Part shown: in pieces, positions 1 through 64,000 of the stretch | Position numbering within the stretch: the stretch's first letter is position 1 | How the letters are laid out: each line of letters begins with the position of its first letter | Program-made: the position numbers and the translations under genes | Notes under the pieces: model-generated | Told to the model about the DNA's origin: nothing | What the model saw: only the letters and a program-made list of their open reading frames with translations | Database searches by the model: none | Origin: Parabacteroides sp. An277 | Lineage (GTDB): Bacteria; Bacteroidota; Bacteroidia; Bacteroidales; Tannerellaceae | Assembly (NCBI RefSeq): GCF_002159645.1 | Contig: NZ_NFJB01000013.1 | Location: forward strand, 1 to 64,000 | Reading direction: 5' to 3' | Length of the DNA: 64,000 bases

Positions 1-8
1 GGAAATTC

Positions 9-213
9 TTTGAACTTATGGAACCATGTGAACAAGGAATAGAAAAATCTTTGAACTCATGGAACCATGTGAACAAGGAATAGAAAAATCTTTGAACTCA
101 TGGAATCATGTGAACAAGGAATAGAAAAATCTTTGAACTTATGGAATCATGTGAACAAGGAATAGAAATATCCTTGAACGCAAAGAATCATGTGAACAAA
201 GAAAAAAGAAGGA
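9..213. repeat. 41-bp tandem repeat array upstream of the helicase gene
   Basis: Five consecutive units start at 9, 50, 91, 132 and 173, an exact 41-bp period. The array may continue left of the window. Each unit carries TTTGAAC, then an inverted pair around CATGGAACCATG, then GTGAACAAGGAATAG. Units 1-4 are nearly identical; unit 5 has decayed most. It ends about 18 bases before the helicase start codon, so it lies in the leader or promoter region. It is not a CRISPR: there are no unique spacers and no cas gene. Confidence 0.93.
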
Positions 214-230
214 AAAGATAAAAATAGAAT

Positions 231-1538
231 ATGGAGGATTTAAAACAAGATAAAATAACGCAAGCCCTGGGGCGGCTGGGCATCCAACAACTGAACGCGA
301 TGCAACAGGCGGCACTGGAGGCGGGGACGGCGCGCGATATGCTGCTGCTCAGCCCCACCGGTTCGGGTAAAACGCTGGCATTCCTCTTGCCCCTGCTTCC
401 GGAGTTGCAAGACACGGGGCGCGTGCAGGTGCTGGTCGTTACGCCGTCTCGCGAGTTGGCGTTGCAAATAGAGCGGGTGTTCCGTGCGATGGGGACGGGT
501 TTGAAAGTGACTTGCTGCTATGGCGGGCATCCTTTCCAAACCGAGAAACGGAGTTTGGCGCAGTCGCCTGCCTTGCTGATTGGGACGCCAGGGCGTTTGC
601 TGGACCACTTGGAGCGCGGCGATGTGGATATGCGCAGCGTGCATACGGTTATTTTAGACGAATTCGACAAATCGCTGGAGATGAAATTCGTGCCGGAAAT
701 GAAGCGCCTATTGGAGCAGATGCCGGGGATACGTCGGCGGGTGCTGACATCGGCCACGGCAGCTATCGAGATACCGGAATTTGTCGGGCTGCGCCGTCCG
801 TTGGAACTTTCGTTCTTGGAGGATAAGCCGCGCGGATTGAAACTCTTTACGGTGCATTCTCCGGAAATCGACAAACTGGATACTTTATATAAATTACTGG
901 GCGAGCTGCAAGGCGAACCGGCGCTCGTGTTTTGCAATTACCGTGAGTCGGTCGAACGCGTGGGCGATTACCTCCGGCAGAAACAGGTGGAGGCTGTTTG
1001 TTTTCATGGCGGGTTGGAACAGCCGGAACGCGAGCAACGCTTGGCGCGTTTGGCGAATGGAAGTACAGCCGTATTCCTTACCACCGACTTGGCAGCACGT
1101 GGATTGGATATTCCGGAAGTGCGCCACGTGATTCATTACCATTTGCCGCTGAACCAGGAGGCATTCGTGCATCGCAACGGACGGACCGCCCGCATGCACG
1201 CAACCGGTACGGCCTATCTCTTGCTCAACCCGATTGAGTCGATGCCGGACTATGTCCCTGCTTCCTTGCCTGAGTTCTTTTTGCCCGACAAAACTCGTGT
1301 GCCGAAACCGGCTGCCTGGGAGACGTTGCTGATAAACAAAGGAAAACGGGATAAACTGAGCCGGGGTGATATTGTGGGCTTTCTTTGCCAGAAGGGCGGA
1401 TTGGCGCCGGAAGAGGTCGGGCGGATTGACGTGTTCGAGTCGTGTGCTTTGGTTGCCGTGCGCCGGGGATGCAAAAAGAACCTGCTGGCGCGTATCCGAC
1501 AGGAAAAAATTAAAAACAAACAAGCCAAATATAGTTGA
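231..1538 (+). CDS. DEAD-box RNA helicase with DbpA-type C-terminal domain
   Basis: ATP-dependent RNA helicase, 435 residues, probably acting on rRNA or mRNA structure in the cytoplasm. Visible motifs are motif I SPTGSGKT (41-48), TPGR (119-122), motif II DEFD (143-146) in place of DEAD, SAT (174-176) and motif VI HRNGRTAR (314-321). The last ~75 residues, rich in Lys and Arg, look like the DbpA RNA-binding domain that directs DbpA to 23S rRNA. DEFD keeps the Walker B Asp-Glu, so activity is expected. The stop codon is five bases before the mtaD start, suggesting co-transcription. Family certain; the DbpA-like ribosome role is inferred. Confidence 0.9.
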   Translation: MEDLKQDKITQALGRLGIQQLNAMQQAALEAGTARDMLLLSPTGSGKTLAFLLPLLPELQDTGRVQVLVVTPSRELALQIERVFRAMGTGLKVTCCYGGHPFQTEKRSLAQSPALLIGTPGRLLDHLERGDVDMRSVHTVILDEFDKSLEMKFVPEMKRLLEQMPGIRRRVLTSATAAIEIPEFVGLRRPLELSFLEDKPRGLKLFTVHSPEIDKLDTLYKLLGELQGEPALVFCNYRESVERVGDYLRQKQVEAVCFHGGLEQPEREQRLARLANGSTAVFLTTDLAARGLDIPEVRHVIHYHLPLNQEAFVHRNGRTARMHATGTAYLLLNPIESMPDYVPASLPEFFLPDKTRVPKPAAWETLLINKGKRDKLSRGDIVGFLCQKGGLAPEEVGRIDVFESCALVAVRRGCKKNLLARIRQEKIKNKQAKYS

Positions 1539-1542
1539 AGAT

Positions 1543-2805
1543 ATGATCAATAAGATACTGATAAAGAATGTGCAGCTGGATATGCGCCCAGTGGATATCT
1601 ATATCGAGAAGGAACGTATCCGGCAAATCGGTGAACAATTGGATGTGCAGGCGGACAAAGTCATTGATGGGACGGACAAAGCCGTCATCCCCGGTCTCGT
1701 AAATGGCCATACGCATGCCGCTATGACGCTCTTCCGCGGTTATGCCGACGATATGAAGCTGATGCCTTGGTTGGAAGAGAAGATCTGGCCAAATGAAGCC
1801 AAGATGCGTGCCGAGGACGTCTATTGGGGTTCGAAGCTTGCTTGCTTGGAAATGATTAAATCCGGGACGACGGCCTTTCTCGACATGTACCAACGCTTCC
1901 GGGCTACGGCCGACGCGGTAAGCGAGATGGGTATCCGTGGATACCTTTCGGCTTGTTGCTTTGATCGCTTCGACCCCGTGCTGACCGAGAAGTGCAAGGA
2001 GGAGTGCGAGCGGCTTTACCGCGTGTCGGATGATTATGGCTCGCGTGTACAATATGCAGTAGGCCCCCATGCCATTTATACGGTATCCGGCGAGTTGTTG
2101 CAATGGATACATGCTTTTGCGCGCGAACGGAAAGTTCGGATTCATCTCCACTTGGCCGAGACGGAAGAGGAGGTGCGTGGCGCAGTCGAGAAGTTCGGGT
2201 TTACGCCCGTGCGTTACCTTTATAAATTAGGAGTCCTTTCGCCGCAATTAGTCATTGCCCATGGTATTTATATCGACGAGGACGAGATACGGATGTTGGC
2301 AGACCATGGGGTGAAGGTAATCCACAATCCGGCGTCTAACCTGAAATTGGCATCGGGTTTCCGCTTCCCCTTCGTCGAGATGAAGCGTGCCGGGATTCAG
2401 GTGGGCTTGGGTACGGACGGTTGTTCTTCATCGAATAATCTGGATATGGTGGAGGCGATGAAATTGGCTGCCCTTGTCGGGAAGGCTTGGCGTAAAGACC
2501 CGGAAGTATTAACAGCACAAGAGGTATTCGAAGCGGCTACGTCTGTCGGAGCGGATATATTAGGATTAGATGCCGGACGTATCGAGGCAGGACGTTTGGC
2601 CGACCTTTGTTTGGTCGACTTGAAGCAACCTGCTTTCGTGCCGAATTTCAATTTCACGTCGAACTTGGTATATGCAGCCAATGGAAGTTGTATCGATACG
2701 GTACTGTGCAATGGGAAGATTGTGATGGAAAATAGGAAAGTCCCAGGCGAAGAGGAAATCTTAGAGAAAACCGCCCGTCTGGCTTACGATTTAATAAGAC
2801 GATAA
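1543..2805 (+). CDS. mtaD: 5-methylthioadenosine/S-adenosylhomocysteine deaminase
   Basis: Amidohydrolase of 420 residues predicted to deaminate MTA or SAH to the inosine forms. Metal and catalytic residues of the family are present: HTH (56, 58), HLHLAE (His203, Glu206), His240 and Asp292 in LGTDGCSSSNN. The ATG at 1543 is preferred to an in-frame upstream ATG at 1366 because the latter lies deep in the helicase gene, and homology begins at INKILIKN. A purine nucleoside phosphorylase follows after 12 bases, consistent with sequential deamination and phosphorolysis. The exact substrate cannot be fixed from sequence; guanine or cytosine deaminase is less likely given the LFRG...PWL block. Confidence 0.87.
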   Translation: MINKILIKNVQLDMRPVDIYIEKERIRQIGEQLDVQADKVIDGTDKAVIPGLVNGHTHAAMTLFRGYADDMKLMPWLEEKIWPNEAKMRAEDVYWGSKLACLEMIKSGTTAFLDMYQRFRATADAVSEMGIRGYLSACCFDRFDPVLTEKCKEECERLYRVSDDYGSRVQYAVGPHAIYTVSGELLQWIHAFARERKVRIHLHLAETEEEVRGAVEKFGFTPVRYLYKLGVLSPQLVIAHGIYIDEDEIRMLADHGVKVIHNPASNLKLASGFRFPFVEMKRAGIQVGLGTDGCSSSNNLDMVEAMKLAALVGKAWRKDPEVLTAQEVFEAATSVGADILGLDAGRIEAGRLADLCLVDLKQPAFVPNFNFTSNLVYAANGSCIDTVLCNGKIVMENRKVPGEEEILEKTARLAYDLIRR

Positions 2806-2817
2806 AAAAGGAAAGAA

Positions 2818-3633
2818 ATGAACAACAACTATGCAGAGACGGCCGCTTACTTGGCCGCGTGTATGAAAGGGAAGCCGGAGACGGCCATTATCTTAGGTAG
2901 CGGACTGGGTTCGTTGGCGGAGCAAATCGAAGAGCCGATAGTGATTCCTTACGCAGAGATTCCGCATTTTGTCCGTTCGACGGCTTCAGGGCATAAAGGC
3001 AATTGGATATGCGGAAAATTGGGTGGAAAACCAATCGTAGCGATGCAGGGCCGTTTCCATTATTACGAAGGGTACACGATGGAGCAAGTGACCTTTCCGG
3101 TGCGTGTCATGAAGCTCTTAGGAATAAAGAACTTGCTTGTCTCGAATGCCGCAGGAGGCATCAATACCTCTTTCAAGGTGGGAGATTTGATGATTATTCG
3201 AGACCATATTAATATGATGCCCAATCCGCTCATAGGTCCGAACGACGAACGCTTCGGGACTCGCTTTCCAGATATGACCCGTGCGTACGACCGCGAATGG
3301 ATTCATTTGATGGAAATCATTGCTTCCGAAAAACATATTCCAGTAAAAAAAGGGGTGTATGTCGGACTTACCGGTCCCTCTTACGAAACTCCTGCCGAAT
3401 ATGCTTTTTATGGTAAAGTGGGGGGCGATGCCATAGGGATGAGTACCGTGCCGGAAGTCATTGTGGCGCGCCATTGTGGCATTCGCGTATTCGGTATGTC
3501 GGTGATAACGAACGAAGGATATCATTTTGCCGATGATTTCGTAAACGATGCGAACGACGTCATCGAAGCTGCCAACCGGGCCGCCGGGCAAATGTCTCAA
3601 CTCTTCGCTTCGCTTATTGCGCGGATGGCATAA
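2818..3633 (+). CDS. Purine nucleoside phosphorylase (trimeric type)
   Basis: 271-residue phosphorylase that cleaves inosine/guanosine-type nucleosides to base plus ribose-1-phosphate. Family signatures seen are GSGLGS (27-32) for phosphate binding, the SGHKG loop, [33 protein letters not shown] and ITNEGY near the end. Length fits the 270-290-residue trimeric PNP family rather than hexameric DeoD. It sits 12 bases after mtaD and probably shares its transcript, so it may accept the inosine derivative made by MtaD. Substrate preference between guanosine, inosine and methylthioinosine is not resolved. Confidence 0.93.
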
Positions 3634-3651
3634 AGGAGTTTCGAAAAAAAC

Positions 3652-3717
3652 ATAGGCATAAACGAAAACAAATATAACGAGAATCGGAAACGAATATAGG
3701 CATAAATCCGGGAAAAA
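3652..3717. repeat. 22-bp repeat array, ATAGGCATAA family (copy 1)
   Basis: Three 22-bp units begin at 3652, 3674 and 3696. Units 1 and 3 start ATAGGCATAAA; unit 2 is diverged (ATAACGAGAA). All carry a GAAA-rich second half. The array ends five bases upstream of the -7 box of the PurF-like gene. Related arrays occur at 31540 and 49454. Confidence 0.7.
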
Positions 3718-3721
3718 TCCG

Positions 3722-3729
3722 TACCTTTG
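3722..3729 (+). promoter_or_regulatory. Promoter -7 box of the PurF-like gene
   Basis: TACCTTTG matches the Bacteroidota -7 consensus TAnnTTTG exactly and lies 27 bases before the chosen ATG. No good -33 TTTG is seen; the ATAGGCATAA repeat occupies that place. Confidence 0.65.
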
Positions 3730-3756
3730 TACGCGGAATACAAGACCTCATATAAA

Positions 3757-5637
3757 ATGGAAGTATTAAAGCACGAATGTGGCGTCGCCATGGTTCGGTT
3801 GCTCAAGCCATTAGAGTATTATCACGAGAAATATGGTACGTGGATGTATGGGCTGAACAAGCTCTACCTCATGATGGAAAAGCAGCACAACCGCGGGCAG
3901 GAAGGCGCCGGATTAGCTTGCGTGAAGCTCGAAGCTGAAGCAGGCGAGGAATATATGTTTCGCGAGAGGGCATTGGGAACGGGTGCCATCACCGAGATAT
4001 TTTCTGCCGTTCACGCACATTACCGGGATTTATCTCCCAACGAACTAAACGACCCCTTTTATGCGAAAGCCAACCTTCCCTTTGCCGGAGAGCTTTACAT
4101 GGGGCATCTTCGTTATAGTACAACTGGCAAATCGGGTATTTCTTATGTGCATCCTTTCCTTCGCCGCAATAATTGGCGTGCTCGTAATTTGGCGCTTTGC
4201 GGTAATTTCAATTTGACAAATGTAGAAGAGATTTTCAAACAAATCACAGCTGACGGACAACATCCGCGTAAGTATGCCGATACGTATATTATGCTTGAAC
4301 AGGTAGGGCATCGGCTGGATCGTGTGGTGGAACATCTTTTCGAGCAATGCGAGGCAGAGGGGCTCCGGGGCATGGATATCACGCATGCCATTGAAGACCG
4401 GATTGATTTGGGCGATGTATTGAAACGTTGCGTGCCCACGTGGGATGGCGGTTTTGTGATATGCGGTATTACCGGTAGCGGCGAGATGTTTAGCGTACGA
4501 GACCCTTGGGGGATTCGTCCGGCATTCTATTATCAAGATGAGGAAATCGTGGTATTGGCCTCCGAAAGACCGGTTATCCAAACGGTGATGAACGTGCATG
4601 CACAAGATATTCACGAGTTAGGGAGAGGCGAAGCCCTATTTGTAAGTAAAGCAGGTAAAGTACGGACGGAACAAATCGTGGCCGAAAAGGAAAACAAATC
4701 CTGCTCGTTCGAGCGTATCTATTTCTCGCGAGGTAGCGATGTGGATATTTATCGCGAACGCAAGAAGCTGGGAGAGACGTTGGTACCTGCAGTGCTCCGT
4801 GCTGTAGACAATGATTTGAATCATACGGTATTCTCTTTTATTCCAAATACGGCGGAAGTGGCTTATTATGGTATGCAAGAGGGATTGAACGAGTATTTGA
4901 ATCGATTGAAAAAGGAATGGATAGCAGACCGGAGTCATCTGCTCGAAGAATTCGAATTGGAAAAGATACTCTCGATGCGCGTGCGGACGGAAAAGGTCGC
5001 TATTAAGGATATTAAACTGCGTACGTTCATAGCAGAAGGCAATAGTCGGAATGATTTGGCGGCACATGTGTATGACGTGACGTATGGAAGCATTGTTCCC
5101 TTCAAGGATAATCTGGTGGTGATAGATGATAGCATTGTGCGGGGAACGACATTGAAGCAGAGTATTATCGGTATCCTCGACCGCTTGCACCCGAAGAAGA
5201 TAGTCATCGTATCCTCTTCGCCCCAGGTACGTTATCCGGATTATTATGGTATTGATATGTCGCACATGGACGAGTTCATCGCTTTCCGTGCCGCCGTAGC
5301 TCTTTTGAAAGACAGGGGGTTGGAAGGCATCTTGATGTCGGCTTATCAGAAAGCAAAGAAGCAAGAGGCTGAACATAGGGCGGACATTAATTATGTGAAA
5401 GAGGTGTATGCCCCCTTCACTGATAAGGAAATATCGGATAAGATGGTCACGCTCTTGACGCCCGTAGGGACAAACGCGAAGGTTGAAATCGTCTATCAGA
5501 CGCTCGACGGACTCCATGCTTCTTGTCCGAATCATCCGGGCGATTGGTATTTTTCAGGCGATTACCCGACACCGGGCGGCGTAAGGATGGTGAACCGTGC
5601 TTTCATTGATTATATGGAGCATGTCTATTTGCATTAA
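3757..5637 (+). CDS. Long-form amidophosphoribosyltransferase-like protein
   Basis: 626-residue class II glutamine amidotransferase fused to a phosphoribosyltransferase domain, as in PurF, which makes phosphoribosylamine from PRPP and glutamine. The likely N-terminal nucleophile is Cys8 (MEVLKHECGVAM), implying a short propeptide. QHNRGQEGAG and GHLRYSTTG are glutaminase motifs; the PRPP loop is VVIDDSIVRGTT (about 454-465). It is 120-150 residues longer than ordinary PurF (470-505), with extra sequence between the domains. The ATG at 3757 gives the correct propeptide; a longer frame to 3727 crosses the promoter. carA and carB follow. Whether this is the main purine enzyme or a paralogue is unknown. 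Confidence 0.8.
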   Translation: MEVLKHECGVAMVRLLKPLEYYHEKYGTWMYGLNKLYLMMEKQHNRGQEGAGLACVKLEAEAGEEYMFRERALGTGAITEIFSAVHAHYRDLSPNELNDPFYAKANLPFAGELYMGHLRYSTTGKSGISYVHPFLRRNNWRARNLALCGNFNLTNVEEIFKQITADGQHPRKYADTYIMLEQVGHRLDRVVEHLFEQCEAEGLRGMDITHAIEDRIDLGDVLKRCVPTWDGGFVICGITGSGEMFSVRDPWGIRPAFYYQDEEIVVLASERPVIQTVMNVHAQDIHELGRGEALFVSKAGKVRTEQIVAEKENKSCSFERIYFSRGSDVDIYRERKKLGETLVPAVLRAVDNDLNHTVFSFIPNTAEVAYYGMQEGLNEYLNRLKKEWIADRSHLLEEFELEKILSMRVRTEKVAIKDIKLRTFIAEGNSRNDLAAHVYDVTYGSIVPFKDNLVVIDDSIVRGTTLKQSIIGILDRLHPKKIVIVSSSPQVRYPDYYGIDMSHMDEFIAFRAAVALLKDRGLEGILMSAYQKAKKQEAEHRADINYVKEVYAPFTDKEISDKMVTLLTPVGTNAKVEIVYQTLDGLHASCPNHPGDWYFSGDYPTPGGVRMVNRAFIDYMEHVYLH

Positions 5638-5682
5638 AAATAAAAGGTAAAAGAACAACTATAACGATACTTATATATAAAG

Positions 5683-6816
5683 ATGAGAAACGTAACTCTT
5701 ATACTCGACGACGGGACGGCCTTCTACGGGAAGTCGTTCGGCTACGAGAAGCCTGTAGCGGGCGAAGTGGTGTTTAATACGGCTATGACGGGATATCCGG
5801 AAAGCCTTACAGATCCTTCGTATGCGGGGCAATTGATGGTCTTGACTTATCCTTTGATTGGTAATTATGGCGTTCCGCCTTTTTCGCTTGCCGAGAATGG
5901 TTTGCCACGCTATATGGAAAGTGAAAAGATTCATGCAGAAGCTATTATTGTGAGCGATTATTCTGCGGAATATAGTCATTGGAACGCCGTAGAGAGCTTA
6001 GGGGATTGGTTGAAACGCGAGCAGATTCCAGGTATCACAGGCATTGATACGCGTGCCCTGACAAAGAAACTCCGTGAACATGGCGTGATGATGGGACGTA
6101 TCGTGTTTGATGCAATGGACAATTCACAATTGACAATGGACAATTACGAGGATGTTAACTATGTAGATAAGGTTTCATGCAAGGAAATCATCGTGTATGC
6201 GAATGATACGGTTCGTTCTTATGCTGTTTCAACTCCGGTTGCGGAACTTAATTCTCTGTTGGCGAATAAGAAACGGGTGGTGCTGGTAGATTGCGGTGTG
6301 AAGACGAATATCATCCGTTGCCTCTTGACGCGGGGCGTAGAAGTAGTGCGGGTTCCCTGGAATTATGATTTCAATCCCTTGGCGTATGATGGGTTGTTTC
6401 TCTCCAATGGACCAGGTGACCCAGACACGTGTGAAGAGGCTGTCGTGAATATCCGTAAGGCGCTGGAAGGAAATCGTCCGATATGCGGTATTTGTATGGG
6501 TAACCAATTGCTTGCCAAGGCGGGAGGCGCGACCATCTATAAGTTGAAATATGGACATCGAAGCCATAACCAGCCCGTGCGCATGGTCGGGACGAACCAA
6601 TGTTTCATCACTTCGCAAAACCATGGATATGCCGTGGATAGCGCGACGTTGGGCGAAGATTGGGAACCGCTGTTCGTGAATATGAACGATGGCTCGAACG
6701 AAGGTATCCGCCATAAGACGAAACCCTTCTTCTCATCTCAGTTCCACCCCGAAGCGTGCGGCGGACCTACGGACACGGAGGCGTTGATATTCGATAAATT
6801 TATCGGGATGCTTTAG
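5683..6816 (+). CDS. carA: Carbamoyl-phosphate synthase small subunit
   Basis: 377-residue glutaminase subunit that supplies ammonia to CarB for carbamoyl phosphate (arginine and pyrimidine synthesis). The class I amidotransferase triad is visible: Cys271 in GICMGNQ, and His355 and Glu357 in QFHPEACGG. The N-terminal CarA domain starts LILDDGTAFYGKSFG. Odd feature: residues about 145-153 (DNSQLTMDN) are encoded by a short GACAATT-rich stretch (6117-6149) that resembles a dispersed intergenic repeat inserted in frame. The stop codon overlaps the first unit of a 23-bp hairpin array. Confidence 0.96.
   Translation: MRNVTLILDDGTAFYGKSFGYEKPVAGEVVFNTAMTGYPESLTDPSYAGQLMVLTYPLIGNYGVPPFSLAENGLPRYMESEKIHAEAIIVSDYSAEYSHWNAVESLGDWLKREQIPGITGIDTRALTKKLREHGVMMGRIVFDAMDNSQLTMDNYEDVNYVDKVSCKEIIVYANDTVRSYAVSTPVAELNSLLANKKRVVLVDCGVKTNIIRCLLTRGVEVVRVPWNYDFNPLAYDGLFLSNGPGDPDTCEEAVVNIRKALEGNRPICGICMGNQLLAKAGGATIYKLKYGHRSHNQPVRMVGTNQCFITSQNHGYAVDSATLGEDWEPLFVNMNDGSNEGIRHKTKPFFSSQFHPEACGGPTDTEALIFDKFIGML
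6117..6149. repeat. GACAATT-type small repeat inside carA
   Basis: The stretch contains GGACAATTCACAATTGACA followed by another GGACAATT, overlapping copies of a motif in alternating orientation. GACAATTGTC and GGACAATTGG recur in the secA upstream gap at 41086 and 41112. In carA it is translated in frame. Confidence 0.5.
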
Positions 6817-6921
6817 GGAACGGTTCCCTACGGATTGAGGGAAGGTCTCCCTAAGCCTTAAGGGAAGGTCTCCCTACGGGTTAAGGGAAGGCTTCCCTAA
6901 GCTTTAAGGGAAGGTTCCCCT
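6815..6921. repeat. Five 23-bp hairpin repeats between carA and carB
   Basis: Units start at 6815, 6838, 6861, 6884 and 6907, an exact 23-bp period. Each has a 15-base hairpin with conserved arms AGGGA...TCCCT, followed by an 8-base spacer such as AAGCCTTA or ACGGGTTA. The first unit overlaps the TAG stop of carA (6814-6816). The array lies wholly in the presumed carA-carB transcript and ends 66 bases before the carB ATG. The short stems have no T-tract, so it is not a standard terminator. Confidence 0.95.
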
Positions 6922-6987
6922 ACAAAGAAAGGCGGGATGCCGGCCTAAAGAAAAAGAACATTAAGAATCAAGAAAAGACAATACGAA

Positions 6988-9900
6988 ATGAAAGAAGAAA
7001 TAAAGAAAGTCCTGATATTAGGTTCAGGCGCATTGAAGATAGGTGAGGCGGGAGAGTTCGACTATTCCGGTTCGCAAGCCTTGAAAGCCATTAAGGAGGA
7101 AGGCATTGAGACGGTGTTGATTAACCCGAACATTGCGACGGTGCAGACCTCTGAAGGGGTAGCGGATACGGTTTATTTCCTTCCGGTCACGCCCTTCTTT
7201 GTGGAGAAGGTGATTGAGAAAGAACGTCCCGACGGCATCCTGTTGGCGTTTGGCGGGCAGACGGCGTTGAATTGCGGTGTGGCGTTGTACCAGAGTGGCG
7301 TGTTGGAGAAGTACCGGGTGCGCGTGTTGGGGACGCCGGTGCAGGCCATCATGGATACCGAAGACCGCGAGTTGTTCGTCAAGAAGTTGGATGAAATTAA
7401 TGTAAAGACCATCAAGAGCGAAGCGGTCGAGACGATAGAGGATGCCCGCCGGGCGGCTGCCGAGCTGGGCTATCCGGTGATTATCCGCGCCGCGTATGCT
7501 TTAGGCGGACTGGGTTCAGGTTTCTGCGACAACGAAGAGGAACTGAACGCATTGGCCGAGAAAGCCTTTTCATTCTCTCCGCAGGTATTGGTCGAGAAGA
7601 GCTTGAAGGGATGGAAAGAGGTAGAGTATGAGGTGGTACGCGACCGGTTCGACAATTGCATCACGGTATGTAACATGGAGAACTTCGACCCGCTGGGTAT
7701 CCATACGGGTGAAAGTATCGTTATCGCGCCTTCGCAGACATTGAGTAATACGGATTACCATAAGCTCCGTGAGCTGGCTATCCGCATTATCCGCCACATC
7801 GGGATTGTGGGCGAATGTAACGTGCAATATGCCTACGACCCGGAAAGCGAAGATTACCGCGTGATTGAAGTGAATGCCCGTCTTTCGCGTTCGTCGGCTT
7901 TGGCTTCGAAGGCAACGGGTTACCCCTTGGCATTCGTGGCTGCTAAATTAGGTTTGGGCTACGGGTTGTTTGATTTGAAGAACTCGGTGACGAAGACCAC
8001 GAGTGCCTTTTTTGAACCGGCTTTGGACTATGTGGTTTGTAAGATTCCGCGTTGGGACTTGGGTAAATTCCACGGCGTAGCGCGTGAGTTGGGTTCGAGT
8101 ATGAAGTCGGTAGGCGAGGTCATGGCGATAGGACGTACGTTCGAAGAGGCTATCCAGAAGGGGCTCCGCATGATTGGCCAAGGAATGCACGGTTTTGTGG
8201 AGAACAAGGAATTGGTATTGCCGGACATCGACAAGGCATTGCGCGAACCGACCGATCGTCGTATCTTTGTCATCTCGAAGGCGTTCCGAGCAGGATATAC
8301 CATCGACCAGATTCACGATTTGACGAAGATTGATAAATGGTTTCTCCAGAAACTTTACGGTATTATTCGTACAGCTAATGAGCTGGAGGCATGCAGCAAG
8401 ATATCGGAGGTGTCGGACGAGTTGATGCGTCGCGCCAAGGTGCAGGGATTCTCAGATTTCCAGATAGCCCGTGCATTGTTTAAAGAAAAGATGGACGATA
8501 CGGAGAAGGCTATCCTGCAGGTGCGCCAAGACCGTAAGTATCGTGGCATCGTTCCGGTGGTGAAACAGATAGATACCTTGGCGGCAGAATACCCAGCGCA
8601 AACCAATTATCTGTATTTGACCTATAGCGGTATTTCAAACGATATTGAGTACGAAAATGATGGAAAATCTGTAGTCGTTTTGGGTTCGGGCGCTTATCGT
8701 ATCGGCTCGTCGGTTGAGTTTGATTGGTGCGGTGTGCAAGCGTTGAACACAATTCGCAAGGAGGGATGGCGTTCCGTCATGATTAATTACAATCCGGAGA
8801 CGGTTTCGACAGATTACGACATGTGCGACCGCCTCTATTTCGATGAGTTGACTTTTGAGCGTGTGATGGACATTCTTGAATTAGAAGCTCCGCACGGCGT
8901 GATTGTGTCGACAGGAGGACAGATCCCGAATAATCTTGCCATGCGTTTGGATGCGCAACATATTCATATATTGGGAACTTCGGCAAAGAGCATCGATAAT
9001 GCGGAAGACCGTGAGAAGTTCTCGGCGATGCTGGATCGTATCGGCGTGGACCAACCGCGTTGGAAGGAACTTTCGTCAATGGAAGATATCAATGAGTTCG
9101 TGCGCGAGGTAGGTTTCCCTGTTTTGGTTCGTCCAAGTTATGTATTGAGTGGTGCGGCGATGAATGTCTGCTCCAACCAAGACGAGCTGGTGCGCTTCCT
9201 TGAATTGGCAGCGAACGTGTCGAAGAAACATCCGGTAGTGGTGAGCCAGTTCATCGAGCAATGTAAGGAGGTCGAGATGGATGCCGTGGCGAAAGATGGT
9301 GAGATTATCATGTATGCCATTAGCGAACATATTGAGTTTGCTGGTGTCCATTCGGGCGATGCTACCATTCAATTCCCGGCGCAGAAGTTGTATGTTGAGA
9401 CGGTACGCCGCATCAAGAAGATTAGTAAACAAATTGCGAAAGAACTGAATATCTCAGGTCCGTTCAATATTCAATACTTAGCAAAGGGGAACGAGATAAA
9501 AGTAATTGAATGTAACCTGCGTGCATCGCGTAGCTTCCCATTCGTAAGCAAGGTTTTGAAGATTAACTTTATTGAACTGGCTACACGCATTATGTTAGGA
9601 TTACCAGTTGAGAAGCCCAGCAAGAATGAGTTTGATTTGGATTATGTTGGTATCAAGGCGTCGCAGTTCTCGTTCAATCGTTTGCAGAAGGCCGATCCGG
9701 TATTAGGTGTGGATATGGCTTCAACGGGAGAAGTGGGTTGTATTGGCGATGATGTTTCGGAGGCAATCTTGAAGAGTATGCTTTCAGTCGGACAACGCAT
9801 ACCGGAAAAAAATATACTTCTCTCAACTGGTACGGCTAAACAGAAGGTGGCAATGTTGGATGCGGCGAAATTGTTGGCTGAAAAAGGATACAATCTTTAC

Positions 9901-10212
9901 GCTACGGGCGGCACTTACCGTTTCTTGGAAGAGAATGGCGTGCCCAGTACGCTGGTGTATTGGCCGAGCGAGGAAGGTAAGGAACCACAAGCTCTGCAAT
10001 TGTTGCACGAAAAGAAAATTGACATGGTGGTCAATATCCCGCGCGACCTTTCGGCAGGCGAGTTGACAAACGGTTACAAGATTCGACGTGCAGCTATTGA
10101 TTTGAATATTCCGTTGATTACGAACGCACGTTTGGCAAGTGCTTTTATCCATGCGTTTTGTACATTAACGATGGACGATATTAAGATTAAAAGTTGGCAA
10201 GAATATAAATAA
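6988..10212 (+). CDS. carB: Carbamoyl-phosphate synthase large subunit
   Basis: 1074-residue synthetase that builds carbamoyl phosphate from bicarbonate, ammonia and two ATP. It has the normal duplicated layout: N-terminal ATP-grasp half (about 1-400; LGSGALKIGEAGEFDYSG, then FGGQTALNCG), oligomerisation region, second ATP-grasp half (about 555-930; LGSGAYRIGSSVEFDWCG, STGGQIPNN) and a C-terminal MGS-like allosteric domain (ATGGTYRFLEENG). It is full length. It is separated from carA by a hairpin-repeat array that may change the CarA:CarB expression ratio (inference). Confidence 0.97.
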   Translation: MKEEIKKVLILGSGALKIGEAGEFDYSGSQALKAIKEEGIETVLINPNIATVQTSEGVADTVYFLPVTPFFVEKVIEKERPDGILLAFGGQTALNCGVALYQSGVLEKYRVRVLGTPVQAIMDTEDRELFVKKLDEINVKTIKSEAVETIEDARRAAAELGYPVIIRAAYALGGLGSGFCDNEEELNALAEKAFSFSPQVLVEKSLKGWKEVEYEVVRDRFDNCITVCNMENFDPLGIHTGESIVIAPSQTLSNTDYHKLRELAIRIIRHIGIVGECNVQYAYDPESEDYRVIEVNARLSRSSALASKATGYPLAFVAAKLGLGYGLFDLKNSVTKTTSAFFEPALDYVVCKIPRWDLGKFHGVARELGSSMKSVGEVMAIGRTFEEAIQKGLRMIGQGMHGFVENKELVLPDIDKALREPTDRRIFVISKAFRAGYTIDQIHDLTKIDKWFLQKLYGIIRTANELEACSKISEVSDELMRRAKVQGFSDFQIARALFKEKMDDTEKAILQVRQDRKYRGIVPVVKQIDTLAAEYPAQTNYLYLTYSGISNDIEYENDGKSVVVLGSGAYRIGSSVEFDWCGVQALNTIRKEGWRSVMINYNPETVSTDYDMCDRLYFDELTFERVMDILELEAPHGVIVSTGGQIPNNLAMRLDAQHIHILGTSAKSIDNAEDREKFSAMLDRIGVDQPRWKELSSMEDINEFVREVGFPVLVRPSYVLSGAAMNVCSNQDELVRFLELAANVSKKHPVVVSQFIEQCKEVEMDAVAKDGEIIMYAISEHIEFAGVHSGDATIQFPAQKLYVETVRRIKKISKQIAKELNISGPFNIQYLAKGNEIKVIECNLRASRSFPFVSKVLKINFIELATRIMLGLPVEKPSKNEFDLDYVGIKASQFSFNRLQKADPVLGVDMASTGEVGCIGDDVSEAILKSMLSVGQRIPEKNILLSTGTAKQKVAMLDAAKLLAEKGYNLYATGGTYRFLEENGVPSTLVYWPSEEGKEPQALQLLHEKKIDMVVNIPRDLSAGELTNGYKIRRAAIDLNIPLITNARLASAFIHAFCTLTMDDIKIKSWQEYK

Positions 10213-10227
10213 TTATAAAGTAAAAGC

Positions 10228-10806
10228 ATGGAAACACCATTGTATATTGCACAAAAGTTGGCAGACCAGACGACGCCAATAAGTAAAAAGTCTCTGGAAA
10301 TGCTTGCCTCTATTTTAGTTCGAACAGAGGTGAAAAAAGGTCAGAATTTCCTTGATGAAGGGGAAATTTGTACGCAAATGGGATATGTCCACCAGGGGAT
10401 TGTGCGTCAATATTATTATAAGAACGGCAAAGAGCTGACGGAACATTTTTGTTGTGAGGATGATGTTTTCATTTGTATCGAAAGTTTTTTGCGGCAAAAA
10501 CCTTCGCATTTGGTGGTTGAGGCGTTGGAAAATTGTGTAATTTATGGCATTCCGCATGATCCTCTGCTTCACTTGGCTTCTGAATGTTATGAGATAGAGA
10601 AAGTGTATCGTGGATTATTGGAAAATTCGTTGATTCTTTCTCAAAAGAAGATGGATATGTTTCGGTTCGAGTCAGCACACGAACGGTATAATCGTTTGAT
10701 GAAGTCGAAGCCTGAAATTATTCGCCGTGCACCACTCTCGTATATCGCCTCTTTTTTGCTTATGACGCCGGAGACGTTGAGCCGTGTGCGTGCCAACATC
10801 GTTTGA
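10228..10806 (+). CDS. Crp/Fnr-family transcription regulator
   Basis: 192-residue protein with an N-terminal cyclic-nucleotide-binding-like beta barrel (about 25-115; KKGQNFLDEGEICTQMGYVH) and a C-terminal helix-turn-helix (SYIASFLLMTPETLSRVRANI, about 170-191). The arrangement and length fit the many short Crp-like regulators of Bacteroidota, which generally lack known cAMP-binding residues. The ligand is unknown. It begins 15 bases after carB and lies before the lutABC genes, so it may regulate lactate use, but a 133-base gap separates them. That gap holds no other recognisable feature. Confidence 0.8.
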   Translation: METPLYIAQKLADQTTPISKKSLEMLASILVRTEVKKGQNFLDEGEICTQMGYVHQGIVRQYYYKNGKELTEHFCCEDDVFICIESFLRQKPSHLVVEALENCVIYGIPHDPLLHLASECYEIEKVYRGLLENSLILSQKKMDMFRFESAHERYNRLMKSKPEIIRRAPLSYIASFLLMTPETLSRVRANIV

Positions 10807-10939
10807 AATTGGAAGCTCAGGGACGTTTCTCTCGAGGAAGTATTTTTCGTCGGGAGCGAGGTTTCCGAGCTTTTGTTTTGATTCTTGGAAGGGTCGTTTC
10901 ATGTTAGGATAAAATATTGGAATGATGTAATTAATAGAG

Positions 10940-11680
10940 ATGAAGATAGGTTTATTTATACCGTGTTACGTGAATGCTGTTTATCCCGAAGTGGGGGTAG
11001 CTGCTTTTAAATTGCTGAAATCGTTGGGGCTTGATGTAGATTACCCATTAGACCAGACTTGCTGTGGGCAACCAATGGCGAATGCTGGTTTTGAAGAAGA
11101 AGCGACGCGTTTGGCACTCCGTATGGAAGAGTTGTTTGCAACGTATGAATATGTAGTGGGGCCTTCTGCCAGTTGTGTGGCGTTTGTGAAAGAGAATCAT
11201 CTACATATTTTAGAAAATGCAGGCCATGTGTGCCAAAATAGTGAGAAGATATATGACATATGTGAATTTCTGCATGATGTGGTGAAACCGACGCAATTAC
11301 AGGCAGAGTTCCCACATAAGGTGAGTTTGCATAACAGTTGCCATGGCGTGCGCGAATTGTTTCTTTCGTCGCCTAGTGAACGGAATATTCCTTATTATTC
11401 TAAGTTGCGGGATTTGTTGAATCTGGTGAAGGGTATTGAGGTGTTTGAACCTAAGCGTGTGGACGAATGCTGTGGTTTCGGAGGTATGTTTTCGATAGAA
11501 GAGCCTGAAGTTTCCGTTTGTATGGGAAAAGACAAGGTACACGACCATCTAAGCACGGGTGCTGAATATATTACGGGTGCCGATAGTTCCTGTCTAATGC
11601 ATATGCAAGGTGTTATTAATCGGGAACATCTTCCTATCCAAACGATTCATATTGTTCAAATTTTAGCGGCTGGCTTATGA
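10940..11680 (+). CDS. lutA: Lactate utilisation protein A, CCG-domain Fe-S subunit
   Basis: 246-residue (Fe-S)-binding oxidoreductase subunit of the LutABC L-lactate dehydrogenase complex, also called YkgE. Two cysteine-rich CCG motifs typical of GlpC/HdrB-like subunits are seen: CCGQPM (near residue 34) and DECCGFGG (near 175), with partner cysteines GPSASC and ADSSCLMH. Its stop overlaps the lutB start by four bases (ATGA), a sign of translational coupling. No lactate permease is present in the window. Confidence 0.92.
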   Translation: MKIGLFIPCYVNAVYPEVGVAAFKLLKSLGLDVDYPLDQTCCGQPMANAGFEEEATRLALRMEELFATYEYVVGPSASCVAFVKENHLHILENAGHVCQNSEKIYDICEFLHDVVKPTQLQAEFPHKVSLHNSCHGVRELFLSSPSERNIPYYSKLRDLLNLVKGIEVFEPKRVDECCGFGGMFSIEEPEVSVCMGKDKVHDHLSTGAEYITGADSSCLMHMQGVINREHLPIQTIHIVQILAAGL

Positions 11681-13044
11681 GTACGAAACATGCGATAGCA
11701 GGTGCCCGTTTCATTGCGGACGAGGCACAAGAGAAATGGCACGATGAGACATTGTGGATGGTTCGTGCCAAGCGGGATAAACAAAGTCGTTTGTTGCCGG
11801 AATGGGAACGGCTTCGCGATTTGGCTTCGGCCATTAAGATGTATTCTAATTCGCACTTGGATACATTATTGGAGGAGTTTGAAAGACAAGCGACGGCTAA
11901 TGGGGCAATTGTGCATTGGGCGAAAGATGCGGAGGAGCATAATCGCATCGTTTATGATATTCTTAAACAACAGGGAGCAAAGCGTCTTATCAAGAGCAAA
12001 TCGATGCTGACGGAAGAGTGTGAGATGTCGCCATTTCTTTTCTTGAGAGGTATTGATGTGGTTGAAAGCGACTTGGGTGAACGGATTCTTCAACTCATGG
12101 GACTCAAACCTAGTCATATTGTTTTGCCTGCCATCCATGTGAAGCGACAAGCAATCGGTCGGATGATGGAAGAGAAGTTGGGTACAGAGCCGGGAAATTA
12201 TGATCCGACTTATTTGACTCATGCCATGCGCCGCCATTTGCGCGATCAATTCCTCCAGGCCGATGTAGCCATGACGGGTGCCAATTTCGCGGTGGCATCG
12301 ACGGGTGAAATTGTTGTATGTACGAACGAAGGGAATGCCGATATGGGTACCTCTTTCCCGAAGGTGCATATAGCCACGTTTGGTATGGAAAAGATTGTTC
12401 CTGACCGCGAGGCGTTGGGTGTATTTACGCGTCTGTTGGCGCGTTCGGGTACTGGGCAACCGATAACTTCTTATACGTCTCATTATCGTCGTCCGCCGAA
12501 AGGAAGCGAATTTCATATCATTATTGTAGACAATGGGCGAAGCGATATTTTGGCTGATGCGGATCATGTAAAGACGCTGAATTGCATTCGTTGTGGGGAG
12601 TGTATGAACACCTGCCCGGTATATCGTCGGACAGGCGGTTATTCTTATACCTATTTTATTCCTGGGCCAATTGGCATTAATTTGGGTATGTTGCGCAATC
12701 CGAAGCAGTTTGCAGATAATGTGTCGGCTTGCTCGTTGTGTCTTTCCTGTTCAAATGTGTGTCCGGCCAAGGTTGATTTGGGAGAGCAAATCTACAAGTG
12801 GCGACAGAAGTTGGATGATATTGGGCGGGCAAATCCAGAGAAGAAACTCATGTCGGCTGGGATGAAATATTTGATGGAGCGTCCTGTCGTGTTCAATATG
12901 GCGTTGAAATTTGCCCCGATTGTCAATCATTTGCCCCGTTTTATGGTCTATAATGCCGCTAATGCGTGGGGAAAAGGGCGTGAATTGCCTGCCTTTGCGA
13001 AAGAATCGTTTAATGATATGTGGAAGAAAAATAAAGTGAAATGA
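11677..13044 (+). CDS. lutB: Lactate utilisation protein B, ferredoxin-like subunit
   Basis: 455-residue LutB/YkgF subunit. An N-terminal LUD-type domain precedes two 4Fe-4S motifs: CIRCGECMNTCP (about 306-317) and CSLCLSCSNVCP (about 351-362). It is predicted to pass electrons within the lactate oxidation complex on the cytoplasmic side of the membrane. It overlaps lutA and lutC by four bases each. Length matches homologues of 450-480 residues. Confidence 0.93.
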   Translation: MSTKHAIAGARFIADEAQEKWHDETLWMVRAKRDKQSRLLPEWERLRDLASAIKMYSNSHLDTLLEEFERQATANGAIVHWAKDAEEHNRIVYDILKQQGAKRLIKSKSMLTEECEMSPFLFLRGIDVVESDLGERILQLMGLKPSHIVLPAIHVKRQAIGRMMEEKLGTEPGNYDPTYLTHAMRRHLRDQFLQADVAMTGANFAVASTGEIVVCTNEGNADMGTSFPKVHIATFGMEKIVPDREALGVFTRLLARSGTGQPITSYTSHYRRPPKGSEFHIIIVDNGRSDILADADHVKTLNCIRCGECMNTCPVYRRTGGYSYTYFIPGPIGINLGMLRNPKQFADNVSACSLCLSCSNVCPAKVDLGEQIYKWRQKLDDIGRANPEKKLMSAGMKYLMERPVVFNMALKFAPIVNHLPRFMVYNAANAWGKGRELPAFAKESFNDMWKKNKVK

Positions 13045-13619
13045 GTAGTAAAGAGGAGATATTGGCACGCATCCGGCAGCACACAAGGACTCGTTATGAA
13101 ATGCCCGATTTGACGTTGGATGCTATCACGTATGAAGATAAAGTCCATTCGTTTGTCGAACAGCTGAAGGCGGGTGGGGGCGAGGCGCATCTGCTCCGGC
13201 CGGATGAGACATGGGACGAGGTTATTCGTTCCTATTATCCGGATGCGAAGCGTATTGCTTCGAATTTGCAGGAAATTGGATGTGCGACGTTCAATCCAGA
13301 TGAGTTGCAAGACCCGCGTGAGCTGAATGGCACCGACTTGGCTGTCGTGAAGGGCTTGTTTGGCGTGGCCGAGAATGCTGCGGTATGGCTTCCCAAGCAA
13401 ACGAAACACAAGGCCGTGTTTTTTATTCCGAATGCGCTGGTGATTTTGTTGGATAGAAACGAATTGGTGAACAACATGAATGAGGCTTATCGTCGTCTTG
13501 CCGAGGCGGACTATGATTATGGTGTCTTCATGTCTGGTCCTTCGAAGACGGCCGACATTGAGCAGGCGTTGGTCTTTGGGGCGCACGGTCCGATTCGCGT
13601 GACTGTCATTTTGAAGTAA
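13041..13619 (+). CDS. lutC: Lactate utilisation protein C, LUD domain
   Basis: 192-residue LUD-domain protein (LutC/YkgG), third component of LutABC. The pattern NGTDLAVVKGLFGVAENAAVW followed by MSGPSKTADIEQALVFGAHGP is typical of the family. It overlaps lutB by four bases and ends the operon; a strong hairpin terminator follows 20 bases after the stop. Confidence 0.92.
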   Translation: MSSKEEILARIRQHTRTRYEMPDLTLDAITYEDKVHSFVEQLKAGGGEAHLLRPDETWDEVIRSYYPDAKRIASNLQEIGCATFNPDELQDPRELNGTDLAVVKGLFGVAENAAVWLPKQTKHKAVFFIPNALVILLDRNELVNNMNEAYRRLAEADYDYGVFMSGPSKTADIEQALVFGAHGPIRVTVILK

Positions 13620-13639
13620 ATCTGAATGTAAAATAAGAA

Positions 13640-13676
13640 GGCGGGGCTGTTCCGAAGAACAAGCCTCGCCGTTTTT
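13640..13676 (+). terminator. Intrinsic terminator after lutABC
   Basis: GC-rich stem (GGCGGGGCTGTTC pairing with GAACAAGCCTCGCC, one bulge), CGAA loop, then GTTTTT. It lies between convergent lutC and the C1 peptidase gene. Confidence 0.88.
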
Positions 13677-13698
13677 ATATGGACGAAAAATATGCGGT

Positions 13699-14895
13699 TT
13701 ATTTGATGCCTAATTTATCCTTGATGGCTTGGGGGAGCGCATCTTTGTGTACCACGATGTTCATGGTCTTATACTTCACGAACGTTTCCGATACGTACCA
13801 AGTCCCTTTATACTTGTTGTCTGTGCCCCACGAGTTCTTGACCATGTAGAACTTCTTGCCCGTTTGGTCTTTGGCGATACCGTAGATTTGCATGCCGTGG
13901 TCGTCGGTCGTCTCGTAGTTGTCGTATGCGGCTTGGCGCATCTCTTGTGTCACTTCGATTTCCTGGCAGGGCTTTTCCATCATTTTCTTAATTTCGGCCT
14001 CTTTCTCTGAAGTGCTCAATCCGAGCCAATGGTCTTGGTCTGAGCCGCTTCGTTCCAAAGATTCGATGTCTGGCATGACGCCGATACCGTTGCGGGTGAA
14101 GCCCTTTTCGCTCACGTCGGAACCCCAGGCAATCGTATAACCCGTATTGATGGCATTGTCGAATACCTGCATCAGTTCGTCGATAGGCAAGTTGTAAGAC
14201 GTAGCCCAACGCCAGTTGTCTTGGATTTCCAGCGCGAATTGCGTATAGAACGGATGATGCATGTAGGAAGTCAGCGATACATAATCATCCGGGTTGATGC
14301 CCAGTTCGGCAGCAAAGCTCTTCGGAGTATATTCCTTTCCATTGTAGGTAAATTTCTCTGGCACTTCGCCCAGATAGGCGTCGATAATACCATCAAAACC
14401 CTTCTTCCAAGCTGTCGAGAGCTTGCGGTTCGGGTTCTTCACGACAGCGTCGAGGTAAGCGCGAGAGAGGGATTCCACTTCGCCATGCACGTGCATGTCT
14501 TCGCCATACTGCAATCCGTTCATCACCGATTCCGGCACAATACCATACTCTTTCCAGGCCATCAGCACGTCGGAGAAGGAACCTCCTTGGGCGTAATTCA
14601 AAATACCATGCAGGCGGACAAATTTCTCGGCCTTGTCTTTATAGTTCATGCTGACGATGAACATTTCCGACAAATCGTATTCGCCCTTCCCCATGCGGAG
14701 CAATTCGGATTCCAGGAAGGCGATGGAGGAGAAGCTCCAGCACGTGCCGCTTCTGTTCTGGTTTTTCACTGGAGTGATTTTCAACTCTTTCACGGGCGTA
14801 AACACGTACCCTTCTTCTTTCTGCTTGTTGTCTTTGGCGTAGGCCGACGACATCGCTAATGCCAGCGCTAAGGCTGCTACTACTGTTTTTCTCAT
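13699..14895 (-). CDS. Secreted C1-family cysteine peptidase, aminopeptidase C/bleomycin-hydrolase-like
   Basis: 398-residue papain-fold peptidase with a clear signal peptide (MRKTVVAALALALAMSSAYA), so probably periplasmic or exported. The catalytic triad is complete: Cys52 in SGTCWSFSS, His333 in DDHGMQIYG and Asn354 in VKNSWGT. A Gln five residues before Cys52 (KNQNRSGTC) fits the oxyanion site. The long insertion between Cys and His resembles C1B enzymes (PepC, bleomycin hydrolase). Monocistronic: own promoter, convergent neighbour downstream. The substrate is unknown. Confidence 0.88.
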   Translation of the reverse strand: MRKTVVAALALALAMSSAYAKDNKQKEEGYVFTPVKELKITPVKNQNRSGTCWSFSSIAFLESELLRMGKGEYDLSEMFIVSMNYKDKAEKFVRLHGILNYAQGGSFSDVLMAWKEYGIVPESVMNGLQYGEDMHVHGEVESLSRAYLDAVVKNPNRKLSTAWKKGFDGIIDAYLGEVPEKFTYNGKEYTPKSFAAELGINPDDYVSLTSYMHHPFYTQFALEIQDNWRWATSYNLPIDELMQVFDNAINTGYTIAWGSDVSEKGFTRNGIGVMPDIESLERSGSDQDHWLGLSTSEKEAEIKKMMEKPCQEIEVTQEMRQAAYDNYETTDDHGMQIYGIAKDQTGKKFYMVKNSWGTDNKYKGTWYVSETFVKYKTMNIVVHKDALPQAIKDKLGIK

Positions 14896-14929
14896 GCGTA
14901 TAATTATTAATTTTTAATCAAACGATGGG

Positions 14930-14937
14930 CAAAAGTA
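14930..14937 (-). promoter_or_regulatory. Promoter -7 box of the C1 peptidase gene
   Basis: Minus-strand TACTTTTG is an exact TAnnTTTG match, 35 bases upstream of the ATG. No clear -33 element. Confidence 0.65.
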
Positions 14938-14990
14938 CAAAATTGGTTTGGATTTACCATCTTTTCGACGAGATATTCATGGAAAAAGCA

Positions 14991-15020
14991 TTTGCGGCAG
15001 GCTGTTTTTCCTTAAATTTG
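14991..15020 (+). promoter_or_regulatory. Promoter of the VOC-family gene
   Basis: -33 TTTG at 14991 and -7 TAAATTTG at 15013-15020, with an 18-base spacer. The ATG follows 30 bases later. Confidence 0.75.
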
Positions 15021-15049
15021 TGCCGCAAACCCCCAAAAACATCTATTTT

Positions 15050-15433
15050 ATGAAGATTGAACATGTGGCCATGTATGTGAACGACTTGGAGGCCGTGCGC
15101 CTCTTTTTTATCCGCTTCTTCGGGGCGGTTTCCAACGAGATGTACCATAATCCGCGTACCGGATTGAAGAGTTATTTCCTCTCGTTCGAGGGCGGGGCTC
15201 GGCTGGAAATCATGACGCGTCCCGACTTGGACGACCGGGAGAAGGCTTTGCTCCAGACGGGTTATATCCATTTGGCTTTTAGCCTGGGAAGCCGCGAGCG
15301 GGTCGACGAATTGACGGCCGCGTTACGCGAGGCGGGATACGCCGTGGTGAGCGGTCCGCGTGTGACGGGCGATGGCTTTTATGAAAGTGGCATCCTCGGT
15401 CCGGAGAACAACCTGATTGAATTGACCGAGTAG
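15050..15433 (+). CDS. VOC-family (glyoxalase-like) protein
   Basis: 127-residue single-unit vicinal oxygen chelate protein (MKIEHVAMYVNDLEAVRLFF, ILGPENNLIELTE). Possible metal ligands of the fold are His4, a histidine in GYIHLAF and the glutamate near the C-terminus (NLIELTE). Close relatives are annotated as glyoxalase or lactoylglutathione lyase, but the substrate cannot be read from sequence. The ATG at 15050 is chosen because the fold starts there and the longer frame to 14948 runs through the promoter. It is a single-gene unit with a terminator downstream. Confidence 0.82.
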   Translation: MKIEHVAMYVNDLEAVRLFFIRFFGAVSNEMYHNPRTGLKSYFLSFEGGARLEIMTRPDLDDREKALLQTGYIHLAFSLGSRERVDELTAALREAGYAVVSGPRVTGDGFYESGILGPENNLIELTE

Positions 15434-15481
15434 ACCGGATGCCCGGCGGGGTGGCTCCCTGTCTCCCTTTCCCTCTTTTTC

Positions 15482-15523
15482 AAAGCTCCGTTCGCCCTCC
15501 GCAGGGCCGGCCGGGGCTTTTTT
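15482..15523 (+). terminator. Terminator after the VOC-family gene
   Basis: AAAGCTCCG pairs with CGGGGCTTT around a GC-rich inner stem (CCCTCCGCAGGG), followed by TTTTTT. A second hairpin lies at 15542-15573 (GGCAGGAGAATC with GATTTTCTCCCGCC). Confidence 0.75.
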
Positions 15524-15613
15524 AGGGCAAATATCTTGAACGGCAGGAGAATCTATGTCGATTTTCTCCCGCCTATCACGCGCTTTATCTTCTCTTATGC
15601 TGATTTTATAGCT

Positions 15614-15795
15614 ATTGACTATCCAATCTATATGAATTCGCTTGCGTTTGTATAAATTGACTACTCAATCACTATAAACGCATACATGTTGATATAAATT
15701 GACTACTCAATCCATACGAAATTTATGGTATTTATCCTGATTGAGTACTCAATTCCAATAGATTTAATAGCATAAAATAAAATTGTGTACTCAAT
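15614..15795. promoter_or_regulatory. Five operator-like palindromes spaced exactly 42 bp
   Basis: Fourteen-base sites start at 15614, 15656, 15698, 15740 and 15782. The fourth, ATTGAGTACTCAAT, is a perfect palindrome; the others are ATTGACTATCCAAT, ATTGACTACTCAAT (twice) and ATTGTGTACTCAAT. The 28-base DNA between sites is AT-rich and not repeated, so the constraint is on sites and spacing. The last site ends 58 bases before the -7 box of the DUF6261 gene. I infer a set of binding sites on one face of the helix; the regulator is unknown. With the terminator and hairpin at 15482-15573 this accounts for the 462-base gap. Confidence 0.88.
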
Positions 15796-15853
15796 TGCCT
15801 TAAAAACATATAAAAGAGAGGTGCGGATAAGGGTAGGCGAGCCCAAAAATCAC

Positions 15854-15861
15854 TATCTTTG
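15854..15861 (+). promoter_or_regulatory. Promoter -7 box of the DUF6261-like gene
   Basis: TATCTTTG, an exact TAnnTTTG match, 34 bases before the ATG. Confidence 0.65.
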
Positions 15862-15895
15862 AGCCACGTTACATAGATTAGGAGGAAAAAAGACG

Positions 15896-16654
15896 ATGGC
15901 AAAGCAGATTAGACTATTCGGCATGTCGCGCATGACGGCGGGCTCGTGCGCGCACTATCACGGCGAGGTGGTCCACCTCATCGGCGAGCTGACACCCGAG
16001 GCGCTCGGCATCGCGGACCAATGGCCGGCCTACGCGCGGCAGGCGGCGTTACTCTCTTCGCTCGTTCCCCGTCCGCGCGCGTTGGTGGCTACCCGGCGGC
16101 TGAAGGAATGGGACCGGAAGCGGGTGAACTCGATGGGCGTCATCCACCGGGTGGTGTATGCCTACCGGACCTCCAACGTCCCCGAAGCGCGGAAAGCAGC
16201 CCTGCGGCTCCACGCGCAACTGTCTGGCTATTATGGTGCTTGGAAGCACGAGTACACCCGGCTCTCGTCGGAGGTGCGCGGGATACTTTCCATGTTAGAC
16301 GAGCCGGAAAACGCGGCGGCCGTGGCGCGGCTAGGGTTGGCAGACGAGGTGGAGGCCTTGCGTTCGGCGCAGGCGGGCTTCGAGGAGGCGTTCGACGGGC
16401 GGATAGCGGAGTATGGCGAGATATCGCGGTTGGGCGACATCCAAACGCGCGACGTGCGCCGTGAATTGACCCGCCTTTACGAAGGCATCGTGCGGACGGT
16501 CAATGCCCGCGCGCTGGTGCTCCCCACCGATGCCGTCCGCACATTTGTAGACACGGTAGACGCGATGGCCGAAATGTATCGGCTCATCACCCTCCAGCGC
16601 GGCAAGGGGGCACCCAAGGGGGAATCGCCCGGCAAAAACGAAAGAAACGTCTGA
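15896..16654 (+). CDS. DUF6261-like protein of unknown function
   Basis: 252 residues, predicted soluble and mostly alpha-helical, without signal peptide. It resembles the Bacteroidota-restricted DUF6261 family (recognised from memory, not searched), which often has several copies per genome. The sequence is Arg- and Ala-rich, with no catalytic motif seen, and ends in a charged Gly/Pro/Lys tail. The DNA is clearly more GC-rich than the HicBA genes that follow. The upstream region has five 42-bp-spaced palindromes, unusual for a housekeeping gene and suggesting tight or phase-dependent control. Function unknown. Confidence 0.65.
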   Translation: MAKQIRLFGMSRMTAGSCAHYHGEVVHLIGELTPEALGIADQWPAYARQAALLSSLVPRPRALVATRRLKEWDRKRVNSMGVIHRVVYAYRTSNVPEARKAALRLHAQLSGYYGAWKHEYTRLSSEVRGILSMLDEPENAAAVARLGLADEVEALRSAQAGFEEAFDGRIAEYGEISRLGDIQTRDVRRELTRLYEGIVRTVNARALVLPTDAVRTFVDTVDAMAEMYRLITLQRGKGAPKGESPGKNERNV

Positions 16655-16658
16655 TTTA

Positions 16659-16690
16659 TTTGAAAGATGGCGAGATTGTCGTTATATTTG
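16659..16690 (+). promoter_or_regulatory. Promoter of the hicBA pair
   Basis: -33 TTTG at 16659-16662 and -7 TATATTTG at 16683-16690, spaced by 20 bases; the ATG follows 25 bases later. Confidence 0.8.
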
Positions 16691-16714
16691 CGTCGCGAAA
16701 CGTAAAAGATTACA

Positions 16715-17101
16715 ATGGAAACCCATTCTTTCAAAGCAGCCTATGAGACGGGCATGGCAAAGATAAGCGTCATGCTGGGCGTTTACTTGTTTAAAGAGGA
16801 CAATGTGTTTATCACCTATTGCCCTGCGTTGGATTTGTCGGGATATGGTTATGACGAAAGGGAAGCGAAGTTATCGTTTGCAGAAGTCATGCGGCAATAT
16901 CTGGATTATTGTCTTCATAAGCATACGCTTGTGAAGGATTTGCAGCGGTTGGGGTGGAATATCAAAAGCATGAAGCAACGGAAGATTAAATCGCCGGATG
17001 TGGTCACATTGTTGAAGCGGAATCCAGCGTTTAAGGACATCATGGAGCATAAGGATTATGCTAAGTATACGGAGCAACTGACAATTCCTGAATTAGCATG
17101 A
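16715..17101 (+). CDS. hicB: HicB-family antitoxin
   Basis: 128-residue protein whose N-terminal half shows the HicB partial RNase H-like fold (VFITYCPALDLSGYGYDEREAKLSFAEV). It is expected to neutralise HicA. The C-terminal part (LQRLGWNIKSMKQRKIKSP...) probably provides DNA or toxin contacts; no classical ribbon-helix-helix is obvious. It overlaps hicA by four bases and has its own promoter, in the antitoxin-first order. The lower GC content than the upstream gene fits horizontal acquisition. Confidence 0.8.
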   Translation: METHSFKAAYETGMAKISVMLGVYLFKEDNVFITYCPALDLSGYGYDEREAKLSFAEVMRQYLDYCLHKHTLVKDLQRLGWNIKSMKQRKIKSPDVVTLLKRNPAFKDIMEHKDYAKYTEQLTIPELA

Positions 17102-17334
17102 ATACACAGAAGCTAAGTAATGTACCATTAGCTGATTTTCGAATATTTCTTGAAAAAGCAGGTTGCAAGAAAGTGTCTGTAGAAGGTGGACATGAGAAAT
17201 GGACGCGTAAAGATTTGGAACGGCCTATCATATTGCAAACGCATGTGAGTCCTGTTCCAGAATTTATTATTAAAAATGCGCTTAGGGCATTGCATTTGAA
17301 GAAAAGGGATTTCTTTGAAATATATGGGGGATGA
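17098..17334 (+). CDS. hicA: HicA-family mRNA interferase toxin
   Basis: 78-residue HicA toxin, a small dsRBD-like ribonuclease. The active-site histidine is in VEGGHEKWTR (His31 region), followed by the strand PIILQTHVSPVPEFIIKNALRAL typical of HicA. Coupled to hicB by ATGA overlap. The gene looks intact. The two-gene cassette is flanked by housekeeping genes, with rluA starting 28 bases downstream. Confidence 0.83.
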   Translation: MNTQKLSNVPLADFRIFLEKAGCKKVSVEGGHEKWTRKDLERPIILQTHVSPVPEFIIKNALRALHLKKRDFFEIYGG

Positions 17335-17362
17335 CATATTTAAGGTAAAAATAAAATAGAAG

Positions 17363-18283
17363 ATGAAGAACAACAAAAACACTCCGCGGAAATACCGACC
17401 GGAATCGGCGCCGCGCGGTCGGAATATACAGGTGAAGGAGGAGAACACGTTGCTCCCCTTTTTGTTTGAAACGTTGAAGGAGCAGAGCCGCACGTCCGTG
17501 AAGCAACTCTTGAGTCGGGGGCAAATCTTGGTAAACGATGCAGTTACGACGCATTTCGACGTGGCCTTGCAGCCGGGCGATGTGGTGACGATTAGTTACG
17601 TGCGCCGTAAAATCCCGTTCAACAACCAGTTGCTGCGTATTGTTTACGAGGATGACTTCATCCTGGTGGTGAACAAGCGCGAAGGATTGCTTTCGGTCTC
17701 GACCGCGAAAGTGCACGAGCGTACCGCCTTCCATATCTTGAGCGATTATGTGAAGAAGAACGACCCGCGTAGCAAAATATTTGTGTTGCACCGTTTGGAC
17801 CGCGATACGTCCGGTCTGATGATGTTTGCCAAGACGCGGGCTGTGCAGGAAAAGATGCAAAGCCATTGGAACGAAATGATTACGAAGCGTACCTACGTGG
17901 CAGTGGTGGAAGGAACGCCTGAAAAGGAGCGGGATATCTTGACTACGAACTTGAAGGAAAATGCCGAAGCACGTGTTTATGTGGTCGAAAGTGGTGGGAA
18001 AGAAGCCATCACACGTTATGAAATGTTGCGATCGAACGGGAAATATTCGCTGCTCGAACTGGATTTGGAGACCGGGCGCAAGAACCAGATCCGTGCCCAA
18101 ATGGAATACATCGGGCATCCGATAGCGGGTGATTCGAAATATGGCGCAGAGACCGACCCGACCGGCCGGCTGATGCTCCACGCCCAGCGTTTGAATTTTA
18201 TCCATCCGGAGACGGGCGAAGAGATGCGTTTTGATACGCGCATACCGGATGCGTTTAAATCGTTGGTAAGTAAAAACTGGTAA
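17363..18283 (+). CDS. RluA-family pseudouridine synthase
   Basis: 306 residues: an S4 RNA-binding domain (about 28-85; TSVKQLLSRGQILVND) followed by the RluA catalytic domain with HRLDRDTSG, in which Asp146 is the catalytic aspartate. Isomerises uridine in rRNA or tRNA; which position cannot be determined from sequence. The basic N-terminal extension (about 25 residues) is typical of Bacteroidota members. It lies 13 bases upstream of dsbD. Confidence 0.92.
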   Translation: MKNNKNTPRKYRPESAPRGRNIQVKEENTLLPFLFETLKEQSRTSVKQLLSRGQILVNDAVTTHFDVALQPGDVVTISYVRRKIPFNNQLLRIVYEDDFILVVNKREGLLSVSTAKVHERTAFHILSDYVKKNDPRSKIFVLHRLDRDTSGLMMFAKTRAVQEKMQSHWNEMITKRTYVAVVEGTPEKERDILTTNLKENAEARVYVVESGGKEAITRYEMLRSNGKYSLLELDLETGRKNQIRAQMEYIGHPIAGDSKYGAETDPTGRLMLHAQRLNFIHPETGEEMRFDTRIPDAFKSLVSKNW

Positions 18284-18296
18284 TTGAATAAAGGAT

Positions 18297-20354
18297 ATGA
18301 AAAAACTCTTTTTGATTGGTTGGCTGACCTTTATCGTGTTGGCCATGCAGGCGCAGATATTGACGCCCGTGAAGTGGAACGTGAAGTTGGAAGATTCGGC
18401 TACGGCGGAGAAAACGCTGGTCTTTACGGCTACGCTCGATGATGGTTGGCATTTGTATGACATGAACCTGCCGGAGGGCGGACCCATTTCGACTTCCTTT
18501 GTGTTCGAGACGCTGGAAGGGGCGAAGGCCGTCGGAAGTCCGGTGGTTTCCCAAACACCGACCACGGTGTTCGACGAGTTATTCCAAATGGAACTTCGTT
18601 GGTTCGCTGGAAGTGTTACCTTTTCGCAGAAGATAGAAGTGACCGATCCGAAACACTTGGAAGTAGCCGGATATGTAGAATATATGGCTTGCAATGACGA
18701 GAATTGCTTACCTCCCGAAAAGGAAGAGTTCTCGTTCGACCGTACGCATATAGATGTGGAAAAGACCTTGGCATTCCTAAGCGGAAACCCTTCGGAAAAT
18801 AACGAGAATCCGACGGAAATCCAGGCGGAATCGGAAACGAATACACCGATAGTCCAAACGGTCCTTGTCAAGGCCCCAGAAGAAAAGCAACCGGCCACTT
18901 TGGCTAAAGAGGAGATATCGGGTTTGTGGAGTCCTGTAATTGATGAATTGAAGGCATTTGGCGATACAACTGTTACCGCGACAGATACAAGTTGGTTATT
19001 TATCTTTCTGGCTGGGTTCTTGGGTGGTTTGATTGCATTGCTGACTCCTTGCGTTTGGCCGATGATACCAATGACAGTCAGTTTCTTCTTAAAGCGGACG
19101 AAAGATAGAAAGAAAGCCATTCGCGATGCGGTGATGTATGGTATTTCGATTATTGTGATTTATTTGGTATTGGGCTTGCTGATTACCGGAATCTTTGGCG
19201 CGAGCGCCCTGAACGATCTATCGACGAACGCGGTATTTAATATCCTATTCTTCCTTTTGTTGGTATTGTTTGCAGTTTCTTTCTTGGGAGCCTTTGAAAT
19301 AGTATTGCCAGCTTCATGGACAAATAAGTTAGATATGAAGGCCGATTCGACGACCGGAATCATCAGCATCTTCTTTATGGCATTTACGTTGGTGTTGGTA
19401 TCGTTCTCTTGTACGGGTCCTATTATTGGTACTTTATTGGTACAAGCTGCTACAATGGGAGCTACAGTGGGACCGGCTATCGGGATGTTCGGTTTCGCAT
19501 TGGCTTTATCAATACCGTTTAGCCTGTTTGCTATCTTCCCGAATATGTTGCAAAGTATGCCGAAATCAGGTGGGTGGTTGAATTCCGTGAAAGTGGTATT
19601 GGGTTTCTTGGAGTTGGCTTTGGCATTGAAATTCCTTTCCGTAGCTGATTTGGCGTATGGATGGCGTTTGTTGGACCGCGAGGTATTCTTGGTACTTTGG
19701 ATAGTTATCTTTGCTTTGTTGGGTTGTTATCTGTTAGGTAAGCTCAAGTTTAGCCATGATAGTGAGTTGAAATACGTATCGGTTCCTCGGTTGTTTATGG
19801 CCATTATATCGTTTGCTTTTTCAGTGTATATGATGCCGGGACTTTGGGGAGCACCGCTAAAAGCAATCAGTGCTTTTGCACCTCCGTTGTACACGCAAGA
19901 TTTTAGTTTGTATGATGATGAGGTTCATGCGGCTTTTGATGACTATGAAGCGGGTATGGCATATGCAAAACAGCATAATAAACCTGTTATGATTGATTTC
20001 TCAGGTTATGGTTGTGTGAATTGCCGTAAGATGGAAGCTTCGGTTTGGACTGATGCTCGGGTGAAAGATCTCTTGGAGAATGATTTTGTGCTAATTACTT
20101 TGATGGTGGATGACAAAACAAAACTCCCAGCACCTATTCAGATAGAAGAGAACGGGAAAACGCGTACGTTGAGAACCATAGGTGATAAGTGGAGCTATTT
20201 GCAAAGGAGTAAATTCGGAGCCAATGCGCAGCCCTTCTATGTCATGTTAGATGGTGATGGCAAACCATTAGGTCCGTCGTATGCATTTGATGAAGATGTT
20301 TCAAAATATGTCCGTTTCCTGGAAAATGGATTGAATGTATTTAAAAACAAATGA
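18297..20354 (+). CDS. dsbD: DsbD-type thiol:disulfide interchange protein
   Basis: 685 residues. Signal peptide (about 1-19), N-terminal periplasmic DsbD-alpha-like domain with the cysteine pair in ACNDENCLPP (near 132-138), a membrane domain of about eight helices beginning LFIFLAGFLGGLIALLTPCVWP, and a C-terminal thioredoxin domain with GYGCVNC (near 564-570). Together these carry electrons from cytoplasmic thioredoxin to the periplasm. The membrane cysteines lie in TPCVWP and SFSCTGP. Full-length and complete. Confidence 0.92.
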   Translation: MKKLFLIGWLTFIVLAMQAQILTPVKWNVKLEDSATAEKTLVFTATLDDGWHLYDMNLPEGGPISTSFVFETLEGAKAVGSPVVSQTPTTVFDELFQMELRWFAGSVTFSQKIEVTDPKHLEVAGYVEYMACNDENCLPPEKEEFSFDRTHIDVEKTLAFLSGNPSENNENPTEIQAESETNTPIVQTVLVKAPEEKQPATLAKEEISGLWSPVIDELKAFGDTTVTATDTSWLFIFLAGFLGGLIALLTPCVWPMIPMTVSFFLKRTKDRKKAIRDAVMYGISIIVIYLVLGLLITGIFGASALNDLSTNAVFNILFFLLLVLFAVSFLGAFEIVLPASWTNKLDMKADSTTGIISIFFMAFTLVLVSFSCTGPIIGTLLVQAATMGATVGPAIGMFGFALALSIPFSLFAIFPNMLQSMPKSGGWLNSVKVVLGFLELALALKFLSVADLAYGWRLLDREVFLVLWIVIFALLGCYLLGKLKFSHDSELKYVSVPRLFMAIISFAFSVYMMPGLWGAPLKAISAFAPPLYTQDFSLYDDEVHAAFDDYEAGMAYAKQHNKPVMIDFSGYGCVNCRKMEASVWTDARVKDLLENDFVLITLMVDDKTKLPAPIQIEENGKTRTLRTIGDKWSYLQRSKFGANAQPFYVMLDGDGKPLGPSYAFDEDVSKYVRFLENGLNVFKNK

Positions 20355-20360
20355 AAAACA

Positions 20361-20390
20361 GGGGCATGGATATTTTTCCATGCCTCTTTT
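20361..20390 (+). terminator. Terminator after dsbD
   Basis: GGGGCATGGA pairs with TCCATGCCTC around a short AT loop, followed by TTTT. mazG starts 20 bases later. Confidence 0.82.
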
Positions 20391-20410
20391 ATTTATAAAT
20401 TAGATTACAT

Positions 20411-21199
20411 ATGAATAGTACGAAAGAAGAAAAAATGGAAGCATTCGGTCGTTTGCTGGATGTGTTGGATGAATTGCGTGTGAAATGTCCGTGGGACCGG
20501 AAACAAACGAATGAAAGTTTACGGGCTAATACGATTGAAGAAACATATGAACTGAGTGAAGCCTTGATGCATGAAGATAATGTAAACATAAAAAAGGAAT
20601 TAGGAGATTTGCTGTTGCACATTGTTTTTTATGCTAAAATAGGTGATGAAAAGGGTGCTTTTGATATCAAAGACGTATGTGACAGCTTATGTGAGAAATT
20701 GATATACCGTCATCCACATGTGTTTGGAACTACCGAAGCAGATACGGCAACCAGGGTAGAGCAAAATTGGGAACAGTTGAAATTGAAAGAAAAAGGCGGT
20801 AATAAGACAGTATTGGCTGGTGTTCCAGCTTCTTTACCTTCGCTCATAAAAGCCTATCGCATTCAAGATAAAGTTCGAAATGTCGGGTTTGATTGGGAGG
20901 AACGTGAACAAGTATGGAGTAAAGTAAAAGAGGAATTAAATGAATTGGAAGTCGAAATCAATAAAAAGGATGCCGATAAAATGGAAGCCGAATTTGGAGA
21001 TTTCTTCTTTAGTTTGATTAATGCTGCCCGTCTATATAAAATCAATCCGGATAATGCTTTGGAACGCACAAACCAAAAATTTATTCGCCGTTTCAATTAT
21101 TTGGAAGAGCAAGCTCATGAACGTGGTCTTTCTTTAAAGGATATGAGTTTGAAAGAAATGGATCAATTGTGGAATGAAGCAAAACGGAAAGGTTTATAA
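20411..21199 (+). CDS. mazG: Nucleoside triphosphate pyrophosphohydrolase MazG
   Basis: 262-residue two-domain MazG. Domain one has CPWDRKQTNESLRANTIEET followed by an acidic EETYEL...GDLLLH metal site; domain two repeats it as FDWEEREQVWSKVKEELNELEVE...EFGDFFFSLINAAR. It hydrolyses NTPs to NMP plus PPi, a house-cleaning role. Length fits full MazG (260-270). Confidence 0.93.
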   Translation: MNSTKEEKMEAFGRLLDVLDELRVKCPWDRKQTNESLRANTIEETYELSEALMHEDNVNIKKELGDLLLHIVFYAKIGDEKGAFDIKDVCDSLCEKLIYRHPHVFGTTEADTATRVEQNWEQLKLKEKGGNKTVLAGVPASLPSLIKAYRIQDKVRNVGFDWEEREQVWSKVKEELNELEVEINKKDADKMEAEFGDFFFSLINAARLYKINPDNALERTNQKFIRRFNYLEEQAHERGLSLKDMSLKEMDQLWNEAKRKGL

Positions 21200-21205
21200 A
21201 AGCAA

Positions 21206-21236
21206 AAGGGGAACCGACATCACGTCGCTACCCCTC
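21206..21236. terminator. Bidirectional hairpin between mazG and the sensor-like gene
   Basis: AGGGG...CCGAC pairs with GTCG...CCCCT around ATCAC. T-rich tracts occur on the minus-strand side (TTTTGCTTTT), so it can serve the convergent minus-strand genes. Confidence 0.6.
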
Positions 21237-21292
21237 CCTAAAAATTAAACGCCAAAACTAAATCTAAACAAAAAACACAAATAATGATATAG

Positions 21293-21757
21293 TTATTTCT
21301 TTTTATTACGCTCTTTTACAAAAAGCCGAGCAAACTTCATTTCAGCACATCTGTACTTATAAATTTTGTGAGGACTCAAGATTGTTTGAAATTTAGTATA
21401 ATATTCTTTCTCAATCTCAGCTTCCTTTATTCGGGATTCTAAACAAATATCCAAGACATCTTTATACATTTGGTCTCCAATTTCTTTAGCCTTTCGAATT
21501 TCACGATCTCTTTTCCGACATTCTTTACCTGCTTCAAATTTCTTTTTTTGCATTTCATTACATAAAGGAATAAAAGAAGCAGCTTCTTCAGGTGTTAACC
21601 CTACTTCTGCCGTAATAAAAGCATTTCTTTTTGATTCGAAAGCCTCCCGGTCAAAAAATTTTTGCTCTTGGGGCTTTTGAGCATTCACCTCCGTGAATGA
21701 GTTTATCAAAACCACTGCAAAGATAGGAATAATTATTTTATGTATCATATTTAGCAA
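21293..21757 (-). CDS. Exported small protein of an ECF sigma module, Spy/LTXXQ-like
   Basis: 154 residues with an N-terminal signal peptide (IIIPIFAVVLINSFTEVNA) and a charged, helical mature part containing GLTPEEAASFIPL, similar to the LTxxQ motif of periplasmic stress sensors such as Spy/CpxP. It is the last gene of a minus-strand trio: sigma factor, membrane protein, this protein. The order suggests it senses or modulates an envelope signal (inference). Two start codons are possible, 21757 and 21748. Confidence 0.6.
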   Translation of the reverse strand: MLNMIHKIIIPIFAVVLINSFTEVNAQKPQEQKFFDREAFESKRNAFITAEVGLTPEEAASFIPLCNEMQKKKFEAGKECRKRDREIRKAKEIGDQMYKDVLDICLESRIKEAEIEKEYYTKFQTILSPHKIYKYRCAEMKFARLFVKERNKKK

Positions 21758-21782
21758 ATTAAAAAGTGTTAATAATTAGTTT

Positions 21783-22187
21783 TTATGGTTCCGAATTTAG
21801 TTCATCTTGAATTAATGCTGCTGTATATTGATTTTCTAAATAATCTAAGTATTCTTCATCATCATCAGAAAGCGCTTCATTAGAGGTAATTCCTAACGAA
21901 AAATCTGGTGTATTAGAGCTAACCAGTAACGTATCTGTTGCAAATGTGTTATCAGCATCGTCTAAAAAAGTAACAGCTCGAAAAAACAGACCTAATCCGG
22001 CAAACATTGCCGCTAAATAAATGAACGGACGAAGACGTTCTATCCACGAAATAGATTCAGCTTCGGGCTTTTCTATTTCTGGAATTTGTTTCATAATTTG
22101 AGAAGTCAATCCTTCCATATAACCTTCAGGTACACGAAATGGATTTTCTTGTGTAATTTTCTTCAATTTATTTTCGTCTGTTTTCAT
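21783..22187 (-). CDS. Membrane anti-sigma-like protein
   Basis: 134 residues: cytoplasmic N-terminus (about 50; ENPFRVPEGYMEGLTSQIM), one membrane helix (LRPFIYLAAMFAGLGLFFRAV) and an acidic exported C-terminus. This layout, immediately downstream of an ECF sigma gene, suggests an anti-sigma factor, although no zinc anti-sigma motif (HxxxCxxC) is present. ATG 22187 is chosen over 22232 because PFRVPEGY is the conserved start in similar proteins and the longer frame begins just after the sigma stop. Confidence 0.6.
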   Translation of the reverse strand: MKTDENKLKKITQENPFRVPEGYMEGLTSQIMKQIPEIEKPEAESISWIERLRPFIYLAAMFAGLGLFFRAVTFLDDADNTFATDTLLVSSNTPDFSLGITSNEALSDDDEEYLDYLENQYTAALIQDELNSEP

Positions 22188-22236
22188 TGTGATAATGTTT
22201 TTTATATTATGTATGACTTCCAGTAGGTACAAAGGT

Positions 22237-22791
22237 TTAAATGTCTCTCGTCAAATATTCTTCAATCTTTTTAACGGCATAATGGTAAGAGGCTTTTAGT
22301 GCACCTACTGACGTTCCTAATATTTCGGACATTTCATCATATTTCATATCGTCGAAGTATTTCATGTTAAACACTAATCGTTGTTTCTCAGGGAGACGGA
22401 GGATAGCTTCTTGTAGTTTTAGTTGTATTTCATCGCCGGAGAAATAGGAATCGCTTCGGAGTTGTTCGAGGAGAAATACGTCAGTGTCATCGATGGAGAT
22501 ATGGTTTTGTGCTCGTTGCTTGTTGAGAAACGTGATGCACTCATTGATAGCTATCTTGAATAGCCAAGTCGATATCTTCGCTTCTCCTCGGAAGTAATCC
22601 AGGTTGTTCCATGCTTTCAGGAAGGTGTTCTGTAGGAGATCATCTGCATCGTCGTGACTCAGTACCATCTTTCGTATCTGCCAATAGAGCTTCTCTCCGT
22701 AGAGAGAGACTACCTTTGTGAAGGCCTCTCGGCGGGTAGCTGGGTCTTGTAGCTGCAGGGCAATTTCCCTTTGTTCTGAATTGAATAGCAT
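22237..22791 (-). CDS. RNA polymerase ECF-type sigma factor
   Basis: 184 residues with region 2 (about 25-95; DDADDLLQNTFLKAWNNL then STWLFKIAINECITFLNK) and region 4 (about 125-180; LPEKQRLVFNMKYFDDMKYDEMSEILGTSVGALKASYHYAVKKI). Directs transcription of an unknown regulon. The ATG at 22791 is chosen because the longer frame extends through the promoter into cobC. First gene of the three-gene envelope-signalling module. Confidence 0.9.
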   Translation of the reverse strand: MLFNSEQREIALQLQDPATRREAFTKVVSLYGEKLYWQIRKMVLSHDDADDLLQNTFLKAWNNLDYFRGEAKISTWLFKIAINECITFLNKQRAQNHISIDDTDVFLLEQLRSDSYFSGDEIQLKLQEAILRLPEKQRLVFNMKYFDDMKYDEMSEILGTSVGALKASYHYAVKKIEEYLTRDI

Positions 22792-22812
22792 CTGTCTTAC
22801 GTTTATCGTCGG

Positions 22813-22820
22813 CAAAGATA
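22813..22820 (-). promoter_or_regulatory. Promoter -7 box of the ECF sigma gene
   Basis: Minus-strand TATCTTTG, an exact match to the consensus, 22 bases upstream of the ATG. Confidence 0.6.
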
Positions 22821-22822
22821 CA

Positions 22823-23356
22823 TCAAATTTGTATACGGAGTACCGTCCCGTAGGGCAGAACTTGTCGGAAGGCTTCACTAAAGGGGATATCTCCTGTATA
22901 GATTCGGGCAGCCGAGAGTATCCCTCCATGGGTGAAGAGGCATATCCTTTGGGCATCTTGTTGCTGTTTCTCCTCCAGGAAATCAGCGAGGCGGTCATAT
23001 TCTTGCCGGAAGGACTCACCTCCGGGGGTGGGGGTGTTTATCCAGTCGTTCCACCATGTCTGGGAGCGGGTGTCGGTTTGGATTTCGTCCCATGTCTTCA
23101 TTTCCCAGTCGCCGAAGTGGAGCTCACGCAGTCGATTGTCGGGTGTGGCATCGGGGTATCCGCAATAGGTAGCCAGTCGGACACACCGGCTCAGGGGACT
23201 GGTGTAGACTCTGTCGAAGGTCAGTCCGGTAAGTTGTTGCTTTACCTTTTCGGCCTCCTCAGGGAAGGTATCGCGCAGGGAGACATCGGTTTGCCCGTAT
23301 GCCGTCCCGCGCGGTACCTCCACCGAGGTATGCCTTACCAGATAGATTTCCATCAT
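22823..23356 (-). CDS. cobC: Histidine phosphatase, probable alpha-ribazole phosphatase
   Basis: 177-residue histidine phosphatase with LVRHTSVEVPRG (catalytic His near residue 9), SPLSRC and the second catalytic region LFTHGGIL. Residues RELHFGDWE are typical. Linked to cobU, cobT and cobS, so the likely role is dephosphorylating alpha-ribazole-5'-phosphate in cobalamin nucleotide-loop assembly. Start codon overlaps the stop of the HU-related gene (ATGA), so both are translated from one message. Confidence 0.83.
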   Translation of the reverse strand: MMEIYLVRHTSVEVPRGTAYGQTDVSLRDTFPEEAEKVKQQLTGLTFDRVYTSPLSRCVRLATYCGYPDATPDNRLRELHFGDWEMKTWDEIQTDTRSQTWWNDWINTPTPGGESFRQEYDRLADFLEEKQQQDAQRICLFTHGGILSAARIYTGDIPFSEAFRQVLPYGTVLRIQI

Positions 23357-24099
23357 GTCAGGTTCAATTTAAAGGGGGCTTCTATCACGATGGGTTCCGT
23401 CCGTAGTCCTTTCGGGCTGTAGTAGGTCTCCAGTTCCAGGGTATAGGCTCCTTCCGTAAGGTAATCCGGTACGGTAAACACAACAAAGTCTCGCGTGTTG
23501 ACCGCAAATTCCGTAATCTCTTCCGGCTCTTCATTGCTATTGATTAGCCGGACCACTCCGCCCGGTTCCCCCGCTTCGTCCCAAAGCATGATATTCTTTC
23601 CGTACAGCAGGTACTGGCTCCCCCGCTTCGCAGGACCTTTCTTCCCACCTGTGGCACCATCCGTACCCGAAGTGATTTCTGCTTCATTTACCTTTTCTTC
23701 CCCATTCCATTCGTTCCATTCGATTTCGATGTCGGTAAGCGAGCGGTAGGTGCGTCGGTTCCCATCCATACGCTTTGTCTCCGGAATGAAGCGCACACGT
23801 ACACCTGTTATCTGATTCGCATTGACCTCTTCCGGCGTAGCGACACCTTTTCCTTCCGAGATCGCCGTATAGTAGAACGTCCCCAGTCCGTCCAATTTCA
23901 CACTTTTGCCTAATGCCATATAGTCTGCCATGACACCAGCCAAATTTCCCATTACCGCCATTACATCCGCGCGGCTGACCGTAGACATGTCAGATAGGCG
24001 GATAGCAATGCGTTCCGTCGAGACAGGACTGCCCGACAATACGGACTGCGGATACCATAGTCCGTTCACCTTTTGCTGTTTCTTCTTATAAAATCCCAT
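23353..24099 (-). CDS. HU-related DNA-binding protein with extra C-terminal domain (DUF4469-like)
   Basis: 248 residues. The N-terminal ~115 residues resemble the HU-HIG/HU-like DNA-binding domain (STVSRADVMAVMGNLAGVMADYMALGKSVKLDGLGTFYYTA). A Gly/Lys-rich linker follows, then an all-beta C-terminal domain (about 160-248) consistent with DUF4469, an Ig-like fold. It has its own promoter and a 237-base leader bearing five hairpins, and is coupled to cobC. Why a nucleoid-type protein sits inside a B12 gene cluster is unclear; it may be a later insertion. Confidence 0.75.
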   Translation of the reverse strand: MGFYKKKQQKVNGLWYPQSVLSGSPVSTERIAIRLSDMSTVSRADVMAVMGNLAGVMADYMALGKSVKLDGLGTFYYTAISEGKGVATPEEVNANQITGVRVRFIPETKRMDGNRRTYRSLTDIEIEWNEWNGEEKVNEAEITSGTDGATGGKKGPAKRGSQYLLYGKNIMLWDEAGEPGGVVRLINSNEEPEEITEFAVNTRDFVVFTVPDYLTEGAYTLELETYYSPKGLRTEPIVIEAPFKLNLT

Positions 24100-24142
24100 A
24101 TCAGGTAGAATTTATCTTTGATTAACATTTAGAGCGAGCCAA

Positions 24143-24251
24143 GTTAAGTGTCGGACTTAACTAAGTTAACTGTCGGACTTAACTAAGTTAACTGTCGGAC
24201 TTAACTAAGTTAACTGTCGGACTTAACTGAGTTAAGTGTCGGACTTAACTT
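24143..24251 (-). repeat. Five 22-bp hairpin repeats in the leader of the HU-related gene
   Basis: Units start at 24143, 24165, 24187, 24209 and 24231, an exact 22-bp period. The outer units read AGTTAAGTGTCGGACTTAAC(T): an 8-base perfect stem around GTCGG. The three inner units have one mismatch in the left arm (AGTTAACT). The array lies between the mapped promoter and the start codon, so it should be transcribed as a chain of five stem-loops about 45 bases from the ATG. Confidence 0.95.
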
Positions 24252-24342
24252 TCTTAACATTTACTGTGTCGCTTTAGTTGTGTCGACCCGCCTCTTCCAG
24301 CCTGTCAAAGATGGTTAATAACTCTGTTACTTTCGTCGCCTA

Positions 24343-24373
24343 CAAATTTAGCGATTTATTTTAATCGCACAAA
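24343..24373 (-). promoter_or_regulatory. Promoter of the HU-related gene and cobC
   Basis: Minus-strand -33 TTTG (24370-24373) and -7 TAAATTTG (24343-24350), 19-base spacer. Predicted transcription start is near 24337, giving a leader of about 237 bases. Confidence 0.75.
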
Positions 24374-24413
24374 CAGTTAGGTCAAAAAAATGTCGATTTT
24401 GAATCTATTAACT

Positions 24414-25163
24414 TTACCATTGCCCCACGCCGACATACGCCAGGAGGAAGGCAAGCTCCGAAAGGAGGAAGGTGGCACCGCAACAGTCGCCCGTATAGCC
24501 TTGTATTTTTTGCTTATAGAAGCGGAAGAGGAGGAGCGAGGCGAGGTAGGGGACGGGCACGGCCAGCAGGTAGATGGGCGAGGGGAGCCATACGAGCGAG
24601 GCCAGCGCGGCGGCGAAGCTGAGGAGGATTTCGCGGCGGCTCATCCGGCTGTAGACCATGTGGCTCTTCGACTCGGCCGCCGTCCGGGCATAGGGCAGGG
24701 CGTTGATGATTTGGGAGGCGGCTCCCTTTGCCAGCGGGTCGGCGACGAGCATCGCCATGCCGGCTGCCTCGATGGGCAGGCTGTGGAGCAGGGCGAAATA
24801 GAGGGCGAAGTAGAAGAGGAGCCCAATGACGCCGTAACTGCCTATGCGCGAGTCCTTCATGATAGCGAGGATGCGCGTACGGTCTTTCGCCCCGCCTCCG
24901 AATGCGTCGCAGCAATCGGCCAGGCCGTCTTCATGCAGGCAGCCGGTCAGCACCAGGCGCGAAGCCATAGCCAAGAGCAGGGCCACGGCGGGCGGGAGGT
25001 AGAGGGAGGCGGCATAGAGCACAAACACGCCTACCCCGGCCGTGAGCCAGCCCGTCAGCGGCCAGTAGGCAACGATATTCCGATAGGCATCGGCCGGGAT
25101 GTCGAGCAGACGCCAGAAGGGGAGGCGGGTGAAGAAGGTGAGGGCTGCAAGGATGCGTACCAT
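24414..25163 (-). CDS. cobS: Adenosylcobinamide-GDP ribazoletransferase (cobalamin synthase)
   Basis: 249-residue membrane enzyme joining adenosylcobinamide-GDP and alpha-ribazole. Family motifs are FFTRLPFWRLLDIP near the start, GCLHEDGLADCCDAFGGGAKDRTRILAIMKDSRIGSYG-type region (about 85-120), and RATWSTAGL-equivalent KSHMVYSRMSRRE. Several hydrophobic helices. Starts two bases after cobT, so co-transcribed. The gene is visibly GC-rich. Confidence 0.93.
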   Translation of the reverse strand: MVRILAALTFFTRLPFWRLLDIPADAYRNIVAYWPLTGWLTAGVGVFVLYAASLYLPPAVALLLAMASRLVLTGCLHEDGLADCCDAFGGGAKDRTRILAIMKDSRIGSYGVIGLLFYFALYFALLHSLPIEAAGMAMLVADPLAKGAASQIINALPYARTAAESKSHMVYSRMSRREILLSFAAALASLVWLPSPIYLLAVPVPYLASLLLFRFYKQKIQGYTGDCCGATFLLSELAFLLAYVGVGQW

Positions 25164-25164
25164 G

Positions 25165-26202
25165 TCAGAAATACTTAGTTATCTGTTCCTCTTCAAACGT
25201 GTGCATCTCACAGAGCATCCTCACGGCTGACGCCACGAGCGGGTAGGCGGCTATCGCCCCAGAGCCTTCGCCCAGACGCAGACCCAGGTCCAGCAGCGGA
25301 GTGGCCTGCAGGTAGTCCAGCAGTAGGCGGTGTCCTCCCTCGCCGCTGCAGTGGCAGAAGATGGCATATTCCCACACGTTGGGTTGGATGCGGGAGGCTG
25401 CCAGCAGGCAGTTCGTCATGATGAAGCCGTCGACGAGGATAATCATCCCCAACTCCGCTGCCCGGAGCATGCCGCCCACGGCCATAATCATCTCCAGTCC
25501 GCCGAAATGCCGCATGACGTCCCATACGTCCCTGCTCCCGGAGTAGCGGTCGAGCACTTGCTGCAAGACGGCCCGTTTGTGGCGCACGCCCACTTCGTTC
25601 AACCCACTGCCCGGCCCCACGCATTCCACCAGCGGGATACCCGTGAGACAGGTCATCCAGAGGCTCGACGCCGAGGTATTCCCAATCCCCATCTCGCCGA
25701 AGCTAATGACGTTGCTCCCCTCGGCCTGGCAATCCGCCACCACGTCCGCCCCCGCTTGCAGGGCCTGTTCCATCTCCTCCGTCGTCAGGGCCGGTTCGTG
25801 CAGGCAGTTACGCGTGCCCTTCCGCACCTTGCGGTCGATGAGGTCCGGGAGGGGCGGGAAATCGTAGTCCACCCCCGCATCGACAATCTTCATCGCGAAG
25901 CCATGCTGGCGTGCCAGGAAGCAGGCGCCGGAGCCACCATGCAAGAAATTAAACACCACTTGGCGCGTCACCTCCTTCGGCGATTGGCTCACGCCCTCGT
26001 CGGCCAGGCCGTGGTCGGCTGCAAAGATGACATTAACGGGTTTCGTCAGTTGGGGGCGCAGGGTCTGCTGAATCAGGCCAATCTGTAGCGCCAAATCCTC
26101 CAATCGGCCCAAGGAGCCTTTCGGCTTGGCCAGGGAGTCGATGCATTGTTGTAAGACCGGGCGCATCGATGGGTCCGGTCTTTTGATATCAAATGTATAC
26201 AT
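25165..26202 (-). CDS. cobT: Nicotinate-nucleotide-dimethylbenzimidazole phosphoribosyltransferase
   Basis: 345 residues. Transfers phosphoribose from nicotinate mononucleotide to the lower-ligand base, making alpha-ribazole phosphate. Seen motifs are [13 protein letters not shown] at the start, [28 protein letters not shown] and the catalytic-Glu loop [10 protein letters not shown] near 320. Length is normal. Between cobU (15-base gap) and cobS (one base gap). Confidence 0.95.
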
Positions 26203-26217
26203 ATATATAATGTAAGG

Positions 26218-26727
26218 TTACTTAATGAATAGTGGAAGGCCGCTCACCATGAGGACGACCTGGTCGGCCCGGGCGGCGATGTGTTGGTTCACCCATCCCT
26301 GTAGGTCCGTGAAGCGGCGCTGGACGGGGTCGGTCGAGACGCCCCCCATCCCGATTTCGTTCGTGACGAAGATAAAGCACGCATCCTGGCGGGTGAGGCT
26401 GTCGAACTCGGCCTTTATGGCAGGAAGCGCAAGGTCGATACGGCCCTCCAGGTCGTAGAAGTAGTTCGTACACCAGAGCGTGACGCAATCCACCACCACC
26501 ACCTTCCCCGCGAAGTCATGCCGGCTGAGGAGCTTCTCCTCCTCGATGTTCTCCCACTCCGGCCCGCGGTCTGCCTGGTGGCGCCGCACGCGCTCGCGGA
26601 ACTCATCGTCCCAGATACGAGCCGTCGCCAAATAGACCGGATGCGGACTGAGTGAGCAGGCCAACTGCTGCGCATAGCGGCTCTTACCCGACCGTGCTCC
26701 GCCCGTGACGAGGATAACCCGCCTCAT
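26218..26727 (-). CDS. cobU: Adenosylcobinamide kinase/guanylyltransferase
   Basis: 169 residues. P-loop GGARSGKS (9-16) and RRHQADRGPEWENIEE, where the histidine is the expected GMP acceptor. Also VVDCVTLWCTN and FVTNEIGMGGVS. Phosphorylates adenosylcobinamide and converts it to the GDP form. Start overlaps the stop of the upstream S4 gene by four bases. Confidence 0.94.
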   Translation of the reverse strand: MRRVILVTGGARSGKSRYAQQLACSLSPHPVYLATARIWDDEFRERVRRHQADRGPEWENIEEEKLLSRHDFAGKVVVVDCVTLWCTNYFYDLEGRIDLALPAIKAEFDSLTRQDACFIFVTNEIGMGGVSTDPVQRRFTDLQGWVNQHIAARADQVVLMVSGLPLFIK

Positions 26728-27263
26728 ACGCCGCGTGTTTTGCGGTGATACTTCGCCCGGTTCGCAGGGTTATTCCGGCTGGTCTTCCGGAGGGCGGCGG
26801 ACTTCGGCGAGGCTGCCTGCTGTTGCGCTACGGCGCCGCGCGAGAGGGGCTTCGTGGTCCCGGTTTCCTCCTGCTCTTTACGGGCACGACGGGCTGCGGC
26901 GTATTTGTTATACTTCACGTAATGCTCCCGGCGCGGCTTGCCCTCCGTATGCCCACTTGCGGCAGATACGGACTGTTTCGCAGAAGAGGTAGCTGCGCGG
27001 CGCGTCGGCATAGCGGGTAAGCCCCCCTCCTTCAGGAGGTTCGTAATCTTCGGCGTCGAAGCCTGGATGGTACGCCCCTGGATGCGTTTGCCCCAAGGTA
27101 TCGTCTCTTCATCCACTTGGATGATATCCGCCTCGGTCACCTTTTGCCCTACGGTAGGGAAGCTGCCATTGACAGTCACCCTTCCCATCTCGATGAATTT
27201 ATCAGCCTCCCGGCGCGAACAAAGCCCGGAGTCGCTCAAGAATTTGTTTAATCTGACTTCCAT
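26724..27263 (-). CDS. S4-domain RNA-binding protein with basic tail
   Basis: 179 residues. N-terminal S4 domain (about 1-60; VRLNKFLSDSGLCSRREADKFIEMGRVTVNG) as found in RsuA/RluB pseudouridine synthases, but the catalytic domain is missing. The rest is a low-complexity Lys/Arg/Ala-rich tail, likely disordered. ATG 27263 chosen because the S4 domain begins there. Probably binds rRNA (inference). First gene of the cob transcript; its stop overlaps the cobU start. Confidence 0.78.
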   Translation of the reverse strand: MEVRLNKFLSDSGLCSRREADKFIEMGRVTVNGSFPTVGQKVTEADIIQVDEETIPWGKRIQGRTIQASTPKITNLLKEGGLPAMPTRRAATSSAKQSVSAASGHTEGKPRREHYVKYNKYAAARRARKEQEETGTTKPLSRGAVAQQQAASPKSAALRKTSRNNPANRAKYHRKTRGV

Positions 27264-27304
27264 GTTTATTGCTGTTATGATTTGACACCTGTCTTTTCGA
27301 CATG

Positions 27305-27312
27305 CAAAAGTA
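27305..27312 (-). promoter_or_regulatory. Promoter -7 box of the S4-cobUTS operon
   Basis: Minus-strand TACTTTTG, 42 bases upstream of the S4-gene ATG. The leader is too short for a cobalamin riboswitch. Confidence 0.62.
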
Positions 27313-27319
27313 ATACAAT

Positions 27320-27940
27320 TTAGGCTATTTCCCATACCCAGACGAACTCTTCCGTCACCTCATACTGAAGCGTGAAGGTATGCTGGCGGCCCGAACGCGA
27401 TTCGTACCCGACAAGCGTGCCCGACGGGGCATAAGGAAAGGGGAGCAGGTGCAGCTCCTCCAGGAAATCCATCCCAGGGAGGTCCACCAGCTTGAAGAGA
27501 GTCTCCTTGGCACACCAGCAGACCAGGAGATGTTCCGTCTCGTGCCGCGGGTCGATGAATGCCTCTTCCGCAGGCGAGAGGTACCGACTGCGTATCTTGC
27601 GGACCCGGTCCGAACGATACTCGATGTCGATGCCCGTCCGCTCGGGCGAGAGGCTGAGGGCGACAAAGCCGCGCGTATGCGACAGACTCAGGTGAAAGGG
27701 TTCGTCCGGCAGATAGGGTGCGCCCGAGGGAAGGTAGGCGATGCGGGCCTCATGCCCCAGCATCTCGGCGAGGAGCAGCCGCGCAGCAAGCCATTCCGCC
27801 TGTCGGGCAGGAGCCTTCAAACGGGCAAAGTCCGCCTCATACCAATGCGGATGGGCGAGCCTTTCCCACAACGCTTCGGGCGATTCGGTGAGTCGCCAGA
27901 GGCCCCGCAGCGGGGAGGTGTAGATTGAAAGAAGTGGCAT
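27320..27940 (-). CDS. 4'-phosphopantetheinyl transferase superfamily protein
   Basis: 206-residue Sfp-type transferase that would load coenzyme A's phosphopantetheine onto a carrier protein. Signature blocks GIDIEYRSDRVRKI and WCAKETLFKL are present, with upstream LSLSHTRGFVALSLS. ATG 27940 is chosen from the start of homology. Located eight bases downstream of gldD, the arrangement often seen in Bacteroidota. Target carrier unknown. Confidence 0.87.
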   Translation of the reverse strand: MPLLSIYTSPLRGLWRLTESPEALWERLAHPHWYEADFARLKAPARQAEWLAARLLLAEMLGHEARIAYLPSGAPYLPDEPFHLSLSHTRGFVALSLSPERTGIDIEYRSDRVRKIRSRYLSPAEEAFIDPRHETEHLLVCWCAKETLFKLVDLPGMDFLEELHLLPFPYAPSGTLVGYESRSGRQHTFTLQYEVTEEFVWVWEIA

Positions 27941-27947
27941 GGGAGGG

Positions 27948-28526
27948 CTATTTCCAGTAGAACGTTTCCATGAGGCGGACGACGTCTTGCCGGAGATAAC
28001 CGACAACCGGCGCGATAGAGTCTGCCTTCGGTTCGAAATCAAAATACAACGCGCCCCGGAAGAAACGGCGACGACGGTCGGTGAGCATAAACTGGATAGG
28101 CGAAGCGCAGTCCCCCTCGAGGAGGTACAGTGTCCCCCAGACCTCCGCCTCCGGATGCTCGTAAGCCTTCTCGCTCACCCGGCGCACCGACTGCTGACGG
28201 CGGACGAGGTCCGCTCCATCCGCCAGCGCACGCTGCAATCCCTCGGAGGAGGTCTCCAGATAACTGCCATAGAGCGTGACGTGCCACGACGGGTAAACCA
28301 CGTTCACCCAACCCCGCGACGCCTCGGCGGTATCCACGCGTGCCCCGGCGGGTATCTCGAAGGCATACGGCAAGGCTACATGATGTAATAAGGAATAGGC
28401 GAGGCTGTCCCGCTCGATACGGAAGTATCCCCGCGGCTTGGGAGAGTAATCTCCCCCGCAACCGACAGCCCCCACAAGGAAGAGCGACATCACCCCCTGC
28501 ATCATCCGACGACTCATCCCCCTCAT
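27948..28526 (-). CDS. gldD: Gliding-motility-type lipoprotein GldD
   Basis: 192 residues with a lipoprotein signal (lipobox near VGAVGCGGD) and the family block YSPKPRGYFRI. GldD is required for gliding in Flavobacterium but is conserved in many non-gliding Bacteroidales, where its role is unclear. Overlaps gldE by four bases. The upstream/downstream order gldE-gldD-PPTase supports the call. Confidence 0.88.
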   Translation of the reverse strand: MRGMSRRMMQGVMSLFLVGAVGCGGDYSPKPRGYFRIERDSLAYSLLHHVALPYAFEIPAGARVDTAEASRGWVNVVYPSWHVTLYGSYLETSSEGLQRALADGADLVRRQQSVRRVSEKAYEHPEAEVWGTLYLLEGDCASPIQFMLTDRRRRFFRGALYFDFEPKADSIAPVVGYLRQDVVRLMETFYWK

Positions 28527-29851
28527 GATGCGACCGATTGAGGCGAAACCTGATTGAACTTGACCTTGAGGATACGACGATTATCCACCTCGAGTACCTG
28601 GAAACGATAATCGCCGTACTCGATAATCTCCTGCCGACGGGGAAAGTCCCCCTTGATTTCCAACAGGAGGCCGGCAAGCGTCTCCACCTCCTCCGTGAGG
28701 CGAGCGAACTCCGACGGGCTCGTGTGCGTCACCCGGAAGAAGTCCGTCAGAAGAATCTTCGCCTCGAAGATATAACTGCCGTCCGCCAAGTGGATATATT
28801 GCTTCTCATCCTCGTCGTACTCATCCGAAATCTCTCCGACGATTTCCTCGAGGATGTCCTCCATCGTGACGAGACCGGATGTACCCCCGAACTCATCCAC
28901 TACGATAGCCATGTGTATCTTATTGGTACGGAACTCCTCCAACAGATCGTCAATCTTCTTCGTTTCGGGTACAAAGTAGGCCGGACGGATTAGACTCTGC
29001 CAGTGGAACGTATCCGGCTTTTCCAAGTATGGGAGTAAGTCTTTGGTATATAGAATGCCCTTGATGTTGTCCTCATTCTCAGCATAGACAGGGATACGGG
29101 AGAAACCCGATTCGTTGACTGCTCGTAATACGTCGGGGAAACTTGCCTTGATGTTCAAGTCTTCGACGTCGAGGCGAGGCGTCATCACTTCGTTAGCCGT
29201 TTTGTTGTAGAACTTAATGATTTCAGCAAGCATCTCTTTCTCTTCAGGGATGGCTTTCGAGGTAAGTTCCAATGCCTTGCTCAGCTTGTCTACCGAGAGG
29301 TTATACCGTTTCTTCCCGAATGACTTCTGGAAAAACGAGGCGGAACGGACAAACAACGCAGACAAGGGGGAGCAAATACTCACTATTGTCCGAACGATCG
29401 GCGCCGTCTGTCGAACCAACTTTACACTGTCTTTTTGCCCATACACCTTCGGCATGATTTCGCCAAAGAGAAGAATAAGAGATGTAAGTCCTACGCACTG
29501 AAGCACGAATCCCAGCCATGGGACTGCCATAAAGCTCATCCAACTATTCAGTGCGAATACGCTGAGTGTGATGAAGGAAACGTTGATGATATTATCTGCA
29601 ATTAAAAAGGTAGCTGTAAGGCGATCCGGGTTATCCAGTAATCGAATCACTAACTGGCTACGTGTGTCATTTTCTTCTTTGAGCTCATTTTGCTCCTCAG
29701 AATTGAGAGCAAAGTATGCCATTTCACAAGCTGAGATAAAAGCAGAAGCAAACAACAAAAGTATGGCAAGCATCCCGGCGATAACGGGACCTATTGTCAG
29801 GTCGTATACGATGATTTGTCGGAACAAGTCCGATAGCATGTCTGGTTCCAA
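28523..29851 (-). CDS. gldE: GldE, CNNM/CBS-domain membrane protein
   Basis: 442 residues: DUF21-type membrane region (about 15-185; ACEMAYFALNSEEQNEL, ILLFGEIMPKVYGQK), paired CBS domains (about 205-330; VMTPRLDVEDLNI, MAIVVDEFGGTSGLVTMEDILEEIVGEI) and C-terminal CorC/HlyC-type domain. Similar proteins transport or sense Mg2+/Co2+. Partner of GldD by overlap and context. Start may be at M1 or M5. Confidence 0.9.
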   Translation of the reverse strand: MEPDMLSDLFRQIIVYDLTIGPVIAGMLAILLLFASAFISACEMAYFALNSEEQNELKEENDTRSQLVIRLLDNPDRLTATFLIADNIINVSFITLSVFALNSWMSFMAVPWLGFVLQCVGLTSLILLFGEIMPKVYGQKDSVKLVRQTAPIVRTIVSICSPLSALFVRSASFFQKSFGKKRYNLSVDKLSKALELTSKAIPEEKEMLAEIIKFYNKTANEVMTPRLDVEDLNIKASFPDVLRAVNESGFSRIPVYAENEDNIKGILYTKDLLPYLEKPDTFHWQSLIRPAYFVPETKKIDDLLEEFRTNKIHMAIVVDEFGGTSGLVTMEDILEEIVGEISDEYDEDEKQYIHLADGSYIFEAKILLTDFFRVTHTSPSEFARLTEEVETLAGLLLEIKGDFPRRQEIIEYGDYRFQVLEVDNRRILKVKFNQVSPQSVAS

Positions 29852-29879
29852 GTGGATAAGTTTTAGTTATACATCTGGG

Positions 29880-30350
29880 TTAGAACGGCAAGTCATCCTC
29901 TGCACTGGATGTCTCAAGAGACGGACCTGCCAATGGTTGGGAAGCTGTAGGCTGGACAACCGTCTGTGGGTTAGGGGTAGCAGAAGCTTGTGCATTTGTC
30001 GAATCGACAGGACGCGTTCCCGTATAATAGAATTCAATGCGATCGGCATGGATTTCTGTTACATATCGTTTGCTTCCTGAAGCGTCGTCATAGCTTCGTG
30101 TACGGAGTTTTCCTTCTACATAAAGCAACGAACCCTTTTTGACATATTTCTCGACAAACGGCACCTGGTCTCGGCGTACTACGATATTGTGCCATTCTGT
30201 CCGTTCGGGAACGACCGTTCCGTTTGCCAATGTATATCCGCGTTCGGATGTGGCCAGAGGAAAGTTTGCTACCGCTGACCCCGTATCGAAATACCGGACC
30301 TCTGGGTCTCGTCCGACATTTCCTATTAATAATACTTTATTTAGCGACAT
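29880..30350 (-). CDS. ssb: Single-stranded DNA-binding protein
   Basis: 156 residues. OB fold (about 1-108; LIGNVGRDPEVRYFDTG, RTEWHNIVV) followed by a flexible Gln/Thr/Ala-rich linker and the acidic tip EDDLPF that docks partner proteins. Twenty-eight bases upstream of gldE; own promoter. Confidence 0.96.
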   Translation of the reverse strand: MSLNKVLLIGNVGRDPEVRYFDTGSAVANFPLATSERGYTLANGTVVPERTEWHNIVVRRDQVPFVEKYVKKGSLLYVEGKLRTRSYDDASGSKRYVTEIHADRIEFYYTGTRPVDSTNAQASATPNPQTVVQPTASQPLAGPSLETSSAEDDLPF

Positions 30351-30374
30351 AATCTTATCTTTTTAGTTACGCCA

Positions 30375-30382
30375 CAAAGATA
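30375..30382 (-). promoter_or_regulatory. Promoter -7 box of ssb (and gldE-gldD)
   Basis: Minus-strand TATCTTTG in the mutY-ssb gap, 25 bases upstream of the ssb ATG. Confidence 0.6.
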
Positions 30383-30387
30383 CGACA

Positions 30388-31470
30388 TTATTTCATATTC
30401 CCCACCAAAGAATCAAGGTATTTCTGGATTAGACGCGGGATGGCGTACTGGTCTAAGTCTTCGGTTGGAATCATGTGGAATCCGTGTGGCAGTTCTCCCG
30501 CTTCATTTATTTCGAGTTGATAGAAAGTCGTGTAAAGTGTTTGGTGGGAAAGTACATGCTTGTAGAGTGGGCTTGTGCTTTGCCACGTTAACTTCGAAAT
30601 GCCCGAGAAGAGTCGTTCGAACTCGTGTGTGCGGGAAAGTTCCGGCCATTCGCACGCTTCGTTCGTCTCGATGAGCGGAAACTCGTATAATCCTTTCCAG
30701 ATATCTTTTCCTACCCGTTTCTGTAGAAAAGTCTTACCTTTATATAGAATGTAGAAATAATGGAAGAAACGATCGCGCGATTTGGTTCTTCCTTGCTTGA
30801 CAGGAAGAAGGGATACGGTCTCGTTGGCATAAGCGACGCACGCATCCGCCAAGGGACAGAGCGTACAGTTTGGAGTTTGGGGTACACATTGGAGAGCTCC
30901 CAGTTCCATCATGGCTTGGTTGTGTAATCCCGCCCTTTTAGGGGGAAGCAAGCGTTGGGCCAGCTCCGCGAAATATTTTTTACCTGCCCCTGTGTCAATA
31001 GGCGTGTCAATGCCAAAGAAACGAGCCAAGACGCGATATACGTTTCCATCGACCACGGCATAAGGCAAGTTCCAAGCAAACGAGACGATCGCTGCAGCCG
31101 TATAATCTCCAATGCCTTTCAAAGCTCGTACTTCTTGATAGGTCTGTGGAAAACGCGCTTCGTAATGTGTTTCCATAAATCGGGCTGCGGCGTGGAGGTT
31201 TCGCGCTCGGCTATAATATCCTAATCCTTGCCAATACTTCAGGACCTCGTCTTCCGAAGCCTCGGCCAAAGAGCGGATGTCTGGGAAACGTTCGACAAAC
31301 CGGTTGAAATAATCCAACCCTTGCGCGACCCTTGTCTGCTGCAAAATGATTTCCGATATCCATATAATATAAGGATCGCGCGAATGGCGCCAGGGCAAAT
31401 CTCGTTTGTGCGTATCATACCATTCACACAACAGGCGGCTCAGCCCAAAATCTGTATCTGTATGTTCCAT
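30388..31470 (-). CDS. mutY: A/G-specific adenine glycosylase
   Basis: 360 residues. Removes adenine paired with 8-oxoguanine. Catalytic Glu40 (SEIILQQTRV), helix-hairpin-helix LKGIGDYTAAAI, Asp141 in VVDGNV and the 4Fe-4S ligands Cys195, 202, 205 and 211 are all present, plus a C-terminal NUDIX-like 8-oxoG recognition domain (about 235-350). Heads the minus-strand mutY-ssb-gld block. Confidence 0.96.
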   Translation of the reverse strand: MEHTDTDFGLSRLLCEWYDTHKRDLPWRHSRDPYIIWISEIILQQTRVAQGLDYFNRFVERFPDIRSLAEASEDEVLKYWQGLGYYSRARNLHAAARFMETHYEARFPQTYQEVRALKGIGDYTAAAIVSFAWNLPYAVVDGNVYRVLARFFGIDTPIDTGAGKKYFAELAQRLLPPKRAGLHNQAMMELGALQCVPQTPNCTLCPLADACVAYANETVSLLPVKQGRTKSRDRFFHYFYILYKGKTFLQKRVGKDIWKGLYEFPLIETNEACEWPELSRTHEFERLFSGISKLTWQSTSPLYKHVLSHQTLYTTFYQLEINEAGELPHGFHMIPTEDLDQYAIPRLIQKYLDSLVGNMK

Positions 31471-31499
31471 ATCTGTCCAGCTTGTATGCTAAAAATAAA

Positions 31500-31625
31500 C
31501 GGAAAACGATTTCGTTTTTCGTTATAATCGTCGGCAAATATAGGCATAAAACCGAGAATCTTGAGGCGCTTTTGCCCTCAAAAAGGCAAGATTTCGAACT
31601 TTTTCTCAAGATTTGCTACGAATTT
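31500..31625. repeat. Structured intergenic region with ATAGGCATAA motif (copy 2)
   Basis: The gap upstream of the HU promoter has ATAGGCATAAA at 31540, followed by nested inverted repeats: AATCTTGAG (31558) with CTCAAGATT (31612), and TTGAGG with CCTCAA. It lacks a clean 22-bp array but shares the motif and the CGAGAAT follow-on of the copy at 3652. Confidence 0.5.
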
Positions 31626-31627
31626 CT

Positions 31628-31657
31628 TTTGCACTCAGAGAATTATTCCTAACTTTG
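31628..31657 (+). promoter_or_regulatory. Promoter of the HU gene
   Basis: -33 TTTG (31628-31631) and -7 TAACTTTG (31650-31657), 18-base spacer; ATG 48 bases downstream. Confidence 0.78.
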
Positions 31658-31704
31658 CAATCCGAAAATTATAAGAATCAATACAATTATTAAATTTATA
31701 AGAC

Positions 31705-31977
31705 ATGACTAAAGCAGATATTGTTAGCGAGATTTCGAAGAAAACCGGTGTTGACAAACAGACAGTATTGGCCTGTGTGGAGACATTTATGGAGAAAGTG
31801 AAAGGTTCTTTGGCAAAGAATGAGAACGTATATTTGAGAGGTTTCGGTAGTTTTATCGTAAAGAAACGCGCACAAAAGACGGCTCGTAATATCTCGAAGA
31901 ATACAACTATCATTATTCCGGAACACAATATCCCTTCATTCAAGCCGGCTAAGACTTTCTTGAATGACGTGAAATAA
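31705..31977 (+). CDS. HU-family DNA-binding protein
   Basis: 90 residues, the standard HU/IHF fold: MTKADIVSEISKKTGVDKQ helices, LRGFGSFIVKKRAQKTARN beta arm region and IPSFKPAKTFLNDV end. Bends and compacts DNA. It is a general nucleoid protein and a possible ligand of the phased repeat arrays (speculative). The tiny bS22-like gene follows after 37 bases. Confidence 0.95.
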   Translation: MTKADIVSEISKKTGVDKQTVLACVETFMEKVKGSLAKNENVYLRGFGSFIVKKRAQKTARNISKNTTIIIPEHNIPSFKPAKTFLNDVK

Positions 31978-32014
31978 TAAGTTTATCGTTTAATCTTTTA
32001 AAATTTCAAAAGCT

Positions 32015-32104
32015 ATGCCTAGCGGAAAGAAAAGAAAAAGACATAAAATGTCTACACACAAACGCAAAAAAAGACTGAAGAAGAATAGACATAAGAAGAA
32101 ATAA
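32015..32104 (+). CDS. Tiny basic ribosomal peptide, bS22/mS38 (AURKAIP1/COX24)-like
   Basis: 29 residues, MPSGKKRKRHKMSTHKRKKR followed by LKKNRHKKK; 17 are Lys or Arg and three His. It is too short for common ORF cut-offs. It resembles the AURKAIP1/COX24-domain peptides annotated in Bacteroidota and related to mycobacterial bS22 and mitochondrial mS38, which bind the decoding region of the small subunit. Lies between HU and a terminator hairpin, so it is probably the second gene of the HU transcript. Family from memory; confidence moderate to high. Confidence 0.82.
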   Translation: MPSGKKRKRHKMSTHKRKKRLKKNRHKKK

Positions 32105-32127
32105 GTCTATACTACTTTAGCTCTGAA

Positions 32128-32175
32128 GAACAAACTTAATAAGAGACCTTTTAAGTTTGTTCTTTGCTTATTTTT
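32128..32175 (+). terminator. Terminator after HU and the bS22-like gene
   Basis: Perfect 12-base stem GAACAAACTTAA/TTAAGTTTGTTC (32128-32139 with 32151-32162) followed by TTTGCTTATTTTT. Confidence 0.85.
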
Positions 32176-32205
32176 AAGGTCTATACATTCTTTAAAATAC
32201 CTGAT

Positions 32206-33780
32206 GTGATTAGTGAATTAGTAGTAAACGTTGAATCCAAAGAGATGTCGATTGCCGTCTTGGAAGACAAAAGCCTGGTGGAGCTTCAGAAAGAGGCGCG
32301 CAATGTGGAGTTTGTGGTGGGCGATATCTATTTAGGCAAGGTGAAGAAACTGATGCCGGGATTGAATGCTGCTTTCATTGATGTGGGTTATAAAAAGGAT
32401 GCATTTCTTCATTATCAGGACTTAGGGGCTCATTTTAGTACGCAGCAGAAGTTCTTGAAGCAGGCTTTGAACGATTTCAAGAAGCTGACGCCGATTCAGA
32501 AGTTCCAGCCGCTGCCCGAAATCGATAAAGACGGGAGCATTGGCGATGTGTTGAAAATCGGACAAGAAGTGCTGGTACAAATTGCTAAAGAGCCCATCTC
32601 GACCAAAGGTCCACGATTAGCTTCTGAATTGTCATTCGCAGGACGTTATATCGTTTTAATCCCTTTTGGAGACAAAGTGTCTGTCTCTTCGAAGATTAAA
32701 ACAGCCGAAGAACGTGCTCGTTTGCGCCAACTGATCCAAAGCATTAAACCGAAGAACTTTACGGTGATTGTCCGCACTTCGGCCGAAGGAAAGCGGGTGG
32801 CGGAATTGGACCACGAATTGAAGACATTGGTAAAGCGGTGGGAAGATAGCGTGGCTAAATTGGCCAAGGCGAAAGCTCCCGCATTGGTGTACGAAGAGAC
32901 GGGGCGTGCCGTGGCATTGCTCCGCGATATTTATAATCCTTCGTTCCAAAATATTTATGTGAATGACGAGGATGTCTATAAAAGTATTCGCGCGTATGTG
33001 AGTTTGATTGCTCCGGGAAGCGAGGATATCGTGCATCTTTATACAGGCGGCCTGCCTATCTTTGATAATTTCTCGGTTACGAAACAAATCAAATCCCTCT
33101 TCGGGCGTACCGTGACGTACAAGAGCGGCGCTTACTTGGTCATCGACCATACAGAGGCGATGCATGTCATCGATGTGAATAGCGGCAATCGTGCCAAGAA
33201 CAGCGACGACCAAGAGAAGACGGCCCTTGATGTCAATATCGCCGCCGCCGACGAGATTGCCCGCCAGCTTCGCCTCCGCGATATGGGCGGCATCATCGTT
33301 ATCGATTTTATTGACATGCACGAAAATGCCAACAAACAGAAGCTATATGAACACATGACGAAGGCCATGGCTTCCGACCGCGCCAAGCACAATATCCTTC
33401 CTTTGAGCAAGTTTTGCCTGATGCAAATTACCCGCCAACGGGTTCGTCCGGCTTTAGACGTGCAGACGTCCGAGACTTGCCCGGCTTGCTTCGGTACCGG
33501 CGTCGTGAAGCCCTCTATTCTTTTTACCGACAGTCTGGAGCGGAAGGTGGATTGTTTGGTCAACAAGCACCATGTGAAGAAATTTACCTTACACGTACAT
33601 CCTTATGTAGCAGCTTATTTGAATAAAGGCTTTTTCCCTTTGAGTTGGCAATGGAAAATGAGATACACCCATAGCCTCCGCATCGTGCCCAACCAGAGCT
33701 TGGCTTTCCTCGAATATAAATTCTACGATGAGGAAAAAAACGAGCTCGACATGAAAGACGAATTGGAAATCAAAGGATAA
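32206..33780 (+). CDS. rng: Ribonuclease G/E family endoribonuclease
   Basis: 524 residues from a GTG start at 32206 (ISELVVNVESKEMSIAVLED), chosen because the upstream TTG frame runs through the terminator and homologues are 524 long. S1 RNA-binding domain (about 35-125), catalytic core with DVNSG (near 330) and DFIDM (near 370), the acidic metal ligands, then the zinc-link CPACFGTG. It has no long scaffold tail, hence RNase G-like. Role: rRNA maturation and mRNA decay. Confidence 0.92.
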   Translation: MISELVVNVESKEMSIAVLEDKSLVELQKEARNVEFVVGDIYLGKVKKLMPGLNAAFIDVGYKKDAFLHYQDLGAHFSTQQKFLKQALNDFKKLTPIQKFQPLPEIDKDGSIGDVLKIGQEVLVQIAKEPISTKGPRLASELSFAGRYIVLIPFGDKVSVSSKIKTAEERARLRQLIQSIKPKNFTVIVRTSAEGKRVAELDHELKTLVKRWEDSVAKLAKAKAPALVYEETGRAVALLRDIYNPSFQNIYVNDEDVYKSIRAYVSLIAPGSEDIVHLYTGGLPIFDNFSVTKQIKSLFGRTVTYKSGAYLVIDHTEAMHVIDVNSGNRAKNSDDQEKTALDVNIAAADEIARQLRLRDMGGIIVIDFIDMHENANKQKLYEHMTKAMASDRAKHNILPLSKFCLMQITRQRVRPALDVQTSETCPACFGTGVVKPSILFTDSLERKVDCLVNKHHVKKFTLHVHPYVAAYLNKGFFPLSWQWKMRYTHSLRIVPNQSLAFLEYKFYDEEKNELDMKDELEIKG

Positions 33781-33795
33781 GAAAATATTCTCTGG

Positions 33796-33874
33796 ACACA
33801 GAGACGCGGAAAAGCGGAGTTTTTCATTCTTAATCGTTATTATTAAAGGCTCTGTGTTTTCCGTGTCTCTGTGT
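33796..33874. terminator. Bidirectional terminator, long inverted repeat
   Basis: Arms 33796-33813 (ACACAGAGACGCGGAAAA) and 33857-33874 match in 17 of 18 bases, with a 43-base loop and T runs on both flanks. It separates convergent rng and the AraC-type gene. Confidence 0.78.
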
Positions 33875-33878
33875 TTTT

Positions 33879-34355
33879 TTATTCCCATTCGTAAAGCAGC
33901 GCGTAGTTTTTCGGCCGGTGCAGGTGCCGGTATTCGCGCGGCGTGCATTGGTTCTGCTCTTTAAACAGTTTGGAAAGATAGGCTTGGGTGGGGAATCCGC
34001 TCCGGCGGGCGATTTCCTCCAGGTGTAAGTTCGTGCAGGCCAGCAATTCGCAAGCGCGTTTCAAGCGGTATTCCATTAGGAAGTCGCGCGTGAGTTTTCC
34101 CGTCAGAAATTTGAAGATATGATTGAGTACGACGCTGTTCGTCCCTAATGCTTTCGCCAGTTTGTCCGTCGTCAGTCCCGGCTCTTCCGCGAGCGCTTCT
34201 GCCACCGCGTCCATCACGAGCGAGCCCGTCGGCGGCGCTTTCTTTTCCACTTCCTCCATGCGCGTCCATCCTTCCGCGTTTGTCACGGTTCGTTTCGCCA
34301 GGGGCGAAACATAAAGGTCTTCCACCTGGATTTTGCGTATTTCAATCTTTTTCAT
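33879..34355 (-). CDS. AraC-type helix-turn-helix regulator
   Basis: 158 residues from ATG 34355 (MKKIEIRKIQVEDLYVSPLA); an alternative ATG lies at 34373. The C-terminal ~100 residues hold the double helix-turn-helix (LTTDKLAKALGTNSVVLNHIFKFLTG; LEEIARRSGFPTQAYLSKLFKEQNQCTPREYR). There is no obvious ligand domain, only a ~50-residue N-terminus. The promoter box is poor (TATCTTGC, minus, 34370-34377), which fits activator dependence. Five 40-bp repeats lie just upstream and are candidate self-binding sites (inference). Confidence 0.83.
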   Translation of the reverse strand: MKKIEIRKIQVEDLYVSPLAKRTVTNAEGWTRMEEVEKKAPPTGSLVMDAVAEALAEEPGLTTDKLAKALGTNSVVLNHIFKFLTGKLTRDFLMEYRLKRACELLACTNLHLEEIARRSGFPTQAYLSKLFKEQNQCTPREYRHLHRPKNYALLYEWE

Positions 34356-34404
34356 ATCCTTTTTTGCCCGCAAGATACGCTTTTTTCCCCGATAATACTA
34401 ATTT

Positions 34405-34604
34405 TTTTACTCTTTTTTTATACTGGTAAATATTTTAGCTGCGCTTTTACCCTTCTTTTTGCATAGTAAAATCTTGAACTTGCGTTTTACTATACAGGAA
34501 GAAGGATAAAAGCAATATTGGAAATTTTACTCTGTATATGGAAGGGTAAAAATATAGGCTGGGATTTTACCCTGCAGCATGTTTGGTAAAATTCCTATCC
34601 ATTT
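34405..34604. repeat. Five 40-bp repeats upstream of the AraC-type gene
   Basis: Units start at 34405, 34445, 34485, 34525 and 34565, exactly 40 bp apart. Each begins TTTTAC and carries the inverse motif (G)GTAAA or GATAAA 21 bases later, so TTTTAC and GTAAAA alternate about every 20 bp. The remaining sequence is variable. It lies 50-250 bases upstream of the AraC-type start and downstream of the ABC-F terminator. Confidence 0.9.
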
Positions 34605-34671
34605 TTTTTTTATTTATGTGTGAATTAGGTAAAATACTATGAGAAAATTTTTCTGGAAAAGCATTGGAGGT

Positions 34672-34729
34672 AAAAAAACGAAGGACACCTTCGTCTCGCT
34701 GTTGGGGGCGAGGTTTCGGGTATCCTTCC
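34672..34729 (-). terminator. Terminator after the ABC-F gene
   Basis: On the minus strand GGATACC...CTCGC pairs with GCGAG...GGTGTCC around a CCCCAACA loop, followed by TTTTTTT. Together with the 40-bp array it explains most of the 410-base gap. Confidence 0.75.
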
Positions 34730-34765
34730 ATAGTCAATAATACAAAAAACGCAGTATCTTTTTAT

Positions 34766-36394
<1,629 letters not shown>

Positions 36395-36425
36395 TTAGGA
36401 ATAAATCGAAATTAAATTGCGAGTG

Positions 36426-36433
36426 CAAAGATA
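36426..36433 (-). promoter_or_regulatory. Promoter -7 box of the ABC-F gene
   Basis: Minus-strand TATCTTTG, 44 bases upstream of the ATG. Confidence 0.6.
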
Positions 36434-36463
36434 CATAAAATAGGGCAGATGCGGAAATGGGAT

Positions 36464-37606
36464 TTAGGCTTTCCCCGGATAACTTTTCCATAAAAGAAGG
36501 AGAGAACGGACAATACGTTTCGTTTGCCGCAACGCATAGCGCGCATCCATCGCTTCGGCCAGCGAGACAGGCGCGGAATGGATGGAAAAAATAGGAACGG
36601 AGCTTTCCAGTCCGGAAGGTTCCGCACAATTGCCCGTCAAGACGATTACCGGAACGTGTGCGGCGCGCGCTGCCTCGATGACGCCTGATACCACTTTCCC
36701 GCAATTTGTTTGGGTATCCACTTTTCCTTCTCCTGTAAAGACCCAATCGGCACCAGCTAATTGATCGTCGAAATGCAACAGCCGACGGATAATCCGGATG
36801 CCTGATGCGAGGTGTGCCTGCAAGAAAACCGCACCACCTCCTCCCAATCCGCCTGCAGCGCCCGAACCGGGAAGTTGCTGCAAGTCGATTCCTGTTTTCT
36901 GGTGGACAAGGGCAGCAAACGCACGCAATCCGTTGTCTAATTGGCGGACTTGTTCCGGTGTGGCTCCTTTTTGAGGCGCGAAAACAAAAGCAGCTCCATC
37001 TGGACCATAAAAAGGATTCGATACGTCGGTAGCTATTTCGAAAGTACATTCAGCCAATTCTGGCAAACAGTGCGTTATGTCTACGTCTGCTATTTCAGAT
37101 AGATAAGCGCCCCCATCCGGCACTTCCCGTCCCGTTTTGTCCAAGAAACGAAAACCCAACGCGCGCAACATGCCCGTGCCCGCATCGTTTGTTGCGCTTC
37201 CGCCAATACCCAACAGGAAATGCCGCGCCCCGCGACGGATAGCATCCGCAATGAGTTGTCCTACACCCCGAGTTGATGCCCGCATCACATTCCTTTCCTC
37301 CATTTGGAGTAAAGGCAATCCGCAGGCCGCCGCCATTTCGATAACCGCCAGACGGGATGAAGCAACCCAACCATACGCTGCCTCGATGGGGCGATGTAAG
37401 GGATCTTCAACGCAACAAAACACGCGCTCGCCCTGCAAAGCTTGTATGAGTGCATCGACAGTCCCTTCTCCGCCATCGGCAATTGGAATCTTGCATACGT
37501 GGCATGCCGGGTAAATTTCCTTTACCGCCTCTTCAATTACTTCTGCCAATGCAACGGAAGAGACGCATCCTTTGAATGAATCAATGGCTACAACAATCTT
37601 TTTCAT
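36464..37606 (-). CDS. Glycerate kinase, GlxK/GarK family
   Basis: 380 residues. Phosphorylates D-glycerate, linking it to glycolysis. Conserved blocks: AIDSFKGCVSSVALAEVI, PIADGGEGTVDAL, GIGGSATNDAGTGMLRALG, ATDVSNPFYGPDGAA and FTGEGKVDTQTNCGKVV. Full length for the family. No neighbouring glyoxylate genes, so it may be a stand-alone metabolic gene. Confidence 0.92.
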   Translation of the reverse strand: MKKIVVAIDSFKGCVSSVALAEVIEEAVKEIYPACHVCKIPIADGGEGTVDALIQALQGERVFCCVEDPLHRPIEAAYGWVASSRLAVIEMAAACGLPLLQMEERNVMRASTRGVGQLIADAIRRGARHFLLGIGGSATNDAGTGMLRALGFRFLDKTGREVPDGGAYLSEIADVDITHCLPELAECTFEIATDVSNPFYGPDGAAFVFAPQKGATPEQVRQLDNGLRAFAALVHQKTGIDLQQLPGSGAAGGLGGGGAVFLQAHLASGIRIIRRLLHFDDQLAGADWVFTGEGKVDTQTNCGKVVSGVIEAARAAHVPVIVLTGNCAEPSGLESSVPIFSIHSAPVSLAEAMDARYALRQTKRIVRSLLLLWKSYPGKA

Positions 37607-37632
37607 TTTTCCTATTCCCTGATTGATTAGGC

Positions 37633-37676
37633 TTAAAAAAGAACGCAGATAAACTGCAAAGAGCTCATCTGCGTTC
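37633..37676 (-). terminator. Terminator after secA
   Basis: Minus-strand GAACGCAGAT/ATCTGCGTTC perfect 10-base stem, 16-base loop, then TTTTTT. Confidence 0.88.
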
Positions 37677-37700
37677 CAATCGTGTTAGTTAAAAATAACA

Positions 37701-40700
37701 TTACAAACCTTGCCCATGGCAGTTCTTATATTTTTTGCCGCTTCCGCAAGGACAAGGATCGTTTCGTCCTACTCGTTTTTCCGCACGAACAGGTTCGTGA
37801 GGAGTGACTGTCTCTTCCGACGCTCCGTTGATATCCGGTTTCTCAGCGTGGTATTGGCTCATATCCTCATGTTGTTCCTGCTCTTCTGCTTTTTCGATTT
37901 GTACCCGACGCGCTTCAGCCGCCATTTGGATTGCTGCAGCTTGCATAGCAGCCCGACGTTGTGCCAACTGCTGACGTTCTTCCGCGCTCATTTCGCGTAC
38001 CGGAATTTGTCCGCGCATTAAAATAGCAACCGTCTTGCGGTTCATCGAATCCACCATGCTCTTAAAGAGATTATAAGATTCCAGTTTGTAAATCAACAAC
38101 GGGTCTTTATGCTCGTAGCTGGCGTTCTGAACGGAATGGCGAAGTTCGTCCATTTCGCGCAGATGTTCTTTCCATGCTTCATCAATCGTATGTAATACGG
38201 TTTGCTTTTGGAATGATTTAACAACCAGTTTGCATTGCGAATCATAAGTCTCTTTCAAGTTACAAGCAACGTTATACATACGTTGACCGTCGGTTACCGG
38301 AATCAAAATATTCTCATACATGGCACCTTGTTGCTCATAGACTTGCTTAATGACAGGCTGTGCCACTTGTATCATACGTTCCATACGTTGTTTATAAGCA
38401 GCTAATGCAGCATCAAACAGCTTATTACCTAAATCATCAGCCTTCATGTTCTTGAATTCTTCTTCGGTGAAGGGCGATTCCATGGCAAAAGTACGGAACA
38501 TTTCCAATTTGAAACCTTCAAAATCCATTGTATCGGCAAATTGCTCGGCAACAGCTATTGAGGTATCATAGATTGTATTCAAGACATCCAGGCCGATACG
38601 TTCACCCATCAACGCATGGCGGCGACGCGTGTATACAACGTTACGTTGCGAATTCATCACGTCATCATATTCCAACAACCGTTTACGAATGCCGAAGTTA
38701 TTTTCTTCTACTTTCTTTTGAGCACGCTCTACGGATTTGCTCAACATCGGATGTTCCAATACTTCACCCTCTTTGAAGCCTAATCTATCCATCAGATTAG
38801 CAATCTTCTCGGAAGCGAACAAACGCATCAAGCTATCTTCCAACGAAACAAAGAATACAGAAGAACCTGGGTCTCCTTGACGACCAGCACGACCACGTAA
38901 CTGACGGTCTACGCGACGACTCTCGTGGCGTTCTGTACCGATGATGGCCAAACCACCCGCTGCTTTTACTTCCGGCGAAAGTTTAATATCGGTACCACGA
39001 CCGGCCATGTTCGTCGCAATGGTTACAGTACTGCTTTGTCCTGCCAATGCCACGATTTCGGCTTCCTTCTGGTGTAACTTCGCATTTAAGACATTGTGTT
39101 TGATCTTGCGCAATGTCAACATACGGCTCAACAATTCGGAAATCTCGACAGACGTTGTACCCACCAATACGGGTCGGCCTGCTTCTGTCAGTTTCACGAT
39201 TTCTTCAATCACGGCATTGTATTTCTCTCGTTTGGTCTTATAGATGCGGTCGTTCATATCGATACGGGCAATCGGACGATTAGTCGGGATTACCACTACA
39301 TCCAACTTATAGATATCCCAGAACTCGCCGGCTTCAGTCTCGGCTGTACCCGTCATACCTGCCAATTTATGATACATACGGAAGTAGTTCTGCAACGTAA
39401 TAGTGGCGAATGTCTGTGTCGCAGCTTCTACCTTTACGCGCTCCTTAGCTTCAATCGCTTGGTGTAAGCCATCAGAATAACGGCGTCCATCCATGATACG
39501 TCCTGTTTGCTCGTCGACAATCATCACTTTATTGTCGATAACCACGTATTCATCGTCTTTTTCAAACAACGTGTAGGCTTTCAACAACTGATTGATAGTG
39601 TGTACACGTTCGCTCTTGATTGAATAGTTCGTGAGCAGTTCATCCTTTTTGGCTTGCTTTTCCTCTTCTGTACCTTCCATGTGTTCTAGTTGGGAAAGTT
39701 CGGTAGCAATATCAGGAAGAATGAAGAATTGATTGTCTTCGCGGTTACGGCTCAAGAGGTCGATGCCTTTATCTGTCAATTCCACGCTGTTATTCTTTTC
39801 GTCGATAACCAGATAAAGTTCATCTGTCGCTTCATGCATGTGACGCATGTTTTCCGACATGAAATATTCTTCCGTCTTCAGCATTTGTGCCTTTACACCC
39901 GGTTCACTCAAGAACTTAATCAAGGCTTTACTACGCGGGAATCCTTTGTATGCACGGTACAATTGCACGGTACCTTCTTCTACGACTTTTTCATCGTTGC
40001 TTGCCATTTTCTTCTTGGCTTCAATCAGTAATTTTTGGCAAAGCTCTTTTTGTGCATTTACGACTACTTCTACGTCAGGACGGAATATTTCAAATAATTG
40101 ATCATCGCCTTGTGGAACCGGACCAGAAATAATCAATGGCGTACGGGCATCGTCAATCAACACCGAGTCGACCTCATCGACAATCGCGTAGTTGTGTTGG
40201 CGTTGAACCAAGTCTTTCGGACTGGTGGCCATGTTATCACGCAGGTAATCGAAACCGAACTCGTTGTTCGTACCAAACGTAATATCTGCCATATAAGCTC
40301 GACGACGCGCGTCTGAATTAGGTTTGTGTTTATCGATACAATCAACCGAGAGGCCATGGAACATATACAATGGACCCATCCACTCCGAGTCGCGTTTCGA
40401 CAAATAATCGTTGACGGTCACTACGTGTACACCGTTTCTGGTCAATGCATTCAGGAATACTGGCAAGGTGGCTACCAAGGTTTTACCTTCACCCGTTGCC
40501 ATTTCGGCAATTTTTCCCTTGTGCAATACGACGCCACCAAACAACTGTACGTCATAGTGTATCATATCCCAAGTTACTTCATTTCCTCCTGCTTTCCAAT
40601 GATTCTGGTAAATCGCCTTGTCGCCTTCTATGCGGACAAAGTCAAAACGAGTTGCTAAGTCTCGATCGAAATCGTTAGCTGTCACTACCACTTCCGTATT

Positions 40701-41069
40701 TTCAGCAAAACGACGGGCTGTATCTTTTACGATAGCAAAGACTTCCGGAAGTACTTCATCCAAGACTACCTCCATTTTATCGGTAATCTGTTTTTCAATC
40801 TTGTCTACTTCCGCCCAAATAGCTTCACGTTCTTCCAGTTCTTTGTCTTCAATGCTAGCACGCAGTTCTGTCACCTTGGCGCGCTCATCGGCTACATAAT
40901 CTTGGATGCGTTGTTTGATTGCATCTACTCTCGCACGCAACTCGTCGTTGCTCAAAGGTAGGATAGAAGGATAAACCGCCTTTACCTTTTCTACATACGG
41001 TGTAATTTCCTTCAAGTCTCTTTGCGACTTATTTCCGAACAGCTTCGTCAAAAATTCATTAAATCCCAT
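37701..41069 (-). CDS. secA: Preprotein translocase ATPase SecA
   Basis: 1122 residues, longer than E. coli SecA (901), as normal in Bacteroidota. Walker A is MATGEGKT (190-197); [20 protein letters not shown] and the C-terminal helicase motif [12 protein letters not shown] are present; the extreme C-terminus is the zinc SEC-C motif (Cys1106, Cys1108, Cys1117, His1118). It has an extra N-terminal insertion rich in charged helix (about 45-100). Drives export through SecYEG. A phosphatase-fold gene and a DUF4105 gene lie upstream on the same strand. Confidence 0.97.
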
Positions 41070-41171
41070 ATCTTTATTAAATTGACAATTGTCTCATCTT
41101 CTATTTATAACGGACAATTGGATATTTTACAGTTATATTTGTTTCTAATTACAGTAATAAAAAATAATTGC

Positions 41172-42803
41172 TTATTTAGCAGGAATTGCCAATTCTCCTT
41201 TGTTTGTGGACAATTCCTTGAGAGGTGAACTTTGGGAAGCATTGGGTGGCCTGATTCTTAGAATATAAGTTACGGTAGGAGCTACTTCGGTCGCTTTTAC
41301 TTCGCGATAGATGCGCTCTGGTTTGATACCATTTCCTAAAAATATCAAAGGAGTCAAGACTGCATTATTTCGAATGACCTTGACTTTCTCTTTCGGGTTA
41401 TCGTGATTGATTTTCCAACCTGGTTGCAATTCAATAATCAAATCGCCGCGTCCCAAATGATGCGTCCCTTGCCGGAACTTGGCAGTACCTTCGTTCCAAT
41501 CGCCGAAAAGGAGACTATAATCGGTCGTAACGTGTTGTACGCCGCTAAATTCTTTCAGGAAAGCAGCCGCCTTGCGTTGAATCTCGCCCAAATCCAGTTT
41601 AGCATCTTCGATGGCTTTGCGGTTTAAGTATATCTGATTGTGATAGTACCCTTTCACCCAATTGGTTTGCTGTCCGTAGAGTGCCATCAAATACATATTC
41701 AACAAGGCAACACAGCGTTTCGGGTGGAATTCGCCCTGTGTGACATACGCGTCCAGCTCTGCCGTATATTCTTCTTCGCTTTTATAGTAACCAGAACCTG
41801 TAAAAACAACCAATGTTTTCGAAAGTCCTACTTTGCGGTCTATGGCATCTAAAAGCTGCTCAATGTCTTTATCCAGCTGGTAATATGTATCCTGTATTTC
41901 ATGTGTATATTCCTTATTCATATTACCCAAGTAATTCCCCGCGTAATATGTCACCGAAAGCATGTCCGGACAGGCACGTGTCCCAAACCCACCATATTCT
42001 AAGAATTGCATGGCCAACCGGTTTACTTCCTTATTGACGAAAGGCGTTGTCTTTAGTTTGGGATAACATTTCCGCTCTTTTTCGCTAAAGGTGTATTTGA
42101 AAGGAATCTCATCTAAAATATAAGGAAAGGCATTATAGCGGTCGATGGAAAGCGAAGGTGTCCATTCCATCTTATCCAAACGGGCAGAAAGGGATTCTAC
42201 TCCGTTGTTATATCGTTCTACGTACCAAGGGACGCTTTTGTAATAGGTCGTGGTGGCCCATTTCCCGTTGGTATCATCTATCCAGAATGCACCATTAGCT
42301 GCATGTCCGGCGGACAAAATGGCGGACTCGGCATCCGGGGCAATGGCATACACATCGCTACGTCCCTTCGAGGCAATCTTCAGTTCATCGCCAATGGTCG
42401 AACTGAACAAGGCTTTGGGGGAGTAATTATCTCGTGTAAAATTCCCTAAGTATGCAGGGTCGTACAAGATGGATATTTCTCGCTCGTGCTCAAAGTCATA
42501 TTTGCGATTAGAAGAGATACCATGGAAACAGGGATTGGAACCGGTGAAAAGGGTGGCAAATGCGCTGGCTTCGTCCACTTCTGGAAAATCGAAACGGATG
42601 TTAGGATAAACTTTCCCTTCGTTGAGCAATCGCTTGAAACCCCGTTCGCCGAATGTATTGTAGAAGTACTCGATATAATCGCCTCGCAATTGGTCTACCG
42701 TAATATATACGACTAATTTGGGAACCTGTGTCTGGGCTTCCAAATTAGTGACCACCAAAATGGCAATCAGCGAGGTTAATACTTTCCTTACTTTGTTGTC
42801 CAT
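41172..42803 (-). CDS. Alkaline-phosphatase-superfamily protein, possibly inactive
   Basis: 543 residues with a signal peptide (VLTSLIAILVVTNLEA). The fold resembles PafA-type phosphatases: VVYITVDQLRGDYIEYF at the start, LFTGSNPCFHGISSN and TPLIFLGNGIKPERI. However, the catalytic Thr region (usually TxPGHAS before the TG motif) reads FPEVDEASAFATL, the usual ADHG metal site reads VFTGSGYYKSEEEY, and the late THG histidine is missing (VIRNNAVLTPLIF). Most metal ligands therefore seem lost, so this may be a binding protein or a divergent enzyme. Located 102 bases upstream of secA on the same strand. Confidence 0.75.
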   Translation of the reverse strand: MDNKVRKVLTSLIAILVVTNLEAQTQVPKLVVYITVDQLRGDYIEYFYNTFGERGFKRLLNEGKVYPNIRFDFPEVDEASAFATLFTGSNPCFHGISSNRKYDFEHEREISILYDPAYLGNFTRDNYSPKALFSSTIGDELKIASKGRSDVYAIAPDAESAILSAGHAANGAFWIDDTNGKWATTTYYKSVPWYVERYNNGVESLSARLDKMEWTPSLSIDRYNAFPYILDEIPFKYTFSEKERKCYPKLKTTPFVNKEVNRLAMQFLEYGGFGTRACPDMLSVTYYAGNYLGNMNKEYTHEIQDTYYQLDKDIEQLLDAIDRKVGLSKTLVVFTGSGYYKSEEEYTAELDAYVTQGEFHPKRCVALLNMYLMALYGQQTNWVKGYYHNQIYLNRKAIEDAKLDLGEIQRKAAAFLKEFSGVQHVTTDYSLLFGDWNEGTAKFRQGTHHLGRGDLIIELQPGWKINHDNPKEKVKVIRNNAVLTPLIFLGNGIKPERIYREVKATEVAPTVTYILRIRPPNASQSSPLKELSTNKGELAIPAK

Positions 42804-42837
42804 GTAATGTTATTTCTATTTGAGGCATTCACAAATA

Positions 42838-44019
42838 TCATGCCATTTTATATTTCTTATTTGTTATTATTGATTCCGAACGTACCCAAAGCGTGAGTAT
42901 CAATGGAATAAACGCTGGATTAATGTGCTGAGGGAGGAACCATCCTCCTGCCAACATCAGCGTTGTGGCCGCAAAGTTAATAAAATGATACCAATATCCC
43001 ATACGTCTGGCCTTTTTTACTAAACTAAATGGCACGACGAGCAGTTGCAACGGATGCAGCCAAATGATATTCCAGTTGGGCCACGTTGCCGGATGTTCGG
43101 ATAGGAACGCAATAAACCACACTACGCATCCCGCCAATCCAGCTACCAGGAACAGGACCGCGTCCAAACTGTAATAATGGCAGCCTCTTCGCCATTCGCG
43201 GTAAGTCAGTAGCAAGACAACGCACAGCAGGATGTAGGCGCAAACCGTTGGTGTGAACCATTCCGCGGGGGCTTCTTCGGCTGGAAGCGCTTCGGTCACC
43301 TGTGTTTCCTTTACGAGCGGACGTTCATTTCCCTCTTGGTCGATGAGAACGGCCGAGGCCATGGCTTCCCGCAGGTAGTCGGGGAGGAACATCATTTCGT
43401 GTGGCGTCGCGATGCGGTCGGTCGGGCTTCCCAATACCAGGTCGCACCCGAACGTCAGCCACGCATGGTGTCGTGTGCAATGGTTTATCATCTCGCGGAA
43501 TGTTTTGGCTGCAGGTTCCCATCGGTAGTCTACTTTGCCTAACACGTGGGTCTCTACCAGCCGGGCCGGGCGCGTGGCACAATTGTCGAAAAAGAAATTG
43601 TACCGGTAGACGCGGTTCTCCGGTTCGTAGTTCTTGAGTAACGCGCCCCAGATGCGTTCCACTTCGACGGGCGCGAGGTCCAGTATCTGTTCCGTCACGC
43701 GGCTGCCTCGCATCTGATATTCTGCGATGTAATCTGCATATTTCATGATGCCCAGCATATAATCCGTCTCCCCTTTGGCAAAACGGTATACAAAGTTCGG
43801 TTTGTCAAAACTGAAGATGCCGTAGTTGAAGACATAATCCAGATTCCGCGCCGGGTCGTTCAAGCGGAGTGCCGCGTGTCCGTAGAGCGTGAACACCTCG
43901 CCCTCATAAGGCTCACTCGTCAGGATGCTCACTTTCGCCTCCGGACTCAAAAGTTGTGCGCCGATAGGTTGCCACCCCACGAGCAGGCTATATATAATAA
44001 TGTATAGGAATCGTTTCAT
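42838..44019 (-). CDS. DUF4105 membrane protein, possible lipoprotein N-acyltransferase (Lnb-like)
   Basis: 393 residues: signal sequence, a periplasmic domain (about 22-260) and about four to five C-terminal membrane helices (VCAYILLCVVLLLTY onward). His48 in LYGHAALRL and Cys147 in FFFDNCATRPARL look like an NlpC/P60-type catalytic pair. From memory, Bacteroidota DUF4105 proteins have been reported as the lipoprotein N-acyltransferase Lnb, replacing Lnt; I cannot verify that this is the orthologue. Own promoter. Confidence 0.75.
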   Translation of the reverse strand: MKRFLYIIIYSLLVGWQPIGAQLLSPEAKVSILTSEPYEGEVFTLYGHAALRLNDPARNLDYVFNYGIFSFDKPNFVYRFAKGETDYMLGIMKYADYIAEYQMRGSRVTEQILDLAPVEVERIWGALLKNYEPENRVYRYNFFFDNCATRPARLVETHVLGKVDYRWEPAAKTFREMINHCTRHHAWLTFGCDLVLGSPTDRIATPHEMMFLPDYLREAMASAVLIDQEGNERPLVKETQVTEALPAEEAPAEWFTPTVCAYILLCVVLLLTYREWRRGCHYYSLDAVLFLVAGLAGCVVWFIAFLSEHPATWPNWNIIWLHPLQLLVVPFSLVKKARRMGYWYHFINFAATTLMLAGGWFLPQHINPAFIPLILTLWVRSESIITNKKYKMA

Positions 44020-44044
44020 GCGCTATCTGTCTTTATTTCCGGCG

Positions 44045-44052
44045 CAAAGATA
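44045..44052 (-). promoter_or_regulatory. Promoter -7 box of the DUF4105 gene
   Basis: Minus-strand TATCTTTG, 26 bases upstream of the ATG. Confidence 0.62.
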
Positions 44053-44289
44053 CGAATAATGTGGAAAATGCCCGCATAAAAGTTCGTTTTAGAAAACAGC
44101 ATATCCTATTCATCTCCATTGGAAGCACTAACCGGACGGGGAAACCGCCCAACTATGCGTAACCGGCTACGTGACGCGAAGCTACACCTGCGGATGGCAA
44201 ATCCCTCCCACGGGGCGACCTCGAAGGGTCTTTCGCAGTGCGGCCTATTTCGCAGGAATGAAGGAAACGATACGTCAAGAAGGTCGTAA
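44053..44289. other. Intergenic DNA of unknown nature upstream of the 41-bp repeats
   Basis: About 240 bases between divergent promoters with no convincing gene. Small potential hairpins are visible (GGGGAAACCGCCC, CGTAACCGGCTACG, GACCTCGAAGGGTC). It is unlike any riboswitch consensus I know (no cobalamin, TPP or NiCo core). Confidence 0.4.
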
Positions 44290-44390
44290 AATTTTTTTGC
44301 AAACCCGCCAGCGGCGCTGGGAGGCCAGAAAAATTTTTTGCAAGCCTGCCAGCGGCGCTGGGAAGGCAGAAATTTTTGTTGCAAAGGTGC
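44290..44390. repeat. 41-bp repeat, two full units and a partial third
   Basis: GCAA(A/G)CC(C/T)GCCAGCGGCGCTGG starts at 44299 and 44340, and GCAAAGG at 44381: 41 bp apart each time. Every unit follows a poly-A/T stretch (AAAATTTTTT) and contains the hairpin CCAGCGGCGCTGG. It is located 120 bases upstream of the NikR-like promoter. Confidence 0.85.
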
Positions 44391-44509
44391 ATTTTCTCCT
44401 TTCTTTTCTGGAAAGTCCGGAAAAAACACGTCGCTTTGTGCTGTTTCCAAATCATTTTTCATGGTCCATTTTTTGATAAACGTTTGCATCCTATCTAAAG
44501 GATTCTTTT

Positions 44510-44517
44510 TACCTTTG
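44510..44517 (+). promoter_or_regulatory. Promoter -7 box of the NikR-like gene
   Basis: TACCTTTG, 32 bases before the ATG; a TTTG at 44483 is spaced 23 bases, slightly long. Confidence 0.62.
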
Positions 44518-44548
44518 CGCCGCAAATGCAAACGAAAGGACAGGAAAG

Positions 44549-44950
44549 ATGGGACTGAAGCGATTTGGTGTTTCGTTGGAAGATGAACTGTTGGCTGCGC
44601 TCGACCAGTATGTGCAGGCGAATGGTTTCCCTAACCGCTCGCAGGCCATCCGCTTCTTGATTGAAAAGAACGTGGCGGAGCAGAAGTGGCAATGCAACCA
44701 CATCGTGGCGGGGACGATTATCCTCATGTACGACCAAGTGAAACGGGAAATCACCTCGAAGGTGTCGCTTATCGAGCAAGAATACCAAGACGTGGTGCTC
44801 TCTTCTTCGCAATATTTCATCAATAAGAACTTTTGCTTGCATATTGCCACCGTGATGGGCGAAGCGCATCGGCTGACCGAATTGTCGGATAGGCTGACTA
44901 CGATAAAAGGCATCAAACATGGTAAACTGGTGATGAGCCGTGCCGATTGA
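44549..44950 (+). CDS. NikR-like ribbon-helix-helix regulator lacking the His ligands
   Basis: 133 residues: N-terminal ribbon-helix-helix (about 1-45; LKRFGVSLEDELLAALDQYV, NRSQAIRFLI) and an ACT-like C-terminal domain as in NikR. Against E. coli NikR, the nickel ligands His76, His87 and His89 are replaced (EYQD region and Gln88/Phe90), whereas the Cys95 equivalent (Cys96) remains. It may sense another metal or no metal. It directly precedes a TonB receptor and probably regulates it (inference). Confidence 0.82.
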   Translation: MGLKRFGVSLEDELLAALDQYVQANGFPNRSQAIRFLIEKNVAEQKWQCNHIVAGTIILMYDQVKREITSKVSLIEQEYQDVVLSSSQYFINKNFCLHIATVMGEAHRLTELSDRLTTIKGIKHGKLVMSRAD

Positions 44951-45025
44951 GCCTTATTTTTTTGCCCGACGGGTAGCACGAATCAGGAAATAAGTAGCAC
45001 GACATCCTATTATAAAAGTAAACGT

Positions 45026-46906
45026 ATGAAAAGAAGACATGTAATTTTGGGATGCGCTTTAGGAGCGGTCTCTTGGGCGATGGCAGAGACGCCTTTGGAA
45101 GTAGATAGTTTGATTCACCTGAATAGTGTGGTGGTTTCGGCCAACCGCATCGAAGTGAACCGGAGCAGTGTCCCGCTCACTATCTCGATTGTAGACCGCG
45201 AGCGGATAGAGAGCAGCAGCGAATCTGCGCTTTTACCGGTGCTTTCCGAGCAGGTGCCGGGTTTGTTTGTGACGGAAAAGGGTATCACGGGTTTTGGCGT
45301 TTCGACTGGTGCGGCAGGTACGATTAATATCCGTGGTGTGGGTGGAGGAAACAAGGTGTTGGTCCTCTTCGACGGGCAACCGCAATGGGCGGGATTGTTT
45401 GGCCATTCTTTGCCAGATACCTACGTGGCGTCTGATGTGGAGAAGGTCGAAGTGATTCGCGGTCCGGGTTCGTTGCTATATGGTTCGAATGCGATGGGCG
45501 GTGTCATCAATATCATTACAAGAAGGCACCACGCGCAAGGGCGGAAGACGCAAGCCCGCCTCATGTATGGTTCCTACAATACGCAAAAGTATATGGTGAA
45601 CAATGGGTATAACATCGGGAATTTCAGTAGCTTTGTTTCCATTAACCACGACCGTACGGACGGGCATCGCCCCAACTCCGACTTCTGGATAACGAACGGG
45701 TTTGCCAACTTGGGGTATCGTTTCAACGACCGATATAAGATGACGGGAGACATCAGCCTGGCCAAGTATAAATTCCAAAACCCAGGCGAAGTCTCTAATC
45801 CCATATTTGATAATAAGATGGATATCTTCCGCGGCACCAGCTCTTTGGGCGTAGAGAACCATTACGAGAAGGCAAGCGGTGCGCTCCGCGTCTTTTATAA
45901 TTGGGGAAACCACCGCATTAACGATGGCTATCATGCCGGAGAGCAGCCCCAGACATACCTCTTCCGCTCGACCGACCACAACGTCGGCGTGCAGCTCTAT
46001 GAATCGTTCCGCCTCTTTACGGGCAATCACTTTACGGTGGGCATCGACTATAAAAATTGGGGTGGACATGCGTGGAACGACAATAACGACGGGACGCGGA
46101 CAGAGACCATCGACAAGTCGGTGAGCGAGACGGCTGCCTACGTCATCATGCAGCAGGATTTCTTCGAGAAGTTGGGTGTGAATGCAGGTGTCCGATACGA
46201 GCACAACAGCATGTTCGGGGGCGAATGGGTGCCGCAAGCCGGACTGACGTTCCGTCCCTTCGAAGGGAATGTCTGGAAAGCCTCCCTCTCGAAAGGGTTC
46301 CGCAGCCCGAATATCCGCGAATTATATATGTATATGCCCGCCAACCCCGATTTGCAGCCAGAGCGCATGATGAACTATGAAATATCTGTGGGGCAGACCT
46401 TCCTCGACGGGCAATTGAATGCGGAAGTCACGGCTTTCTTTATCGATGGGAAGGACATGATTCGCGTAGCGCAGGTTGATGGCCGTCCGCTGAACGTCAA
46501 TACCGGTTCGTTTATCAATAAAGGAATAGAAGCAGAGGTGAACTACCAGATACTGAAGAACCTCTCTTTCCATACGAACTACAGCTACCTGCACCAAAGC
46601 GACCCGATAGCCGGCGCGCCGGAGCATAAGTTTTACGCCGGAGCCACCTATGCGCCAGGGCGTTTTACCTTTAACCTCGGCCTCCAGTCTGTCTTCGGGT
46701 TGTATACGGACGAAGCCTGCACGAAACAGGAGGATTACACCGTCCTCAATGCCCGTGCCGCTTATCATTTCGGTCCGGCTTCGCGCGAGAAGGGGCTGGA
46801 CATCTTCCTGAAAGGCGAGAACCTGACCGCCACCCGCTATCAGATAAACGATGGTTTCCCGATGCCCAAGGCCATCTTCATGGGCGGCATCGACGTGACG
46901 TTCTGA
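45026..46906 (+). CDS. TonB-dependent outer-membrane receptor
   Basis: 626 residues: signal peptide (about 1-20), plug domain (about 30-150; VVVSANRIEV, SVPLTISIVDRERI, EKVEVIRGPGSLLYGSNAMGGVINIIT) and a 22-strand barrel ending in an aromatic residue (IDVTF). Size and plug resemble BtuB/FecA-like metal-complex or siderophore receptors rather than SusC; no SusD partner or carboxypeptidase-like N-terminal domain. Downstream of the NikR-like gene, so a metal complex is a plausible ligand. Its TGA is the first base of a 23-bp repeat array. Confidence 0.92.
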   Translation: MKRRHVILGCALGAVSWAMAETPLEVDSLIHLNSVVVSANRIEVNRSSVPLTISIVDRERIESSSESALLPVLSEQVPGLFVTEKGITGFGVSTGAAGTINIRGVGGGNKVLVLFDGQPQWAGLFGHSLPDTYVASDVEKVEVIRGPGSLLYGSNAMGGVINIITRRHHAQGRKTQARLMYGSYNTQKYMVNNGYNIGNFSSFVSINHDRTDGHRPNSDFWITNGFANLGYRFNDRYKMTGDISLAKYKFQNPGEVSNPIFDNKMDIFRGTSSLGVENHYEKASGALRVFYNWGNHRINDGYHAGEQPQTYLFRSTDHNVGVQLYESFRLFTGNHFTVGIDYKNWGGHAWNDNNDGTRTETIDKSVSETAAYVIMQQDFFEKLGVNAGVRYEHNSMFGGEWVPQAGLTFRPFEGNVWKASLSKGFRSPNIRELYMYMPANPDLQPERMMNYEISVGQTFLDGQLNAEVTAFFIDGKDMIRVAQVDGRPLNVNTGSFINKGIEAEVNYQILKNLSFHTNYSYLHQSDPIAGAPEHKFYAGATYAPGRFTFNLGLQSVFGLYTDEACTKQEDYTVLNARAAYHFGPASREKGLDIFLKGENLTATRYQINDGFPMPKAIFMGGIDVTF

Positions 46907-47018
46907 GCGAAGCCTTCGCACAGAGCTGCGCGAGACCTTCGCACAGTCCTGCACGAGGCTTTCGTGCAGCTCTGCTCGACACTCTCGTGCAGCCCTGCTC
47001 GACGCTTTAGAGCAGCTC
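46904..47018. repeat. Five 23-bp hairpin repeats starting at the TonB-receptor stop codon
   Basis: Units start at 46904 (the TGA itself), 46927, 46950, 46973 and 46996; a partial sixth reaches about 47034. Each has arms such as TGCACGA/TTCGTGCA (unit 3), GCGAA/TTCGC (unit 1) and TGCTC/GAGCA (unit 5) around a 3-6-base loop, then (C/A)AG(C/T)(T/C)C. The arms change together between units, so pairing is retained although the bases differ. Confidence 0.93.
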
Positions 47019-47088
47019 TGCTCAGGGTGTCTGAATAAAAGGAAGTGATTAAGGCATGAAAAAAGAGGGGAAAGTCCGTTATTTATTG

Positions 47089-47096
47089 TACATTTG
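47089..47096 (+). promoter_or_regulatory. Promoter -7 box of the GH20 gene
   Basis: TACATTTG, exact consensus, 31 bases before the ATG. Confidence 0.65.
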
Positions 47097-47126
47097 TGCC
47101 AAATAACAAAAAACGTATAATAAATA

Positions 47127-49445
47127 ATGTATAAGAAACTCGTGTGGATGTGTGCCGTGTCCGGGGCATTGCTTGCAGCAAGCGGATGCACAAATACGGC
47201 ACAACAGGGACAGGTAGCGGAGATTAACATCATCCCCGAACCGAAATCAATGCAGGTATCGAATGGTGTGTTCACGTTGAAAGACGGGATGACGATAGGC
47301 TATTCAGATGCCTCGCTTCGTCCGGCAGCGGAATATTTGGCGGTGATGCTGAGCCGACCGACCGGATACCAATTTGTTTTGCAGGAGGGAGAAGGGGCGG
47401 CGATACAACTCTCGTTGTCTGCCGGAGCTCCTGTGAAAGAGGGTAGCTATGCACTGCAAGTCGGGAAAAGCAAAGTGAGCGTCTCTTCTTCGAACTATGC
47501 CGGTGTGGTAGCCGGAATCGAAACGATTCGGCAGTTGTTTCCAGCCGAGATAGAATCGGAGCGTGCGTTGGAAGGAGGAACATGGACGATGCCTGTCGTG
47601 TCGATTACAGACGAACCCCGTTTCGGTTGGCGCGGTTTGATGCTCGATGTCTCCCGCCATTTCTATACGAAAGAGGAGGTCAAAGAGCTGTTGGATTTGA
47701 TGGCACTCTACAAGCTGAACAAGTTCCATTGGCATCTGACGGACGACCAGGGATGGCGTATCGAAATCAAACGATATCCTTTATTGACCGAGAAAGGCGC
47801 CTGGCGTACGTTTAATGCGCACGACCGCGAGTGCATGCGCCGGGCCAAGGCGGAGCATAATCCCGACTTCGAGATTCCGGAGGAGAAGCTGAAGATTGTA
47901 CAGGGCGATACGCTCTACGGTGGCTTCTATACGCAAGAGGATATTCGGGAGGTGGTGAAGTATGCGGCCGTGCGCGGCATTGATGTGGTACCGGAAGTAG
48001 ACATGCCGGGACACATGTTGGCGGCGGTAAGCAATTACGAGGGCGTTTCTTGTTTCCGCGAGACCGGCTGGGGTTCGATGTTCTCTTCGCCCGTTTGCCC
48101 GGGAAAAGAGAGTGCCTTGGAGTTTTGTCGGAACGTATATGCCGAAATCTTCCCGCTTTTCCCCTATAAATATGTGCATTTGGGAGCCGATGAGGTAGAG
48201 AAGACCAATTGGAAGAAATGCCCCGATTGCCAGAAACGGATGCGCGACAAGGGATTGAAGACGGAAGAGGAATTGCAGGCCTGGTTCGTCCATCAGATGG
48301 AAGACTACTTCCGGGCGAACGGCAAGGAGCTGATAGGTTGGGATGAGATTATCGAAGGAGGATTGTCGGAGACGGCTACAGTCATGTGGTGGCGGAATTG
48401 GAATCCGGAGGCGGTACCTACGGCCACGGCACAGGGTAATCCCGTCATCTGTTGCCCCAATGCCTATTTTTATCTCGATTACCAACAGGATAAATACTCC
48501 GTACGTAATATATATGAATATACCTTGGCTCCGGATTCGCTCAGCGATGCCCAGCGTGCGTTGGTATTAGGTGTGCAAGGCAATACGTGGTGCGAGTGGA
48601 TTCCTTCCCGCGAACGGATGCAATACATGGTTTTCCCAAGGGCGTTGGCCATTGCGGAATTGGGATGGAGCGACCCGGCACAGGGTTATTGGGAAGAGTT
48701 CGAACAGCGCATGATTGGGCAATTCCCCCGTTTGAGCCTCATGAATGTAAACTATCGGATGCCGGATTTGACCGGTTTCCATAAGGTAAATGCTTTTGTA
48801 GGCGAAACGGATGTCGAGATAGTTTCGCCCGACCCCAGTGTGGAAATCCATTATACGACCGACGGAAGCATACCTTCGCTCGAATCGCCTCTCTATACTG
48901 GTCCGATAAAGATTACGGAATCGACCGATTTCATCTTCCGCTCTTTCCGTCCGAATGGTAAAGCCGGGGATTTGTTCCATACCTCTTACCTGAAGCAAAC
49001 GTATGCTCCGGCGGTAGAAGCTTCGCCCGAAAAGACCGGTTTAAGAGCTTTCTGGCATGAATGCAAGGTGAATAAATGCACAGACATCGACTCCTATCCG
49101 GTAAAAGCCTCTTACGAGATTGCCGATGTGGCTATTCCGCAAGGCGTGAAAGGTGATATCGGGTTGGTTATTAAAGGTTATTTTAACGCGCCACAGGATG
49201 GTGTCTATTCGTTTGTCTTGCTTTCGGACGATGGAAGCGTGCTGAAGGTGGACGATGCCGTGGTTGTGGACAACGATGGCCCGCACTCTCCGCAAGAACT
49301 CTCCGGGCAGCGTGCTTTGGCGAAAGGACTCCATCCGATCGAAATCCGTTATTTCGACAATAATGGCGGTACGTTGAAATTGGAAGTCCTTGACCCTTCC
49401 GGAAAAGTCATGCCTTATACCGAAGGCATTTATGCCTATGAATGA
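47127..49445 (+). CDS. GH20 beta-N-acetylhexosaminidase lipoprotein with PA14-like domain
   Basis: 772 residues. Lipoprotein signal (lipobox ASGC near residue 17). GH20 N-terminal domain (about 30-160), catalytic TIM barrel (about 160-510) with HWHLTDDQGWR and the catalytic pair Asp355-Glu356 in HLGADEVEKTNW; a chitobiase C-terminal Ig-like repeat (VEIHYTTDGSIPS, about 560-625); and a C-terminal PA14-like domain (about 650-765; DGVYSFVLLSDDGSVLKVDD). Likely removes terminal GlcNAc/GalNAc from host glycans at the cell surface. Confidence 0.95.
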   Translation: MYKKLVWMCAVSGALLAASGCTNTAQQGQVAEINIIPEPKSMQVSNGVFTLKDGMTIGYSDASLRPAAEYLAVMLSRPTGYQFVLQEGEGAAIQLSLSAGAPVKEGSYALQVGKSKVSVSSSNYAGVVAGIETIRQLFPAEIESERALEGGTWTMPVVSITDEPRFGWRGLMLDVSRHFYTKEEVKELLDLMALYKLNKFHWHLTDDQGWRIEIKRYPLLTEKGAWRTFNAHDRECMRRAKAEHNPDFEIPEEKLKIVQGDTLYGGFYTQEDIREVVKYAAVRGIDVVPEVDMPGHMLAAVSNYEGVSCFRETGWGSMFSSPVCPGKESALEFCRNVYAEIFPLFPYKYVHLGADEVEKTNWKKCPDCQKRMRDKGLKTEEELQAWFVHQMEDYFRANGKELIGWDEIIEGGLSETATVMWWRNWNPEAVPTATAQGNPVICCPNAYFYLDYQQDKYSVRNIYEYTLAPDSLSDAQRALVLGVQGNTWCEWIPSRERMQYMVFPRALAIAELGWSDPAQGYWEEFEQRMIGQFPRLSLMNVNYRMPDLTGFHKVNAFVGETDVEIVSPDPSVEIHYTTDGSIPSLESPLYTGPIKITESTDFIFRSFRPNGKAGDLFHTSYLKQTYAPAVEASPEKTGLRAFWHECKVNKCTDIDSYPVKASYEIADVAIPQGVKGDIGLVIKGYFNAPQDGVYSFVLLSDDGSVLKVDDAVVVDNDGPHSPQELSGQRALAKGLHPIEIRYFDNNGGTLKLEVLDPSGKVMPYTEGIYAYE

Positions 49446-49519
49446 AAACGATTATAGGCAGAATCGAAAAGGAAAATAGGCATAATCGCGAGCGAAATAG
49501 CCTGGATTCAGAAAAAGAA
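49432..49519. repeat. 22-bp repeat array, ATAGGCATAA family (copy 3)
   Basis: Units start at 49454, 49476 and 49498 (ATAGGCAGAATCG, ATAGGCATAATCG, ATAGCCTGGATTC), exactly 22 bp apart; a diverged unit at 49432 covers the last codons of the GH20 gene. TGCCTAT (49434) and ATAGGCA (49454) can also pair. The rest of the gap is filled by the rpmB promoter and leader. Confidence 0.8.
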
Positions 49520-49583
49520 CTCCTACGGTCTGTCTGAAAAGGTAGGATAAGTGCTTTTTTTATAGATTTTTTGGTGCAACAGG

Positions 49584-49613
49584 TTGGTAATATAAAAATA
49601 TTTCCTACCTTTG
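49584..49613 (+). promoter_or_regulatory. Promoter of the rpmB-rpmG-bL38 operon
   Basis: TTG at 49584 and -7 TACCTTTG at 49606-49613, 19-base spacer. The leader is long (about 125 bases) with a GGATGGCAACATCC hairpin near its start, a possible site for ribosomal autoregulation (inference). Confidence 0.72.
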
Positions 49614-49742
49614 CACCCCGTAAGCGGATGGCAACATCCCTTTCGACGCGTAGGCTTGTTTTCTGTTCGTGATGCTAGTTCAGGAAAAAGCATATGCAAT
49701 GAGTTAATAAGAATCATTACATGTAATAAAAAGAAGATAGAG

Positions 49743-49982
49743 ATGTCTAAGATTTGTCAAATTACCGGAAAAAAAGCGATGGTTGGCAACAACGTTTCGC
49801 ATTCGAAGAGAAGAACGAAACGCAAATTTGATGTCAATCTGTTTACAAAGAAGTTCTATTGGGTAGAAGAAGATTGCTGGATTAGCTTACGAATTTCTGC
49901 TGCAGGTTTGCGTACGATTAACAAATTGGGCTTGGATGCAGCCATCAAGAAAGCCGCAGAAAAAGGGTATTTAAACGCATAA
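49743..49982 (+). CDS. rpmB: 50S ribosomal protein L28 (bL28)
   Basis: 79 residues starting [21 protein letters not shown], with [13 protein letters not shown] and [14 protein letters not shown], typical of bL28. ATG 49743 is clear; a longer frame upstream runs through the leader. First of three ribosomal genes. Confidence 0.96.
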
Positions 49983-49999
49983 TGAGGAGGATTTAAACA

Positions 50000-50188
50000 A
50001 TGGCAAAGAAAGCGAAAGGAAACAGAGTACAAGTGATTTTGGAATGTACTGAACACAAAGATAGCGGTATGCCGGGTACTTCTCGTTATATCACTACCAA
50101 GAATAGAAAGAATACAACGCAGCGTTTGGAATTGATGAAATATAATCCAATTCTGAAACGAATGACTTTACACAAAGAAATTAAATAA
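50000..50188 (+). CDS. rpmG: 50S ribosomal protein L33 (bL33)
   Basis: 62 residues, [20 protein letters not shown] and [23 protein letters not shown], standard bL33. The zinc cysteines of C+ forms are mostly absent (one Cys only), so it is the zinc-independent type. Seventeen bases after rpmB. Confidence 0.96.
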
Positions 50189-50202
50189 GAGGAGATTAAA
50201 CA

Positions 50203-50355
50203 ATGGCAAAGAAAGCAGTTGCAACATTTAAGAAAGGTGATGGACGTACTTTCTCGAAAGTAATCAAGATGGTAAAGTCTCCGAAGACGGGTGCTTACAT
50301 CTTCCAAGAGGAAATGATTCCTAATGAAGCTGTAAAAGACTACTTTACGAAATAA
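50203..50355 (+). CDS. DUF4295 protein, ribosomal protein bL38
   Basis: 50 residues, MAKKAVATFKKGDGRTFSKV... ending VKDYFTK. Too short for many ORF tracks. DUF4295 follows L28-L33 in most Bacteroidota and corresponds to bL38, seen in the Flavobacterium johnsoniae ribosome structure (from memory). Fourteen bases after rpmG. Confidence 0.9.
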   Translation: MAKKAVATFKKGDGRTFSKVIKMVKSPKTGAYIFQEEMIPNEAVKDYFTK

Positions 50356-50376
50356 GTTGTTGTGCATATCATAAAG

Positions 50377-50413
50377 AAGGCTCTTTTCTGAAAAAAGGAA
50401 AGGGCTTTTTTTG
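50377..50413 (+). terminator. Terminator after the ribosomal operon
   Basis: AAGGCTCTTTTC pairs with GGAAAGGGCTTT (G-U pairs allowed), ending in TTTTTTT. Confidence 0.8.
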
Positions 50414-50435
50414 TATTTTGTATCGAATAAATCCT

Positions 50436-50443
50436 TAACTTTG
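50436..50443 (+). promoter_or_regulatory. Promoter -7 box of the dnaN operon
   Basis: TAACTTTG, exact consensus; a TTTG at 50410 is 22 bases upstream. ATG is 83 bases downstream. Confidence 0.65.
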
Positions 50444-50526
50444 TCCGGCAAGACGGAAAGCAGATGAGGTTTGCTTCCGCATAGCATTAGTGTTTGAATG
50501 TAAACTATAAAATAAATAACATTATT

Positions 50527-51648
50527 ATGAAATTTGTCGTTTCGTGTACGGCGTTGTCATCTCGCTTGCAATCGGTGAGCAAGGTGATTGCTTCAAAGAA
50601 TTCATTACCTATTTTGGATAATTTCTTGTTCGAGTTGGAAGGAGATGTTTTAACGATTACGGCGGCTGATGCGGAGACGCGCTTGGTTACGACTGTAAAC
50701 GTGATGAATGCTCAGGGGGGAGGCATGTTTGCCTTATCTGCCAAGAATATCTTAGACCCTTTGAAGGAGTTGCCTGAGCAGCCTTTGACATTCGATATCA
50801 ACGATGATAATTTGGAGACATTCATCTATTTCCAAAATGGCAAATATAACTTTATCGGAGCAAAAGGCGATACCTATCCGCAACAGAAACCGTTGAGCGA
50901 GCAGGCGGTATCCATTTCGATGGAAAGTAAGACGTTATTGAATGGTATTAACCGTTCGTTGTTTGCTACGGCCGACGATGAGCTTCGTCCGGTCATGAAT
51001 GGTGTCTATTTTGACATCCAACCGGATAATCTGACCTTTGTGGCATCCGACGGGCGGAAGCTGGTGCGTTTGCGTAATTTGTCAATAAAATCACCCGAAC
51101 GGGCTTCTTTTATATTGCCTAAGAAACCGGCGACTTTGCTCAAGACCATATTGGCTAAAGATGAAGGCATGGTGACCATTCGTTTCGACGAAAACAATGC
51201 GCATTTGGTTTGCGAGAATTTTGAAATGGTCTGCCGCTTAATCGAAGGACGTTACCCGAACTACAATAGCGTGATTCCGCAAGAGAATCCTTATAAAGTG
51301 ACAATCGACCGTCTTTCATTCCTCACAGCATTGAAGCGCGTATCCGTCTTTTCGCAAGCCAGTAGTTTGATTAAGTTGCAATTGCATCCGGAGTCGGTGA
51401 CTATCTTCGCACAGGATATCGATTTTTCTATTTCTGCGGAAGAACGTATCCCATGCCAGTTCAACGGGCCGGAATTCAGTATTGGTTTTAATGCGACTTA
51501 CTTGATTGAAATATTAAGCAATATTGGTTCAGAGGAAATTGTGTTCGAATTGGCGGATCCATCCCGTGCGGGCGTGATAATCCCGGCGGAAAACGAGGAA
51601 AACGAAGACTTGTTGACCTTGTTGATGCCTATGATGTTGAACGATTAA
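50527..51648 (+). CDS. dnaN: DNA polymerase III beta subunit (sliding clamp)
   Basis: 373 residues, MKFVVSCTALSSRLQSVSKVI...NSLPILDNFLFELEG, three clamp domains and the hydrophobic C-terminal region LLTLLMPMMLND. ATG 50527 is preferred over an upstream in-frame ATG at 50494. Not beside dnaA here; it leads a dnaN-exonuclease-ADH-coaBC-DUF4835-recN series. Confidence 0.96.
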   Translation: MKFVVSCTALSSRLQSVSKVIASKNSLPILDNFLFELEGDVLTITAADAETRLVTTVNVMNAQGGGMFALSAKNILDPLKELPEQPLTFDINDDNLETFIYFQNGKYNFIGAKGDTYPQQKPLSEQAVSISMESKTLLNGINRSLFATADDELRPVMNGVYFDIQPDNLTFVASDGRKLVRLRNLSIKSPERASFILPKKPATLLKTILAKDEGMVTIRFDENNAHLVCENFEMVCRLIEGRYPNYNSVIPQENPYKVTIDRLSFLTALKRVSVFSQASSLIKLQLHPESVTIFAQDIDFSISAEERIPCQFNGPEFSIGFNATYLIEILSNIGSEEIVFELADPSRAGVIIPAENEENEDLLTLLMPMMLND

Positions 51649-51658
51649 AAAGAATGGC

Positions 51659-52435
51659 ATGCAATTGAATTTGAAGAGTCCGTTGATGTTCTTTGATTTA
51701 GAAACGACGGGCATCAATGTGTCGAAAGATCGTATCATTGAGATTTCCTACCTGAAAGTATTTCCCAACGGAAACGAGGAATCGAAAACGATGCGCGTGA
51801 ATCCGGAAATGCCCATCCCGGCTGCTTCCACGGCTATCCATGGTATTACGGACGAGGACGTGAAGAATTGTCCTACGTTTAAAATGATAGCCAAATCGTT
51901 GGCTGCCCAAATCGAAGGTTGTGACTTGGCGGGATATAATTCGAACCGTTTTGATATTCCTTTGTTGGCCGAAGAGTTTCTCCGTGCGGGAGTGGATATT
52001 GATTTGAATCGTCGGAAATTTGTCGACGTACAAACGATTTTCTATAAGATGGAGCAGCGCACGCTTTCTGCCGCTTATAAGTTCTATTGCAACAAGAGCT
52101 TGGAGAATGCCCATACAGCTGCGGCCGATACGCTGGCTACGTATGAAGTCTTGAAGGCGCAGCTCGACCGTTATCCGGAATTAAAGAACGATGTCAAGTT
52201 CCTTTCTGAATTTTCCAGCTTTACGAACAATGTAGATTTTGCTGGACGTATGATTTACAATGAAGAAGGGAAAGAGGTGTTCAATTTCGGAAAGTTCAAA
52301 GGTCGTTTGGTGGAAGATGTTTTGCGCATCGAGCCCTCTTACTATCATTGGATGATGGATGGCGATTTTGCTTTGAATACGAAACAAAAACTAACAGAAA
52401 TCCGATTAAGAAGTTTAAATACGAAACAATCATGA
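51659..52435 (+). CDS. 3'-5' exonuclease, DnaQ-like (DEDD)
   Basis: 258 residues. DEDD motifs: FFDLETTG (Asp13, Glu15), YNSNRFDIPLL and HTAAADTLAT (HxAxxD). C-terminal ~80 residues (EEGKEVFNFGKFKGRLVEDVL) form the extra region common in Bacteroidota exonucleases of this locus. Next to the clamp gene, so a proofreading or repair role is plausible. Confidence 0.9.
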   Translation: MQLNLKSPLMFFDLETTGINVSKDRIIEISYLKVFPNGNEESKTMRVNPEMPIPAASTAIHGITDEDVKNCPTFKMIAKSLAAQIEGCDLAGYNSNRFDIPLLAEEFLRAGVDIDLNRRKFVDVQTIFYKMEQRTLSAAYKFYCNKSLENAHTAAADTLATYEVLKAQLDRYPELKNDVKFLSEFSSFTNNVDFAGRMIYNEEGKEVFNFGKFKGRLVEDVLRIEPSYYHWMMDGDFALNTKQKLTEIRLRSLNTKQS

Positions 52436-53586
52436 ATAACTTTGAATTTGCCAATCCGGTAAAAATTGTGTTTGGGAAAGGTATGATTGCCCGTTTAGGT
52501 GCCTTACTTCCTGAGGCAAGCAAGGTTTTGCTGGTATATGGGGGTGGAAGCATCAAACGGAACGGTGTTTACGACCAAGTGCGCAAAGCATTGGAGGGCT
52601 TTGATGTCTTGGATTTTGGAGGCATTGAGGCAAATCCGCATTACGAGACTTGCCTGAAAGCGGTCGATATCGTGCGCCGCGAACAGGTCTCTTTCTTGTT
52701 GGCTGTGGGTGGCGGTTCGGTAATCGATGCTACTAAGTTCATTGCTGCAGCTGCTTGTTTCGAGGGGGACGAACCGTGGAACATTTTGTATAAGAGCGCA
52801 CCTGTTCGGCGGGCTTTGCCGTTGGGCGTCGTGCTTACCTTGCCGGCTACGGGGTCGGAGATGAATGAGCGGGCGGTTATTTCGAACATGGCGACGCAAC
52901 AGAAGTTGAACTTCACCACGCCGCTGCTCTTCCCGCAGTTTTCCATCTTGGATCCAGAGGTGACCTATTCCTTGCCGGCTCGGCAGGTGGCGAACGGGGT
53001 GGTCGATTCCTTCATCCACGTGGTGGAGCAATATCTGACCTATCCTGTGAATGCCAAGGTACAGGATGCGTTTGCTGAAGGACTGATGCGCGTTATCCAC
53101 GAAGAGGGGCTGAAGGTATTGGACCATCCGCAGGATTACGACATCCGCGCCAACCTGATGTGGGCTGCTACGAATGCGCTGAATCTCTGGATTGGGCAGG
53201 GTGTCCCGCAGGATTGGTCATCGCATCGCATGGGCTATGCACTGACGGCGCAATTCGGTCTCGATCATGCCCAAACGTTGGCGATTCTCCTTCCTGGTGT
53301 CATGACCTATATGTTTGAAGAGAAAAAAGCCAAGTTGGTACAGATGGGTACGAATGTGTTTGGTATTGCCGAGGGAACCGACGACGAGCGGGCATGGAAG
53401 ACTATCGCTTCCTGTGAGGAATTTTTCCGGCAGATGGGGTTGAAGACGCGCTTCGGTGAATGTGGCATCGAGGAGAAGGATCTGGACGCACTAGCTGCTT
53501 TTGTCGATGAGATGGGTTGGCATTTGGGTGAGCATCACAACATCGACAGCCGTGTGGCGAAAGAGATTATGTTGCTGCGCTTGTAA
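52432..53586 (+). CDS. Iron-containing alcohol dehydrogenase, YqhD/butanol-dehydrogenase type
   Basis: 384 residues. NAD(P)-binding VYGGGSIKRNGVYDQV and VGGGSVIDATK, metal region DSFIHVVEQYLT, HRMGYALTAQFGLDHAQTLAILLPGVM with the His ligands. Likely reduces aldehydes. It overlaps the exonuclease stop (ATGA) and is followed by a 101-base gap with an ATTCCCAT/ATGGGAAT inverted pair. It interrupts a gene series usually seen as dnaN-exonuclease-coaBC. Confidence 0.92.
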   Translation: MNNFEFANPVKIVFGKGMIARLGALLPEASKVLLVYGGGSIKRNGVYDQVRKALEGFDVLDFGGIEANPHYETCLKAVDIVRREQVSFLLAVGGGSVIDATKFIAAAACFEGDEPWNILYKSAPVRRALPLGVVLTLPATGSEMNERAVISNMATQQKLNFTTPLLFPQFSILDPEVTYSLPARQVANGVVDSFIHVVEQYLTYPVNAKVQDAFAEGLMRVIHEEGLKVLDHPQDYDIRANLMWAATNALNLWIGQGVPQDWSSHRMGYALTAQFGLDHAQTLAILLPGVMTYMFEEKKAKLVQMGTNVFGIAEGTDDERAWKTIASCEEFFRQMGLKTRFGECGIEEKDLDALAAFVDEMGWHLGEHHNIDSRVAKEIMLLRL

Positions 53587-53687
53587 AGGTGCTTGGATTC
53601 CCATTTTTGGAGACCTCCGTGTGAGTATTTGAGCATTCCTGGGTATGGGAATACGCTTGGATTACATTTTTTAGAGAAAACGAAGAA

Positions 53688-54887
53688 ATGCTGAAAGGAA
53701 AACATATCATTTTAGGGATTACGGGAAGTATTGCGGCCTATAAAGCGGCCTATTTGATTCGTGCCCTTGTGAAGAAAGGGACGGAAGTGCAGGTGGTGAT
53801 TACGCCTGCGGGGAAGGAGTTTATCACGCCGCTTACGCTCGCGACACTCAGTTCGCATCCGGTCATTAGTGAATTTTTTTCGAACCGTGACGGGACGTGG
53901 AATAGTCACGTGGACTTGGGCTTATGGGCGGATGCGATGCTTATTGCGCCCGCGACGGCCTCGACTATCGGGAAGATGGCCAACGGTATCGCCGACAATA
54001 TGCTGGTGACGACCTACCTCTCATGCAAGGCTCCTGTTTTTGTGGCCCCCGCGATGGATTTGGACATGTTCGCACATCCCTCGACCCAGCAGAACCTAGC
54101 TCGTCTACGTGCATTCGGAAACCGTATCATCGAACCGACGTCGGGTGAATTGGCTAGCCATCTGGTGGGAAAAGGCCGGATGGAGGAGCCGGATCGGATT
54201 GTATCCGTGCTGGAAGATTTCTTTGCTGAAAGTGCTTTATTAAAGGACAAAAAGATTTTAATCACGGCAGGGCCGACCTATGAGAAAATTGACCCTGTCC
54301 GTTTTATTGGTAACTATTCGTCGGGTAAGATGGGGTATGCATTGGCCGAAGCCTGTGCGGAACGAGGTGCGGCGGTGACGTTGGTGAGCGGTCCTGTGTC
54401 GCTCGTTGCTCGCCATCCAAGCATCCAGGTGGTACGGGTGGAATCGGCGGCAGAAATGTATGAGGCGGCGATGGAGGCGTTTCCTTCGATGGATGCAGCC
54501 ATTCTGTCTGCTGCAGTGGCCGATTATCGCCCAGAGACTATGTCGGACGTGAAAATCAAGCGTGAAACGACGAGCGAAATGACGCTCCGTCTGGTTCCCA
54601 ATCCTGACATTGCAGCTTCGTTGGGAGCAGTCAAGAAACCGGGGCAAGTGCTGGTGGGATTTGCGTTGGAAACGGATCGTGGCATCTTGCACGCGGAAGA
54701 GAAATTACGGCGGAAGCATCTCGATTTTATCGTCTTGAATTCATTGCAAGATGCAGGTGCCGGCTTCCAATGCGATACGAACAAAATTTCTATTTTGGAC
54801 GCGCGTGAACACGTCGATTATCCGTTGAAAACTAAACAAGAGGTAGCGATCGATATCGTGAAACGGTTGGCTGTTTGTTGGTCATAG
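53688..54887 (+). CDS. coaBC: Phosphopantothenoylcysteine decarboxylase/phosphopantothenate-cysteine ligase
   Basis: 399 residues, bifunctional coenzyme A enzyme. CoaC half (1-185): ILGITGSIAAYKAAYL, active-site His in WNSHVDLGLWAD, MANGIADN and PAMDLDMF. CoaB half (190-399): AGPTYEKIDPVRFIGNYSSGKMG, then SAAVADYRP. Both halves are complete. Confidence 0.95.
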   Translation: MLKGKHIILGITGSIAAYKAAYLIRALVKKGTEVQVVITPAGKEFITPLTLATLSSHPVISEFFSNRDGTWNSHVDLGLWADAMLIAPATASTIGKMANGIADNMLVTTYLSCKAPVFVAPAMDLDMFAHPSTQQNLARLRAFGNRIIEPTSGELASHLVGKGRMEEPDRIVSVLEDFFAESALLKDKKILITAGPTYEKIDPVRFIGNYSSGKMGYALAEACAERGAAVTLVSGPVSLVARHPSIQVVRVESAAEMYEAAMEAFPSMDAAILSAAVADYRPETMSDVKIKRETTSEMTLRLVPNPDIAASLGAVKKPGQVLVGFALETDRGILHAEEKLRRKHLDFIVLNSLQDAGAGFQCDTNKISILDAREHVDYPLKTKQEVAIDIVKRLAVCWS

Positions 54888-54908
54888 GTAATTTAAAAAG
54901 GGAATAAG

Positions 54909-55820
54909 ATGGGTATAAGGAAATTACTTGGATTGTTTTTGGTAGGGATAGCTTCGTGGGCGAATGCGCAGCTGTCGACCGTGGGTGAACTGAACGCGCG
55001 TGTCACTATCAACAGTGACAAAGTGCAGGGCTCAGACAAGCAGGTTTTCACGACGTTGCAAGAGGCTCTGATGGAGTTCATCAATAACCGACGATGGACA
55101 GATGCAACCTTCGGTATTAACGAACGTATCGATTGTTCATTTACGATTATTATCAGCGAGCAGACCGACAATTCGTTTACGGGCGAGATACAGGTACAGG
55201 CAAGCCGACCCGTATATAATTCCTCGTATACAACGAACTTGTTTAACTTCCGCGATACTGAGTTGAATTTTGAGTACACACAATTTGAACCGCTCGAATA
55301 TACCGAAAATACATTGAACAGCAACCTGACGGCAACCATTGTGTACTACATTTATATTATATTGGGATTAGATTTCGATAGTTTCTCACCGTTGGGAGGG
55401 CGGGTTTATTTCGACCAAGCTCAGCAGATAGTTAATTTGGCGCAATCTCAAGGCTCGTGGAACGGTTGGCGGGCATTCGAGAAAGACGATAACCGGCACG
55501 GGCTTATCACGGCCCTGACTGACAATGCCTCCGAGACGTTCCGCAATTTCTGGTACACGTACCATCGGAAGGGATTAGACGAGATGGCTGGTAATCCAGA
55601 CCGTGGACGGACTACCATCATCGAGGCACTTCCCGCCCTGCAGGAGGTAAAGAGCGTGCGTCCCACGTCGGTTCTTTTGCGACTCTTTTCCGATTCCAAG
55701 CTGGACGAATTGGTCCTGATTTATTCTAAAGCAACTACGCAAGAGAAGCAGGCAGGATATAAGTTGTTGTTTGAATTGTACCCGACGGCAGGTTCTCGAT
55801 TGGAATCATTGCAAAAGTAG
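54909..55820 (+). CDS. DUF4835 secreted protein
   Basis: 303 residues with a signal peptide (MGIRKLLGLFLVGIASWANA). Mature sequence begins QLSTVGELNARVTINSDKVQ, and the body (VQGSDKQVFTTLQEALMEFINNRRW) is typical of DUF4835, which sits between coaBC and recN throughout Bacteroidota. Function not established; probably periplasmic or outer-membrane. Six bases before recN. Confidence 0.87.
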   Translation: MGIRKLLGLFLVGIASWANAQLSTVGELNARVTINSDKVQGSDKQVFTTLQEALMEFINNRRWTDATFGINERIDCSFTIIISEQTDNSFTGEIQVQASRPVYNSSYTTNLFNFRDTELNFEYTQFEPLEYTENTLNSNLTATIVYYIYIILGLDFDSFSPLGGRVYFDQAQQIVNLAQSQGSWNGWRAFEKDDNRHGLITALTDNASETFRNFWYTYHRKGLDEMAGNPDRGRTTIIEALPALQEVKSVRPTSVLLRLFSDSKLDELVLIYSKATTQEKQAGYKLLFELYPTAGSRLESLQK

Positions 55821-55826
55821 GTAGTT

Positions 55827-57491
55827 ATGTTGAACTCATTATATATTCAGAATTTTGTTCTGATTGATAGTTTGGACATCCATTTCCAGCCGGGTTTCTC
55901 GGTGATAACGGGCGAGACGGGGGCTGGAAAGTCTATTATCCTTGGGGCTTTATCGTTGGTGTTAGGTCAACGTGCAGACGGGAAGAGCATCCAGCAAGGA
56001 GCCGACAAGTGTGTTATCGAGGCGGTTTTCAATATCGCGAAATACCAGCTGGAGCCTTTCTTTTTGGAGAATGATTTGGAATATGACGCTGCCTGTTGCA
56101 TCTTGCGCCGCGAATTGTATGCGTCGGGCAAATCGCGGGCGTTTGTGAACGATTCGCCCGTTTCGCTCTCGATTTTGAAAGAGCTGGGGACGCGTCTGAT
56201 TGATATCCATTCCCAGCATCAAAATCTGCTGTTGGGCGATATGCATTTCCAGCTTCGTGTCGTAGATGTCATGGCCGAGAACCAAATTCTCTTGATTCTC
56301 TATAAAAAAGAATATTCGCGTTATCAAGGTTTGCGGCGAGAATTGAAAATTTTAGAACAAAAAGCTGCTCAGACGAAGCAAGAAGAAGATTATATCCGTT
56401 TCCAGTTGGATCAACTCTTGGAGGCTTCGCTTAAGGAGGGAGAACAGGAGGATTTGGAACAAGAGCAAGAAACACTTTCGCACGCCGAGGAGATAAAGGG
56501 TTCGCTGTATAAGGTGTCGCAATTGCTGGAAGGCGAGGAGATGGGTTCTGTCCAACTGTTGAAGGAGGCACTTTCGACGGTGGAGGGGCTCGAATCTTAT
56601 TATCCGAAAGCAAAGGAGATGGCCGAGCGTCTCCGCTCCGCTTATATTGAATTGGATGATTTGGCATCGGAGGCAGATTCGCTGAAAGAGGATGTGGAAT
56701 ACAATCCGGAGCGGATGGACTGGGTAAACGAGCGGTTGAATGTCATTTATTCATTGGAGCAGAAACACCATGTTTCTACGGTAGGGGAGTTATTGGCGTT
56801 GCAGGCGCGTTTCCAACAGCAATTGGAGGAGATGAGTTCGTATGAGGAGCAAATCGAGGAACTGAACCGGTTGGTGGCGGCATCGTATGAGGAACTGTTG
56901 CAGCAGGCGGCTGTGCTGGGGGCACAACGTCGGGCGGCGGCCGAACGGATTGCAACCCAACTGGTGGAAATGGTGACGCCATTGGGTATGCCGAATGTCC
57001 GTTTCCGCATTGATATCTTGGCCAAACAAGAACCGGATGCCGACGGGATGGACGAGGTGCGTTTTATGTTCGCCGCCAACAAGAACGGCGAACTGCAACC
57101 GGTGGCGCAGACGGCATCGGGGGGCGAAATTTCCCGTCTCATGCTTTGTCTCAAAGCGATGATTGCCGGTTTCACGGCGTTGCCTACGATTATTTTCGAC
57201 GAGGTGGATACGGGTGTCTCGGGTGATATTGCCGATAAAATGGGTAATATCATGCAGGATTTGGGCGGGAAAATGCAGGTTTTCGCCATTACACATCTAC
57301 CTCAAATCGCAGCCAAAGGTTCTGCTCATTATTTTGTATACAAAGAAGATAAAGAAGAAAGGACGGTCACCTGCATCAAGCAACTGAACGATGAAGAACG
57401 TGTGCAGGAGGTGGCGCGGATGCTGAGTGGGGCTTCCCTCACCAAAGCATCTTTAGCGAATGCAAAGGATTTATTAAGGAAACGCCGCTAA
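55827..57491 (+). CDS. recN: DNA repair protein RecN
   Basis: 554 residues, SMC-like repair ATPase. Walker A GETGAGKS (29-36), two coiled-coil stretches (about 155-350) and C-terminal TASGGEISRLMLCLKAMI signature plus IIFDEVDTGVSG Walker B. Acts in double-strand-break repair. Confidence 0.95.
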   Translation: MLNSLYIQNFVLIDSLDIHFQPGFSVITGETGAGKSIILGALSLVLGQRADGKSIQQGADKCVIEAVFNIAKYQLEPFFLENDLEYDAACCILRRELYASGKSRAFVNDSPVSLSILKELGTRLIDIHSQHQNLLLGDMHFQLRVVDVMAENQILLILYKKEYSRYQGLRRELKILEQKAAQTKQEEDYIRFQLDQLLEASLKEGEQEDLEQEQETLSHAEEIKGSLYKVSQLLEGEEMGSVQLLKEALSTVEGLESYYPKAKEMAERLRSAYIELDDLASEADSLKEDVEYNPERMDWVNERLNVIYSLEQKHHVSTVGELLALQARFQQQLEEMSSYEEQIEELNRLVAASYEELLQQAAVLGAQRRAAAERIATQLVEMVTPLGMPNVRFRIDILAKQEPDADGMDEVRFMFAANKNGELQPVAQTASGGEISRLMLCLKAMIAGFTALPTIIFDEVDTGVSGDIADKMGNIMQDLGGKMQVFAITHLPQIAAKGSAHYFVYKEDKEERTVTCIKQLNDEERVQEVARMLSGASLTKASLANAKDLLRKRR

Positions 57492-57547
57492 ACTTCGCGG
57501 TCTCCAGGCGTGTCTTAAAGACAAGTATAAACGAAAAAAGAAAGGTT

Positions 57548-58294
57548 ATGAAACGAATAGTTTGGATTAGTTTTCTGGTGTGGTTTCTGTCTTCTCTGCC
57601 GGGATATGGCCAATTTTGGGTGAAGTTTGAGTGGAATGTGGCTTCGTGTCCGGATTGTTGCTGGATGGAGCACGCGTTGCATCTCTCGCCCTCTGCGGCC
57701 AGAGAGTATCAGCATATCATCCATTCGTATGGGAAGCGCATCGAACGGGAGGCGCGGCGCGATTGTCGTTATTGGGATCGTTCGGCCAAGCGGATTTTTG
57801 ATTACCGCATGGAGCGCGACCGCCATTTGCAGGCGTTGATGGACTACGCTCAATTCAACCTCTACGTCCGTTTGATACGCGAGACGCCCTCACGCATCCA
57901 CGATTATGTGGGATGGTACAATAATCCTTATTATCCTGATTTTCGTCCGACGCACGACTGCTATTGGTACGAAGATGCTTATTGGCATGGCGTTTGGCAC
58001 TACGAGCATGGCAAATGGGCGCATCATTTTGATAAGCATGGATGGTATGCCGGAAAATATGACCATCCTTTCGTCCCGAAGCCGCCGCACCCGCATAAGC
58101 CGGTAGCTCCGACACCTCCGCCAGCCCATCGTCCGGCACCGCCTCGTCGTCCGGCTCCGCATGTGCAGCGTCCGGCCCCGAAGCCGCACCCCGACCGGGT
58201 AAAGCCGGGGAAGAAAAATCCGAAGAAGGAGCGCAACGCGGGGCATCAGTCGAGCAGTAAGCGTGGTTCGGGACGCGATGCTGGCTACTGGTGA
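57548..58294 (+). CDS. Secreted His/Trp/Pro-rich protein, unknown
   Basis: 248 residues with a signal peptide (about 1-22). Residues 25-120 are acidic/basic helical with a Cys cluster (SCPDCCW). Residues 125-180 are extremely rich in Tyr, Trp and His (DCYWYEDAYWHGVWHYEHGK), and 180-248 are Pro/Lys/Arg-rich. The His/Trp section could bind metal; the tail may bind the cell surface. No family recognised. A palindrome follows 3 bases after the stop. Confidence 0.7.
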   Translation: MKRIVWISFLVWFLSSLPGYGQFWVKFEWNVASCPDCCWMEHALHLSPSAAREYQHIIHSYGKRIEREARRDCRYWDRSAKRIFDYRMERDRHLQALMDYAQFNLYVRLIRETPSRIHDYVGWYNNPYYPDFRPTHDCYWYEDAYWHGVWHYEHGKWAHHFDKHGWYAGKYDHPFVPKPPHPHKPVAPTPPPAHRPAPPRRPAPHVQRPAPKPHPDRVKPGKKNPKKERNAGHQSSSKRGSGRDAGYW

Positions 58295-58297
58295 CGT

Positions 58298-58316
58298 TTT
58301 CGGACACTGTCCGAAA
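58298..58316. terminator. Perfect palindrome after the His/Pro-rich gene
   Basis: TTTCGGACA C TGTCCGAAA: 9-base arms about one central base. No T-run of a classic terminator; it has the same odd-centre design as the 21-bp palindromes at 63830. Confidence 0.6.
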
Positions 58317-58373
58317 GTCCCGCATCCTCCGAAGAAAAAGGTAAAAAAGTTTAGAATTTATAAATAGGAACGT

Positions 58374-59912
58374 ATGGATACAAAATTACTCGTAACCACG
58401 ACGGGGTTACTTCTTGCGGGAGCCAGTTGCGCCCCGAAACAGCCGGAGGCTGAAAAAGCCGCCGAAGTCGCGAAGCCGAACATTATCTTTATTTTGTGCG
58501 ACGATTTGGGATATGGCGATTTGGCTTGTTATGGACAGCCCTATATCAAAACACCGAACCTCGACCGGCTGGCCGCCGAAGGAATGCTTTTTACACAAGC
58601 ATACGCCGGGAGTCCGGTGAGCGCACCGTCGCGGGCCTCGCTCATGACAGGCCAACACAGCGGGCACGGCAAGGTGCGTGGCAACCGCGAATATTGGGCG
58701 GATAGCGGCGAAGTACGCTATGGAAAGAACAAGGACTATGCCGTGGTGGGGCAAATGCCTTACGATACGGCGCACGTCATCATCCCCGAAATTATGAAGG
58801 CGAACGGCTATACGACGGGTATGTTCGGCAAATGGGCAGGCGGTTACGAAGGTTCCGAATCGACGCCCGACAAACGCGGCATCGACGAATATTACGGTTA
58901 TATCTGTCAGTTTCAAGCGCATTTGTATTATCCTAATTTCCTGAACCGGTATAGTAAATCGATGGGCGATACGGCGGTGGTCCGCATCCCGATGGAGCAG
59001 AACATGCAGCACGCGATGTATGGAGACGATTACCGGAACCGCACGCAATACTCGGCCGACTTGATTCACCAAGAGGCGATGAAGTGGCTCGACAAGCAAG
59101 ATGGCAAGCAGCCCTTCTACGGATTCTTTACTTATACATTGCCGCACGCCGAATTGGTGCAGCCGGAAGATTCCATCGTAAAGTATTACATGGCGAAATT
59201 CAAAGCCGATCTTTCTTATCCGGGTTCCGAAGGTTCGCGCTACAATCCGGTCATGCATACCCATGCACAATTTGCTGCCATGATTACCCGCTTGGATAAA
59301 TACGTAGGCGATATCATGCAGGCATTGGATAAAAAGGGGTTGGCAGAGCATACGATTTTAATGTTCTCGAGCGACAACGGGCCCCACGAAGAGGGCGGAG
59401 CCGACCCGGAATTTTTTGGTCGAGATGGTAAGTTGCGCGGCCTGAAGCGGCAGTGTTACGAGGGTGGCATTCGCGTTCCATTCATTGTCCGTTGGCCGGG
59501 CAAGGTGAAGGCGGGGACGGTGAGCGACCACATCTGCGCGTTCTACGACATCATGCCCACCTTCTGCGACTTGATTGGTGAGAAGGATTACGTGAAGAAA
59601 TACAGCAATCCCCGTTTGGCGACGGATTATTTCGACGGCATCTCGTTTGCACCGACGTTGCTGGGTGAGAGCGGACAGCAGGAGCATGAATTTCTCTATT
59701 GGGAATTTGAAGAGACAGACCAAATCGGTGTCCGTATGGGGGATTGGAAGATGGTGGTCGTGAAGGGTGAACCGAGGCTCTATAACCTTGCAGAAGATTT
59801 GCATGAAGACCACGACATCGCCGCGCAACATCCTGATATCGTGGCGCAGATGAAATCCGTCATCACTACGCAACACGTGGAAAGTCCGGATTTCAAAGTG
59901 ACGTTGCCGTAG
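58374..59912 (+). CDS. Sulfatase lipoprotein, Ser-type
   Basis: 512 residues. Lipobox near AGASC (Cys19), then PNIIFILCDDLGYGDLACYG (metal Asp pair 43-44), the activation motif SAPSR (83-87), the start of SAPSRASLMTG, and SSDNGPHEEGG. Serine rather than cysteine at the formylglycine position needs an anaerobic sulfatase-maturing enzyme, none of which is in the window. Probably strips sulfate from host glycans. Its end overlaps the recQ end by 20 bases, tail to tail. Confidence 0.92.
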   Translation: MDTKLLVTTTGLLLAGASCAPKQPEAEKAAEVAKPNIIFILCDDLGYGDLACYGQPYIKTPNLDRLAAEGMLFTQAYAGSPVSAPSRASLMTGQHSGHGKVRGNREYWADSGEVRYGKNKDYAVVGQMPYDTAHVIIPEIMKANGYTTGMFGKWAGGYEGSESTPDKRGIDEYYGYICQFQAHLYYPNFLNRYSKSMGDTAVVRIPMEQNMQHAMYGDDYRNRTQYSADLIHQEAMKWLDKQDGKQPFYGFFTYTLPHAELVQPEDSIVKYYMAKFKADLSYPGSEGSRYNPVMHTHAQFAAMITRLDKYVGDIMQALDKKGLAEHTILMFSSDNGPHEEGGADPEFFGRDGKLRGLKRQCYEGGIRVPFIVRWPGKVKAGTVSDHICAFYDIMPTFCDLIGEKDYVKKYSNPRLATDYFDGISFAPTLLGESGQQEHEFLYWEFEETDQIGVRMGDWKMVVVKGEPRLYNLAEDLHEDHDIAAQHPDIVAQMKSVITTQHVESPDFKVTLP

Positions 59913-61812
59913 CGTGAAAACTAAGGAGATTGTCCGTTAGGTGGAAACGCGTATCGTGTTCGGCCAGGAAACGGACCACCGTGAGTACCTGTTCCGTAGG
60001 GAAAACGAGGGAATCGGTAAGTAGTTCCAAGGGCATGGCTGTAGTTTCCACCTGTTGGATAAGCGCGTCTTGGATAGCATGGAAGCGGGCGTTGCTGAGT
60101 CCGCTTGCATGTTTGGCAACGCAAATATCGCATGTACCGCAATCCTGTTTCATCTTTTCTCCGAAATATTCCAGGAGGATACGTGTACGGCAGGTGTGGT
60201 TCGCATGGATATATTCCAATACCTTTTGAATGCGTGCTTCGCTCCGGGCTTTACGTTCTTCGTAGGCCGAACGAGGAATGGAAAGGTAGCGTTGCTCTTC
60301 GCGTGTCTGGCGGTAGATAATCATGGGTGTCTTTTTCTCCGGAATGTAATGGACGATTTTGTATTTTGAAAGCCCGACGAGCAGATGATACACTTCATCT
60401 CGTGAACATTCGGCACGTGTGGCGATTTGGCTCTCGTTGATATAGGCATAATCGGAAAAAAGGCCGGTGTAAGAGCGGAGAATAGTCTTGACGACTCGGT
60501 CTGTCAGTAAGTCTTGCTTCAGGTATTTATAAAGTTCTTCGCGGGTAGCCAGGAAAAGGAGGCGTGAGGCATTTTCAGCTTCTTCTACATATTCAATATA
60601 ACCGGCCAGTTCCAAGAGTTTGAGGGCATGGTGCGTAGGCGTAATAGGAAATTTGTAGGCTGCGCAGAAATCGGTCAGTACAAAATCGTGCGTAGTATCC
60701 AGCCCGAAACCAACGGCTATTTGGAAATAATTCCCCAATGCTTCATACACACGGTAAATGAAATCTTTGGGAGGAAATTCATCGCTTAACCTTTTTTTGA
60801 GTTGCGTGGTGTCAGTTGGGGAACAGAGTGCTACGGCATACGCTTTCTTTCCATCCCGCCCTGCACGTCCGGCCTCTTGATAATATTCTTCCAACGAACT
60901 GGGCATATCCAAATGAATGACTAAACGCACGTCCGGTTTGTCAATTCCCATGCCAAAGGCGTTCGTAGCTACGATGACGCGCGTCTCTCCTGCTTTCCAT
61001 GCATTTTGTCGAATCTGTTTTTCGTCGTAATTTAATCCGGCATGAAAATAGTTGGCGGAGATATGTTGTTGTTGGAGATATTCTGCCACTTCTTTGGTCT
61101 TTTTCCGGTTGCGGACATAGACGATGGCGGTTCCAGGGACGCGTTCGAGGATGTGTGTCAATTCGTGCAACTTATCTTCCGTGTTTCGGACAATATAAGC
61201 CAAGTTCTCTCGCATGAAGCTTTTTTGAAAGACATTCTTTTCGCGGAAATGGAGTCGCTCTTGGATATCATCGACTACTTCAGGTGTAGCAGTAGCGGTC
61301 AGCGCTAATACAGGTACATTCGGTAAGAGTTCACGAACGTCGGCAATCTTTAAATAAGAGGGGCGAAAGTCATATCCCCATTGCGAGATACAATGGCTTT
61401 CATCTACGACCAAAAGACATACCTTCATGGCTTGTACTTTGTTGAGGAAGATTTCCGTCCCTAAACGTTCAGGCGAGACGTAGAGGAATTTGTAATCGCC
61501 AAAAATACAGTTTTCCAGTTGGGTGATAATCTCTTGGCGTGTCAAACCAGAATGGACGGCGGTAGCTTTGATACCAATCCGCTTTAGGTTGTCCACTTGG
61601 TCTTTCATCAAGGCAATCAGAGGTGTGACCACAATACAAATGCCCTCCATCGTCAGGGTTGGCACTTGGAAGGTAATAGACTTTCCTCCTCCTGTAGGCA
61701 TCAGTCCCAACGTGTCTTTTCCTTCGTAGACCGATTGGATGATCTCTTCCTGCAAGGGGCGAAAGGCTTCATATCCCCAATATTGTTTTAATACCTCTTG
61801 AAAGCACTTCAT
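59893..61812 (-). CDS. recQ: RecQ-family DNA helicase
   Basis: 639 residues. Helicase core with PTGGGKS, DESHCISQWGYDFRP and the RecQ zinc site (CRTRILLEYFGEKMKQDCGTCDICV, about 555-580). The C-terminus is a short alternative domain (about 590-639) in place of a clear HRDC domain. Ends within the sulfatase 3' end. recJ lies eight bases upstream. Confidence 0.94.
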   Translation of the reverse strand: MKCFQEVLKQYWGYEAFRPLQEEIIQSVYEGKDTLGLMPTGGGKSITFQVPTLTMEGICIVVTPLIALMKDQVDNLKRIGIKATAVHSGLTRQEIITQLENCIFGDYKFLYVSPERLGTEIFLNKVQAMKVCLLVVDESHCISQWGYDFRPSYLKIADVRELLPNVPVLALTATATPEVVDDIQERLHFREKNVFQKSFMRENLAYIVRNTEDKLHELTHILERVPGTAIVYVRNRKKTKEVAEYLQQQHISANYFHAGLNYDEKQIRQNAWKAGETRVIVATNAFGMGIDKPDVRLVIHLDMPSSLEEYYQEAGRAGRDGKKAYAVALCSPTDTTQLKKRLSDEFPPKDFIYRVYEALGNYFQIAVGFGLDTTHDFVLTDFCAAYKFPITPTHHALKLLELAGYIEYVEEAENASRLLFLATREELYKYLKQDLLTDRVVKTILRSYTGLFSDYAYINESQIATRAECSRDEVYHLLVGLSKYKIVHYIPEKKTPMIIYRQTREEQRYLSIPRSAYEERKARSEARIQKVLEYIHANHTCRTRILLEYFGEKMKQDCGTCDICVAKHASGLSNARFHAIQDALIQQVETTAMPLELLTDSLVFPTEQVLTVVRFLAEHDTRFHLTDNLLSFHATATSL

Positions 61813-61819
61813 GATTGTT

Positions 61820-63550
61820 TTATTTATGGATGCGGATGTCTTTTACCTGAAGTTGGACAACCGTATTCTTATTATAGGTATTTTCTTCGACGGTATAACA
61901 AATGTCGAAGGGTTTCATTTGCTTGATATGCTCGTTATAGCGGCTCATACCAAACGCAATAGCATGGATGATGGGCGAAGAATCGGACAGGCTATCGATA
62001 ATTTCCAGTTTGATGTGCTCCAATTCGCGTCCGACCAGTTTACTTGTCCCATAGTCTTTGACAGCTCGTGTACAGAAAATGGGTTTTTGATTCTCTGGTC
62101 CGAAAGGTCCCATCTCTTTCAAATCCCGTAAAAACTTGGGGGAAATTTCCTTGAAGTCCAGTATCGCATCGATATCGATTTGCGGTGTCAAGTCTTTCGT
62201 CCCCAATTGGGCAGCTACGGTTTGTTGGAACTTCTTTTTGAAGGCTTCCAGGTTTTCCTCTTTGAGCGAAAAGCCTACGGCATACGTATGTCCTCCGAAA
62301 TTCTCCAACAAATCGCGGCAATTCTCAATTGCTGCATAAATATCGAATCCTACCACCGAACGAGCCGATCCCGTCAAGAACTCAGACGATTTGGTAATTA
62401 CAGCTACCGGCCGGTAGTATTTCTCCGTCAGGCGTGAAGCGACAATGCCAATCACTCCTTTATGCCACGTAGGATTGTATACCACAATAGCTTTTTGGTC
62501 TTTTTCTTGCTTACTTTGCTCCGCGATGAGGTGGCTGGCCTCTTCGGTTATCTTTTTGTCCAGTTCGCGTCGTTCATCATTGTACTGGTTGATGCTTTCG
62601 CTCTTTTTGCGGGCGGTAGCGCTATCTTTGGCGAGCATGAGTTCGACGGCCTCTTTTCCATTCATCATCCGTCCGGAGGCATTAAGGCGCGGACCTATTT
62701 TGAATACGATGTCACTGATGGTAATCTCTTTGCCCGAAAGTCCACACACATCGATAATGCTCTTCATTCCGATGCTTGGATTCGAGTTGATTTGTCGTAA
62801 TCCGTAGTAAGCCAACACGCGATTCTCGCCCGTAATGGGTACAATATCTGAAGCAATGCTCATAGCTACCAATTCTAATAGCTTTTCCAATTCGGCCAGC
62901 GGGAAGCCATTGTTGATGGCAAAGGCTTGCATGAACTTAAATCCTACGCCGCATCCCGAAAGATGTTCATAGGGGTATTTCGAGTCTTCGCGCTTTGCAT
63001 CCAATACGGCTACCGCATCGGGGAGCGTCTCGTCGGGCATGTGATGGTCGCATACAATGAAATCAATGCCTTTCTCCTTTGCATACGCTACTTTATCGTG
63101 TGCTTTAATACCACAATCGAGCGAGATAATAAGCGTAACGCCATGCTCAGCCGCATAATCTACGCCTCGGAACGAAACGCCCGACCCCTCGTCGTATCGA
63201 TCCGGGATGTAATAATCCAAACTGGATGTATACGGTCTCAAATACTTATAAACCAGCGATACGGCTGTCGTACCGTCTACATCATAATCGCCATAAATCA
63301 AAATCTTTTCTTTCTCTCCTAACGCTTGGTTCAGGCGCTCTACCGCTTTGTCCATATCGGGCATCAAGAAAGGATTCTCCAAGTCGTTCAGACTGGGTTT
63401 GAAGAATTTCTTGATAGCCTCGCGGGTGGTTAAGCCTCGTTGTACCAGCAAAAGGCTGATGGCTGGGCTTAGTCCCAGTTCTGCCACGAGCCGGTCTCGT
63501 TCCTGAAGCTCTGCTTGTGTAGGAGGTTGATAGTTCCATTTGTAAGTCAT
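61820..63550 (-). CDS. recJ: Single-stranded-DNA exonuclease RecJ
   Basis: 576 residues from ATG 63550 (MTYKWNYQPPTQAELQER); an extra 23 upstream residues to 63619 look untranslated. DHH phosphoesterase motifs: GDYDVDGTTAVSL, ISLDCGIKAHDK, VCDHHMPDETLPDA and the DHHA1 part GGHTYAVGFSL. 5'-3' ssDNA exonuclease in recombination and repair, shared strand with recQ. Confidence 0.94.
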   Translation of the reverse strand: MTYKWNYQPPTQAELQERDRLVAELGLSPAISLLLVQRGLTTREAIKKFFKPSLNDLENPFLMPDMDKAVERLNQALGEKEKILIYGDYDVDGTTAVSLVYKYLRPYTSSLDYYIPDRYDEGSGVSFRGVDYAAEHGVTLIISLDCGIKAHDKVAYAKEKGIDFIVCDHHMPDETLPDAVAVLDAKREDSKYPYEHLSGCGVGFKFMQAFAINNGFPLAELEKLLELVAMSIASDIVPITGENRVLAYYGLRQINSNPSIGMKSIIDVCGLSGKEITISDIVFKIGPRLNASGRMMNGKEAVELMLAKDSATARKKSESINQYNDERRELDKKITEEASHLIAEQSKQEKDQKAIVVYNPTWHKGVIGIVASRLTEKYYRPVAVITKSSEFLTGSARSVVGFDIYAAIENCRDLLENFGGHTYAVGFSLKEENLEAFKKKFQQTVAAQLGTKDLTPQIDIDAILDFKEISPKFLRDLKEMGPFGPENQKPIFCTRAVKDYGTSKLVGRELEHIKLEIIDSLSDSSPIIHAIAFGMSRYNEHIKQMKPFDICYTVEENTYNKNTVVQLQVKDIRIHK

Positions 63551-63727
63551 TATATTATTTTTCTTTTTTATCTGTCTTAAAGGCTTCCCGTCCTTTAGGA
63601 GGAGGAAGCAAAAGGGCATGGCCCGTTTTCAATTTGTAAAGGTACACATTAAAATCCGTATTTACCCGCTTTGCCCCTGAAAATAGATTTTTTCTTGTTA
63701 TTTTTCTGAAACTACGGGAATGATTTG

Positions 63728-63735
63728 TACTTTTG
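63728..63735 (+). promoter_or_regulatory. Promoter -7 box facing out of the window
   Basis: TACTTTTG, exact consensus. Transcription would start near 63742 and run through the 21-bp palindromes. Between 63551 and 63727 I see only the recJ upstream region (a weak minus-strand TACCTTTA at 63637-63644). Confidence 0.5.
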
Positions 63736-63829
63736 CCTGCGTAAAAACAACCGGAGGAAAAATCGGTACCCTGCCAGGAAAACTTTTCGGGTTGCCTATG
63801 GAAAGTTTCCAAGATAGGCAGTATTTCTA

Positions 63830-63906
63830 TAAATATCGACGATATTTACACAAACATCGACGATGTTTGTATATCTTTAGTCTAAAGATAAAGAAATATC
63901 GACGAT
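63830..63906. repeat. Four palindromes spaced exactly 21 bp
   Basis: Centres lie at 63839, 63860, 63881 and 63902. Sequences are TAAATATCG a CGATATTTA, ACAAACATCG a CGATGTTTGT, TATCTTTAG t CTAAAGATA and AAATATCG a CGATACGT. Three are perfect with 9-10-base arms about one central base. The sequences differ but every arm pair matches. An upstream inverted pair TGCCTAT/ATAGGCA (63793-63820) encloses GGAAAGTTTCC. Confidence 0.92.
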
Positions 63907-64000
63907 ACGTGAAGAAAAGACAGGCAGGAAAGCAAGTTTCCATAGGAGGTTTGGAAAGTTTTTCCGGGTAGCTTTTCCGTTTTGGCTGGGAATAGAAGAT

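Follow-up and report, generated by a model that had tools for sequence, protein, structure and literature searches.

Fixed-step tandem arrays beside HU-HIG and DUF6261 genes of Bacteroidales: a putative pairing of paralogous proteins with private repeats

Introduction

Bacterial repeats that accompany a protein gene are known. In the REP/REPIN systems the gene of the RAYT protein (TnpA-REP) is flanked by its own palindromic repeat, copies of which lie elsewhere in the genome. Iterons, parS/parC sites and cooperative operators are tandem dyads at near-helical spacing beside the gene of the protein that binds them. For the HU-HIG proteins, Burroughs and colleagues are said to have predicted a role against invasive elements; to our knowledge, they described no arrays. 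In the accessible portions of the HU-HIG literature, array pairing, fixed pitch, a mixed lattice or a shared C-terminal tag was not found. The available parts of the description of BrickBuilt, a minisatellite/MITE of Porphyromonas gingivalis, depict an intergenic element present 19 times in one genome, with a tandem unit of 23 nt and a unit number that differs among strains; BrickBuilt constitutes a single sequence family, equipped with leader, tail and small inverted-repeat ends (PMC4596501).

We here deal with the arrays of a 64,000-nucleotide stretch of Parabacteroides sp. An277 (contig NZ_NFJB01000013.1, positions 1 to 64,000; "the window") and with those of its genome and relatives. Judged by sequence, HU-HIG and DUF6261 genes together with their private repeats look like a system, not described so far, in which each protein has its matching array.

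The arrays of the window

The tandem arrays of fixed length reported in a first-pass annotation are real: all ten are present at or near the places it gave (Table 1). Seven reach a score of 22, the threshold of all later counts, and three (3644, 49444 and 63811) are weaker and seen by autocorrelation.

Table 1. Arrays, associated genes and promoter-like box in the 64-kb window
Feature	Position	Strand	Remarks
Gene-less array, 41 bp x4.9, TTTGAAC..GAACAAG family	3..203		contig start falls inside array
Weak gene-less array, 22 bp x2.5	3644..3706		unit family common with 49444 array
Gene-less array, 23 bp x4.8, AGGGAA family	6812..6922		spans carA stop, between carA and carB
DUF6261-linked array, 42 bp, five units	15605..15796		aligns at orthologous place in G026
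TATCTTTG, TAnnTTTG match	15854..15861	+	between array and DUF6261 gene, 42 bp ahead of ATG
DUF6261 protein gene, 252 aa, no Ig-like tail	15896..16654	+	PF19775 E 4.2e-34; ~100 bp past array
HU-HIG protein gene, 248 aa, DUF4469 Ig-like tail	23353..24099	-	PF18291 5.5e-18, PF14734 5.5e-10
HU-HIG-linked array, 22 bp x5.3, five units AAGTTAACTGTCGGACTTAACT	24141..24257		aligns at orthologous place in G026
Gene-less array, TTTTAC / GTAAAA half-sites on 40-bp lattice	34405..34634		half-steps ~20 bp
Gene-less array, 41 bp x2.5	44281..44384		unit matches DUF6261-linked array of locus L099
Gene-less array, 23 bp x5.3	46903..47023		begins at stop of TonB-receptor gene
Weak gene-less array, 22 bp x2.5	49444..49497		unit family common with 3644 array
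Mixed four-unit array, 21-bp steps	63828..63911 (weak autocorrelation from 63811)		three TATCGACGATA-type units and TATCTTTAGTCTAAAGATA

The array ahead of the DUF6261 gene has ATTGACTACTCAAT-like cores at 15614, 15656, 15698, 15740 and 15782, i.e., in exact 42-bp steps. The protein scores 118.1 bits against PF19775 (curated cut-off 27). The HU-HIG protein, whose gene starts 41 bp from its array, scores 65.6 bits against PF18291 (cut-off 26.2) and matches the NCBIfam model HU_rel at 1.8e-28. The array at 34405, detected up to 34592 in the threshold scan, scores highest at period 120, its base lattice being 40 bp. In the mixed array the centres lie at 63838, 63859, 63880 and 63901, with TATCTTTAGTCTAAAGATA third in order.

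That the units are unrelated between loci holds in part: the arrays at 3644 and 49444 share a family, and several window units recur elsewhere in the genome. The family of the first array has further matches on contigs C1, C22 and C33, and the agreement of the 44281 unit with the array of L099 was reached by none of 100 shuffles.

Unit length and copy number in the genome

The two length classes noted in the window were borne out beyond it. In 427,046 bases of the genome, some stretches of which were chosen for a match to a window array, 54 arrays were detected; their periods peak at 21-24 bp (22 arrays) and 40-43 bp (26), and a single one, of 39 bp, falls in the range 25-39. Contig C1 alone (200 kb) contains 19 arrays of 39-44 bp, 12 of 21-24 bp and one other. 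A purely local feature is ruled out by these recurring periods, and a chance origin by eight Markov-2 renderings of the genome's intergenic DNA (401,960 bases), which gave no array at threshold. For a few arrays the base period differs slightly between two scans, one of which kept three alternative periods per array.

The lengths had been explained as two or four helical turns. Length is indeed a genuine constraint; the classes, however, follow two protein families and not multiples of the helical turn in themselves, and a three-turn class of 31-32 bp does not occur in the 427-kb sample. At 10.5 bp per turn, the mean periods of 41.3-41.5 bp and 22.1-22.3 bp correspond to 3.94 and 2.1 turns, the latter being off by about 40 degrees per unit; a common helical face is therefore a good description of the longer class and a rough one of the shorter. 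Five units are found in several window arrays, but as a general rule five copies had to be rejected on the distributions of both classes: the mode is four at 20-24 bp (10/22) and five at 39-44 bp (9/28, range 2-10).

Two gene families with two array classes

The genome has 38 DUF6261 (PF19775) matches, the window gene among them, and a 40-43 bp array lies upstream of 37. Other open reading frames have such an array between -70 and 300 bp in 16 of 320 cases (Fisher p 1.6e-36 against 37/38); within this same range the DUF6261 count is 36/38. The relative G026 has 36 matches; besides locus L215, 18 of the other 35 were fetched, and the array was present at 18 of 18 loci analysed. In the genus it was found at 19 of 24 loci analysed out of 28 fetched. 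Outside this count stand L237-L240 (weak, broken or at an edge): L238 has one 43-bp array at the locus edge, and L237, L239 and L240 have none of 40-43 bp. Elsewhere in Bacteroidales, where each genome contributed a single locus, the array accompanies 22 of 27 DUF6261 genes, in 20 cases within 500 bp; a contig of a Bacteroides sp. MAG (L118) also shows the linkage.

The motif TAnnTTTG, the -7 box of Bacteroidota, lies between array and start at 15 of 34 DUF6261 loci of the genome (1.5 in shuffles) and in 4 of 18 spacers of G026 (1.2 in shuffles). At HU-HIG loci the count is 1 of 15, with 0.7 in shuffles. For DUF6261 itself, profile and solved-structure searches detected no DNA-binding homologue; two matches in the latter (E 0.074 and 0.3) were judged to be chance. 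The heads are slightly acidic, with a median net charge of -7.

HU-HIG (PF18291) has 27 matches in the genome, 26 of them above the cut-off. Seventeen have a 21-24 bp array, 16 by period scan plus the mixed array at L194; the other open reading frames reach 19/320 (p 1.9e-11 against 16/27). All eight Ig-tailed HU-HIG genes have the array. Across the genus, an array within 200 bp is present at just 12 of 30 HU-HIG loci, and short members are mostly without. Since genes for HU-superfamily proteins stand behind many 21-24 bp arrays, the nucleoid-like binder guessed at in the first-pass annotation fits well as a candidate.

The two families have C-terminal parts in common. Their Ig-like tails are homologous, and in G012, G015 and G020 all 19 matches of an RPGEL-stop pattern fall within HU-HIG or DUF6261 (15 and 3 by profile, one by place); the reversed pattern has no match. 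The tag is mostly missing from DUF6261 proteins of other families and from HU-HIG proteins of wHTH length, the wHTH part being assigned by length and eye only. Thirteen of the 38 DUF6261 proteins lack an Ig-like tail, including the window protein and one cut by a contig end. HU-HIG C-termini comprise Ig tails, in the window protein and others, and Gly-rich or acidic ends in relatives.

The relatives were compared in stretches partly picked around carAB or array matches and otherwise by round coordinates. Four DUF6261-rich relatives show 24 arrays of 40-43 bp in 295 kb scanned, and six with 0-7 DUF6261 genes (two have none) show none in 480 kb. How densely 21-24 bp arrays occur in these stretches is not related to the number of HU-HIG matches: G036, with 8 matches, has 7 arrays in 120 kb, G012 (14) one in 80 kb, and G009 (54) and G033 (19) none in 20 kb each.

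Unit sequences and gene-less arrays

Most DUF6261 paralogue pairs have unrelated units of the same period. The heads in the pairs L081/L271 and L216/L221 are 90-97% identical, yet the units are unrelated; the close paralogues L081 and L083 have units in common. The first 25 residues looked like a strong determinant of the unit in L081/L271; over 96 loci this failed, and no head window stood out. GGAAA/TTTCC occurs in 39 of 96 DUF6261-linked units, related paralogues being counted apart, and in 7.1 of shuffled ones. The palindromes claimed for the units are partly there: mean dyad symmetry exceeds that of shuffled units, but just 26 of 96 reach 8 of 9 pairs.

Most arrays consist of head-to-tail units conserved over their whole length; a CRISPR array would have identical repeats, unique spacers and accompanying cas genes. 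The steps stay exact despite drift of the spacer sequence. Two unit families occupy one 21-bp lattice in mixed arrays at four loci; the B-B-A-B order of the window recurs at L050 and L194 and, save for a single letter of the A unit, at L042. At the A-type arrays of L052 and L054 the outer flanking bases are complementary though the letters differ. Comparison of masked 500-bp flanks, some of them cut by a contig or stretch end, covered seven array families: in four the loci have nothing in common, in two the common part is 21-35 bp long, and one (GCAATTCCA), two of whose three members are gene-linked, has long flanks in common.

Arrays without a gene of either family were compared with the linked ones. 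Of 46, 18 match a gene-linked array and 28 match none. At 39-44 bp, a DUF6261-linked counterpart exists for 12 of the 25 gene-less arrays and an HU-linked one for none; at 20-24 bp, 6 of 21 match an HU-linked array (control 1/18). Frequent settings of gene-less arrays are the stop codon of a gene, where the array begins, and the interval between two convergent genes. The latter applies to 8 of the 21 placed in the 41-bp class (four of 25 have no gene on one side), which speaks against a simple operator role there. In the 22-bp class, 12 of 14 placed lie between co-directional genes, e.g., carA-carB.

What the arrays may be

The interpretation of the first-pass annotation, a shared geometry of protein-bound or stepwise generated repeats, is partly supported. 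We consider it somewhat probable that every paralogue has a dyad-rich array of its own on which it assembles, at a pitch set by the family, and that many of the proteins share a C-terminal docking part. The arrays would then be ordered candidate binding sites of chromosomal proteins from two expanded families, in which many a gene has an array to itself: HU-HIG, with its HU fold and often a further C-terminal part, with 21-24 bp units, and DUF6261 with 40-43 bp units. One protein dimer may sit on the dyad of each unit. The step is fixed; its presumed cause is the size and contacts of the protein, and the unit sequence would therefore be free to turn over quickly at constant step. With an array that seems to be placed ahead of or across the promoter of the linked gene, the protein probably also controls itself. 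Gene-less copies of linked units might be further sites for the same paralogue. The Ig-like tail or the species-specific peptide could dock the bound arrays to one another or to a partner they share, which would yield a chromosome-organising or silencing network. Weighing against this reading are the mismatch between 21-24 bp array density and HU-HIG counts, the unrelated units at genes with near-identical DUF6261 heads, the slightly acidic charge of these heads and the negative search for DNA-binding homologues, the 28 gene-less arrays that match no linked one, and the C-terminal part missing from some members, the window DUF6261 protein included.

That the arrays are mobile or selfish repeats appears rather unlikely to us, albeit the strongest rival. 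Gene and array would be the founder, gene-less copies would owe their spread to the protein or to an enzyme of the host, in the manner of REP/RAYT, and any host function would be secondary. The 18 gene-less arrays that match linked ones agree with this, as do their frequent positions at stop codons or between convergent genes and the absence of the carA-carB array from G026, whereas the linked arrays at 15605 and 24141 have aligned counterparts in that genome. L197 even has a transposase-HTH match (PF01527), but it is sub-threshold (E 0.076, 13.7 bits, cut-off 24.1). In the checked proteins, however, transposase and nuclease families were not matched above cut-off, a single Y1 transposase is encoded in the genome, and the window DUF6261 protein, as sole query, matched nothing in phage or plasmid collections. 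Four of the seven array families share no flank between loci, and copying alone leaves the family-fixed pitch unexplained. The four proteins compared with PADLOC-DB gave no match to a known anti-phage defence protein.

Less probable still are RNA-level elements, i.e., hairpins lined up in untranslated regions to adjust the stability of the mRNA or expression between cistrons. The wealth of dyads, the co-directional setting of the gene-less 22-bp class and the complementary outer bases of L052 and L054 are what such elements would show; the DUF6261 arrays of the genome, however, are often upstream of the promoter-like box and not in the leader, the 41-bp arrays between convergent genes do not fit, linkage to HU-type DNA-binding proteins is not predicted, and known RNA families are excluded for the 64-kb window, where Rfam gave no match at gathering score. 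A generator of fixed-step repeats, such as slippage or unequal exchange, that works without protein binding, also envisaged in the first-pass annotation, is already strongly disfavoured. It would account for homogenised repeats with fast turnover of units, but a sequence-blind process does not explain why array class and step length depend on the neighbouring protein gene, why the 40-43 bp class is missing from the stretches of DUF6261-poor genomes, why 21-bp steps persist across two unit families in mixed arrays or why dyads exceed shuffles. Equally improbable is mere descent, in which arrays were duplicated along with their genes and remained associated without function. Some close paralogues such as L081/L083 do share units; most pairs differ in unit and agree in period, the pairing recurs in other families, each genome being represented by a single locus (22/27), and neutral arrays should drift in length and vanish.

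Our preferred reading, assembly of each paralogue on its own array, may be extended, if tentatively. Bacteroidales would possess a protein-satellite system of dozens of paralogues with two unrelated head domains, private arrays, a pitch dictated by the head (~22 or ~41 bp) and co-assembly on one lattice; a species-common C-terminal tag or Ig tail would join the arrays to one partner and create a sequence-addressed network that organises the chromosome or marks it as self. This seems possible from sequence comparison, and we would not call it probable. If pairing means binding, DUF6261 and the large HU-HIG sets of gut Bacteroidales would acquire a function, and perhaps a few hundred intergenic arrays in the genome would be explained, a figure extrapolated from the 26 + 22 found in 427 kb, part of which was picked. 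HU would then also be a family with addressed sites instead of an unspecific packer. The pairs would form a natural set of many proteins and sites in which the spacing stays constant while the sequence changes, a direct route to the co-evolution of DNA-binding specificity and satellites and a possible source of orthogonal DNA-addressing parts.

Comparison with known systems

REP/RAYT is similar in having a gene next to its own repeat with copies elsewhere. The partner genes here are DUF6261 and HU-HIG, and the repeats are tandem arrays of fixed pitch, not paired palindromes. Identity with REP/RAYT is rejected: the single Y1 match (PF01797) lies on contig C64, and the partner genes are not Y1 HUH transposases. 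With BrickBuilt the arrays have the order Bacteroidales, the intergenic location and a 23-nt tandem unit in common (PMC4596501); the accessible description reports no partner gene, whereas here many unit families, mostly without common flanks, are paired with genes. A shared leader and tail with inverted-repeat ends was not found in the masked 500-bp flanks of the seven array families. By Pfam, the proteins of the 21-24 bp arrays are members of the HU-HIG family (PF18291; NCBIfam TIGR01201, HU_rel), two of them also by NCBIfam. Operator and partition arrays come close in their tandem dyads at near-helical spacing beside the gene of a putative binder. The present arrays differ from them in the dozens of paralogous pairs per chromosome, in two pitches set by family and in a C-terminal part common to unrelated head domains.

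Two length classes of arrays

The first-pass annotation listed intergenic tandem arrays with unit lengths of 21–23 or 40–42 bp. All of them are present in the window according to Tandem Repeats Finder and an ungapped autocorrelation scan, seven at or above the threshold used later (score of at least 22) and three weaker. The genome is Parabacteroides-like: among plasmid-collection records its carB is most similar to that of Parabacteroides distasonis (78%), and among genome contigs the top match is to a Parabacteroides MAG (89% protein identity). We scanned 427,046 bases of this draft genome (3.68 Mb in 101 contigs; the window is the first 64 kb of C7, which measures 96.7 kb), i.e., the window and 20 further stretches, of which those on C22, C33, C38, C25 and C21 were chosen for containing a query match. 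This sample contained 54 arrays at threshold, with periods of 21–24 bp (n = 22), 40–43 bp (n = 26), 39 bp (n = 1) and, in five cases, 11, 18, 44, 83 and 120 bp; none fell between 25 and 38 bp. Contig C1 alone (200 kb) contributed 19 arrays of 39–44 bp, 12 of 21–24 bp and one other. Eight Markov-2 renderings of the genome's own intergenic DNA (401,960 bases) yielded no array at this score. A broad length distribution, or repeats confined to the window, had been named as arguments against a shared geometry; the scan of our sample revealed neither. The scans covered genome samples, some of them picked, and gene calls are simple ORFs. Contigs C1, C7 and C33 start within 41-bp arrays; arrays thus probably break the assembly, and their counts may be low.

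Window features related to the two protein families
Feature	Position	Strand	Remarks
DUF6261-linked array	15605		upstream of DUF6261 gene
HU-HIG-linked array	24141		upstream of HU-HIG gene with Ig-like DUF4469 tail
HU-HIG remnant	31699-31977	+	33.4 bits, two in-frame TAA

Pairing of arrays with DUF6261 and HU-HIG genes

The longer arrays are associated with genes of the DUF6261 family (PF19775). An array of 40–43 bp lies upstream of 37 of the 38 DUF6261 genes matched in the own genome, at a median of 86 bp and a maximum of 482 bp from the start codon; locus L246 had no upstream array at threshold. Within −70 to 300 bp, arrays are found at 36/38 DUF6261 genes versus 16/320 other ORFs of the sample (Fisher p 1.6e-36, calculated with 37/38). 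DUF6261 had no match in 14 control genomes. In the closest relative, G026, all 18 loci fetched, out of 36 matches, have the array, as do 19 of 24 loci examined in the genus, where three of the five misses have less than 260 bp of upstream sequence. Across the order sample, 32 of 295 genomes, from 19 of 183 genera, carry DUF6261. Outside the window's genus, 27 loci from 27 DUF6261-bearing genomes were examined: a 41–43 bp array lies upstream at 22 of them, in 20 cases at a distance of at most 500 bp; on a Bacteroides sp. MAG contig (L118) the array spans 15775-16018 and the DUF6261 gene follows at 16058. The DUF6261 genes L075, L080, L082, L086, L091 and L244 are followed by short period-14 arrays (AATTGTCAATTGTC-like), and some HU-HIG genes by such arrays with different units; possibly they are a separate MITE-like repeat.

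The shorter arrays are associated with HU-HIG genes (PF18291). Of 27 own matches, 16 have a 21–24 bp array ending at most about 120 bp from the start, versus 19/320 other ORFs (p 1.9e-11); at a 17th locus, L194, the period scan missed a mixed array. Arrays precede all eight genes for Ig-tailed proteins, three of four of wHTH length (L194 counted; the class is defined by length, and its member L196 resembles a cut Ig tail), six of 13 short or other ones and neither of two fragments. In ten genomes of the genus, an array lies within 200 bp at 12 of 30 HU-HIG loci and at nine of 13 encoding wHTH-length proteins (3.7–4.0 units in each of the nine); these 30 were chosen as the highest-ranking matches, which favours short members with high scores. 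The pitch goes with the family: the mean period is 41.3–41.5 bp for DUF6261-linked and 22.1–22.3 bp for HU-HIG-linked arrays. The 22-bp array at L043:798-1161 is unusually long, with 16.5 units; its unit changes gradually from one end to the other, and it resembles the array of the HU-HIG gene L208.

In 480 kb from G002, G028, G004, G012, G015 and G009, which have 0, 0, 3, 1, 4 and 7 DUF6261 genes, respectively, no 40–43 bp array was detected, versus 24 in 295 kb from G026, G027, G036 and G033, with 36, 52, 34 and 26 such genes. The stretches mostly had round coordinates; some lay around carAB and one around an array match. The genome-level evidence is weaker for the 21–24 bp class and HU-HIG. 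With 17 HU-HIG matches, G002 has six 22–23 bp arrays in 120 kb, and G028, with five, has none in 80 kb. Yet seven 21–24 bp arrays were found in 120 kb of G036 (eight matches), one in 80 kb of G012 (14 matches) and none in stretches of 20 kb each from G009 (54 matches) and G033 (19 matches); array density, therefore, does not track HU-HIG number.

Unit anatomy and shared lattices

In all four sets the dyad symmetry of the units is, on average, above that of shuffled units, and 26 of 96 units attain eight of nine dyad pairs. A weak GGAAA/TTTCC core is seen in 39/96 DUF6261-linked units (7.1 in shuffles). In divergent arrays only short cores are conserved and the steps are exact: the window array at 15605 has five cores (15614-15782) in 42 bp steps, that at 34405 has 40 bp steps with half-steps of about 20.

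Most telling for the anatomy is that two unit families can occupy one lattice: A (TATCTTTAnnnTAAAGATA), which is the unit preceding the HU-HIG gene L197, and B (TATCGACGATA). A pattern search found the order B-B-A-B, in 21 bp steps, at three loci including one in the window; L042 is a fourth if a single mismatch in its A unit is allowed. Of these four mixed arrays, one precedes the HU-HIG gene L194. The weak window array at 63811 is mixed and has four units. At the A-type four-unit arrays L052:9649 and L054:5047 (partly L038:13183), the bases just outside remain complementary although their letters vary between copies (TTATTCTC/GAGAATA, AAAACTC/GAGTTTT), much as in a conserved stem.

Arrays without a linked gene

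Gene-less arrays often match linked units of their own length class. In our sample, 12 of 25 with periods of 39–44 bp match a DUF6261-linked unit and none an HU-linked one; of 21 with 20–24 bp (18 above threshold plus three weak window arrays), six match an HU-linked unit, and in the control 1/18 matches a DUF6261-linked one. Matches were judged by an ad hoc score, at most 1 in 100 shuffles being equally good. The B unit of L194, whose array was absent from the HU-linked library behind the 6/21 count, occurs in three more of the 21 (L039:34, L050:6136 and the four-unit window array). The remaining gene-less arrays have no matching linked partner. That unit sequences are unrelated between loci, as had been claimed, is not generally correct: the weak window arrays 3644-3706 and 49444-49497, 46 kb apart, share the family ATAGGCATAA..CGAAAACGA.

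At least one of the matches, between L037:19085 and L081, runs on into the flanks, and the former may be a decayed copy of the entire locus. The carA-carB array (6812) is absent in G026, where the gap measures 20 bp; both gene-linked window arrays align there. Gaps holding gene-less arrays are convergent, co-directional and divergent in 8, 9 and 4 cases for the 41-bp class and in 0, 12 and 2 for the 22-bp class; the figures for all gaps counted are 34, 125 and 34.

A common C-terminus

Many members of the two families have a C-terminus in common. An Ig-like tail is present on 25 of 38 own DUF6261 proteins, one more being cut by a contig end; the protein encoded in the window is without it. It is a homologue of the DUF4469 tail found on HU-HIG proteins (L094 versus L193, E 4e-14, 100 residues aligned at 37% identity); the Pfam DUF4469 model matches one of four DUF6261 proteins scanned, below cut-off (E 0.0064). 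In many DUF6261 paralogues (L075-L104, L241-L248) the tails are nearly identical and the heads strongly different, pointing either to gene conversion in the tail or to strong constraint.

Five other species instead have a short species-particular peptide at the end of both families: DSESP(D/S)EI in G004, (D/E)RPGEL in G015, GIPNP in G033, GSP(E/G)(V/T)V in G036 and PVVQ in G027. It is mostly missing from wHTH-length HU-HIG and from DUF6261 proteins of other families. An RPGEL-stop DNA pattern (arginine codons CGN only) gave 19 matches in G012, G015 and G020 versus none for the reversed pattern. By profile, 15 are HU-HIG and three DUF6261 (one a 77-codon remnant); the 19th, L353, lies just after the G012 DUF6261 match, in an apparently frameshifted gene. 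Because the codons vary, conservation seems to act on the peptide rather than on the DNA.

Putative role

Most likely, the system serves chromosome organisation or silencing with self-control; that the arrays are selfish repeats is the second choice. The proteins would bind the arrays, one dimer per dyad, the array-paired protein would control its own synthesis, and the proteins would dock to a partner. DNA binding of HU-HIG is likely because it belongs to the HU superfamily. For DUF6261, analogy is the only argument for it; the slightly acidic heads (median -7) and a solved-structure search that found no homologue leave some doubt. DUF6261 heads that are 90–97% identical can carry different units; specificity may thus turn on few residues, or spacing may outweigh sequence.

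Relation to known systems

Burroughs et al. (Cell Cycle, 2017) are said to have connected invasive elements with the expansion of HU in Bacteroidetes. The open-licence papers searched name DUF6261 once and yielded neither DUF4469 nor intergenic tandem repeats of these lengths with Parabacteroides or Bacteroidetes; one HU-HIG protein is named once in a table, and other occurrences are, by title, unrelated. The nearest described repeat we found is BrickBuilt of P. gingivalis, in which a leader and a tail accompany inverted-repeat ends (PMC4596501). Long flanks are common between loci in only one of the seven array families tested here.
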